Shown here piece by piece: positions 1 to 64,000 of a stretch of DNA of 64,000 bases; the stretch's first letter is position 1; every line of letters begins with the position of its first letter. The DNA is from Asterochloris sp. CNOR1. Its lineage: Eukaryota; Chlorophyta; Trebouxiophyceae; Trebouxiales; Trebouxiaceae. Both the position numbers and the translations under genes were made by a program. Location: the NCBI GenBank assembly GCA_963969365.1, contig OZ017747.1, positions 3,844,001 through 3,908,000 of the forward strand, written 5' to 3'. The notes under the pieces are model-generated. The model was not told the origin of the DNA, did no database searches, and saw only the letters and a program-made list of their open reading frames with translations.

Positions 1-753
1 CACTGGTGGCCAGCCAGGCGCGGGTTGTGGTGGTGGCCTCGCATCTCCACTCCCTGGCCTCAGACTGTACTCCAGACTACAAATACTCGACTGCCATCAT
101 TGGAGGCTGGCTGGCCTACTGCCGCAGGTGAGGGCCACGCAGCTCGTGAGGGATGCGGGTGCCCAGGCAGTGGCCATTGCATGTGTGGGCTTCCTTTGTC
201 TGGCACAGTGCCAGACCTGCACTTTGCCTTGCTTTGTCTTGCTGCACGGATGCGCCCACAAAAGAGAGGCATTGCTCCAGAAGCTGGCATCACAGAAGCG
301 CATGACCCTCTGACAGGTGACTTCTTCTGCTTGCAGCAAATTGGGCAAGATCTGGTGGGCACGCGAGCTCCAGAGACGGTACCCACAGTTGACTGTCCCT
401 TACATGCACCCTGGTGAGGCTGCCTGTGCTGCCATGCACCTGTTTTGCAGCTGCTACAACTGCACTTGACCTAGTCTGCTGTCACTGCTTCTGCAGGCGT
501 CGTGAACACTTCCATCCTGACCACCAGCACCCCTGTGGTGGACCAGCTCCTAGGCCTCCTCAAACCCCTGATATTCATCAGCCCCAAAAGGGGCGCACAG
601 ACTGAGCTTTTTTGTGCCACCAGCCCTCAGGTGAAGGGCAACACTTACTATCACAATGTCCTGGGAGAGATTCAGACCAGCAAGGAAAGCAGAGATGACC
701 GCCGTGCACAGGCCTTCTGGCAGACATGTGAGAAACTGTGCGCTGGCTTCTGA
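1..753 (+). CDS. Short-chain dehydrogenase/reductase, 3' part (gene truncated by window start)
   Basis: C-terminal portion of a classical SDR of the retinol dehydrogenase/WWOX-like type, an NAD(P)(H)-dependent oxidoreductase; the substrate cannot be told. Three exons read in one frame: start of window to 127, 337-413 and 497-753, with GT donors at 128 and 414 and TGCAG acceptors. The catalytic YxxxK motif reads Y-C-R-S-K and is split by the first intron (Tyr codon 117-119, Lys codon 338-340). It is followed by the family block KLGKIWWARELQRR, then a PG turn and a substrate-loop/C-terminal segment including LFCATSP. The cofactor-binding TGxxxGxG and NNAG motifs lie upstream of the window. The gene ends 110 bp before the stop of the convergent TCAIM-like gene. 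Family assignment is firm; the exact subfamily is inference. Confidence 0.8.
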
Positions 754-863
754 TACTTTACACGCTGGACTTGAGTTGTGTATCACATTGGAGCTGCCAA
801 GCAGAGACAGCATCAGCTTTGAAGCTGCTGAAATCACTTCAAGTTGACTGCTCAGCCCTTGCT

Positions 864-3800
864 TCAGATCTCAAAATCCCAGGCTAAATTAATGAAAGAG
901 CCGTCGGGATCAACAGAGTTCACGTGGGAGATTCTGTAGCTCATGCCCTCCATCAGATTGGACAGCACCATGGACTTGTTCAGCAAGCGCTGACAGCAGG
1001 TTCTGAATCTCTGCTCGTCCAGGCTGGGGTCGCGCTGCAGGCGGCGCAGACGCAGCCGCTGCTCCACAGAAGTCCTGAGCTCCTCCAGGGCCTGCTTACG
1101 CCTCTGCAGGAGGCGCTGGACTGCTGCTGCCTCTGGTCCCTTGGACTGCAGGACGGACTCACTTGTCAGCAGTAGAGACAAGTGCTGCCACTCTGCTTTT
1201 GACCCACAGTACTATGGACACAGGGACAAGCACAGAGACAAGTGCTGCTATGCTGCTCTTGACCCACAACACAAGTAATGACTGCATGACATGCTTATCT
1301 GCTGAAGCACACGAACATACATGCAGCTTGAAGCTCTCATGTCTTGAGCTGTCAGGCACAGACAGGCAGCAAAGGCCAGCTGGTCATCAACAGGTGGGGA
1401 CACTGGCTTGGACAGCATCTGCTGCTGCACACGGCACTTGCCCACCTTGACAAAGGCCAGGATGTGCGCCACGGGCGTGTTGACTGCCGTCAGAAGAAAG
1501 CCTAGATCTGTGTTCAGCCTGCCAGAGCTTGCTGGGTCGCGCTGTTGCTGCGTGATGCACAGGGGCACCGCCTCAAGGCTGCCTGTCCTGCACGAACAGG
1601 GCACGCCTGAGGCAGAATCAGTGGTGCTGACATCAAGCTGTTGGTGCGCTTTACACTGGCTTCAAGGTGGGCAGTCTCAGCCTCCTCCAAGACCTTCCAT
1701 TGCCTGAAGTGCTGCATGAGCCGCGCCTTTGGCAACCACAGCATCAAGTCCGTGACACGTCCCGACCCTTTCACCACGCCCACCTCTGACAGCATTTAGG
1801 GCTACAACGCTTGTTTTGGGGTAGAGGGAAGGTCGATCATCTTGGCTGCATGCTGCTTATGCCTCACCAGCAACCTTATGACAAGACGAAACTGTACACG
1901 TCCATGAACGCAGACGTGCAGCAGTGGCACAGTTGGCTGATACCGGAACAGCAGCCGCCACCTCTGCTCATGCTCCTATCACATGCAGCATCCTTCACCC
2001 ACTGTAAGCAGAGGCTGGTGCTGTCAGCTTTGCAAGCGCAGGGGGACGCCAGCAAAGCTGCACATGATAACAGGGGATGCGTTTCCTGCCGCCACAGCGC
2101 ACCGCCAGGCTCCATGTCTAGAGCTGCAGCTGCCAGGGCCTCCAGCACACTCCTATACTCGGGTGCCAGCAGCATGTTCTGGTGGGTGTACACCATGGCC
2201 AGGCCCAGCATCCCCGCAACCGCAGACTCCAGCTGCTTCACGCGCTGCACCAGCTGGCGGCGCTCTCGACACAATTGGAGGTCAGCCCCTTGCAGACACC
2301 TGCAGGAACAGGCAGGCGGCATCAGCTAGTTTGCTAGGGCAAGCTCCGGTAGGTGTGATGTCTGTACAAGAGGCCATCAGGCGCCAGATGCTAGCGAGGG
2401 GCTGTTGTTGCATTCCTGCAGACGCAGGTCTGCTGCATGCAGTGAGGGCTGCTCACCCAGCTGCACAGCCATGCTATGCTCTACAAGTGTGCGGCAATCA
2501 GGACCAAACATGGTGGGAGGGGGTGCAAGGACTAGAAGTGTGCAAAAGATGCCAAGTTGCAGCCCCAGCTTGTGATGTAACTGGAGGTGGGCTTCCCGTA
2601 AGACTACGTGCTGCATACAAAGAGACAACCATGGGGAGCGCGCAGCCACAGCTTGATGCCAACTGAGGCATGCGCACTGCAGCCCAGCCCAGCTCTGCTC
2701 ATGTGCACTGCAGAAGCTCACTGGGTCCACTGCAGGGGGTGGGCATCCGTCTGCAGCCACAGGCTGCCCTGCTGGTCAATGCCTGAGCCTTCCAGCCCCA
2801 GCTGGATGGCCAGGCCAGACAGTTCCAGGTCTGGTGCTGCGTCCAGGGCTCTGGCCAAGGCCTCCAGCCACTCCAGCTGCTGGTGGGCGGGGGCAGCCTG
2901 CAGGGCGGGGCTGAAGCCTACAGACACCTGCAGGCAGCGTCCAAGCAGGGCGTGAGGCAGCGAAACGCTTGTTTGTCCGTTCAGGCCATTGTGCATCTGA
3001 TGCACCGGTGGCACTACCTTGCAGGGCTACTATCTCGGCTTCCAAGCGCTTGTTGGCCAAGCTGCACAGCCATACAGAGTCTGAGCGGGATTGCCAGCTT
3101 GTCGCTCAAGCTGGGCATGAGGGCAGCAGCCTAGATGTGACCCATTCCCATTCAATTTGGCACGAACAGCCAGGCAGCATGACGCTTGTGCAGCTGGGGT
3201 CTCCGGCTGCTCACCTGGCGCCCCATGCGGAGCGCAGTCCGCACCAGTGAAATCTGGTGGCGGGGCCCGTACTGAGCTGCCTCACGCTGCCGGCTCAGCT
3301 CGGCAGCTGCTGGCATGAACTCACGCAGTGCACGGGTGGCCCCGTGTGGAGCTCTGCCTAGGCCGCCTTCAAACTGGCTGCACAGGTATGAGGTCCTCAC
3401 TGTCACTGCAATCTGCTGTTAGCAAAGCAGCCATGCCATGATGTGCCGCACAGGGTACAGACGTGGGGAGCCCGCATGGGCTTGATGTAAGGCAACAGTA
3501 CAATTGATCTGAAACACCCTTACAGCGTGCCCACAGCCTTGCTGTGCCGCAAGCTTGACGAAAGGCAAGAGTCAAGCGTTGCAGGTCAGGAAGCTTGACA
3601 GTCCCAGCATGCTGAGTGAACATCAAAGTCTGCAAAGTGCTGTTGCCTCACCTCTGCAGGCCAACTGCCTTCCATGCTGTTGCCTCACCTCTGCAGGCCA
3701 ACAGCGTCCTAGTATGCTGTTGCCTCACCTCTGCAGGCCGACAGCCTTCATCAGCTTGCTGAGGCCCATCTGCGTGCCCTGGGGCAGATCGTCAGGGGCT

Positions 3801-4798
3801 GCCGGGTCCCGCCGTGCCGGCGGCGGCAGCGTGAGAGCGACCTTGTGCAGGCCTGCCGCGCCTGCCCCTGCCTGTGCAGCCTGCTGCTGCTGCTCATTCT
3901 CTATGTGGAAGGAGGGCGCGGCTGCCTGCAGGTGCCCAGCAGCGGAGCCGCTGTGTGCCGCCTGACCGTCTGCACCGCGTCCAGAGCTGGAGGCTTGGCT
4001 GTTGGAGGTTTGCCTGTCTGTCGGCTGCTGCTGGCTGCTGTCTGTTGGCTCTGTGGTGCTCTTGATCCAGAACACGAAGCTGTAGGGCAGGGCGGCTCGC
4101 CCCTGGTCACCTTTGTCCGCTGTAGGGCAGCAGCACTGGTCTTGCTAGCGGTGGCTGAAAGTGCAGCAGGGTGGCGGTCAGCTTCGAGGCAGCTGTGTAG
4201 CTGTACTTGCCAGAGCGACAGGCTGGCAGGGCAGACGGAGGCCGCAAGCTGCATGTCAGACAGGGCACTAGGGTGCCAATGGTGCAATTGCGATAAAGCC
4301 TGCATTTACAACGTTGCCAGTAGCACATCGCAGGGCAGCAGGATAGCAGCACACATGAAAGCAGCAAGTCGTTGCTGCTGTGGCTGGTAGTGCAGCAGAT
4401 AGGTGTGGGTGCAAGCAGCAAGCCCAACCCCTGGTGCAGCAGACCTGCTGCTAGGTACTCCTGCAGGAGCTTGAAGGAGCGCTCATTGGTGGCACGTGCG
4501 TCTGGATCCTGGAAGAGATCTGGGTGCACCTGCGAGGCTTGAAGGGGCCCTGTAAGATACAAATGTTGCGTGCATGCTGAGCGCATGCCACATGCATTGC
4601 ATGCTGCATTTGAACTCCAATCCTTCTTGCAGCACTGCAAACCTTCTTATAGAGATTTCGAAGCTGGTCCTTGAGGGAGGGACCCTGACTTGGGGCTGAG
4701 CTTACTGCTGCTGTGCCTGCCCACCACCTGCCTGCGTCGAAGCAAGGGTATTTAAGACATCCTGTAAGGCGTGGCAAAGCCCTGCAGCCCACCAGCAT
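864..4798 (-). CDS. TCAIM: TCAIM-like mitochondrial protein (DUF4460 J-like domain + DUF4461)
   Basis: Multi-exon gene on the minus strand. The N-terminal exon (start codon at 4798) ends in LRNLYKK, and the next exon begins VHPDLFQDP at about 4531, giving the degenerate J-domain HPD typical of DUF4460. It continues with ATNERSFKLLQEYL. An exon near 4090-3732 gives SFVFWIKS and a low-complexity Gln/Ser linker. Later exons (about 3400-1514) carry DUF4461-like blocks, such as GPRHQISLVRTALRMGRQ and AMVYTHQNMLLAPEYR. The last exon (from about 1160 to the stop at 864) has RLLNKSMVLSNLMEG and ends in WDFEI, closely paralleling the animal TCAIM C-terminus. The first ~30 residues could be a mitochondrial presequence. 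In animals TCAIM is mitochondrial; the function here is unknown. Middle exon borders were not all resolved. Confidence 0.78.
3637..3746 (-). repeat. Triplicated 5' splice site in the TCAIM-like gene
   Basis: The exon ending GLSKLMKAVGLQR has its donor AG|GTGAGG within 3714-3746. Two more copies of the same exon-end/donor block lie immediately downstream in the intron (3674-3705 and 3637-3666), 40 and 37 bp apart. All three preserve the core TGCAGAGGTGAGGCAACA on the minus strand, so three nearly equivalent donors are available. Confidence 0.85.
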
Positions 4799-5316
4799 GG
4801 GAGAGTGAGATCGGTCAAACTCTTGGGACCTAGAAGGGTCATATCACTTCCCATGCAACACCCCAGCTCACCAGCTGCTGATTAGAGCCCCAATTTCATA
4901 GCAATGCGCTAGACTCATCACATGATTGTCTTCCCCTAAGGTCCCCATGCTGAGTTGTTGCTTGGGGTGTGCCGCCTTGGAGCCTGGTGCCCTGCGAGGG
5001 GAAGACTGCTGGTCACAGTCATACCCAAGCATAACTCTCTCATGACTGCGAAGTCTACGAGCTGAGAGGGCGTGGCAAGCCAGTCAGGGGGGCTGAGCCC
5101 CCCCCTGCGCCATACAGGATCCAGGGTGTTTGCATTTCGGGCAGCAACCTCAGCTAGCAGTCCAACGTGGTGATGAAGCCCAGCACAGTGCCAAGGCCTG
5201 CTATGAGCGCCGGCTCCCTCTTTACCAGCCAAGTACAGTGACCTGCTTGATATGCCTGTACTGCTTCTTTTTGTACCCCTACACCTTCAGCAAAGTTCAT
5301 TGGTAGGATGAAATGA
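4799..5316. other. Intergenic region upstream of the TCAIM-like gene
   Basis: No coding signal recognised. The sequence CCCATGCAACACCC at about 4850 recurs at about 5376-5390, beside the dispersed repeat and the recombinase remnant, so part of this stretch may be element-derived. It presumably also holds the TCAIM-like promoter; no TATA box was seen. Confidence 0.4.
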
Positions 5317-5380
5317 TCATAGTCCTATGCCCGTGCATTGAGGCTACGGACTTTAAATTTAAATCATCATCATCATCCCA
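5317..5380 (+). repeat. Dispersed repeat, copy A (upstream of recombinase remnant)
   Basis: About 60 bp starting TCATAGTCCTATGCCC and containing ATTGAGGCTACGGACT, then an AT-rich stretch and (ATC)n. A second copy lies at 13044-13103, about 7.7 kb away, with only a few differences over the first ~40 bp. A small hairpin (GCGCT-AAAA-AGCGC, 5409-5422) follows. Direct orientation in both copies. Confidence 0.8.
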
Positions 5381-5442
5381 TGCAACACCCTGTGACCTAA
5401 GCCCTAAGGCGCTAAAAAGCGCGCCAAACCGGATCGACCTTC

Positions 5443-7340
5443 ATGCAGCACTACCAGGTACCTTCTGCTGAGTACAGCAGCTACATCAACCATGTCATCA
5501 GCCTGGGGCTGGCTGAGGACTACATTGCACAACTGCGTGCCAGCTGCTCCCCAAACAGCCCCTCTCCCCTCAGAGCGGCCATTAATCAAGCCTGCAGACA
5601 CCTGTCTGAACTGGTGGATGATCTCCAGCCATTGCCGGCCTCTGCCCCTGGTGTGCCCAGTTCAGAGACTTTGGGCCAGCAGATTGAAGCACCAGTCCCA
5701 AAGGCAGCAGTTGGCTTGGCAGCAGCCATGCTTAATACTCCTCAGGAGGAAGCTCATGTCCTACAGCTCAACCAGCTCATCAATGCCCGTCATGCTGCGG
5801 CTAAGCCACAGAACACAGTCCGGGCTGAAAGTTCAGCTGCCAAGCTCTCTCTGGAGGGTAGGCGCTGCATGGCCTTTACTCCTGTTCTTATGGCGCCCTT
5901 GAGGGTTCCAAGGCCATGTCACTGACACAGACGGGGTCCTGCAGAGATACTGTGAGCAGGAGGCGCACCAGTACCCTGATGGTGACCTCATGTCTCAGGC
6001 CAAGGTTCTTGAGTTCTCGATGTGGCTTGTGGATGAGGCAGTGCAGCAGAATGGGGCTCGCTACTCTTCCAGCAGCGTGGGGTGAGAGGCCCCTCCACTT
6101 CTGTGTCTGAGCTGCGCTCATGTCCTGCCCTCCCCAACTTTTGGCCTGGTGCATGCAGTGATTATCTATGCCACCTCAAGGAAGTCCGCAGAGAGCAGTA
6201 CTCACAGGGCCGCATCACCTCAGATGTACCTGCACCCTTGGAGATCAAGGCAGTTAGGGACTTGCTATGTGCACGTGGCAGGGAGATGCAGGCTGAGAAC
6301 CTCAATGCGCAAGTGGCAGCTCAGGTGGGTATCGGCCTGGTCAGAGCGTGTTGTGCAAACAGAATGATGGCGTGTCTGACCCCAGCTTGTTGCTTGCATC
6401 TGCAGGTGGATGCCGCACTGAACGCAGGGCAGCTTCGCCAGTCCCTGCAAACAGCTTTCCAGCAGAAGCAGTGGCAGTGGGCCTATCTGCTGAGGATGGC
6501 AATGACATTCATGCCAGCCACATTGGGCCGCTCTGATGACCTGCGCAAGCTTCCCTGGAGCTGCCTGGCACTGGACGCAGGACAGTGTGGGCCCAGTGCC
6601 CTCTGTGGCAATCCTCTTTGGTAGCATGCAGGAGAAGACTGTGAAGCCTGGGCAGGTGAATATTCCTGGCGTCGTCAGGTATGCGCATTCATGCTGTCAG
6701 ACGCAGTTGGGCAGTGTACTGCAGTGTATTCTCAGTCATTATGCCTCCTCTGCCACAGGTACCGAGACCATCGCATTTGTCACCAGGCAGCGCTTGCCGA
6801 CCTGGCTGTCGCCACCTTCCACAGAGGCATCAAACTTGAGGATCTGGCCATATTCACTGTTGCCGCCCCTAGCATGCAGGGGAATCAGCCCATGAGTGGG
6901 GAGACTCTCAGTGTTCACCTTCGGCAGGCTTTTGAACTTGCTGGTGAGCCAGTGCGTTGCTGCTGCAGCATTTGGACACGGGTGTCGGTGACATCTGTGG
7001 CTTGTCACACCGCAGGCGTGCCCTGTGGCAGGCTTGATGGGTACTCAGCGAAAGGTGAAGTCAGCCATTAATTTGGGAAGCATGGTGTGGAGGCGGCTAA
7101 GAGCGTGGGCATCAACAAAGCGGAGATCAAGATGGCGGCAAGGTATGCAACTCAGGCCATGCTGTGCATTCTGAACCGGGTTGTCCCCAGCTGACCAGTG
7201 TTTTGCCTTGCAGGCATGAGTCTGACACCACAGACCTGTATTGCATCTTTGACCCAGTCACAGCCCACAGGTTGGCTGGTTGGGGACGGGACTGGCACAA
7301 GAACCATTGTTTGGGCCAAGCTGAGTTCAAGGTAGGGTCA
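5443..7340 (+). pseudogene. Decayed Crypton-like tyrosine recombinase (mobile element remnant)
   Basis: Exon-like blocks share the order of a Crypton/Ndc10-type tyrosine recombinase. There is an N-terminal helical region (from 5443), then TLGRSDDLRKLPW (about 6520-6560), matching the box I arginine region. It is followed by GVVRYRDHRICHQAALADLA (about 6670-6800, across an intron), like the RHRDP-x-C-P-x-GALA block of these proteins. A box II-like segment near 7062-7140 reads SH-stop-FGKHGVEAAKSVGI, where functional relatives have HxxR. A possible tyrosine lies in TTDLYCIFDP (about 7220-7250). The in-frame TAA and the Arg-to-Gly change within HxxR argue for an inactive copy. An N-terminal zinc-binding part is not seen. 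The family call is by motif order only; a domesticated DNA-binding protein with a misread exon is the alternative. Confidence 0.5.
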
Positions 7341-7915
7341 CTGCAGTGCCAGCACTTCTCACGCAAACCACCAAACCCAGGGGAGGGGGGGACTGATCTG
7401 GTTTTCAGAGGTGGTGATTGGTTGACAACAATCTCGATCAGTCAACATGTGATGAGCAACAGGAACTCACCAGCTTCAGTCCAATGCAGATCTTAGCAAT
7501 GGTGGTTCTGATGATGTAGGTCTCCCATGAGCATAAATGATATTGAGGGGCTCAATGACATCGAGGCTGTCAGCTCAGCAGGCTGTCTGCTCAGCTGGCT
7601 GAGCGCTTGTCTGAATGTCTGACTGTGAGTATCAGACATGCAGATAGATTGTTGACAGGCTTGGACGGTGTCCTGCATCTGCATATGTTTTTCGTGTTGC
7701 ACACTGGGTGAAGGGAAACGCTGACATGCACTCTTCACCAGATGACGTCAATACATACCCATCTTAGTACTTGACTCACGCTTGACGTGGCCTCCCATGG
7801 CAATGTTTGTTACACGCACCTTGTGTAGGTGTATGACCCTCCTGGCACCCTCACGCTGATCTTAAATGAGGTAAGCTCTTTCTGTCACTGAGCAGTCCTT
7901 TTCATGCTGCTCTAC
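7341..7915. other. Gene-poor stretch between recombinase remnant and SAM50
   Basis: About 575 bp with no recognisable exon. A short splice-flanked reading GTLTLILNE near 7835-7870 could be a last scrap of the recombinase gene, but I cannot support it. Confidence 0.3.
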
Positions 7916-10900
7916 TCAGTACATGGCAGGCGAGATGCCAAACTGCATCCCAGTCTTTGCTTTATCATGAGCATGCTTTTTCAAAATGTGGCAGAAGTTT
8001 ATTTCGATTGTCCCCAGATTGGTGGGCCATATAAGGCCAGTGCCCTGCACAGCAGGCTATCAAAGTTCAGCATGCTATGCTTCAAGTCAACTTGCATCCA
8101 ATGACTTCAAGAAGACCTTACCACACTCCATCGCCAGCTGCCACCAAATTCCTGAAGCCCTTGTTGAAGGCTGCGTCTCTGGCCTGTCAGCAGCACTGAG
8201 CTGCCCCCATTGCCAAACACATGCCCACAGACGCCAGCCTGCCTCGCCCACTGGAATGGCAGCTGCACAGTACATAGGGAGCACTGTCATCAGGTGTGGC
8301 CTCTGCTAGATAAGATCAGAGCAGTGTTTACTGACAGCCATGAACACTGGCTGCCACACACTTTGCTGCACACTGCGGATTAGAGAACGTCCAATCTCAA
8401 CTCTTCAATGACTATGCTGCCCAAATGATTGTGCTGATCAAAACAGGTCAGCTGACTTCCTCACCTGGAATCTGACAGCAGCAACCACGCTAGCTGCTAG
8501 GTCGCCTCCCAGCGCGTCATGCTTTGGGGCCACATTCGGCTGCAAGACATCAGAACTGAGTCACGGGGAGGCAGTGCATATGCTCACAGGGCATTGCAGG
8601 ATGCTGTCAGCCCTTCCCTCACCCAGTCGCACAGAGAGCTCTGCATTTGCCTGCCACAATGCTGCTCAAGCACCCATGCAGGAGCACACCTGCAAGCTGC
8701 ATGGAGTGGCAGGTTCTTCCAGCAATGTTCTGCAGGCATGTCGAGCGCAGCATCATGCAGCCAGTCAACATGCCCGACCTTCCTGCCAAAGGCTTCAACT
8801 CAGCAATACTTTGCCAGCATCTTAGGGCACATCTAAAACCTGCACCCTGGTACCTCACAGCTTGATGTGCTCTGCTGGCTATGCAGCAGAGGTGTGCAGT
8901 GCATGCAGGCGCCCTGCGCTTGCTAGACGCTGCCCACCACCCCACTCGTCAGGCAAAGCCCAGCCCCACAGCAACAGATCTCCACAAGCACCAGCCAGGC
9001 AGGCAGCCCCGCCGCTCCAACACAGGGTGCCTCCTACAGCTTGCACCTCACCAGGACTTTGCTGCTGCCCAGCAGCTGGCCCTGGGCCCCTCATGCAGAA
9101 CCATTGCGCGGTGCCTGCCAGCTTGCGACATGGCATCAACCACAGCCTGACATCAGCCTGCGCCCCCTGGCAGCTCGCACCTCGTCAGGGTCCACTCGCC
9201 GGGCAGCTGTGGGGCCCAGCCCCCTGACGCGGAACCCACGCACTGTGCCTACCCCGCCTAGCCAGAAGCGGTCGCTGATGGTGGTGGGACGCCGGTGCCA
9301 CCCTGGGCCCCAGGGCAGCATGGCCCCCAAGGTTCCGCTGAGCAGAAGCGTGCCATCAGGCAGGAAAGGCAGGGGGGTGGCCCACAGCGCATGAAGGTGG
9401 GACTTTGCGTAGCGCAGCAGACGGGCATCGGGGCCCAGCCCAGCCACCTCAGTGGACCACCTGCACACGCAGCTCAGAGTGAGGTCATCACGCTTGTTGC
9501 AGGTGTGGAACTTGTGCCACGGCCCTGGCCGCTGCAGGTGCAGAGTCAGCGGGAGCCTGCAGGGGCGATTGCAGCCTTGCCCCAGCCTTGCCACCTTGGT
9601 GGACCATCCAGACATGTCAGGCGGCTGCAGGCGTCAGGAACTGCAGCCGGAGGGTGTCAAAATCCAGCCCTGCTACCTCTGTGGACTGCCTGCATATGCA
9701 AAGGCGGCCGCTGACAATTGGGGTCAGATGCCAGAATCCAGCCCCGCCACGTTCGGGGCCTGCCGGGGCTGCTGCATGTCTGTGAGGTCAGGCCAGCCAT
9801 CTGAACATGCAGTGGCCAGCTGTGAGCATTTGCGTGCAGCCGTGGCTGTGAGAGCTGATGCTGTCCCTGTCACCGACGTGAGACAATTGCTCATGCAGGG
9901 ATGAAGCTCTGGCACCTCTTGCTTGTGTGAGGGCAGTGGGTGCTTGGGGCATGTGAGCCAGCTGGGGCAGCGAGGGCATGCCAGGACCTGTACACACCAC
10001 AGGATCCAGCTCACCTGCTGTCCAGCCCTTTGACAGCAGCAGGCAGCGGCCTTGGCCCAATGCACAGTGCAGAGGAGGCAGGCGCCACATCACCTGCCAC
10101 CCGAGCGAGGGTAGTCTGTATATGATGTGCAGCACAAAGCCACCGCAGCCTTATGATGGCAGCACAATGAGCATGCCAAAGCAGACTTCAAAATGGCATG
10201 AAGCAGATTAAAGTCAGGGCGCAAGTGGCCCAGAGCTCACCTGCCATGCCAGCCTGCCAAGGACTCCAATCCCTAGATGCAATTGCAGCTTTGGGGGCAG
10301 CTTCAGGAGTTGAAGTTCAGCTCACCTGCCGCCCCAGCCTTCTGAGGGCATCAGGGAGTTGTCAAATGTGTCCCATCGGTAGGTGTACCGCAGCGCGGAC
10401 TTGAGCTGGTGCCCCGTCTGGGCGGCTACGGCATGCGAGGCCAGCCGGGTGTGGTCGAAAAGAGAGCGCCAGCCTAACTCATAGGTGAGGGCATGGGTGT
10501 CATCCTCCCTGTAGCCATGGGGCTCACTTCTGGAACATGGTAGGCAGCTTCGCCGTCCTAGGTAGGCAGCCCAGATCTACCGAACTCACCTGCCAGTGAA
10601 ACAATACACCCATACAAACGTACTGTCTCACACAGCTCGTTGACACAGCCCTCATCAGACTGTGCATAGCATGAGGGCATGATGCCCAGAGGGAGACAAT
10701 GATGACAGGGCAGACAGGCAGGGCGCCTGTTGCCAGAAAAGAAAAAGCCAACAGCACACTTCCTGCCTGCTGCGGAAACAAAGCCCTTCACAATGCAACA
10801 GTCAACACTCATATGTCTAGCAAGGCTGCCATGCACTGCCTTTTGCATCCTCACTCATGTGGCTGGGCCATCAGCTCAGCCCAGCTGCACTGTTTGACAG

Positions 10901-12733
10901 CAAGAGACCTAGCCTGAATGCTTTAAGCCACCGTTAGGCAGCACACAACATCTCATTGCGCCCAGCCGGCATCAGCCAAAATGACAACTCGTGCCTCCTG
11001 CTGGCCGCGCACCACACCGGCTCAGGTCAACAAGCTGTCCCAGCTGGTGACTGAGGAGCTGCCCAACTCAAAAGCGCCAGTGAGCTTGCTCTGGCTAAAA
11101 GGTGCAGCCGGTGCATCAAGGCAGACTGCCCCACCACCCTCCTCCCCTGGGTGCCAATGATCAAGCTCACGCAGCAGTCATGCAGCAGCCCCACTCACGT
11201 GGACAGGGTGGTTGAGGCCCCCCGGAGTTCCTCAGTGAAGGAGCTCTGCTCCTGGAAGCTGCGCTGCTGCTGCAGGACCTGCACCTCGCCCTGCACGTCC
11301 GAGCCACCCAAGCGTGGTCGCCGCACCACGACTGCATACTCGCTGCGCCTCGCGCTGCCAAACTCAAACTTGAGCTCCACCTGCTCTGCATAGCCTGCCA
11401 GATTCTGGGCGCCCGCCGTTCCCTCGAACGTCACTGCAGGGCAGGCAGACAGCGATGGCGTGCGCCCCTGTGCGGCAAGTCCCTGCTCGGTGCCGTCACC
11501 GTCTTTGCAGGGCAGGCAGACACAGTTGGCAAGCACCTCTTGGCGGCAGGTCCCTGGCCGGTGCCCTCAAACAACATCACTGCACAACAGGCAGGGTAGT
11601 GCAGCACAGAGGCTGAGGTCATGCCCACCAGCCTGAGCACCACAGAATCAGGGCACTGCCACCAGCAAAAAGGCTGCTGCACAATCTGCAGTCCAAGGGC
11701 TGCATGTGGATCTTCTGGAAGCCATCAGCTAGGAACCCCAAGGGCAACAAATAAAGCAGCAGACACAATAGGTGAGCCTGACTCTGCACGAGTCGGGTTT
11801 ACAACATCACATGCCCTGCACGCCGCATCCACAAACCTTCAGTGTCTGTTGCAAAGGTTCCAGCATGCGCCGTCCAAGGGGACTTCTCCACGCAGTTGAC
11901 CAGTACAGTACAGCTGTCAGGCCGTGCCTGCACTGCAGAGCAGGAACGTCAGGCCTCCTACCTTCTGGGGCGGGATCGCCCCTCAGCTAGCTCACTGGAT
12001 GCTCTGTTCTAGCGGCCTGCACACCTGCTGGCTTTAATTTATGCAGCCTGCTGTGTGTGCATGTGCCCCAGCATCTGCCGCACACAAGGCCATGCTGAAA
12101 GACTTGGGCACGTTACGAAGTGGTTTCACAGCAACAGGTGATTGGCTGGCACCTCCAAACAGGCATGTTGCGTGTACACTGGATGGTGAAGAGGTCCCTG
12201 TGCATGCTGGCAGTCTTGCTGCATGCCTACAGCAGCGATTACGTGCGTGCTCGTGTCACAACACATCAATCAGCATGCCAGCCACCATTGTCTTGTGCCG
12301 GCCCCCCCAAGTCCAGGGCAGGAGCTGTGCATGTTCTTGATACAGGCCATGACCCACTGTGCCTGCCAGCAACATCACTTACCGGATGCCCAGAGTCCAG
12401 CACTAGCTCCACCCCCTTGAACACGCCCAGCCCCTCCAGCGCCTCCTGGCATCGCAGCAGCTCATCCTTGACTTCATCTAGTGTGTGCCCCTCATCAGTG
12501 AGTTGCTGTAGTTCCCTGGAGACCAGGTACAGCTTGGTTCGCTGCAGACCGTTTATGACAACCTGCAGACCATGGCACTCGGTGAGTGGCTGCCATAACC
12601 AGATGCAGCTCAGTGAAATGTGCTGGCCTACCTTGTAGATGTGCAGAGGCTTGTCCTTCACTGCATCATACAACGGGAAGTCTTCTATGCCCTGCTCCTC
12701 CTGCATTGCTTGATGGTGATCCAGATCGGCCAT
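7916..12733 (-). CDS. SAM50: SAM50 / Omp85 family mitochondrial outer-membrane assembly protein
   Basis: Core of the SAM/TOB complex, which inserts beta-barrel proteins into the mitochondrial outer membrane. The first two exons (12632-12733 and 12383-12562, in phase) give a POTRA-like domain: VVINGLQRTKLYLVSREL, then LGVFKGVELVLDSGHP. An exon near 11440-11201 starts the barrel (AVTFEGTAGAQNLAG ... VELKFEFGS). The exon from about 9460 carries LPDGTLLLSGTLGAMLPWG and the Omp85 signature SDRFWLGGVGTVRGFRVRG. A block VGGTLCWSGGAA at about 9030 follows. The exon ending at 8122 reads GHVFGNGG ... SWRWSV. The last exon (8044-7916) reads GTGLIWPTNLGTIEINF and ends KTGMQFGISPAMY, a beta-signal-like C-terminus. 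The OEP80/TOC75 paralogues are less similar at these blocks. Some internal exons (for example 12.3-11.45 kb) are unresolved. Confidence 0.88.
9431..9779 (-). repeat. Intronic copies of a SAM50 exon 5' edge
   Basis: The exon beginning near 9470 on the minus strand has GTGGTCCACTGAGGTGGC. Related blocks occur upstream in the transcript at 9580-9618 (TGGTCCACCAAGGTGGCAAG), 9655-9699 (GCAGTCCACAGAGGTAGCAG) and 9733-9779 (more diverged, keeping GTGGCGGGGCTGGATTC). Spacings are about 75-150 bp. Some copies keep a TGCAG acceptor-like end. Confidence 0.7.
11405..11600 (-). repeat. Tandem copies of a SAM50 3' splice site region
   Basis: The acceptor CTGCCCTGCAG and the start of the AVTFEGT exon (around 11416-11446) are echoed at 11490-11517 and 11559-11597, about 75-80 bp apart. 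They share TGCAGGGCAGGCAGACA and CGGTGCC blocks on the plus strand. Confidence 0.65.
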
Positions 12734-13108
12734 TTGCTACAGACACGCTCTCAACCATTCAAGGGACTCCTCGATGTGAGCCCTGCTCTTTGCTGCATCT
12801 CAACTCAAGCTCCAGGCTGCAGGCAGACACAATTAGGTCGTTGACCTGCACATGCTTTGACCAGTGCCAATCCTTCTTCTAACTAGACTTGACTCAGATT
12901 TCGGCCAGACACCTAAGGACTTGCTCACATGAGCCAACACTTATCAGCACCGAGCTGACTGCAAGAACCTGATGCTCAAACTGAAATGAAGCTAACTAAT
13001 GATGTGCTGGAGGCCAGGCACACTGATATGAAGCAAAGCCTAGTCATAGTCCTAAGCCCGTTCATTGAGGCTACGGACTCTAAATGTAATCATCACCAAT
13101 CCTTTCTC
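12734..13108. promoter_or_regulatory. Shared divergent promoter region, SAM50 / DUF2358 gene
   Basis: 375 bp between the two start codons, oriented head to head. It must hold both 5' UTRs and promoters. It also contains most of dispersed repeat copy B (13044-13103), which ends only 5 bp before the DUF2358 start. No TATA box seen. Confidence 0.6.
13044..13103 (+). repeat. Dispersed repeat, copy B
   Basis: TCATAGTCCTAAGCCC followed by ATTGAGGCTACGGACT and ATCATCACC, matching copy A at 5317-5380. It sits in the SAM50/DUF2358 divergent promoter, directly before the DUF2358 start codon. Confidence 0.8.
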
Positions 13109-14072
13109 ATGGCATCTTGGTCAATCTGCCCACAGGCAACGGGTTCTCCAGCGGCAGCCACCGGGCATGCATCCACCAGGTGCACCCTGACCGTGACAGC
13201 AGCCCAGAAGCCACAGCAAAGGCCTGACAATATGCTGGTCTCAGGCGTCGTGTCAGGCCTCACAACTGCCCTGCGTGTGGCTGGCATTAGGTAGGCACCA
13301 AGCTGCAAGCTTGCTTGGTGCATGAGTGGTACAGCTGACATGCCACCTTCCGACCTTGCAGGAAATCCGTGGCCCCCGATGTGCTGCAGCAACCTGCCCT
13401 TGAGCAGCCAGTTGCTGAGGGTGATGTTGATGGAATGCTGCAGGCGCTGCATGCTGAGTATGCCAACAGCTATTTCATCACAGGTCTGGCGGACCAGGCT
13501 TGGCTGATAATTTGAGCCGGCTGATCATGGTGAACCTGCTGCTTGCTGTAGGCGTGGTGTCTGAATGCATTTATGAGCCGGACTGCGAGTTTGCTGACCC
13601 CACTGTGAAGTTTCGAGGGGTGCAGCGCTACAAGAACAATCTGCAGGCGAGTCACCGCTCCCAAGTGCTGTTGCTGCTAGCTGGGTCTGCCGCTGAATCT
13701 CTCTGACTGTGGAGCTGCCTGGCATGCAGCTGCTGGTGCCATTCCTAGAGCACCCAGAGCTGAGGCTGACCTCATTACGCTGTATCAATGACACGCAGCA
13801 ACCCACCCTCATCAAGGTGCTGCCCAATACCAAGCAACAAAGCACCGGCCTGAATGTTGAGCAGATCCCAGACCAGCTGCTTTCTGCAGGCGGACTGGAC
13901 ACTGCGTAGCACTGTAAAGGTGCCATGGCGCCCCTTTGTGGATGTTATAGGAGCAACAGAGTATTCACTGAATCCCCAGCAGAATTTGATTGTCCGGCAC
14001 GTAGAGAGCTGGAACATCACGGCCTGGCAGGCTCTTGGGCAGCTGCTACGCCCAGGAAGATCTGCTGTATGA
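13109..14072 (+). CDS. DUF2358 (SnoaL-like) plant/algal protein
   Basis: Five exons, all in phase: 13109-13290, 13362-13483, 13552-13646, 13730-13816 and 13890-14072, coding for 222 residues. Introns are only 68-83 nt. The protein shows the DUF2358 pattern of land-plant chloroplast-predicted proteins: YFITG, IYEPDCEFADPTVKFRG, QRYKNNLQ, LLVPFLEHPEL, WTLRSTVKVPWRP, VRHVESWNITAWQALGQ. The first ~60 residues are Ser/Ala/Thr-rich and uncharged, as in a chloroplast transit peptide. The third intron is GC-AG (AG|GCGAGT at 13647). The domain is an NTF2-like cone fold; its biochemical role is unknown. The start was chosen because it is the first ATG of the open exon-1 frame after the repeat. Confidence 0.88.
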
Positions 14073-15089
14073 CCAGGCTCTGCACACCTGTGTGAGACGG
14101 GCTCTGTGAATGTGACGGCAGAGCACAAGACTGGGAGGGAACTCCGATGGGAGTGGGGCGCCTGTCATAGGCTGCTGCTGCGGATTTGTCAGTCATGTGC
14201 TGATACTGATGGACGGCTGCAGGGCAACCATGCTCCAGAATGGTTCTGGAGCATGCAACAGTTTGCGCTGAACAAGTGGTGTTATCTGATACATACAAGC
14301 TCTCACACGGCCGACCTGGTCTTCTGCAGCTGCACTGTCAACTCAGATTGGGGGAATCTCAATGTGAAGGTGGATATGGAGGTCTCTCAAGGTGTATGCA
14401 CCTGCCAGCGCAGGGAAGCCTTGAAGACATATCAAGAGCCATTTGCGGCACCTTGCCAGCCAGAAAGCTGGCTCCCACCACAGTGAAATTGCTTCATCCT
14501 CACCTGTGCTGGACTGCTGGGAAGCATGTTGAGGGGCTGGCCAGGATAGATGCTTGCCAAGCAGCATGTCCTTCAGGTGGCCGCGCTGCTTCAGCGTCAT
14601 ATCTGTTCTCTCAAAATAGCAAGTGCACTGGGCATGGGTGAGACACACTACTAGGCAAGGTGACTGGTCGCTTGATGCCATGTCAGGGCCGAGGCCTGCG
14701 CCCTCTGCTCCCGGTGCATTCTCCTCCGTCCCATGCAGGTTATCCCCCGTAAGCGCAGGTTGCAAGCATGATGAGCATGTACCCGCACTGTCTGCTGCAG
14801 GCTGACAACACAAGAGGAAAGTCTACATTGTCATGCAGACTTGAGGTCAGCAAAGACGCTCAGGCATGAGGCATTGCGCACTGCCTGTAGGCATGTCTTT
14901 GGCAATCGATATCAGATCTGGAGTGTACCAGTCCAGACAAAGCAGCAGTTTCTGAGAGAGCCTGAACAGATCCTGATGGGACACATTGCGCTTGACAGGC
15001 ATAATGACCTAGAAGTCAACATGTCCCAGGCTGTTGACCCTACATTGTGACCTGCGGGGCCAGCAGCCTGACTAGACACCTGATTAGGC
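14073..15089. other. Intergenic region between DUF2358 and endopeptidase genes
   Basis: About 1 kb with no supportable exon. It includes a perfect 11-bp inverted repeat, CATGCTCCAGA / TCTGGAGCATG, with a 5-nt loop at 14229-14255. The promoter of the downstream endopeptidase gene is presumably near 14.8-15.09 kb. Confidence 0.4.
14229..14255. repeat. Perfect 11-bp inverted repeat
   Basis: Arms 14229-14239 and 14245-14255 separated by ATGGT; it could form a hairpin in the 3' UTR of the DUF2358 transcript or bind a dimeric factor. Confidence 0.6.
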
Positions 15090-18000
15090 ATGCGGTCTGC
15101 ACCTCTTTGTCTGAGAAGGCTTGCAGTGCTTCCTCTGACCAGGTCTGCGAAGCCAAGCTGCCAACACCTGCCAGTGATCCGCAGAAATCACATCAAACCG
15201 GGCATGGAGCAATCCCGTTCGGTGGTCACTCCTAAAGGCAGCCGCTCGCAGCTGCACCGCGCAGCGGCAGCACAGGGGGGTGTCCAGGCACCCCCACCAC
15301 CTGATGTAGCACCTGCAACCCAGCCACCTTCTGTATCAGGTGCAGGGCAGTGTTGACTACCCAGCGCCCTTCATGAGCTGGGACAGCAGCTCACCTGACA
15401 CTTGGGCACTGACACTTGGGCACCTGCAGGCCTGCAGCCTCCAGTGAGTGGCTACCAGCAGCCGCCAAGGGCCATCTTGGACATTGTGGATCAGCCAGAT
15501 GAGCCCAGCATTTCCTTCTCCCCAGACAGAACTAAGGTGTACAAACCCTGGACCCCATCTGATTGCCTGGACGGCTCAATTCCAAGAGCTTGCTCTGGCC
15601 TTTCCTTCCTGTTCACACCCCAGTACGTTGAAGTGTTGCCGAGTAGCTCAGCCTTCCCTTGCTGAGCCCGCGCTGCTGTCTGCTGCAGGTGCTGCAAGTG
15701 TACAAGCCCCCGCCTCTGCCTCCCATTTCGGAGCTGTGCCATGCAGAAGTCAAGCTGGCAGGTGAACTCTGCTACATGTCTACTTGAGAGTGGCCCCTGG
15801 CCTGGGCTTTGTGCACTGCACCATCAGGTCAGCAAGGCAGCTGGCGTGTTTTCAGCAGACAATGTGACTGCCATGTAATGCAGGCATGCGCATCGACCCC
15901 GCCACGAGCTCCCGTTCTAGACTAGGCTACAATCTAGGTGAGGAAGCCTTCAGGCAACCAACATGCCCAGCGCAGTGCGGAGACTCACCCAAAGCTGTCA
16001 GCGCTGCATCAAGCCCTCTTTGCCTGCCTTGCTGCCTTTCAGATGGCGAAGCCCTTGGGCCATTGAAGGCATCACTGTGCCTCTGCACTTCTTGTAACTA
16101 TGATGCAGGTCTGGCCCTGGTGAACACCACAGATGATTTGGTGGTGCCAGCACCCAAGTCACAGGAGACCCCCATCACAGGCTACCCAGAGGGCTTCTGG
16201 ATCAACCTCGTGTCCTGGTCTGATGACAGCAAGCACATTGCCTTCACCATTCGCAGCCCAGGTAATCAGCACCTTCAGACCATCCTGTGCAGGCTGGCTC
16301 TGTTGAAGCTCCAGAAGGGTTGGCAGTGCAGCATGCCCTGCTTGGGCCCAGCAGATTGCCTTGTGAAGGTAGCCAGTGTGCATTGGCTGTGCTGCGCATG
16401 TGTTGGTCAGGCAGCCACCAAGCTCTAGGCCAGGAGGGCCTAGGTTATGAGGTGTTTTGGTGCAGTGGTTTCTGGGCTTTTCAGGGCAGCATTGCTTGCT
16501 TGAGCAGCAGCGTCCACGGATTGGACTTGGCTGCACGCCCTGCTTGGCGCTGCACACCCTGCCTGACGCCTCAGAACCCGCAGTTGGGGTGCAGGTGGTG
16601 TAAATGACCCCCCCCGCCGACCCCTGCAGCTATGGGTGGCTGATGCTGCCACGGGCAGGTCGAGAGCCTTGCTTCCAGACCACCTTCTCAATGTGATCTT
16701 TGACGAGTGAGTGGCTGGTCATTGCAGCTGGTCGGCCTGTCCAGTGTCTCTGCCTTGACTGTGCCAGTGAGCACTTGCATCAGCTCACAGCTGCAGCAGC
16801 AGCCAGCAGGAGTCTGGAGGAGCCATGGCAGTGTGCAGAGGTGACGACGACCCACACATCCCCCATTTGCTAGTCACAGCTGCCTCAGACTCTGCATGAA
16901 TCTGCACCTTGCTTGCATGCACTGCCGCTGTACAGCTGCCTGTGGACAGATGGGGTCATTTGCATGCTGCCCCGAAGATGCAAGCGCACCCTGGGGTTCC
17001 AGGATACAAGTGTCCGGCCAGAGTGTCTGTGTGCCGTCCCCAGCAGCTACATGTCAGTGGATGGGAACACCACTGCAGCTACAGCTGCGCCAGGTGTGGG
17101 TGAATGAAGGCATCACTGTGGCCACAGCTGTGCCAGACTAGCGAGTACTGCACGCTGACTCCTGCGATGCTTCCAGCAGTCGCACATGGAGGACAGGGAC
17201 ACCATTGTGGCCTCGCTTAGCCAGACCAGCAAGTGTTGCACACTGAGATCTGCGGTGTCCATCTGTGATGGTCAGTACAACTGCATGGCCCCTGCCATGC
17301 CAGGCTAGTAAGTCATGTGTACCAATTGGTGTTGCTCCCCTTGTAGCTACGTGTGGGTGGACGACGACACGATTGTGGCCTTGGTGGTGCCAGCGGGGCA
17401 GCGCCCAGCGCCAGAGCAGCCCCCCTTCCCTGTTGGCCCGCGGACGCAGGAGACTCAGGAGGGAGTGGCTGCCCAGGGGCGCACCTACCCTGACCTGCTG
17501 CAGACGCACTTTGATGAGGACCTATTTGAGCACCTTGTTCAATCCGAATTGGTGACAGTCAAGGTGGGTTCTGGTTGCTGGGCCGGCCAGGTGCAATGAG
17601 GACCCCTCTGAGCAGATGGTCCAGCCTGGTTCCAACTTCTGTTTTCAGTTTGAGCAGGTGAGTGACAAAATGAGGGGTGCCGCTGCAGCCACCTTTGAGT
17701 GCCAGTCCACTGTTGGGTATGGTCAAGCCAGCCAAGGCTGGCTTGCTTGGTTGTTACGGAGCAAGATGGGCACCAGACAGAGGTTTGAAAAGGAGCAGGG
17801 CAGCAGGCAGCCAGGCTGCCTTTTCTGCCTGCCAGCTAGGGCCGCCCGCTGCTGCCTGCCAGCCAGGGCCTGGCTGCCATGTCTGTCTGCCATGAATTCT
17901 GCCTGCCACGCCTAGCAAGTCTGCCAACTCTGCCTGCTCTTCACCAGCTCCTGGAGCAAGGACTCAGCAGGCACGCCTGTATGGGCCATCAAATTGGCAC

Positions 18001-21000
18001 TGCCTGCACTGCCTGCCTTCCTAAGAAGACTGGGTGTCCGGCACAACGCTGTTGCTGGCTGCAGGTGTCCACGGGAGAGGTGTCTGTCATCGGCGCGAGC
18101 CGCGGCTACACAGCAGTCTCACCATCCCCTGATGGCAGATTCCTGCTGGTGGCGTGGCTGGAGCGCCCTTTCTCCTTTGCTGTGCCCTGCGGCAGGTTTC
18201 CCAAGACGGTGCAGCTGTGGACACGGTAGGTGTACAAGCTACAATCTGTGAATGGGCTGTCTAAGGTCTCCTGCATGCTGGCTACTGAGCCGGGGCCCCA
18301 GAGCTCCTTGCTGCATGGACCCTGCACTCAGTGGGACCGCCCCACTGCGGAGTCAAGGGCTCAACAAGCCAGGGTGGGGTGTAGGGAGCTTGCAGTGAGC
18401 TTGCAGGGGAACTGCTTATTGAGCTCTGCAGAGGGAGCATCCCTGATGAATAGACGTGCAGGCTGGCTCAGGCCTGGCCCACATGCATGGTGTCTTAGGC
18501 GCACCAGCTGTGAGGCGGGGGCGATGCATGCCAGGGTCTTAGCCGGCGTCTCCTGTCCACCCCTCTTCAGGCGTGTGCAGGGCCGGCCCGCCGCACAGGA
18601 GCTGGCGGCCAGGCAGATCATCCAAGATGGTGTTCATACCTGGCGCGCCACTGCCTGCAAAGGAAGTGCAGCTGCCATCGAAGCGGCAGGCAGGACATCC
18701 AAAAAGTAATGACATCCAAGGAGGCACTGCGCTGCCTGCAGGGATGGGCAGCTGGTGAGGGAGGTGGCCCACCTTCCCCTGGCTGAAGACATCCCCATCG
18801 CCTTCAACAGCTGCAGGAAAGGGCCCCGGGGGATCAGCTGGCGTGATGACAGGCCGGCCGAGCTCACGTGGACTGAGGCTCAGGTGGGCAACCACCTGCT
18901 ATGTGCTCAGAGTAGAGAACCCATGCTGTGTGCTGGCCATGGGCTGCATGTCTGCTAGATGGTCTCCACAGCAGCCGCAGGAAGGGGGCCCGCAGTGTGG
19001 GGTGCTGCCATGACAGGGTCAGGGTCAGCTGCAGGAAGGGCCTTGACATGGCAGGCCAGCTGAGGCTCCTGTGAGCACACGAAGGGAGCCCATGCTGTGT
19101 GCTCGCTGTTGGCTGCGTGTCTGACCGCTGGGCACCGGGTCACCTGCCTGCGGGCACACACTGCACCCCTGAGACCAGCAGCCTGGGAGGTAAGTGGTGT
19201 GCAGGCCGACAGGCTGGTACTCAGCTGGGTGACCACCGTTGGCTAGGCGAACATGGCCTGTGCTCACAGCAATGAGTGAAAATCACGATGCACGACGCAG
19301 AGAGCAACCAGCTTCGCCTGCCTCGCTCACTGTCTTGCCTAGACCCATCTGTGTGTCAGCAGTATGGCGTCAGCAGTGTGGTGTCAGCAGTGAGGTGAGT
19401 CTAGAGGGAGATCGTGCTTTTGAAGGGACGTCGTGCACTGAGCCAATGTGTCGTAGGCATCTGCAGATGCAGACCCTGTGGCCACCCTGCAGGATGGAGG
19501 GAACCCCAGGGTGGCAGCCTCCCCCAGGGACATCGTGTACACCATGTCTGCAGAAGTGGCAGGCAACGGCGCTGAGCCGCAGCCGTTTGCAGAGACTGAC
19601 CTCAGGTGCACCCCTGTGTAGGCCGCCTGGCACAAGCACATGCGTTTCCGCACCTGTTTTGCACTGCTTGGCTGATGATGCGCTGCTTGGTGGGATCTGG
19701 CATACCTGCCCCCAGATCATAATCGCTGCCCCCAATCAGCATTACGTACGGCGGGTCAGGTCAGTGCAGGCGTTGGCCCAGCGAGGCTGAGGAAAGCATG
19801 GGTGCCCAGTACAGAGACTGGCGCCCCCTGCAGTGTGGCACAGGCCACTGAGTACTGCACTGTCTGCAGTTGTATGCAACTGGCCTGGGCCCATAGGGAG
19901 CCCAGGCTCCTGGAGTGGAAGCAACCGTCCACCACCAAGATGGCCCACTGAGCACAGCACAGGCCACTGATTGCTGCTGTGCCTGCTGCAGATGCCTAGG
20001 GGTGGCTTGGGGCAATGAGGAGCTAGCACTGGTGTATGAGACGTGGTACAAGACGCGGCGCAGCGTCATTCACACCATCAACCCCAGTCGCCCTGAGGAT
20101 GGCATGCAGGTGCTGTCCGACAGGTGAGCTGGGACCTCTGACGCTGCTACTGGGCATGTGAGTGCAGGCTGGCAGGTCGGCTGTGAGTGATGGTGTGGGG
20201 GCTGCCAATGGCATCCCAATCCTCAGTGAGCTTAGAGCCAGGCTCCTCTGAGGAGGGCATGCCATTGCTGCAAGCCGAGAGAGCTGGGAGCCATGCTGCT
20301 GCACCCGCTCTGCGAGGGTCCCATGACACCTGTATGCAAGGCTAGCTGTGAGCTATGCTGTGGCTGCTGCCCATGGCATTTGAGGCAGCAGTGAAGCCAG
20401 TTGCGCTGAGGATGGCATGGCATCCTGCAAGACTGGTGAGCTGGGGGCACTGTTGCTGCTGCTGCCCTGGAAGCAGAAGCTGAGGGCTGCCATCTCATCA
20501 GCTGTGGACACTCCCGTTCAGCACTCTACATAATCACTGCCTGTCACCATGAGTCATGCCAGCATGTCTAGAGATGACAGGATTGGTCGGATTTCAGCCT
20601 GTCTTGCGAGAAATTGCGTGCCATGTGCCTGCTGTGCCTGCAGCTGCATCATATTCACAGCCAAGGTTCTGATCTCTGATTGTTATGCCTATGCAGGAAC
20701 TTTGAGGACGCTTACTCAGACCCTGGCAGCCCTGTGACCCGGCGCACGCCCCAGGGCAGCTTTGTGCTGGCCATGGTGGATGACCAGAAGAAGCTGCTGA
20801 TGCAAGGTGGTTACGTGCCTGCTTGCGATCCATGTGTGATGACCAACCAATTTGGTGCAGTCTGCACGCAACTGCTGCACCTGGGAGTCTGCCTGTCGCC
20901 TGCATGTAGCATGCTGCGTGAGGTGCTGTTTAGGCAGGACAGCAATTGCAGAGGGCAGCTGCTGTGTTGGGGACCTGCCTGCCTGCTGTGTGGCGGACGA

Positions 21001-24000
21001 GGTTGGTTGGTGCTGCTGAGCCGCCCCTGACAATAATACAGTGGCAGGCTGCAGTCAGGCATACGAACATTCTAGATGCAACAGGCAAGAGCGCCAATTT
21101 GCTGAGGCCTTTGCTGCTTGAGGCAGATCAGCTAAGCCGTAGCAAGCCAAAAACATATTCGATCTGCCTTTGTGGCAGGCACCCAAGTGCACATGCTCAG
21201 GATGCCAGCTGCAGCATGCCACTTGTCTCAAGGACTGCATGTTGCTGCCCGGACTGCCATTGCTCAGGGCAGAACATGTTCTGGGCTCGTCATCTTGCTG
21301 GGGCACAGTGACAGTGCTGCAGCTGGCCTGACATGTATCCTCCCCTGCCCTACAGGTTCTGGAGCCACGCCTGAGGGTTTGAGACCCTTCCTGGACTTGC
21401 TGGATGTGCAGACCAAGGAAACCACGCGTCTGTGGCAGAGCAGCCCGCCCTACCTGGAGTCGCTGGCCAGCCTGCTCAGCGATCGTGATGGCCAGACCAT
21501 TAGGTGTGCTCCATGCCTGTGCTGCTGTGCAGCAGCCTCTGTCAGGCTTGGGGAAGCTTGAGCCAAGGGGCTTTTGGCCTGCATTGTACATCAAGGCCAG
21601 CTGCCATACCTGGTGTTGCTGGGCAGCCCGCCCAGCGTCCGCATTGGCCAGACCTTCAGGTGCGCTTGCATCTGTGAGCTCTGGTCCCTGCCTAGCAAGG
21701 GCCCAATACAGTTCACACAGTGGGCTTGCTCATGGCTCTGCTAAGGACTGAGTCTCCTGGACCGCTCTTGTGAGTGCATTGCACAAAGCACCACGTGAAG
21801 CTGCTGGGCTGCTGCTTGGCGCCAGTGTTTGAGGCTATCATTATAAGCCCAAGGGCCATGCCCACGGGGTCATGTTTGACTGCAGGGCTGTCTGAGGCTG
21901 TGATACAGGTGCTGACCAGCCTGCATAGCTTCCTGCAGCAGGGTTGTACTTCCAGACAAGCTGGGCTGGAGTTACAAGGCTGGCTGTCAATGTCTGAGCT
22001 GCTGTGCGGTCTCTTGAATACTTCATATGCAGGCTGCAGAGGCAGTCACAGCCACTTCTGAGGCTGACTGCAGAGAATCTGCAGCTTGGGCGTCAAAGCA
22101 GGCATGTCTGGACATGCCCTTCAGGGCGACACTTTTGCCCATCTGTGGCCCATCCAGTTGGACAGACAAACTCCGGCTGCTGCCTCGCAGGCTGGAGGGG
22201 CTGTCCATGCTGATGTCGCGGGAGACCAACCAAGAAAACCCTCAGGTCTTCATTAAGAGCTGGCCGCAGGGCACCCAGGGGCCTCCCACAGAGCGCCAGC
22301 TGTCCCGCTTTCCCCACCCACACCCCACCCTCAAGGACCTTCAGAAGGAGGTCATCAGGTGAGCCCATTCAAGGTGTATCCAGTTGTATGCAGGAGTGCG
22401 CGCAACACTGCATTAGCAAGTGAAAAGTTTGGTGTGACAGCCAGGTGTCAGAAACTTGTGACAGAGGGCACCTCTGCTATAGAGCAAAGCAGTCATGTCA
22501 GCGGCCTGCTGCATACTTTGAAGACCCAGCTGATGGCCTGGTGAGCTCGTGTGGGCCAATCTGTGCACTAAGCTCGCGAAGGCCATGCCCCTGGTCCTGC
22601 ACCATGAGAGCCCGGCAGAAAGCCTGTTGGCCAGATTCTTCAGCAGGCTGACAGCATCGGCGGTGGGGCCCTCACAACCCAGTCACTGGCTGCGGCTCAG
22701 GTACAAGAGGGCAGATGGCGTGGACCTCACGGCCACGCTGTACCTGCCGCCGGGCTACGACCAGGCCAAGGATGGCCCCCTGCCCTGCCTGCTCTGGGCC
22801 TACCCCAGGGAGTTCAAATCCAAGGTGGGGACTGCTGCAGCCTTCCACCCTGGGCCACAGACCTGCTGCTTGCTTTGTGGTGCTGCTGTGTGGTGGAGGC
22901 GGCCGGCCAGCAGGGCAAGTGTTTGAACATGGCGGTCAGCCTGCTGCAGCTGTTTTGAAGATGCAGTGGATCAGAAGCGCCAATCCCTTGCATCTCTGCC
23001 AGCACCATCAAGAAGCAAAGCAACCAAGTCGGGTAGCCCATGAACTCATGACCTTGGCCTTGCAGGACGCGGCTGGCCAGATGCGGAAGTCTCCTTTCTC
23101 CTTCAGCGGCATTGGCCCCACCTCGCCCCTGCTGTGGCTGGCCCAGCGGTATGCCATTCTAGATGGCTTCTCCGTGCCCATCATTGCAGAGGGGGACGAG
23201 GAGCCCAATGACACATATGTGGAGCAGCTGGTGGCTGGGGCTCAGGCAGCTGTGGAGGTGAGCATCTGAGCCACATCTCCTGTGCTGCACGCATGCACGG
23301 GTCCTAGACGGCAGCCTGGGCAGCCACCAGGCAGCAGCACAGGCAGCTATAGTGATGTGTTCCTGGAAGACAACATTTCGTATATCAAAAGAAAAGCAAA
23401 GGTGCTGCTGCAGACCAGGCAGCCATTGAGGTGGGAATCTTGAGCCGCATACCCTTGTGCTGCATGAGTGGCAGGGCACCTGTGAGAAGCCTGTGCACCT
23501 GGCAGGAACTGCCACTTTAGCATCCTTTGTGGCAGCTGCTGGCAGCAGAACACGGGCCATGGAGGTGGGTTGGGCCGCCTTGCAAGAGCTGGCGACGTGG
23601 GTGCGCTCTGGGCAACTGTGGGGGTGGCTGAGCGCCGACGTCGAGGAGCAGCTGGTGGCAGCGGCCCAGGCAGCTGTGTGGGTGGCAAACACAACCTGTC
23701 CTGCAACACAAGGGGATGCTGTGGATGCGGCAGCCTGGGGCAGGCTGGGCAGGAGAGTGGATGATGCAGGCCACATGGGAGGCAAGTTGGTCCAGGATGT
23801 GTTCAGCGTCTCGTGCTCTGGGGCAGCTAGATGAGTTTGCTGATAAAGCTGGCAAGCTCTGTGGCTTTGGATGTGGGGGGGCGGGAGGTGGGGGGACAAA
23901 GTGACTGTGTCTGGCTATGTTGTGAAGCAGCCTCTGCCGCCTGGGAAGGCTTGAATAAGGCCTTTGATGCAATTGTAGAGGTGCTGTGCATCTGGCTGCA

Positions 24001-25226
24001 CTTGTGGCAGCTGCCTAGGCAGTTGTGATCGATTGTCTGGCAAGCTGATCAGTGCTGTAAAACTGGGCAGTGCCCTGTGCTGTGGGTCCCTTGGTCAGCT
24101 GCCTTGGTCAGGCTGCAAGTGAAGGTACTGGTGACGACAGCCGTGCTTGCTCCTGATGTGGATCATGAGTCAGCCCATAAAACAGACAGCGTGGTGGTGA
24201 CAGGTGCATGTTGCTGCGATGGATGGGTTGCTACCGTCCATGCACGCACCTGTGACAGTGGGTTGTGGTTTGCAGCTTGTCTAACAGGACTGCTGTGTCC
24301 TGGCTGCAAGGCTGCTCAAGCACTGCACTCCAACAGCAGCTGTGGTGGCCATGCAGGAGGTGCAGCGGCGTGGCGTGGCAGAGGCTGGCAGCATTGCTGT
24401 GGGCGGCCATTCTTATGGCGCTTACATGGTTGGCAACCTGATGGCGCACTGCCCAGACCTCTTTGCCTGCGGCATCGCCCGCAGCGGGGCTTACAACAGG
24501 TGCATAGGCTCAGCTCACAAGGCTAGATCTTGCCCAGCCCATGTTCAATCCAGCACAGTCTGACTGCTGCCGTCAGGCATTGGCCCCTCAGGTGCTGCAG
24601 GCACTGTTGCCCGTTCTTCTGCTGGGCCTAGGAAAGCACTTTGCTGCAGGACGCTGACACCTTTTGGCTTTCAAGCTGAGGAGCGTACCTTGTGGGAGGC
24701 AGCAGACACCTACATTCGAATGTCCCCCTACCTGCAAGCCCACAAGATCAAGAAGCCCATACTTCTGATCCACGGCGAGGATGACAACAACACAGGTGAG
24801 CATGCTTCTGGCCTCAGAAAGGGTTGCCGTGGAATTTGGCACATGTGGAACTGGCCAGGCAGAATTTCCTGGTGAAGGAGGTGTCCAGCGTCTCCTGCCT
24901 TCAGTTGAGTTTTAATTGCTGGGCAGGTTGGACTGGCCCAATTTGGCTTCTGTACTGTAGCTACCCACAACTGGCAGGCTGCTTGAGTCACAACGGGAGA
25001 TGTGGCCACTTCATCGTCTCCCTGTGTTGTAGGCACATACCCCATGCAGTCGGAGCGCATGTTTGCAGCCTTGAAAGGGCATGGAGCCCCCAGCAAGCTC
25101 GTGATTCTTCCTAAGGAAAGTCATGGGTATAGAGCGCGGGAGAGCATTCTTCATGTGTTGGCAGAATCGGATGCCTGGATGACAAAGCACCTGCCGGCAG
25201 CACGTCGTCTGGTCTCAAAACTGTGA
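15090..25226 (+). CDS. CGEP: Chloroplast glutamyl endopeptidase (CGEP), S9 serine peptidase
   Basis: Plant-type stromal glutamyl peptidase of the prolyl-oligopeptidase clan (S9). The gene is about 10 kb with roughly 18 exons. Exon 1 (15090-15339) gives an Arg/Ser/Leu-rich transit-like peptide; exon 2 starts at 15430 (ILDIVDQPDEPSISFSP). The beta-propeller blocks follow in order: FWINLVSWSDDSKHIAFTIR, YVWVDDDTIVALVVPAG, RPFSFAVPCGRFPKTVQLWT, LPLAEDIPIAFNSCRKG, SPRDIVYTMSAEV, LALVYETWYKTRRS, EDAYSDPGSPVTRRT, LDLLDVQTKETTRLW, TLYLPPGYDQAKDGPLPCL. The catalytic domain has GIGPTSPLLWLA, IIAEGDEEPNDTYVEQLV and GGHSYGAY with the nucleophile Ser codon at 24411. FACGIARSGAYNRTLTPFGF and LIHGEDDNNTGT (acidic candidates 24780-24785) follow, then ESHGYRARES with the His codon at 25122. 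The match to land-plant CGEP is near-continuous. Introns are full of exon-edge copies (see separate entries). Confidence 0.95.
17045..17390 (+). repeat. Decayed tandem array of a CGEP exon 5' edge
   Basis: The exon starting at 17347 (YVWVDDDTIVALVVPAG) is preceded by related copies. One starts at 17045 (AGCTACATGTCAGTGGATGG, exactly 300 bp upstream and alignable without gaps for 60 bp). Others lie at about 17094, 17178 and 17263. The anchor TGGCC occurs at 17119, 17208, 17286 and 17376, so the unit is about 78-90 bp. The copy at 17094 runs into a stop (GCCAGACTAG). Confidence 0.8.
18804..19130 (+). repeat. Copies of a CGEP exon end and donor
   Basis: The exon end FNSCRKGPRGISWRDD and its following intron sequence (18804-18955) are partly repeated from 18964 (ACAGCAGCCGCAGGAAGGGG, CATGACAGG) and again from 19025 (CAGCTGCAGGAAGGGCC ... 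GAGCCCATGCTGTGTGCT). The last block matches intron sequence at about 18919-18936, so the unit spans the splice junction. Confidence 0.65.
20086..20466 (+). repeat. Three-copy ~157-bp array spanning a CGEP donor
   Basis: The exon end with CCTGAGGATGGCATGCAGG and donor AG|GTGAGCTGGG at about 20122 recurs at 20241-20301 (CTCTGAGGAGGGCATGC ... GAGAGCTGGGAG) and 20399-20466 (GCTGAGGATGGCATGG ... GGTGAGCTGGGGG). Internal blocks also repeat, for example GGCTGTGAGTGATGGTGTGG and AGCTGTGAGCTATGCTGTGG. The third copy keeps a GTGAGC donor. Confidence 0.8.
21451..21671 (+). repeat. Duplicated CGEP exon end with intact second donor
   Basis: The exon end TACCTGGAGTCGCTGGCC ... GATGGCCAGACCATTAG|GTGTGC starting at 21451 recurs from 21607 at a constant 156-bp offset, without gaps over about 62 bp and about 77% identical. 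The copy ends GGCCAGACCTTCAG|GTGCGC, so a GT donor is preserved. Confidence 0.85.
23222..23692 (+). repeat. Multiple copies of the exon end preceding the catalytic exon of CGEP
   Basis: The exon end GAGCAGCTGGTGGCTGGGG ... GTGGAG|GTGAGC (23222-23263) is echoed at 23330-23359, at 23412-23466 (including the downstream intron block TGAGCC ... TGTGCTGCA) and at 23642-23692 (GAGGAGCAGCTGGTGGCAGC). All lie in the intron before the GGHSYGAY exon. Confidence 0.75.
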
Positions 25227-25332
25227 TTCATTTGCTGTACTTATGCTGCCACTTGCAGCTTGTGATTGATTAATCTACCAGCCCACCTGGCTAGTTGTTC
25301 TGCTTCCTGCTGCTTAGTACACTGCTCTATCC

Positions 25333-28300
25333 TCATTGTAGGCCCCACACCAGCAGGGTCTGGTGCAGAGGCGCTGCCACGGCTTCTGCCAGTACTGCAG
25401 CCCATCTCTGTCTCTTGTGATCTAGATACTGCACTGTTTCTGCTGCCTTCTGCGCCTGGTTGGTAGCCCTGTAATGCTCAATGCTGCTCTCCAATGCCAG
25501 AATGTGGCTGGGCCGGTCATTGACAGCACCGGACAGGGTACAGGAAGCCCCAAACATCTGCTGCGCCCCAGAGGAATCATTTCCGGAGTGCTGAAAGGGC
25601 GCCAGCACCCGCAACACCTGCAGGCCCCAGACCACTCCAACTTGCAGGACAGGCACGGTCGCACACTTGTTGAAGCCATAGTGACCCTTGAAGTGGCTTC
25701 AGAGGCTGTCCACATAAAGCAGTCGGGGCAATTGGGGCTACTAAGTTTGAGGCAGCCTGGCTGCGCCCCACCTGTGACATCATCTGGTAATTAGCCAGGG
25801 GCCCATGCGCCTGATGGAGAGCCTTGTTCAGCAGCAGCTTCGCATCCAGCTCCTTGCCTTGAAGGGCCAGGACGCTGTACCCCGCCAGCACAGCACCCCC
25901 CCTGCAGCAACCAGGCAGATCTGATGAGGCCTGGCATCAAGCACCAGCAAGGGCATCAAGCTGCGGGTGGCCGGCACGGCAGCCCTCTGCAACAGCCCAG
26001 CAGGCCGCGCATTGATGCTCCTGCCAATGATCTTTGCAATTTGGCCAGCATAGATGCAGAGAGCATGACCAGCATCAGCCTGAGCTGGAGCACCCTGCGC
26101 ATATCTTCTTTTGCTGCACATTTCCAGCAGACAGTCAGCAGATGTTGTGCTCAGCAACAATCAACACCAGCAAGCGTATAATAAACTTGTGGGCTTGTGT
26201 TGCATCTTGCGTGCTCAACCGAAGGATGTGGGTTGCTCATCAGCACGGCCAGTCTGACAAAGCAAGATGCAGGACGTTATGTGCCCACCTGTCTCCATGG
26301 GGCAGGTCAGCCTTGACCACCTCATAGAGCCCCTGTTCCTGCAGGAGGTCCACTGCTCTGCTGAGGGCATCTGGCTCATCGCTGGCGCACAGTGTCAGGG
26401 CAGCATTGATGGCTGCCAGACGGGCCTCTGAAGGGGGGCCCTGCATGGCCGCCTCAAAGTGCTGCACTGCCAGCGCGAGGTGGCCTGTCACTGCAGCATA
26501 GTGGCCTGCAGGCACAAAACAGGTGAGGTCACCAGACATGTGGGCGGCCACACAAGAGGTGTGTGCTGCCCTGTGGATTGTGTTAGGCCGAGGGATTGGA
26601 ATCCCATGTGTAGGTAGGCTTTGGAGCGCATGTCTCAATATCTGCCTGGGCATTGCAGGTGCGCGCAGACTGAGGGCCAGCTTGTGGCACTGATGGGCCC
26701 TGCCCCATGCAGCTCAAGTGCCTTTGACAGAGAAGGCTGCTGGGGGTGTACATGTTGACGCGCGTGCGCTCCGGCCATCGCTACTCACAGGGCCCATCCT
26801 CGGCCTTCACCCAACATGCTGGGCACACCGGTCAGCCATGTGACTTGCAGCTGAATGGTGCCCATTGGCTGGCCGCAGAGGACCACAGTGGACAGAGCCT
26901 CAGCCAGCATGCCGCACATGCAGGTGGTGCCTGCCATGCCCACCAGGTACGCACAGCACGTCCACGAAGTGCCCATCCTTCAACCAGCTGGGCAATGTGC
27001 AGACGATGCCCAGCAGGTTCTGAAGCCCTACAATTGACAGCCTCACTCAGCACGCTGCACAGGCGAGTGATGCCTGCCTAGCCCACAAGGTTTGGCAGTA
27101 CAGCACACTGGTTGCCCACGCTTTCACACAGCTGGCCCGGGTATGGGCAGTCAGGTCGTTCCCAACAGGCTCCAACAGGCCATTTTGATTAAAACACAAT
27201 GACCCGGCATGTTCCCCAGGCAGATGTTGGCAGCTCATCAAATTCCCGTGCTTCATCATGCAATGTGCAATTGGAGCATGTGCGCCAGCACATGCCAAAT
27301 CAGCAGCAGAGGCTCACCCAGCACGCTGTGCAGACGTGAGGTGCCTGCCAAGGCCACAAGGTTGGGGAAGGCTGCGCACAGGTCGGCCATGGCTGCGCAG
27401 CCTTGCTGCGCCAGCACCAGCTCGCACTGGGTGATGTGGATGAGGGCAGCCTGCTCGTGGGCTGTGAATGCCAGCTTGAGCAGCTGCTGCTGGTCGTACA
27501 CTGTCTGGAAGTCCAGCTGACTCTCCTCGCACTGCAGGGAGTATATGAGTGCTTGCTGTTCAGGTATGACAGCTGGCATTTGGGCTGCTTGCTCTGCTGG
27601 AGGTTCATGATAGGTTTCTGCAGGCTACATTTCAGACGCTGTGAGACGCTGCCTGCCACATAGGCGTGGCAACCTGGCATGCTTGTGTTCTCGCGTTCCT
27701 GGCCACAGTTGCCAAGAGAGAGGGTCATGTGACATCCAGCAATGGGATGCTGGCAGGTGCACGCACACACCTGGCAGCAATGCAATCCATTTAGGGCTGC
27801 CAGCAACCTGAGATGGTAGAGGGCTTTTGCAGCCACACAGGGCATCGAGAGCTGTAGACTTGACACCTCACCTGGTGCAAGCCGGCTTCCCGGCACTGCT
27901 GCTCCAGCATGGCCTGAGCTGTGGCCAGGTGCCGCAGGGCCGCTTTGAACTCCCCCTGTGGGCGGCACAGCCCAGCGGCCACGATCTCCACCAGTGCCAG
28001 CACCGTGTCACCCGGCAGCCACTGGTAGGCCCATGGCGCCAGGTAGGCGCCTTCAGCCGGCTCACTGGCAAGGGGCTGCTGCTGCGGCGTGGGCACCTGC
28101 TGGGCAGGCAGGGGGGCCTGTCCAGCATGTTGCTGTTGCTGCTGCGGGCTGGGCTGGGCCTGCCCAGGGTGTTGTTGCTGTGGGCTGTGCTGAGCCTGCC
28201 CAAGATATTGCTGCTGTGGGCTGCGCTGAGCCTGCCCAGGGTGTTGCTGCTGTGGGCTGGCCTGCACAGGGGCACGCGGCTGCTGCTGCTGGGAGCCAGC

Positions 28301-31127
28301 CTGGTGGGCTGGTGTCCGCGGCAGGCGGGCCACCATGGCCTGCAGGTGAGTGACGGCCTGTGGCGTGTTTTTGAGGGCGCCTGTGCCTGCACAAGCAGCA
28401 GACAGGCCTGCTCGTGGGGTGGTGGCAGGCTGCTGCCATGCTGGGCCCCAGGTGTGTGACTGCCTGCAGACTTCCTCTGAGCGCGCTTGTGCATGCACAG
28501 GGAGCGCGCTTGTGCATGCACGGGCAGCATACAGGCCTGCTGGCTTATGCAGCATTGGCAGTGTTCTCCTGTTGCTTCCGTGCTTGCTGGCAAATTCCTG
28601 GCCTGAGTGGCAGTCAGATGCATGGCCAGCCACATGCACGGGGCCTCCAGACAGGCATGCCCAACCGCTTCTGGAGCGTTTGCTGGCACAGCATGTGCCA
28701 CATTGCAATCCTGGCCCGACATCATCAAGTGTGCAGGGCCGGTTGTCACTTTTCCACATATTTCTTGTACTCCTAGCTGGAACATCAAGCCCACCGACAG
28801 ACTTGGCAGAGCATGAGCCCCCATGGCAGGCACATGTCCACTCCTCTATACATCCGGAGGTCGCAGACAGACCTGGCAGGGTATGGGCTCAGGCATCCAT
28901 AATCTGCAGATCATTAGTCCTCTTGGAACTCAGAGCCCACAGACAGACATGGCACAGCATGGGCCCAAACAAGTCATCATCCTCAAACGCACTGACCTGG
29001 CTTCACCAGGTGATTCAGCTGTCCCTGCGCTATCTGGCGCAGCACCTTGAGCAACCCTAGATGCAGCTGCAGCTGGGCGGTGGCAGGCGCCTCCGGTTGC
29101 TGAGCCTGCAATGCCTGCACGCTGGCATCGGCTGCGCCCTCCTGCTGCTGAGCTGCCACTGCAGCTTCAGGCGTGCCGGTGGCCACGTAGGTGGCCAGGC
29201 AGTGCTGGAGGTAGGCCACAGCCACCACAGCCTGCATGTGAGGGAAGTTTTAGCTTGAGTTCAGAAAAAAGCCGACGGCAGCGCAGGAAGGCGAACATAG
29301 AGACAACTACCTGCAATCGAAGGAGGGTCTAGCTCAAGGACAAGCCAAGGCGGCGCAGCACTGGGTGGCAGCCTCCACAGCCTGCATTTGAGGTGAAGTC
29401 AGCTCAGCATATTGACCTAGCTGAGGTGGAGGAAGATGTCAGCATGCTGCAGTTTCTGGCCAATCAAGCCAAGGGGCAAGGATGCAATTTCATGCAGCAA
29501 TCTGAGCAGGTAAATGCAGCAGTCCTAGTCGTGATCATGCTGTGAGGTGTCAGATTACATCAGCTCACTTTGTGCAGCATAGCAGAGCTCACATTGGACA
29601 GACCCACAGCCCCGTTGACCATAGCTTGGCGGTCCATGCAGATTGTGCAGCACTGATGGGCTGGCCAGACAAACATAGTCCCTGATGTGCTGCACAGTCT
29701 AGTTCTGTGCCCAGCCGTGTGCAGCCGCCAACAGCACTGATCTAAACAAAAGGCTGAGGGGCTACTCATCATGCGCTTACGCTGCTGGTAGGTAACTCAC
29801 ATTTCAAAGGTGTTCACGGTTGGGCAGTTGGCCAGCTCAGCTGGTCCCCTGGCCTCGCTGCAGCCAGAGTATTGTCTGGCTGCCCCAGCAGCTGAAGCTC
29901 ACCTGATCTTCTGGGCCTGAATCAGCGGCAGCTGCAACAGCCTGCTGCAGCCGGGGCACTATCCCTGCCTGATTCTCCTCCTGCAGCTCATAGTCCGCCA
30001 GCCGCAGCAGGAACCAGACTTTCCAGCGCGCCAACATGCCCCTGCAAGCAGTGGAGGTCAGTGAGAAGGATCTCACAGCAGTACTCGGCCAGGCGTGCCC
30101 TGCCAGCAGCAAGGCAGCCTTGCAGAGATGGGCTGCTCAGGGCTGCGCTCATCAGAGCCAAAATGCCTCAGCAGGCAGCAGGGCTCACTCCCGCTGGGGG
30201 GTCTTCACAGGAATGCTCAGCAGTGCGGAATTATACAGGCACAAGAGTGATCCTGCAGGCAGACAGGCTCACTTCCACACAACAGGCTGCTCTGGGCTAT
30301 GCCCCATCGCGAGAGGCCGGCACCAGCTGCTGCCACAGGCCATCACTCAGGTGCCTTGAGTGCTTGCAGGCAGGTTGCGCCTATGATTCTCTTGGGGGTT
30401 GCACAGCTGCACTGGGTGTGGCTGACAAGCTCAGTCCTGCTGACAACCTCAGTCCTGCAAGCACAACACCCCGAGGAGGCAAGCAGCATCTGCTTTTGGC
30501 TGGGATGCCGCTGCTTTCTTGCAGATTCTGCCTGTGCAGGGCGCCCTGCAACAGGGCTGCACGCACCTCTCAGCGGTCTGCTGCCCCGCATCGCAGGTAA
30601 GCAGACCCTTCTCATGGGCAGTGCGTTGGGTCTTGGTGTCGTTGAGATACCTGCTGCAAGTGGCCAGGCGTGCCAGCACCTCGCACTTCAGGCAGTACAG
30701 GTATGGCGTTGCACTCAGCAGCACCACCTGCACAGAGTGGGTCACTGTCACCTGCTCATGGAATGAGCTCAACATGCAGGCAATCCCATGCATTGGCTTG
30801 TATAGACTGTGTTGTGCAGGCTGCCTGCTGCCCAGGCAGCTGGCCATGGCCAAGGCAGCCTGCAAGGTGGTCCGAGTCACAGCTCTCATCACAGCGCAGC
30901 ATGCTATGTGAACTCACTGCATGATTCAGATGCAGTGCAGCCTGCTCCAAACATCTGGTGTGCTCCATGAGGAGGCCTGCGAGCTGCAGCCTGGCGCAGG
31001 CATTATCTGCTGGCTTGAGGGAGGGACTTCTGCAGATGGCTTCCAGACATCTGATTGCCGCCAGTGGTTCCCCACTCTGCACCAGGCCGCTGGCCAGCAG
31101 CCTCAGGGCATCTGGCGCAGGTTGCAT
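25333..31127 (-). CDS. MAU2: MAU2 / SCC4 cohesin-loading factor
   Basis: TPR-like superhelical partner of SCC2/NIPBL; the pair loads cohesin onto chromatin. The start at 31127 opens with MQPAPDALRLLASGL, then AAIRCLEAICRSP and RLQLAGLLMEHT, as in plant SCC4. Further blocks: MLARWKVWFLLRLADYEL (about 30.0 kb) and AVVAVAYLQHCLATYV (29.2 kb). A long Gln/Pro-rich insert lies at 28.05-28.3 kb. Then come YQWLPGDTVLALVEIVAAG, AALIHITQCELVLAQQG with RLHSVLGE (27.3 kb), GHLALAVQHFEAAMQGPP (26.4 kb), YSVLALQGKELDAKLLLNKA (25.85 kb) and the C-terminal NQAQKAAETVQYLDHKRQRW near the stop. The block order matches animal MAU2 to the end. It stops 106 bp from the convergent CGEP stop. An additional upstream exon cannot be excluded. 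Confidence 0.88.
26897..27369 (-). repeat. Three copies of a MAU2 exon end with donor
   Basis: The exon end RLHSVLGE and donor (27312-27369) recur downstream in the transcript at 27041-27096 (about 79% over 56 bp) and 26897-26952. Shared core on the plus strand: CAGCACGCTG ... TGCCTGCC ... CCACAAGGTT. Confidence 0.8.
28151..28258 (-). repeat. 36-bp coding minisatellite in MAU2
   Basis: Three consecutive 36-bp units with boundaries at 28150, 28186, 28222 and 28258, plus partial flanking copies. Each codes SPQQQ-[HY]-[PL]-GQAQ-x in the MAU2 frame, so the array extends a Gln/Pro-rich loop by multiples of 12 residues without shifting frame. Confidence 0.85.
28786..28967 (-). repeat. Intronic ~73-bp repeat in MAU2
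   Basis: Three copies at 28786-28821, 28859-28891 and 28933-28967 share ACAGAC followed by TGGCA-G-GCATG-GC on the plus strand. They do not match a neighbouring exon that I can identify. Confidence 0.6.
29219..29405 (-). repeat. Copies of a MAU2 3' splice site region
   Basis: The acceptor CATGCAG and exon start GCTGTGGTGGCTGTGGCC (near 29235) are echoed at about 29365-29405 (AATGCAGGCTGTGGAGGCTG on the minus strand). A more diverged copy lies at about 29310-29360. The unit is about 70-75 bp. Confidence 0.65.
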
Positions 31128-31507
31128 TGGAAGATGTGCTTTCCCTTGCTTTCTTCGAATTAAGGTGACCAAGGCAATGCTGCAATTCTGCAGTGCATGT
31201 GCTGATGCATTCCACCCCCCTGCCGAGATCCTCCAGGAATGACCTGGAGGAGCACAGGCTGGCGCAGGCCGCGTGCAGGAATCTATAAACGCCAGTGCTG
31301 GGCTTCAGATCCATTTGGGCTTCCACATTGGGCTGGGGAAGGCAGCACTCAGAGGGAGACAGTGACCTCTTGCATAGCGCCAGCAAGGGGAGGGACAGGG
31401 CAGATTTGCGTGCCTTCAGCACCTTCAGGACTCTTCAGGGCCCCTGCCATGCCAGGGGTGCCAGTATGAGCCCACTGTGAGGCTCGATCGCTACTCTGGA
31501 CACAGAG
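31128..31507. promoter_or_regulatory. Shared divergent promoter region, MAU2 / YAK1, with TATA box
   Basis: 380 bp between the two start codons. TATAAA at 31284-31289 on the plus strand lies 219 bp before the YAK1 start and is a plausible TATA box for that direction, leaving a 5' UTR of about 190 nt. Confidence 0.55.
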
Positions 31508-40752
<9,245 letters not shown>

Positions 40753-41195
40753 GTCATCATTTTTGGCATTCCTCCCAAAGCGGCCACATCCCTTAGCAGT
40801 GTCAACTTGTCTAATGTTTACTTGGAACCTCCAGCTGAGAGGCATGAATATTGTTGGAAGCACAGAAGCACGGGAAAGAGGACATAATGAGGCGCACATG
40901 GATGTCACGAACAGCGTCAGCAATAAGGCAACCGGGAGAGATGAATCTTGGTCTGTGTGCGAAGCGCTCCAAAATTATAACACACCAAAATGCAAGCATA
41001 GCTGCATTAATAGATGTTTGTGTTCTACACCATAGTTAGCTGGCCGCAATTGCGGCCGCTGCTGGTACACTCCTTGCTGGGGTGATGCATTTCTCTGCTC
41101 TGCCCTGGCGGCAAGTAAAATTGGGCTGAACATGCGCTAGGATGCTCTGATAGGTGCTAGGGCTGTGACTGGACACTTGGACTGGCGTTGGTGAC
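40753..41195. other. Intergenic region between convergent genes, with 16-bp palindrome
   Basis: Contains the 3' UTR of YAK1 and of the 116-residue gene. GGCCGCAATTGCGGCC at 41042-41057 is a perfect 16-bp palindrome. No exon seen. Confidence 0.5.
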
Positions 41196-41960
41196 TCAAG
41201 CAGTGCTCAATGCTGAGGCTGGCGAGGTAGAGACCGCGCGCAGCTCGTGCTCGGAATGGAATGCAGCCCCACAGGTCTGCTCAAACTGCTTTACTGCAGC
41301 CTGGGGCTGGAAGGTGAGGTGTGCAAACTCCTTGGCCAGGGGGTTGTGGCTGCGCACTGGCGGGGAGCAGCCGAAGATGGGGCTCCTGTCACAGGACGGC
41401 TTGGCCAGGATCTGCGCGATCTCAGCGCTGAGGGTGGCCTGGTCCCGTCGGGGCAGCTTGTCCTGACTGCGGGAGCAAAACAGGGCACTGCTCAGCGACC
41501 AAGCTCTCAGAGTCTGTGAGACTCAGCTGTGAGGGTACTCAGTGCAGCGGGTGGCGCTTGCTTGAAGCTACAGCTATCAGGAGCTAACAGCAAGGAGGCC
41601 ACAACATCATGGAATGAGGAGTGCTGCTGCAGAGTTCCTGCCAGGTGGATAACTCAGGGTTTTCCGCTAGTTCTCCAGCGGCATAGATCACCAAGCGTAC
41701 AGGACCCTCTGCATGTATGCAGCGCTGCAGCGAGCCGCTCAAAGTGATGCAGTGAAAAGGGTGTTCCCTCAGCCGGCGCCCGCCCGGCCGCCGAGTAGGC
41801 TCCGAGCATCGCATGGCAAGCGCTAGAGGCCCTTCGAAGGTGATTTTGGCGTTTGGAAGCAGGAGGGTAGCAGCACTTACCACTGCCCTGTCCGGCCAGC
41901 CGAGCCGTTTCGCCTGCTCTCTTGGAATGCCGCTGTGAGCGAGCTGACTGTCTTGGCCAT
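41196..41960 (-). CDS. Small two-exon protein of unknown function (116 aa)
   Basis: Exons 41960-41881 (80 nt) and 41466-41196 (271 nt) join in phase across a 414-nt intron (donor GTAAGT, acceptor CCCGCAG). The product starts MAKTVSSLTAAFQESRRNG. It then has a charged/amphipathic segment DKLPRRDQATLSAEIAQIL and a central motif SPIFGCSPPVRSHNPLAKEF, followed by FEQTCGAAFHSEHEL. There is no signal peptide or membrane segment, and I do not recognise the family. The in-phase splice, good start and clean single frame support a real gene. It is head to head with RPB11, 371 bp between starts. Confidence 0.72.
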
Positions 41961-42331
41961 GCCAGGCGTGGAGGGGAAGTGGGATGTGAAGGTTGCTTTT
42001 TTTGCTGCTCTAGAAACGGGCTGCAATTCTTGCTCTCGGTTTGGTAGTGCTCAAGTGCTGCAGCAGAGTCTTTTGTTTGATGAGTGATGGATTCAGAGCA
42101 ATGGTGGCTTCTCCTCTTCTGGGCGCTGTGCAAGCAATAAGTACCTTTCTAAACATTCACCTGTCCACAAGTATATGGTGGGCTTGCACGTTGGGCAATT
42201 CACTTCTGTCTAGCAAATCAGCTCTGCTCCCAGTGTGGGCAAAGCCTGGTAAGGCTGCCAACATTGAAAGGGGGGGTTCAGCTTGACAGAGAAAGTTGTG
42301 AGCAGCAGGCAGTGGCAACCTTCCAGCTTCG
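41961..42331. promoter_or_regulatory. Shared divergent promoter region, 116-aa gene / RPB11
   Basis: 371 bp between start codons. It holds a T-run around 41994-42003 and no clear TATA box. Confidence 0.5.
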
Positions 42332-43239
42332 ATGGGCGCCAATGAGCCCTCAAGATATGAGAAATTTGTGGTGCCAGATGGTGTCCTCAAGTGAGTCTGC
42401 TCATCCTGACTGGGCACCGACTATACCCCCTAATATTGCATACATAACTCCAGGTGCTGAGGCCTCGCAGCCAGCAGCAGTTTGTGCTCTGCAGGATTGA
42501 GCATGTGAAGGATACCAAGGTGGAGCATGCAGCCACCTTCATCATCCAGCGAGAGGACCACACTGTGGGCAATGCAGTCAGGATGTGAGCTAATCACTTT
42601 GGGCTGGCCAGGCCAGGCCTGTTTGCAAATCATGTGGTTCACACCGTGCGGCCTTCAGATTGGCTGACCCCTGTGCATAGCCTTTAGCTGAGCCTGGGCT
42701 TGTGCCGAGCAGCTGATGTGGCAAAAACCTTGGCATCAGGCTGGCAAGTGACTGCAGCCATGTGTGCTGCAGGCAGCTGCATCGCGACCCTCATGTCACC
42801 TTTGCGGGGTACAAGATTCCCCATCCCCTTGAGTACCGAATGCTCATCAAGGTGACTGCAGCTTTGTCCGAACTTCTGACTGATGGCAAGCTGCTGAGTC
42901 AGGCGCGCCGAGGCCCAGTCCTGCTTACCTGGTGGTGCATTTGCTGACTGAAGGCTGCCCTGCAGTGCAGCTGACTGATGCGTGCCCTGCAGCGCGCTGC
43001 CAGGCCCTGCATGCCTGGCACCTGGGGTGCGGAGTCGAATGGAACCAAGCGCTGCAAGCCCTGCCCTGCAGGTGCAGACTGACGGTGCTGACGTGGAGGT
43101 GCCAGACAAGGGCCTACAGACCTATGAGCCTGAGGATGCGCTCAACGCTGCGCTGGATGCGCTGCAGAATGAGATGCAGGAAATGGAGTCGTCCTTTGCT
43201 GTGAGTGTGCTTGTACATCATGTGTGCTGGCACTGCTGA
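42332..43239 (+). CDS. RPB11: RNA polymerase II subunit RPB11
   Basis: Small L/alpha-like subunit that pairs with RPB3 in Pol II assembly. Exons 42332-42390, 42495-42584, 42773-42851 and 43072-43200 (or reading on to a stop at 43237-43239) are all in phase. Motifs: SRYEKFVVPDGVLK, ATFIIQREDHTVGNAVRM, QLHRDPHVTFAGYKIPHPLE, YRMLIK. A C-terminal helix contains ALDALQNEMQEMESSF, as in other RPB11 proteins. Conserved length is about 117 residues; reading through the final GTGAGT gives 131, while using it as a donor would need a further short exon not identified. The AC19 paralogue of Pol I/III is less similar. Confidence 0.93.
42954..43091 (+). repeat. Copy of the last RPB11 acceptor region
   Basis: The acceptor and exon start CCTGCCCTGCAG|GTGCAG at 43061-43091 have a related block GCTGCCCTGCAGTGCAGC at 42954-42984, about 107 bp upstream in the same intron. 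The copy lacks one G after CAG. Confidence 0.6.
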
Positions 43240-44070
43240 GCCTGCCATGCTGGAGGGGTTGTGTCAAGCTTGCTTTTAGTTTGCCAGGGCCGGACAGGTA
43301 AGCACATAGATGGTGCAGAAGCCGCCCATGCAGCTGAGGCAGACTGGTTGGGCAGGGCACTTAGTGCCAGGATGATTCAACCCTGTCCAGCACTAGGCCC
43401 AGTCCTGACCCCGTCGGACTACCTCCGGTCCATAACCATTGCACCCAGCCATCTCACAGCAAGACAGACTGAGTGCCTTGAGGCAGTGCAAAGTAAGGGG
43501 CAAACTTGCCACCGTGTGCTGCAGACCTCCCTCCAGCGGTACAAGGAGCATGCAAGAAACACTGGCATCCAGGAGCGGGATGGCTACCTTGCCTATGGAA
43601 ATGAGATTCCTAGAACTGACGCCGAGTTCCTTGGGACAGGCGCTCACCTGCCAGCGTACCAATAGGTCCAAACCTGGGAGACCACTTTCTCTGAGCAGCA
43701 GGACCTGCTGTCTCTGTGGTCGCTGCTTGTGGTCTATCCTTTCTGACCCTTGCTGCCTGTAGATTTCCCCTCTCGCCTCCACTCCCATTTTCAGCTGATT
43801 TCATCTGAACATGCTCCCGACATGCATGCATGCATTGAAGTTTGAACAGACAGCAGACTATAAAGTGTGGCTGGCCAACAGTAGGGATATCCCTACTCCT
43901 GGCATGCCTGGCCAAATTTCCATTCAAGGCATGCTCCTGACCTTCTTGTGCAAGAAAGGGAGCACCCCGCAAGAAGACCTGCAGCGCATTGCAGCAGCGC
44001 CTTTGCCTGAGTCAGCACTTGCCCCTGACGCCCATGAGTACTTTGGAGTAGCACCAGACGAGCTTCTGAC
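43240..44070 (+). other. Unassigned stretch downstream of RPB11
   Basis: Contains open frames on the plus strand (for example 43261-43665 and 43811-44167, the latter including DAHEYFGVAPDELL) that could be 5' exons of the DUF1769 gene or chance. No homology recognised. Confidence 0.3.
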
Positions 44071-47000
44071 ATGGTGTCCACATCGATCAGCCCCTCTGAG
44101 CCTGTCAGCGATGGTGCCGGCTCTACGATCAATGGCAAAGATGCAGCATCAGAGACATCAGGTCTAGATGTGCCCAGGCAAGACTCTGCACTTGAACCAA
44201 TTCCAGTGCTTCCAGCTGCTGGGGATTGCAGAAGCTTACTTGCTGCAGGAGCAGCAGCTGACACCACTGCTGCCTGGCAGTGAAGTAGCTGCCTTCTCAC
44301 CATGTTGAGCAGGATCAGACAGGGCGTGTGCCTGGTACAGGGCTTCTGATGCTGGCCTGGGCATGGAGGGGGACTATGAGACAGCCAGCCATGGATTCTC
44401 GCCTCCACCAACGCCAGAGGACTTTAGCAGCTGGCCAGATGCGCCCTGCCTGTACAGACTCCGCCAAGTTGACGGCGCTCGTCTCCTTGACCCTGAGCTT
44501 GACCCCAATAAGCTCGAGAGCAATACCGGCGAGTAAGCTGTCAGCTGCAGCGCTGATCCTCAGCGTGGTGCTGCCATGGCTGAAGCTCTGCATGGCATTG
44601 CAGCACATTGCTTATGTGATGGCCTCCCACTCCAAAGCTGCTTCATACACAGCCACTGACTGCACTGCTCGTCTTCTTGGAGAGGCCCACAGCCAGCTCA
44701 GCATGTAACTGAATCACCCTCTGTACTTGCTGAACTGCAGGCCAATTCACTTCGAGTCTGATCTGTTCTCTGGGTGCGCTGTGCTGTGGACGAAGGGGCT
44801 GCCCACTACCCCTGAGGGTCTCTTCCAGGGCCAAAAGCGCAAGTCAGCCATCACCATCCAGGGGCGCTTCAAGCAGCAAGTTCCAATGGTCAATGTTATC
44901 TCTGGCCCGGAATTCAGCAGGCCATACAAGAACCTGCCAGCCATCTGGTTTGTGGAACATGTGCTCCTAGCGGTGAGCTTGGGCATCCGCCACTGGGGAG
45001 GCTGCAGATGTGCGCTCAACTGCGGCCCTTGGTGGTTGTGTCATGCCTGATATGCTGCCACCCCTGGAGGCTGCATGCCTTGAATGCCCTGCAGCCTCTT
45101 CGCTTGGCCCTGTGTCAGTCTGCATCTGCAGGGACTAAGCTGCAAAGAAGTTTGTCCTTGCTCGTATATGCAGCTGGCGCCAGCTCTTTCAGCTCTCAAC
45201 AGTGAATGCTTTCCGTGAAGTGAATGGTGACCAAAGTCAAATCAAAGACTGCCGTCGCCTGCGGCCTGCCTGATGCTGGCCTGGCAGCTACTATGCCGGC
45301 CTACAGACTATCATCCTGTCAAGCCTCTGCCTGCAGGTAGCGCGGCGCATTTCACCAAGGATGCGCTTTGGCAGCATGAAGAAGCCCTACATGCAGGTGC
45401 CATGCATTTGCCTCCTGCCTTCACTGGGCCACCTGAAGCTGACGCACACCCAATGTCGTCTGGCTGCGTACTGGACTGCAAGTGCCGTGAGAGCTTGCAG
45501 TGACCACTGCCTGCCCTGCATATTTTCTAAAAGCAAAGGGGGTGGCACCGTCACAGTGCGACTTGTTGATGCAGGTGCCCATCATGCATCTAGCCAAGCG
45601 AGTCATTGTCAGTGAGCCGGGGCATGAACCCCAGCTCTCTGGTCGCAGCGAGTCGGGGGCTGCCCGATACTATGCCACATTGGACGATTTGGGTGAGCTG
45701 ACTGCATTGCAGCAGGGGGAATGCAGCAATGCGCCTGGAATTTCGCAGGCTTCTCAGGTCCTCTGGAGGACCTGGATGAGTGGGCTGCCCATACATGGGC
45801 TCAAGAGGAGATGGCGGGCCAGCTTGCGGAAGCTTTGGCGAGCTAATTGCATGCTGAACAGGGTGGTGAAGGTGTGCTGAGCAGCACAACATCTTGCAAA
45901 GCGTGCAGCACAGGGCTCAGCAGCTCGTACTGCCAGCCCTAGAAGGTCTTGGCAGCAGGCTGGCAGCCACAAGGACGCATGTGATCCATCTGTGGGCAGT
46001 GTGCAGGCTGGGGATGGGGAGGTCAGCACAAGCATTGCACTCTTTGAGGAGGTGGTGTATGCATGCTGAGGTTGGCACCCTTCCTTTGTCACCTTGGATA
46101 AACTGGGAGAGCTGGCTGGCACTGCCTCAGGGCCGTCTGTTTTCTGATGGGCGAGGGCATGCTGGGCAGTGGACCTGCATCAGAGAGATTAGCGCAACAA
46201 GCCTCACCCCCACATCTGGTGCTGGTTTGGTGCTGTGGGCATAGATCTGTGTGTCCTGCAAGCCTGGGCGCTTGAGATTGCTGGTTGCTGTCTGATGTCA
46301 CTGCAAACTGCCAGCTGTTGGCCCTGTTGTGCAAAGTGGTCCTCCTCACCCTGCAGGTGAGGAGGATAGCAGTCACATGCCCTCATCAGTCCCCCTCGCT
46401 GAGTGTGCTCTGCACCACCTTGCAGGTGGGGAGAACAGCGGCCATTTTCACATGTCCCCCCTGAAACACCAAGACTTCTTTGACACAGATCACATTTACA
46501 CTTGGCACATCTACCAAGACAAGGTGAGCATGCGGAGAGAGGCTCAGGTGCAGAGGCCACCAGCCTGGCAATAAGGGCCTGCTGCATGCTGGCACGCAGT
46601 TCACCCTGAGCTGTCAGGTCCCGGGATTGCTCAAGCAGAGGGGGAGTTGTTGTGGCTGGGAACTGTGCTTGAGCAGGGGTTGACGCTCTTCTTTTCGGAA
46701 GAACTCACATCCACAAGGAGCTGAATCAGTTCGCCAGGCCCCACGGGCGCTCCAGGCTCAGACACAAAGTAATGCTAATTTGCATGTAGGGCCATGCCTG
46801 ACCTGCAGGTGGACCTGAGCACCTTCCAGCTGCACCTAGTGAGGAAATTTGACCTGTTCCGATACCTGGACGGGCAGCCCCTGCAGAGCCTGTTCAAGGA
46901 CAGGTGAGAGCACCAGGGTGCACCTGCAATGAATCAGGGGCCAAGGCTGTGAACTATCGACAGTTTCACGGCCTGGGCTGTTGTCCATTGCACTAGCTTC

Positions 47001-47233
47001 CTGTCTGGTGGGCAGTGCCTTGCGTGAGTTGCATCACAGTGGCTTGCAGGGGCGCTGACCTGTCTGCTGAGTTGGGGCAAAGCTCCTCTTCTGCCTGCAG
47101 GAATTCAGGCAAATACATGTTCAGCTTCGAGACCTGGCATGAGCGACTGCTGCCAGAGACTTGGGAGCACTATAAGAGACAAGGCGATGGTTCCGTAATT
47201 GTGGACCAGCAAGATGAGCTGGCGACTCAGTAA
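44071..47233 (+). CDS. DUF1769 / UPF0590 family protein
   Basis: Uncharacterised family known from fungi and algae. Clear exons: 44742-44972 (RPIHFESDLFSGCAVLW, KRKSAITIQGRFKQ, ISGPEF-RPYKNLP), about 45336-45396 (RISPRMRFGSMKKPYMQ), about 45575-45705 (VPIMHLAKRVIVSEPGHEPQ), the exon after TTGCAG at 46426 (GHFHMSPLKHQDFFDTDHIY, TWHIYQDK), about 46810-46903 (FQLHLVRKFDLFRYLDGQP) and 47100-47233 (NSGKYMFSFETWHERLLPE). The order and the RYLDGQP ... SGKYMFSFE motif match the family end to end. An acidic, Pro-rich exon at about 44353-44530 (SPPPTPEDFSSWPDAPCLY) probably belongs to it. The 5' end is uncertain. Function unknown. Confidence 0.75.
46347..46472 (+). repeat. Duplicated acceptor and exon start in the DUF1769 gene
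   Basis: The acceptor CACCTTGCAG|GTGGGGAGAACAGC with CACATG and TCCCCCCTGA (46414-46472) is preceded by CACCCTGCAGGTGAGGAGG, AGCAGTCACATG and TCCCCC (46347-46403), about 70 bp upstream. Confidence 0.7.
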
Positions 47234-47593
47234 CGGTCGCTGGTGTGGTCCTTTGAATCACCCTGTATGCTCCAATGCAGCAGTATATAACCTGCTGTGC
47301 AAGCCCTTGGACTTAGTTCTGGCTGGCAATGTTGAATGATTTCTTGAGGCCCCTCCTGGATTATTGGCAGTGAAATATTTCAAGTCATTTCATTTGCTGA
47401 ATCATCATTCCATCTGAACAGCATGCCTGTAAGTGAAGCTGTGCCCTAAGATGAGCTTGTTCCTAGTATACCTTGCAGACTCATCCCAGTACAGAGTCTC
47501 TTCAACAGAGAGTCTTCAGCCGCTGCTGCAAGCATCAGCTAGATAGGCTAAAATGGCTCAATAGATTCAGGTCGTGTTAGACACAGCAAGATC

Positions 47594-49423
47594 TTGCATG
47601 AGTCTTCCTTCAGGTCACAGCTGCCGCTTTACTGCAGACTGTGCTGCTGCAGCACTGGAGCTGGAGACCAGCTGCTGCACGCAGCGATCAGCAACAAGCC
47701 ACATACCAGAGACTGGGAGGCGGCCAGGCTCTCCGACTTGCACTCGTCATGCTGCTTTTGGCTTTCGAAGATAAGGAAAAGGGCTGCTGATCTGGCGCGA
47801 AACCTATCTGACAACCGTGATGCCCTAAAGGACTCCCTTGTTCCGGAGAAACTCAGAAAAAGTCATCATCAGCTGATCAATGCAGCAGGAGCTCATCACC
47901 GGCAGCAGGGTGAGTCTCACCGCCCCTGCACTGCTACCTTCGGCCCCGATATTTATGCTGCCTCACCAATCGGCCTAGTGGATTGCCCTGGCAGACCCCA
48001 TTGCTCGCAATCAAGCTTCAGCACTGCCTTCTGATTGCAATGCAGAACTACTCCGAGAACACACCCCACTCCATCAGGCACAGGCTGAGTGCGCACAAGC
48101 AGCCTGCCCCCATGGGCATCATGCCCTCATTTCGGCAGGACGGCCCCTCCTCACCCCTGGCTGTCAGCACCAAGAGCGGCAGGCAGGCGCATGGTCCCTG
48201 GTGAACAACCTCCTAGCCAGTCAGTGCAGAGAGCATGGTGGCCCTCTTGCATGACGTGCTCAGACAGGAGCCCAAGGCTGCAGCTGTTTCAGTATTGCAA
48301 CTGCTGGCTTTGGCCAATGTACAGAAGCACCCGGGTGGCAAATTTGGTGCTCTCTGCAAGCCAATAAATGCCTCTCCCTGCAGGTCTGGACCCTTTGGAG
48401 CCTCTGCAAGCCATGGCTTCACAGCCTCTGAATCGCCACTGTATATGGATCTGGCCGGGCGTGCATTCTTCAGCCTGTCTCATGGTGGGTACGAGCCAGC
48501 TTAAGTCAGGCCTCTGTCAGAAGTCTGCCTGGCCATCTGGCACGAGTCTGCCTGTCAGGAGTTTGCCTATGCACCTGTTGCTGTTTCCAAGCCAGCCCCT
48601 GAAGGGACTTGTCCTTGCCTTCCTTCTGATACGATGGTACATGCTTATGTCAAAGCAACCAGCCTCGTCCTGTCGTGTGCAGATCGCGCCCTGGCCGCTA
48701 AGCATGCACAGCCGCCACACTCCCCTACTGCAGGCATTGCCTTGCGCATGCGGGATGCAGCAGCTGCTCAGGCGCTGGTACAGGTGCGGCGCAACATGGG
48801 CGTGCAGCCCATGCTGCCTGGCAGTATTACAAATTGTTCTTGCTACAACGACATGACTGTTTGCCAGATATAGATGTTTGCCATCACAAATGGCAGTGCA
48901 AGGTGCCCCGACTGTCAACCACCAGGTCACACCCTTCAGGCGGCGCCACTGGTGCCTAAGGCACAGCTGGGATTGGAGAAGCGTGCCCACAGCAAGGAGA
49001 TGGCCCTGTTGCTTGGCAAGCCCCTACCAAAGTACAACAACCAAGCTGGCAGCCTGACCACGCCTCGCAGCAGGCGCAGGAACGGCAGCCTGATGCAGCC
49101 ACGTCAGGGCTTCTGAAGCAAGGAGCAATGCTGTAGTCTCACCATCAGACACATATATCTGCCTGTGAATGTGCCAGTCTACCCTGTTGTGATCTTGAGC
49201 TGCAGATGCTGTCTTGCACAGCAATAAGGCTGACAGCATCCTGATCAATCCCTCTTTGAGAAAGACTTTTAATGCCTGCGCACTTATTGTAAGAATGGGA
49301 GCACTACTCTGTGCGGCACCCGATGTTGAGGCAATGCTCAAGGCGCGTGAGAACTTCTTCGTCGGTGAGCCTGCAGCAGCATTACTGTCCAGTGAAGCAG
49401 GGCAGCATTGCAAAGCTTTTTGA
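47594..49423 (+). CDS. Uncharacterised multi-exon gene (low confidence)
   Basis: Several splice-flanked open segments lie on the plus strand. 47594-47910 holds the charged helical part RKRAADLARNLSDNRDALKD. About 48224-48487 holds MVALLHDVLRQEPKAAAVSV. About 48634-48825 includes RMRDAAAAQALVQVRRNMGV. About 48930-49116 ends in a basic tail with PRSRRRNGSLMQ. About 49214-49423 includes SILINPSLRKTFNACALIV. No family is recognised and phases were not verified, so this may be one gene, two, or chance. Nothing here resembles the neighbours. Confidence 0.3.
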
Positions 49424-49664
49424 CTAGGTGCGGCCAGCAGATGTGCAGCAGTAGCTTACTTCTCGAGCACGCCAGCCAGCCGACTGTGCTGCACGGAGGC
49501 GGAGGCAGTCCTCATTGTCTGCATGGCGCCAAAACCTGCAACAAAGGTTGCAAGGCGAGAGCTGTGCACAGCAAGCTTTTACTCTTAGGCTAACTGCTGC
49601 AGCTGGGAACTGCTGGCCGTCAGGCAGGCAGCCAATGAGCAGAAGCGCTGAGTGCAGCAAGGGT

Positions 49665-52600
49665 TCAAGTCCTGCAAATCACTCTACAAGCTCTCCTGTG
49701 GCATGCAATCAACATCAGCACAACGCTCGCTTCACACTCACTCCTGGACATACTGCTAGCGTTTGACACAGTGGGCTCCAGCAAGGGCTGCGCCGGCAGC
49801 TGCAGGGACATGTCGCGCGTGAGGGCGTCAAACTCAGCCTTCAGGTCCTGCAGGGCGCGCTGCCCCTCCAGGCGCATCTGATCTGAGCGCTGCAGCTGCT
49901 GCCTGCAGGGAAGAGGCCATCGTCAGTGACTAGTTGGATGTCTGCGCTCAGGGCTGCTGCGCACAGGGCCTGTGAGGGCTGCAGCTGGACTGTGGTCAGC
50001 AGGTCTCAGGTTCTTTGCTGCTGGCAGGTGACATGGCTGGCGCAAACCAGAACCTGAGACCTGCTGACCACAGTCCAGCTGATGCCACCCAACAAACATC
50101 CCCCACCGTAGACGACCTGATGGGCAGCCCGTCCATGGTGTGGGTTTCAATGGCGCAAAGGTGCAGTAGGCAGCACATTGTGGCGTCGCTGCTGCTGCGC
50201 GAGGCCTCCCACCCTCACAGTTCTGCTGCTGGAGGCCAGCTGCACTGCGCCACATGGCTGCAAGACACCAGTAGCAGGGTGAGCACCTTGTGATGACTGC
50301 CTCCTTGTCCAATTGCCGGCAGCGCTCCTGCAACCGGCGCAGCTCTGTCTCCTGCAAGCAGCATTGAAAATGTGAAAATCTGGGCAATCGGGGGCTTTTT
50401 TCTTGCTGACAAGACAGCAGGCTGTATGCCATACAGATCTGCAGATTGAACACCTGACAGTGTAGCATTGTGCAGAATGCCCGCAAACAACCTGAAGCAG
50501 GTCACAGGGAGCATGCGCAGAGTACAAGATTGGTGGCTGCCATTGCAGCAAACAGTACTTTGGGCTCTGGGCTGGGCAGGCTCGGCCATGTGTATCTTGC
50601 TGTAGATCAGCCCTCACCCCCTGTGCAACCAAGAGGGCCACCTAGCAGCATTGTCCCACCTGGTCGCCCGTTTGCAGATTGCTCCGTGCCAGCTGCTCAT
50701 TCTGGTTCTTGAGCACCTGCTGCAGGCTCTCAACTGTGGCCGCACCTGCAGGCACCATGCTTGTGAGGTCAACTCCACATGTGAGGGGGTCTTCTGCACT
50801 GAGCTCACCAAACGTTTCACTTCACAAGGAGGTGTCGCGCTCATGCAGCAGGCGACGCAACGATGCTGCCATGTCACAGCGCCTGCATGTGCTGAGCTCA
50901 TGCAGGCGCGGGTCGCCACACGCGAGAGATGCAGTGCAGAGCTCTTACTTCGGTCACGCTCAGCTGTCATGCGGGTCAGGTCGCCAATGATGCCCTCCAT
51001 AGCAGCCAGAGAGAAGTCTGCAGCAGTCACACAACATGGCATAGATTTCCAGCTTGCTGATGACTTTGTGACACACGCTGCTAGGGCTGTGCTGACCAGG
51101 CACCCAATCAGGTGGTCTGCTTGGCTGACGACGAGGATGCTGGAGCAGCAGCCATTGGCTGCAAAGCTGTCAGGACTGGCTGCTGTATCACAGCTGGGTG
51201 CCGCTGCCCAGCAGCCTCCTGCAGCCAGCACAGCAAAGCCTGGTCCATGCTGCAAAACTGGGCCACCTGTCAGGTAGGGGCGCCCTGCTGCAGCGTCCTG
51301 CAGCCGCCGCGGTAGAGCCTGCTCCTTGCTGCAAGCCATGTCCACCTGCGAGACTGCACAAGTGAGGCAAGAGTTGTTTGGGCCCAACTTGCTCCTTTGG
51401 CTCTAGAGGAGCCTGAAGACTGGGGTACCTGTCTTGGGCTCACCACCAGTGTCCCCAACAGCATGTTGTGCATGCAGATGGTGACCTCACCGAGCCTGCA
51501 CTGGCGGCATGCTGTCAATGACAGTCAGAGCCTGCTTAGCCCGCCACCTCAATGCTCCCACACACCCCTGTCCCAGCCTGCACCACGCCTACCCTTTGCA
51601 GCACTCTGAGGCACACCACTCAAGACTGTCAGTGCAAGCTCCATCTCACCTGACCCCTCCACCATGACGCCTATCTGTGCCGCATCAGCCGACAGCTCCG
51701 CCCCCACGGGCACCTCGCGCAGCTCAAACAGCTTCAGCGCCGCTGGCGCCAGCCCCAGCTTGCTGCTGCACGCCTGCCGTAGCACCTCCAGGCGCCCAAT
51801 GCCCAACTCCTGCAGCAGCAGAAAAAATTTGATAGCCAGCAGACCTTGAGCCTGCACACCAAAAGCTCACACGGGGAGATGACCCTTTTTTGGGTCCTGA
51901 AGAAAGCAGTGTTCCAGAGCACCAGACATGACAACATGTAAATCCTGAGCGGCACAGCGGGGAGCCACCAGGGGAGGGCCACCACCTAGAGGCTGCGGTC
52001 TGGAAAGCTGTGGAGATGAGCCTTTCAGCAGAGTCTGCTACCAGGCGGGCTGACAACTGCGGGTCCGACATGCAGGCTCAGCTACCGCCACAATGACCAC
52101 ATCTCTGCCTGCGGCTGGGCGGCTGCCTGAAGGGGGCTGGTTGTGCCAGCAGACAGCAGCACGTGGATATGACACACCTGCCCACGCCGCAGGGTGGCTG
52201 CCTCCACTGACAGCGCATTGGAGATGAGCTGGATTGAGACGCCTGCCTCAGCTTCCCGCGGCTCTCTGCTGCTGGCTGAGCGGTTGAAGATGCCGCTGTT
52301 CCCGCTCAGGTTCAGCCGCGGGGGCTTGTTAATGTGCCTGCACGAAAGAGCTGCCAAGTTGACATGGCGCCCTTGCAGTGCTTTCTGTACCCTGATGTCC
52401 AGCCGGCGGCTGCTATGGACTCTGCACCGCGCGGAGCACGGCTGGCAAAGGGGTTTTGAGCGCCTATGGATGAGGCGCAGTGTGAGGCGGTACTCGCCAG
52501 CAGCCTAGCAGTGAGGTCTCAGAAGATCTGCTCCTAGATAAAGCATTGGCTGCCCAGCAAGCAAGCTCTGCAGTGCAGAAAAAGGGTGGCCTGCGCTCTT

Positions 52601-53185
52601 AGCAGGCAGGCTGGTCAGGCACTGTTGCCTGCTAAACAGGTGTTTGCGCAACCCGGAATCCTACCGCATCGTGCTGTCCTCTCCCATTGCAGACTGCTCT
52701 CGCTTGAGCTGAAGCAATGGCACCCTGTTGTCTCTGTCCATAGGCCCTCCGGGATGGTTTGGCCTGGGCTGCTCCTCGCCTGGCCCGGTGCCATTGCCTG
52801 AGAGGCCAGGTGCCTGCAGACGGGTTGTGAAGCTCTCTGTGCCAGCCAGCATGGGACAGCCTGGATGCAGCACCATAGAACATTGCAAGAGTTATCGCTC
52901 AGGCAGTGGGCTGCATGCAGCGGCAGCGTGATGACTGCCATGGTGCGGTGCAGGTGGGTAAGCATGACTGCAGCGTGCCTGCGCGGGAGCAGAGGGCTGA
53001 CTGTGTGTCAGATTGAGCTTCCCTATGCCAAGGGGCGGGACCCTGGTAGGCGTCTGCGTGCTGAAGGGCGCCTCTGATGATGTGCTGGGCTCAGGCTCTG
53101 CCATCTGCCTCTCCTGCTCCTCCTCGCTGCTGTAGTCACTGCTACTGTCATAGCTGTTGCTGGGCGAGGCAGTCCGATTCTGCAT
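49665..53185 (-). CDS. Coiled-coil protein with acidic Ser-rich N-terminus, unknown function
   Basis: The first exon starts at 53185 (MQNRTASPSNSYDSSSDYSS) and is followed by an acidic and Pro/Ser-rich stretch. Later exons include EYRLTLRLIHRR (about 52490), INKPPRLNLSGNSGIFNR and SIQLISNALSVEAATLRRG (52340-52187). LGIGRLEVLRQACSSKLGL and LKLFELREVPVGAEL follow (51.85-51.65 kb). Then come coiled-coil segments MEGIIGDLTRMTAERDR (51.0 kb), TVESLQQVLKNQNEQLARSN (50.7 kb), ETELRRLQERCRQLDKEAVI (50.35 kb) and LEGQRALQDLKAEFDALTRD (49.85 kb), with a stop at 49665. I do not recognise the family; a cytoskeletal or centrosomal role would be a guess from the heptads. An in-frame ATG at 53221 is an alternative start. 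It is head to head with SMC2. Confidence 0.6.
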
Positions 53186-53568
53186 GGCAGGCCCAAAATG
53201 GAGGGGCCAGGCTCCTTTCACTCACAACGTTGGCTTGTGATGCAGCTGCAGTTGAGAAGCGATGGCGCGATTGCACTGTATGATGGAAAATGAAAATGAC
53301 AGGGCTTTCTTCTGTTGACTCTCGACAGTCAACTCCTCTGGCAAACGTTGTTGTGTGCTACCTGGCCATCGCTGTCGATGCTGCACAGCCCTAAGGGCCA
53401 CCAGTAGCACTCAGATCAACGTTGTTGCTGAACGGCATCCTTTCAGGGGTGTTTGCAGCTCTGCACCTCCTCATCTCACTGGAGCCCTAGGGCCTTGGCA
53501 GCGTCCCGGACGACAATGTCAGGCTGATCTTGTTGCACATCTCCCACTACAGTCACAACCAGGCAGCC
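53186..53568. promoter_or_regulatory. Shared divergent promoter region, coiled-coil gene / SMC2
   Basis: 383 bp between start codons. CAACGTTG occurs at 53225-53232 and 53417-53424, and AACGTTG again at 53344-53350. AACGG (core of plant G2/M MSA-type MYB sites) is at 53431-53435. A 7-bp inverted repeat GTTGACT / AGTCAAC lies at 53314-53333. Binding is inference. Confidence 0.5.
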
Positions 53569-56500
53569 ATGTTCATTGAGGAGATCAGCATTGATGGTTT
53601 CAAGTCCTATGCTCAGCGCGTCACGGTGCCAGGCTTTGACAGATACTTCAATGCCATCACCGGCCTCAACGGCAGTGGCAAATCCAACATCCTGGACTCC
53701 ATCTGCTTCGTGTTGGGCATCACCAACTTGTCCCAGGTGAGCTTCTTTGGAGGGCAGCATGCGCTGCATGCCATGAGGCTGCCAGTGACCACTACATGGC
53801 TGACCTGCAGCTGTGTGTCCCCCACTCATGCTGCTGCTGTGTCTTTTTGTGGTAAGCTGCCATGCCGCATGTGCTGTGCAGCGTGCTGCACCGCAAGCTG
53901 TTCTACAGCACCCCAGACCGCTGCAGGCTTCCATTGCAGTCCACAAGAGCTGCCTCAGCCATTGCTGCCCGCAGGTGCGGGCCAACAGCCTGCAGGAGCT
54001 GGTGTACAAGCAAGGGCAGGCTGGGGTCACCAAGGCCACCGTGTCCATCACCTTCAACAACCTGGACAAGGCCAACAGCCCTGTGGGCTATGAGCAGCAT
54101 GACAGGCTGGTCGTCACACGGCAGGTCAGCCTGCTCGCTTACCAGGCAGTGGTTCAGTCCGGATGCTGCCTGCACTGAAGTGCAGGCCTCGCAGGGGGTG
54201 CCTGTATCACTGCACTCCCTGAGGCAGGTCAGCCCCAACGCTGCAGAGGATGCGCAGCAGCTTCCAACAGCCGTGCGGGCATTGCAGAGACTAAAGCAAG
54301 ACAGCAAGCCTTTGAGCAGAGGGCTTCCACTCTGTTTTGGCTGAACATCCTGCTGCTGGACTCGAAAACATGACAGCGGTGTGCACTCAGCAGCTTGCTT
54401 GGTCAGAGGCACCCTGCCAGGTCTTGCCCTGAGGCCCCGTCCAGACAACGCTGACGCCAGGTTGTGTCCCTGCAGCTGGTCATCGGTGGGCGTAACAAGT
54501 ATCTCATCAACGGGCACAATGCCCAGCCAGCGTGAGTGCTGCACATGCCCACAGCTGCCTGTCTTTGCCTCCTCACTTCCCCAAAGCTGCCAGCACGTAT
54601 CTCTGTTGCACGACTGCAATACCCAGCCAGCACAGGTCTGGCAGTCGCAAGACGCCCTCCTCACTGCTGCCTTCTGATTGCCTGCATGGTGCCCAATTGA
54701 CAGGCTGCGGCTGGGCTGCAGGCGGGTGCAGAATCTGTTTCACTCGGTGCAGCTCAACGTGAACAACCCCCACTTCCTCATCATGCAAGGCCGCATCACC
54801 AAGGCATGTCCTGCGCTGCATTCGAGCTGGAAGTGCTGAACAAGCAAAGCACTAAGCACCATCAGAAGCACAAGTGTGTGCTTTGTGGCGTGGTCTGCAG
54901 CGCTGTTTGAGAGTGGTTGCATTGCATCATTTACAGCTGCTGGTAGGTCGGCATGTGGAGGCAGCCAGCTTGCTAAGCCCTGCTTATCTGAAGCAGGGCA
55001 ATCACTGGCTGTAGCAGCGCATGTGCTTACTACTGCCGCCGTTGTTGCCGTTCAGGTGCTCAACATGAAGCCGGCAGAGATCCTTGGCATGCTGGAGGAA
55101 GCTGCGGGCACGCGCATGTACGAGAGCAAGAAGGATGCAGCCCTGCGCACGCTAGACAGAAAGCAGGTCAAGCTGGATGAGATCGACAAGGTAGGTGGAG
55201 CCCAGCAAACTATGTTATGTCTCCGTAAAGGAGGCACAATATTGACATAGTCAGACCCAAGACCTTGGCTGCTGCTTGCCTGAATTTGCATCTCTCCCAG
55301 GATTGGGACCAGGCCGGCCTGCCTTGTGCCAAATCTGACCTCTGGCATTAAAAGCTCATCTCATGGTGGCTGTGGGCGCATTGGCAGCTGGCGCTGCTCA
55401 GGCGGGCTGCTGCATGCACCCAGGCTTGGTCCTGGCTCTCCCAGACAGGCCGCACTTGCTGCCCCTGCAGCTGCTGCAAGAGGACATCCTGCCAGCATTG
55501 GAAAAGTTGCGGAAGGAGCGCGGGCAGTTCATGGAGTGGCAGGCTGCTGAGGCCAAGCTGAGCCACCTGCGGCGCTTCTGTGCGGCCTTCCGCTACCACG
55601 ACTCCCGCCAGTGGGTACTTTTGACAGAGCTGCTCAGTTCGTGCAATGGCAGGGACATAGATGAGGCCCCTGCAGCATTTCTGTGCTGAAACTCACCGCC
55701 ATCACTCTCCACAGTGAGTGTTGCAGGGCCGCTTGTACATGTCGTGCTGCAACAAGTGTAAAAGGGCTGCACCTAAAGCGACCAAGCTGGCGTAGTGCAG
55801 GGCTGCTCTGCTAGCTGCACAAGTGACTTGCAGGAAGTCTCGAGCTCTCTTTGGCCCAAGGCGCCAGGGGACCAGGCTGCCAATGAGGCCATGCCTCTTC
55901 TCAAGAGACGCTGCATCATACATTTGGCTGCTGCATGGTCAAGGCACCATGTGAAAGATTGCTTGCTTTCATGCGCCGCAGGCTACAGACCCGTGGGCAG
56001 GAGGAGATGGCTGCCACGCGAGCCAAGGTGCAGGAGTTTGTGGAGCAGTCAGCCTCCCTGGAGCAGGATGTGAAGCAGAAAGAGGCACACATCAAGGCGC
56101 TGCAGGTCTGTCCGCCAGCACAGAGGGACTCTGTGTTGCTGCTGGGGTACCAAAAAACCACACAATACTGCTGCACTAGAGGCGTTCTCATCTTGCTGCC
56201 AGGGCTACATGTTGGCAGCCAGCACTGAGTGAGCGGCAGTCTCAGCAGCTGCCAGGGCACTGAGCTGCCACCCGGCACCCACTGCATCTGTTTAGCATGT
56301 GCTTCAGGCAGTTTTGCAGACCTCTCAGGTACAGAAAAGCAGTCTGTGATCCACCCTGCATCTGCATGCACCCACACTTCATTGGACCTGGGAGCCTGCA
56401 CAGGCAGCAGCCTGACCTTGACACGCCTGTCAATGTGTGTGATATGCAATGAACAAAGAGTCTTTTTTGCGTGTCTGCAGTGTGAGAAGGAGGCGCAGAG

Positions 56501-59500
56501 CAGCGGGGAAGTGAAGCAGCTGGTTGGCACTGTAGACCAGCTGAGCAAGCGCCTGGTCAAGGACACCACCGTCTGGAACAATAAGAAGGAGAGCCTGGAG
56601 GCAGAGCTGGACGCAGCCCAGCAGGTCAATTTGACTGTGGTAGCAGGCTTGGCTGTATCATGTTGGCCTTGAGGTTTTGTCCGGCCCAGCAGACGCCTCT
56701 GTATGCTTGGCTACGACCCAGAGAAGCCGCAAGCGGCGTACATGCATCTAGGCATGACAATTCAGCTGGCCTGCAGGGGGCCACAGTCCTAAACTGATCC
56801 GTGCCAAGTGTCATGGCAGAAAGAATTGATGTATGCCAGCACCCTGTGTGCTGGCTGCCACCTGCCACGGCGATGCAGTTGGCATGTCTCTGCTGCTGCA
56901 GATGGAGGCCAGCGTTCAGGAGCTGGCAGAGGAGGACCTCCAGGCGCGCCTGGCTGCCGCCACCGCCGTGAGGGATGAGGCCGCTGCAGGCGCTGAGCGT
57001 GCGGCCACAGCTGTGGAGGCTGCCCAGAGGGAGCTGGCGGGGGCAGAGGCAGGGGATGGGCGCAACGAGTCCAACCAGAGCCTGCAGGAGCAGCTGGAAG
57101 AGGCTCAGAATGCTCAGGTGCGGTGGCCATGCTGCACACCAGGATTGGCAGTGAGAAGACACGGGATGAGGCCAGCATGCAGGCTCGATGTGCATGAGCA
57201 GGCTGCAGAGCTCAAGGGTGCATTGACTGGGGCTGGGCTAGAGGCCCTACTGCTGCAAACGGATTGCGTTGTCAAGTCTGTTGCACTGGCAGAGAGTGTC
57301 AGCAGCGGCTCACAGCCATGGCTAGTGGCAGTGCAGCACACTGGTGGTGGGCAGGCAAAGCATCCGGCAGTGTGCGGGCTCATGAGAGCAATGCGTTGCA
57401 GAAGCCAATACGCTGCAGAAGCTGCTGCGGCACAATGCCAGATCAGGGCAATCTGTGCTGCACTGCAGTGGGCTAGTCGGGATGAAGCACCTGGCAACCT
57501 GCTGACATTGGGTGGGCCATGACACGATGATGACACCCAGTCGATAAGTAGTTATCACCCTGTCTGCAGACGACTGCAGAGGCAGAAGGCAAGCAGGTGG
57601 ACATCCGTTGCAAGCACCTGCAGAAGCAATTGGCCGAGCAGCAAAAGGCCCTCAAAGCCAAGCAGAAGGAGGCTGCCCAGCTGCAGCAGGAGTTGGACAG
57701 AGAGCAGGCCACAGTGGAGGACTGCTCCAGCAGGTGGGGCTAGACTAACTCAGAGGTGGTCTGTGTGTAGTGTAGTCAATCCCTTTCTCTAGCTCTCCAG
57801 CTGGCATGTGCATGACAAGTCGATGGCGCCGTCGCGAATGCTGTGATCAGCTGTTCCTGGTACAACCCTGTGCTCACCTGTCCTGGAAGCCAGCGGGCTT
57901 TGGCAGGATAGGCACTGCTGTGCTGCTGTTTGCACATTGCTGCAGATAGAGACCTGGTTCCGCCTGTGGCGCTGCTTTGCGCATGCCCTGCAAATGTGAA
58001 CCGTGGAGTCGTTGCTGCTTGCAGGCTTGAATTGCTGATGTTTGACGAGGACACAGTCAGGCAGCTGGAGGCGACTGTGGCTCAGGAGCGTGCTGCAGTG
58101 CAGAGATGCCAGGAGAAGGTCGATGAGCTCAACTCCCAGCTGGCCGGTGGGCAGAATGCAGCACATGTTCTGCTATGTCACTCCCGCCCTGGTTGTGCCA
58201 GGCAGCATCAGGCCCCATTCTGCTTGTGACTTTCATCTGCCACCAACCTTTGTATAGAGCACTACCAAAGTACCCTGCACGCTGAGGTGCAGGTGTCCAT
58301 TTCCAGTACCAGGCTCCTGAGGCAACTTTTGCCCACAGCAACGTGAAGGGAGTGGTGGCCAAGCTCATCCGAGTGCAAGATCCTGCCACGACCACCGCTC
58401 TGGAGGTGGCTGCAGGAGGCAAGCTGTACCAGGTGGGCCATGACTCAGTGCTGCATGCAGCGGCACCTGAGGTCCTATGTGTGTCTGTAGTGCGCTGGCA
58501 GCCGCCAAAGCTTGCAGATGCTGCTGCACCAGGTTGGGGTAGGCTGATTGTTTAAGTATCAGGCAGAGGTAATTGCACCTTCACCTGTAAAGAAGCGCCT
58601 GCAGAAGCTCAAAGCAGGCAACAGACAGCTATGTCATGTGGCCGCCTTGCTTTGCAGGTGGTCGTGGACAGTGAGCAGACGGCCAAGGCTCTGCTCAGCA
58701 AGGGGCGCCTGCGCAATAGGGTCACTATCATCCCCCTAAACAAGGTAGGTGCTGCTTATCGCCTCCCTCTGTAATTCTTGCACCTGTACATGCCCTCTCA
58801 AGCCTCTCCCAAGCTGCTATGACAGGGGTGGGGTTTCAGTCTGATTCGGCCAGATAACATTCAGCGCTCTGGGGCAGACAAAATCTGCTGCAGCACCATG
58901 TGCCATGAAGAAGACTGCATCGTGCTGTGCGATGCAGGTCAAGGGAGGGACTGCCTCAGGCCAGGCCCGGATGTCCGCAGCCCAGCTCAGCAGTGGCAGT
59001 GCCAAGCTGGCTCTGGAGCTTGTCGGCTTTGACCAGGGCCTGTCAACAGCCATGCAGTATGTGTTTGGCAATGCCTTTGTCTGTAAGGTGGGCCTGCACC
59101 AGCCCAACTTGATTGAAACGTTGCCATGGCTTCCACCAAAGCAGGCTCCAGACATGGTCCTCCTCAGCAAGCCCAATGCGCTCCCTGCATGTGGATTGCA
59201 GTGATTGTCTCCTCAGGCTCAATGTGAGCTGATAATGAAGTGATGCCCACGATGCAGGACTCTGCCACCGCCAAGAAGCTTGCCTTCCACAAGGACGTGC
59301 ACACGCGCTGCATCACGTTGGAGGGTGACGACTTCAACCCTGGGGGATTGCTCACAGGCAAGCGGATGCCTGGTGCTGAACTGCAGCAGCTCAACATATT
59401 CCACTGTAGCTCAAAGAGCCAACAAAGGATTGCCTGGCCTGATGCCAGCCAGCCCTTGACAATCAGCTGCAGCTGCCATCAAGGCAATCGCATGCCGCAG

Positions 59501-62500
59501 CCAACATGAGTGTCATTCTAGCAGGCCTTGACTTTAAAGGAGGTGCAGTGACAGTGCCCTTGTTCCTGCATGCAGGAGGGTCACGCAACAGCAACCGGTC
59601 GGTGCTGACGCGGCTGCACGCGCTGTCTGAGGCTGAGGCAGAGCTGGGGAGGCACAGGCGTGTCCAGGATCAGGCACAGGAGCAGCTGCGCGCTCTTGCA
59701 TCTGCTGCTCAGAAGCACAGCAGGTAAGCAGTCCTGCCAGGCTGCAGGACAGGGAGCACAGCACAGCATTTTGCATGTCGCAATCCAGAATCAGCCAACA
59801 GTGGAAGCTGATGGATGAAACTGCCAGGCTGCAGAGCCAGTGGTCGGCCAGTCACAGGCATGTATGCAGTAGCCTGTGAGCACCACAGGTAGGTGAACCT
59901 GGACTATGAAGGGAGGAGGCACCGTACAGGCAGCAGGTGCCATTGATCTGGGGGTGCAGCGCTTTGCAGGGTCAAGCGGCTCTGTACTCGCTGGTCTGAT
60001 CTGCACAAGGCTGGCGCTTCGTCGCAGTGTGACTCACACAAACAGATGGCCCCACCATCATGTCTTCCTTGTCTGCCAGGTTGAAACAGGAGCTGGATGT
60101 CAAACAGCATGGGCTGGGGCTGCTGCGTCAACGAATTGCTGGCAGCGAGTCTGCACAATTGGCAGAGGCTGTGAAGGCCTCAGAGCAGGAGCTGGCTGAG
60201 GCCAAGGAGGCTGCCGCTGCTGCCCAGCAGAAGAGGAAGGACATGGTGAAGGCTGCTGAGGTGTGGCCATCGATGCTATGAGCTGCTGGCAACGTATTGG
60301 GCTGCCAAGCCTTCCCGCCTGTTGCTGGAAATATCTGCATGCTACAGGGTGCTTCTGCCAATATGTGCATTGCCTGCAGGATCTTGAGGGCCAGATTGCC
60401 AATTTTGGAGACACCAAGGGGAAGCGCATTCAGGCTGCCCAAAACAAGGTGGCAGCAGCCAAGACCACGCTTGAAAAGGCAAAGTCGGCTGCCAAGACGG
60501 CAGCGCAGGCGCATTTGCAGGCTGTGGCTGAAGGGGAGGCGGCTGCTGGGGAGCGCAAGTCGCTGGCTGCACAGCTGCAAGTCACGCAGCAGGCCATCCA
60601 AGGTACTCGGCAATGTGATTTGATGTGTGTAGGGTATGAGCAACCTGCAGCCCTGCTGGGCAAGTTATGCTTAGCGAATGGCAACTAGGTGCTTGCATGC
60701 TGGAGATGCCAAGTTGAAAGGCACAATCACATGCCAGCACAACTTGTTCATCAGCAAGACTGTATGCCTGGTGGTAGCAGTGCGTCACAGCCCTGCAGCT
60801 ACTCATGTCTTGAGTTCTAGATTCAGGCACATCACTGTCCAACATATGGCAGGTTTGTAGAGGCAGCTGGAGATCTTGGGTGACACGCAGAAGTACAATG
60901 CCTGTGCACACATCACCTCGTCTACCGCACTGTTTGTGGGCAGGCAGCTTTGGCTCTAGGAGCGCAGTAAGCGCTTGTTACTGGGGGCCACATGGTGCAA
61001 CCAGTCCTCAGCCAAGGATCACTCAGGAGTCTGCCTGCATACCTGAAGGCGGAGGGAGCTCAATGCGTGTGTTGACAGCATCAAAGAGACTGTCTTGTGG
61101 ACATACAGAGCTGGAGGTAAAGGTGGTGGCTCTGGGTGATGCGGTGGCGGCTGTCAGCGGGAGTACGACTGTCTGGTGTTCTTACAGAGCTGGAGGTAGA
61201 GGTGGTGGCGCTGGGTGATGGGGTGGCAGCTGTCAAGCGGGAGTATGACGCCCAGGCTGCCCAGCTGGAGGCCCTCAGAAAGCGCTTGAGGGACTGCGAC
61301 GGCGAAATTGGCGCACTGGTGCAGGAAAAGGCAGCCCTGGCGCAGCAGGCTGCGGATGCAGGGCTGAACAGAAAGAAGACTGAGCACAAGTGAGTGAGCC
61401 AGGGCTTGCTGCACTGCACTGCTGCGTTTGGAGAAGGCAGCCAAGCGCATCATGTTCTGGATGTAGAGTCACATGGGCAGGAGACGAAGCACAAGTAGGT
61501 TGGGCCTGCTGACCTGCTGCCTTTCAGGGTGGCAGCCCTGGCGCAGCAGCATGCAGCTGCAGGGCTTTACCACAACAAGACGGAGCAGAACAGAGTAATC
61601 TTGGGCTTGCCGCCCAGCTGTCTTCAAAGGAGGCAGCCGTGACTGTGCTTATATACTGTGGCTGCTGAAATGCAAGCATAGCCAGCAATTTGCTGTTGGC
61701 ACCCCCAATTGCTGAGCGCGTGTTGCTTGGCGAATGCTCCGGCCTCTGTCAGGGCAGACACTTGCCACAGCTGTATCAGACGCATGCTGGCACAGCCTCT
61801 GAACACCCATGCCACAGCCAGATGAGCCAGCTGAAGGCGACCATATGCACCCTGGCTGCAGGCTCAGCAAGATGGAGAAGGATATCCAGGAGTCTGCAGA
61901 GCTCTGCAAGAAGCTGGAAAAGGTGAGACACCCTGCAGCCTTACGGGACACAGAGGACACAAGTCTGCCTTGTGAAGCTACCATACTGCCGCCCCTCTTG
62001 GCAAGCTTTGGCAGAAAGATTTACATGTGCAGCCCCTGCGTCACCCAGAGGTGTTGCATGTTCCATTGTCATGAAACGCCTTCAGTGTCGCTCAGCTGCC
62101 TGGCTGACGCAGCGCATGTCTATCCTGTTGCCATTTGTGTCGTGAGCAGGAAATGTCAACCTACCTGCCCTCACAAGCCGCGCTGCGCTGTGTGCAGGAA
62201 TTTCCCTGGATAGTGACAGAGAAGCACTTCTTTGGGCGACCTGGCTCTGACTTTGACTTTGAGGCACACGATGTGGACGCAGCCTTCCGGGAGCTGCAGG
62301 GGGCGCAGGACTCACAGCAGCGCTTGGCCAACAGAGTCAACAGGAAGGTGGGTCACAAGAGCTGCCCACATCTTGCATGGCTGGCAATGGAACTCGCCAG
62401 CAACACTCCTGCTGCATCAGTAAGCGTGTTGGGGTCCCTCCCTGTGGGAGAGTGCATTCCTAAGCTGTCAAGTCATTCACTAGCTGGGGTGACCTCCTTT

Positions 62501-64000
62501 GGAGGCAGGACATGAGGCCTTGGTGAAGCATTCAGGCTGTGTCGGGGTGCCCTGCATGTCCATGAGCTACACGAGTAGGTGGACCTTCCAACAAGCTTCC
62601 AGCATCTGTGAGGAGGCTTACTGAGAGAGGAAAGCGCTCATCCATCCTCTGCAATGCTGCAGTACTGCAGAACAAGCACTGTCTACTGGCTTGCAGGTCA
62701 TCCAGATGTTTGACAAGGCAGAGAGCGAGTACAAGGAGCTGTCTGGCAGGAAGCAGATTGTGCTCAATGACAGGCATAAGATTGAGCAGGTGATCTGGGA
62801 TGCTGCCCTGTGCGTTGCATGTCATGCGTACTTATGCAAAGGCGACGAGCATGCAGGGGGCAAGACGCATGTCTGTGCTGCAGCAAGAGGACATGCTGTA
62901 GCGAGGCTAGGAGAGCAAAGGCCTGTGCCAGTGCAGCAGTGCAGGTGCTCGTCATCCCTGCCACAGTGCGGCAGGCTTCAGGGAGCTTGCTTGTTGTGCT
63001 CCACCCTGCACGTCATGGCAGCCTTAACCTGCAGGTGAACGCTGGGCTGGATGCAACTGCCCACCAGCTGTGGGCACTGTCGATCTGCCCTCCTTCCTGC
63101 GCCCTGTAGGTCATTGCTGAGCTGGATGAGAAGAAGCGAGAGGCGCTGGAGGCCACCTGGCGCAAGGTGAACCAGGACTTTGGCAGCATCTTCAGCACGC
63201 TGCTGCCGGGAACGAGTGCCAAGCTGGACCCACAGGAGGGGGAGAGCTTCCTGGCAGGTGGGCCTAGGGCGCATCGGCTGTGGGGAAGGTCTGTAGACAC
63301 CAAGTCAGCTCTTGGGTGGCCTAGCCAGCAGCAGGGCTGCCATTCGCCAGCTGCAGACTGTGCAGCATGCAGAAACGCCAGATAATCATAGCTGGCTTGG
63401 GCGGCATGCAGCACAGCCTGGCTGCAAACGGCTGCCCCAACACCAGGCATGCTACTCTGACAAAGGGAGCAGCAGCGCAAGCAGCCTCTGGCGTGGAAGA
63501 AGGGAGACTCTGGCCACAAATCAGAGTTGTTAGGGCCCAATCCAGGAAGTGCTCAGCAGAGCTGTTCCTGTCCCAGAAATGCAGTAGGCCACCCACTAAG
63601 ATCTAAGATCCCAGCTCAATGCAGCCGCTCACCTGGCAGCATGCTGCCTTGCTGGTGTTTCAACGGGGCAGGGTGCCTGCACCGACAAAAGGAGGGCAGT
63701 TACAGGGCAGCCCTGCTGCCTCTGAGGTGCCAGCAGAGCAAAGCGCCCGGCGAAAGGCAAAGCTGAATGGCGCTGACATTGCCTCACGTTGCAGGCCTGG
63801 AGGTCAAGGTGGCATTTGGTGGGGTCTGGAAACAGAGCCTGACTGAGCTGAGTGGCGGGCAGCGCAGCCTGCTGGCGCTGTCCCTCATTCTGGCCATGCT
63901 GCTGTTCAAGCCCGCCCCCATCTACATCTTGGATGAGGTGAGGCTTGTGCGCAATTGCTGCCATGAGCCTGCCTGGCGGAACAGCTGGTGGCAAGGCAAG
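53569..64000 (+). CDS. SMC2: Condensin subunit SMC2 (3' end beyond window)
   Basis: ATPase arm of condensin, pairing with SMC4 to compact mitotic chromosomes. The first exons are in phase: 53569-53736, 53975-54124, 54476-54531, 54722-54803, 55056-55190. The start [17 protein letters not shown] and Walker A GLNGSGKS (53662-53685) are standard; [45 protein letters not shown] and [20 protein letters not shown] follow. Coiled-coil arm exons run from 55.5 to 58.2 kb. The hinge spans about 58.3-59.4 kb ([62 protein letters not shown]). The second arm runs to 63.0 kb, including [20 protein letters not shown]. The C-terminal head has [18 protein letters not shown], signature LSGGQR (63848-63865) and Walker B PIYILDE (63917-63937). 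The D-loop exon is outside. The intron at 54804 is GC-AG. MmcB-like or other SMCs are excluded by the hinge and N-terminal blocks. Confidence 0.96.
54497..54642 (+). repeat. Copy of an SMC2 exon end in the following intron
   Basis: The exon end AAGTATCTCATCAACGGGCA ... GCCCAGCCAGC|GTGAGT (54497-54537) is echoed at 54595-54642: ACGTATCTC, then GCAATACCCAGCCAGCACAG, then GT. Confidence 0.7.
61105..61262 (+). repeat. 79-bp tandem duplication spanning an SMC2 acceptor
   Basis: ACAGAGCTGGAGGTAAAGG at 61105 and ACAGAGCTGGAGGTAGAGG at 61184 start two adjacent 79-bp units. They are about 90% identical over the first ~62 bp and then diverge. Only the second keeps the long frame [20 protein letters not shown]; 79 is not a multiple of three. 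Confidence 0.9.
61330..61612 (+). repeat. Three-copy array spanning an SMC2 exon end
   Basis: The exon end GGCAGCCCTGGCGCAGCAGG ... GAGCACAAGTGAGTGAGCC (61330-61420) recurs at 61529-61612 (GGCAGCCCTGGCGCAGCAGC ... ACGGAGCAGAACAG ... GGGCTTGCCG). A tail-only copy lies at about 61479-61520 (GACGAAGCACAAGTAGG). Confidence 0.8.

Follow-up and report, generated by a model that had tools for sequence, protein, structure and literature searches.

Known small duplications and routes to new intron sequence

Vaughn and Bennetzen (2014) reportedly described short tandem duplications in DNA as one class of mutation, and internal gene duplication in the sense of Gao and Lynch (2009) is said to cover, in some cases, both exon and intron sequence. 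Introner elements add intron sequence as related copies across many genes. The copies described here, from the green alga Asterochloris sp. CNOR1, resemble internal gene duplications in lying within genes, with units that include exon and intron sequence; their usual outcome is a dead copy in an existing intron rather than a new exon or intron. With introner elements they share the addition of intron sequence, but all four duplicated units searched in the 56.4-Mb genome (E ≤ 0.001) matched only their own place.

Short tandem duplications are also described as a mutation class in PMC8355091. The Asterochloris copies are likewise small, local and direct, but mostly old and decayed, and they were read from one genome. 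In the model of Hellsten et al., as described in PMC4974935, tandem duplication of exon sequence makes a new intron whose donor copy matches the acceptor copy. The shared feature is that the translated product is unchanged after the duplication, whereas a donor-acceptor match occurs in only one of 147 Asterochloris pairs. Intron gain through regional tandem duplication in Drosophila (PMC2891723) gives rise to new intron positions; there too exonic sequence becomes intronic, while in Asterochloris existing introns lengthen. Among titles and abstract openings, which are weak evidence of absence, no report of junction-centred duplication in a green alga was found.

Local direct copies and exon edges

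The window, a 64-kb stretch of the genome in whose positions all coordinates are given, was analysed together with 22 further stretches of 10 kb from this genome, giving a sample of 284 kb. Exon-intron models were made ab initio from sequence alone and comprise 632 predicted introns. Repeat pairs were local, within 500 bp, with a main threshold of score 32.

Direct duplications at short range far exceed the chance expectation. The window holds 31 ungapped pairs of score at least 14, against none in each of three order-3 Markov shuffles, and the 284 kb hold 120 gapped pairs of score at least 36, against 0, 1 and 0 in the shuffle, other-region and complement controls. At score 32 there are 171 local direct pairs, compared with 4 in the other-region control and with 6 inverted pairs when self-overlapping hairpins are excluded (70 when they are included); at score 40 the direct and inverted counts are 91 and 0. 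The density of duplications in the window is no higher than in the remainder of the sample.

The initial annotation had proposed comparing introns paired with their own exon edges against shuffled pairings. Run on the 284-kb sample, this comparison found that 50 of 632 introns contain a copy of their own exon edge (score at least 28), against a mean of 0.9 in ten length-matched mispairings; when edges were paired with introns of their locus that do not adjoin them, 3 of 621 gave a match. Together with the genome search of four units, in which the units without a second genomic place include those of the SAM50-like and SMC genes and the middle MAU2 copy described below (11429..11569, 61088..61249 and within 26896..27389), this bears out the claim that the arrays are gene-specific, unlike introner elements.

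Junction-spanning pairs make up 87 of the 171, and 147 pairs could be typed against predicted introns; the other 24, with no predicted intron nearby, were set aside. Among the typed pairs are 47 clean junction pairs, 25 in which the exon end and donor are copied into the intron (D>i) and 22 acceptor-spanning copies running from intron end to exon start (i>A). The copied unit contains existing intron sequence plus the splice site, as the initial annotation held, and in both types the outer splice site is the one used in the gene models. Clean splice-spanning copies are present in 41 of the 632 introns. The offset of the 47 pairs runs from 31 to 497 with a median of 144, so that the period of 37-160 first given was too narrow. 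The phenomenon was also said to touch most genes, which is too strong: a junction-spanning pair is present in 6 of the window's 12 predicted genes and, across the sample, in 28 of 64 multi-exon gene models. The observation itself, local direct copies far beyond chance, is real; its extent, period and supposed continuity were overstated.

Among high-confidence windows, 41 of 288 splice windows contain a match, compared with 30 of 448 intron interiors, and the excess remains after restriction to introns whose flanks are strongly coding. Matches occur in 8 of 277 predicted intergenic windows, as against 89 of 1042 intron interiors. Introns carrying clean junction copies have a median length of 420 nt versus 193 nt, or 303 nt after subtraction of the period, which fits intron lengthening, with the caveat that long introns also give more room for a match.

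Copies in the named genes

Eight genes had been named as carrying such arrays, and six of them contain junction-spanning pairs at score at least 32: one in the TCAIM-like gene, four each in SAM50, CGEP and YAK1, six in the gene read as MAU2 and two in SMC2. The other two do not. RPB11 has no junction-spanning pair at score 32, only an intronic repeat of 27 bp, scoring 33, and a short acceptor match scoring 28; the DUF1769 gene, also without a pair at score 32, has a donor match of 29 and an acceptor match of 28, where chance would give about 0.2 matches of at least 28 in a stretch of that size. Pfam agrees with the family of seven of the eight genes, MAU2 being without a match. The names SAM50, CGEP, YAK1 and SMC2 remain those of the initial annotation, since Pfam reaches only the family level (Omp85, S9 peptidase, protein kinase and SMC).

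The TCAIM-like gene (DUF4461; 3638..3745, minus strand) carries about three copies of an exon end with its donor at a period of 37-40, of type D>i, with the outer donor used (score 100, 93% identity). In the Omp85/SAM50-like gene (11429..11569, minus strand) the intron end, acceptor and exon start are doubled with a period of 71 (i>A; score 65, 79% identity). The S9-peptidase (CGEP-like) gene, on the plus strand, has a donor-spanning D>i copy at offset 313 (score 53, 81%) and an intron-internal pair at offset 165 (score 64, 77%) in 20084..20464. At 21447..21666 of the same gene (plus strand), an exon end with its donor is followed 156 nt on by a copy that also bears a donor (D>D, e>A; score 58, 78% identity); this second copy is modelled as a short exon and could alternatively be a dead copy.

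In the gene read as MAU2 (minus strand), three related copies occupy one intron and both of its exon edges at 26896..27389, with offsets of 143, 271 and 414, scores of 51, 60 and 42, and 75-79% identity; two acceptor-spanning i>A pairs lie at 28320..28541, with offsets of 106 and 129 and scores of 41 and 50. The protein kinase (YAK1-like) gene (plus strand) shows a donor-spanning D>i copy at 36415..36577 (offset 107; score 53, 82% identity) and, in the same intron, an acceptor-spanning i>A copy at 36820..36937 (offset 85; score 41, 85%). In the SMC gene (plus strand), the acceptor and exon start are doubled at 61088..61249 with a period of 79, the model using the outer acceptor at 61188 (i>A; score 112, 89% identity), and at 61330..61613 the intron holds, 201 nt further downstream, a copy of an exon end with its donor in which the GT has been lost (D>i; score 71, 77% identity).

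Origin and persistence of the copies

We favour, with a probability of roughly 0.78, the reading that the copies are what is left of ordinary short tandem duplications, with no special machinery for lengthening introns. Such duplications, with units of roughly 25-400 bp, would land anywhere in a gene. Within coding sequence they would alter the protein and usually be lost; in an intron or across a splice site they could be tolerated as long as splicing uses the outer site, since this removes the inner copy together with the intron. Coding and splicing constraint would persist on the outer copy while the inner one decays freely, so that exon-anchored duplications would stay recognisable for longer than purely intronic ones and junction-spanning pairs would look enriched. 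The duplications presumably arise by a repair or replication mechanism, and selection would act on the choice of splice site.

The divergence of the copies is consistent with this scheme. Differences between copies amount to 24.2% at third codon positions and 17.2% at first positions, the pattern expected of a live copy constrained by its coding role. Copied GT/AG dinucleotides are retained in 31 of 47 cases, matching the neutral expectation of 30.4, so the continuous supply of alternative splice sites first suggested would be a by-product at most. As short tandem duplication predicts, pairs are local and almost all direct, and young copies tend to abut: identity is at least 95% in 6 of the 22 pairs that abut (gap ≤5) and in 2 of the 117 gapped ones (gap >20), and at least 85% in 16 of 22 and 36 of 117, respectively. 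The gapped pairs, too, would be of tandem origin; similarity extends only faintly past the detected alignment, with length-matched combined p values of 0.012 (22 D>i), 0.0005 (17 i>A) and 0.007 (18 ii) and median single p values of 0.25-0.44. None of the 47 clean junction pairs reaches 95% identity, and this scarcity of young copies lends no support to a process continuing today.

Uniform duplication was simulated under 330 settings and compared with 100 pairs, after exclusion of 5 exon-exon pairs and 42 classed as 'other'. For the ratio of junction to junction plus intronic pairs, the 30 best settings give a median of 0.53 (range 0.35-0.72), against 0.59 observed. Without a splice-signal constraint, the junction share in the best 30 settings is at most 0.37 versus 0.47 observed, and the exon-only share has a median of 0.45 versus 0.20. 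With the constraint added (11 settings), the median junction share is 0.40 and the maximum 0.47, and the exon-only share is still 0.24 at its lowest. The fit requires decay rich in indels, with very young copies left out; all 30 best simulations depended on dropping the youngest copies, which likewise lends no support to a continuous process. Uniform placement with a constrained outer copy thus comes close to the observed shares; splice-site targeting is not needed, and a dedicated mechanism is not supported.

If ordinary duplication is the right account, introns lengthen in one direction, since splice-site duplications can survive if the additional copy ends up in the intron. Copies of exon edges would be long-lived fossils of small duplications by virtue of the one copy under constraint, old duplication rates would be measurable from a single genome, and such pairs would strike a reader without any special mechanism behind them.

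An unlikely alternative is that tandem duplication prefers splice junctions, perhaps through breaks linked to transcription or co-transcriptional splicing, and that introns grew by exon-edge copies during an earlier episode, now slowed down. Rotation of the pairs gives an expectation of 53.6 ± 6.1 junction-spanning pairs, and none of 300 rotations reached the 87 observed. We rejected this test as sufficient evidence by itself and used the simulation instead, since rotation takes no account of two points: a junction duplication can survive only with its second copy in intron sequence, and decay is slower in exon copies. Targeting would also account for the richness of splice windows over intron interiors, the few intergenic matches, and a junction share at the top of the simulated range. 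Against it, uniform placement approaches the observed shares when the outer copy and the splice signals are placed under constraint, donor and acceptor sides are equally affected (25 and 22), and with no clean junction pair at 95% identity no current targeted activity is seen.

The poverty of intergenic windows relative to intron interiors is unexpected under a purely neutral process, and both it and the excess in splice windows count against ordinary duplication, as do the gaps left by the simulation.

Still less probable is templated insertion, in which nearby templates are copied during break repair instead of being duplicated in tandem. Most pairs are indeed gapped (134 of 171 with a gap above 20), and in the first scan a dispersed-copy model came near at its best setting, with a distance of 1.43 (20 detections only; next 1.72) against 1.34 for uniform duplication. 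Insertion should, however, produce both orientations, and the young pairs are the abutting ones; despite its near fit, the dispersed-copy model is disfavoured by the 6 inverted among 177 local pairs at score 32. An artefact of low complexity or of gene models, which are ab initio, is very improbable given the near-zero counts in the shuffle, complement, other-region and mispaired controls and the persistence of the splice-window excess with strongly coding flanks only. The most remote of the explanations is the AGGT model, in which tandem duplication of exon sequence gives birth to an intron, and the initial annotation rightly set the arrays apart from it: a single typed pair (offset 90) aligns donor with acceptor.

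Local duplicates and gene models

Gapped self-alignment of the 284-kb sample (the window plus 22 further 10-kb stretches from this genome), with offsets restricted to 20-500 bp, recovered 120 pairs of similar local copies at score 36 (controls: shuffled 0, other-region 1, complement 0) and 171 at score 32, against 4 in the control. The window is not special in this respect, since at score 36 its 26 pairs in 64 kb compare with 94 in the 220 kb sampled elsewhere. The extra exon-edge copies reported in the initial annotation are borne out by the mispairing comparison suggested there: at score 28, 50 of 632 introns contain a match to the exon edge beside them, whereas ten length-matched mispairings average 0.9 such introns, and pairing with a non-adjacent intron from the same locus gives 3/621. 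The local duplications are real.

The assembly comprises 21 contigs totaling 56.4 Mb, 18 of them 2.0-4.5 Mb in size; the window lies within contig C2 (3844001-3908000), and among the matches listed TTTAGGG repeats occur at both ends of contig C1. These features, and the plastid-type S9 peptidase named in the initial annotation, point to a green alga. Genes were predicted with an HMM trained from scratch on the 284 kb, which converged on strong donor ((C/A)AG|GTGAG) and acceptor (TGCAG|G) signals, with GC donors making up 6% of predicted donors, and yielded 636 predicted introns with a median of 208 nt. The acceptor is unusually strong in the HMM models (T 0.91, G 0.90, C 0.96). With 10 of the 12 predicted window proteins scanned, Pfam backs, at the family level only, seven of the eight genes named previously (DUF4461/DUF4460, Omp85, S9 peptidase, RNA polymerase Rpb3/Rpb11, Duc1, protein kinase, and SMC), while the scan gave no match for the gene called MAU2. 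In this gene, a 36-bp coding repeat (window 28097-28271) produces a glutamine/proline-rich protein repeat. The model at window 13232-24915 fuses a DUF2358 domain with the S9 peptidase and probably represents two genes run together.

Probable tandem origin and anatomy of the pairs

The excess of direct over inverted pairs (171 versus 6 at score 32, 91 versus 0 at score 40) points to tandem duplication. About 64 hairpin-like self-overlapping inverted matches are also seen in the 284 kb at score 32 (70 minus 6), a raw difference between two counts made with different chunk sizes. Abutting pairs are young and gapped pairs old, with identities of at least 95% in 6/22 and 2/117, respectively. Faint similarity past the detected alignments (length-matched combined p of 0.012 for D>i, 0.0005 for i>A, and 0.007 for intron-intron pairs, single pairs being mostly non-significant) is consistent with copies that abutted at first and decayed later. 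Searched genome-wide at E<=0.001, each of four duplicated units matches itself alone; because their own decayed partners did not come up as separate matches, this rules out close relatives only.

Typing was restricted to the 147 pairs near an intron. In 25 (D>i), the upstream copy holds the live donor and the downstream copy is intronic; in 22 (i>A), the downstream copy holds the live acceptor; the others are intron-intron (33), exon-intron (20), exon-exon (5), or mixed (42). The 47 clean junction pairs (D>i and i>A) have periods of 31-497, with a median of 144. The hallmark of AGGT intron birth, a donor aligned to an acceptor, occurs in only one of the 147 pairs, in agreement with the earlier view that these copies are not of that type. 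Spare splice sites are neither retained nor purged, since the dead copy keeps GT in 16/25 and AG in 15/22 cases, compared with the 30.4 of 47 that dinucleotide identity across those alignments predicts. In stretch L012, near 7693-7768, an exon with both splice sites is repeated exactly, at 100% identity and a period of 106; this is a recent exon duplication.

Placement relative to splice junctions

Ordinary short tandem duplication, in which the inner copy would be spliced out with the intron, was weighed against targeting of splice junctions. In a rotation test, 87 pairs span a junction versus 53.6 expected, with none of 300 rotations as high, and, for introns 200 nt or longer that were called with high confidence, matches occur in 41/288 splice-centred, 30/448 interior, and 11/275 exon-interior test windows. 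Constraint on one copy, however, slows the loss of similarity in exon-anchored pairs. We simulated uniform duplication, accepted only if the outer copy stays in place, with indel-rich decay under 330 settings. In the best 30, the ratio junction/(junction+intronic) has a median of 0.53 (range 0.35-0.72; observed 0.59), with a junction share of at most 0.37 and an exon-only share of 0.45 versus 0.20 observed. With a splice-signal constraint added, the median junction share is 0.40 and the largest 0.47 (observed 0.47), and the exon-only share becomes 0.36, the lowest being 0.24 (observed 0.20); with 100 pairs, the sampling error on both observed shares is about 0.05. The data therefore do not require targeting, as constrained uniform duplication comes close to the observed shares, and a small junction excess over uniform placement is possible.

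The median length is 420 nt for introns holding clean junction copies (303 nt once the period is subtracted) versus 193 nt for those without any pair, in part because long introns give more room. Among short insertions in human DNA, small tandem duplications are described as the commonest, and they add to genome expansion (PMC8355091); earlier reports likewise describe introns duplicated together with adjoining exon sequence, and introns gained through tandem duplication (PMC4974935; PMC2891723). Splice-edge copies probably belong to this already known kind of duplication and call for no new mechanism; a genome-wide count of them is well worthwhile. The nearest earlier work is probably that of Gao and Lynch in 2009, on internal gene duplication.

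Extent and age of the duplications

Clean splice-spanning copies are present in 41/632 introns. The attribution of such copies to most genes was an overstatement, since only 28 of the 64 multi-exon genes predicted contain a junction-spanning pair (6/12 in the window) and, among the eight genes named, RPB11 and the DUF1769 gene fail at score 32, leaving the others in place. The copies detected account for 5.6% of intronic sequence, 6.1% of exonic sequence, and 1.6% of sequence predicted to be intergenic. Local duplicates fall in 8/277 predicted intergenic versus 89/1042 intron-interior test windows, which are non-independent and include a small intergenic set.

Nor is the process continuous, as had been proposed, in the sense of a constant rate: identity of at least 95% is found in 0/47 clean junction pairs, and in 6/33 intron-intron pairs. 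Steady birth predicts at least as many young as old copies; the youngest copies were omitted in all 30 best simulations. Either the duplication rate has dropped or early divergence is rapid. Near-identical gapped pairs are scarce in the 284 kb (2/117 at 95% or above), as if duplication had recently slowed.
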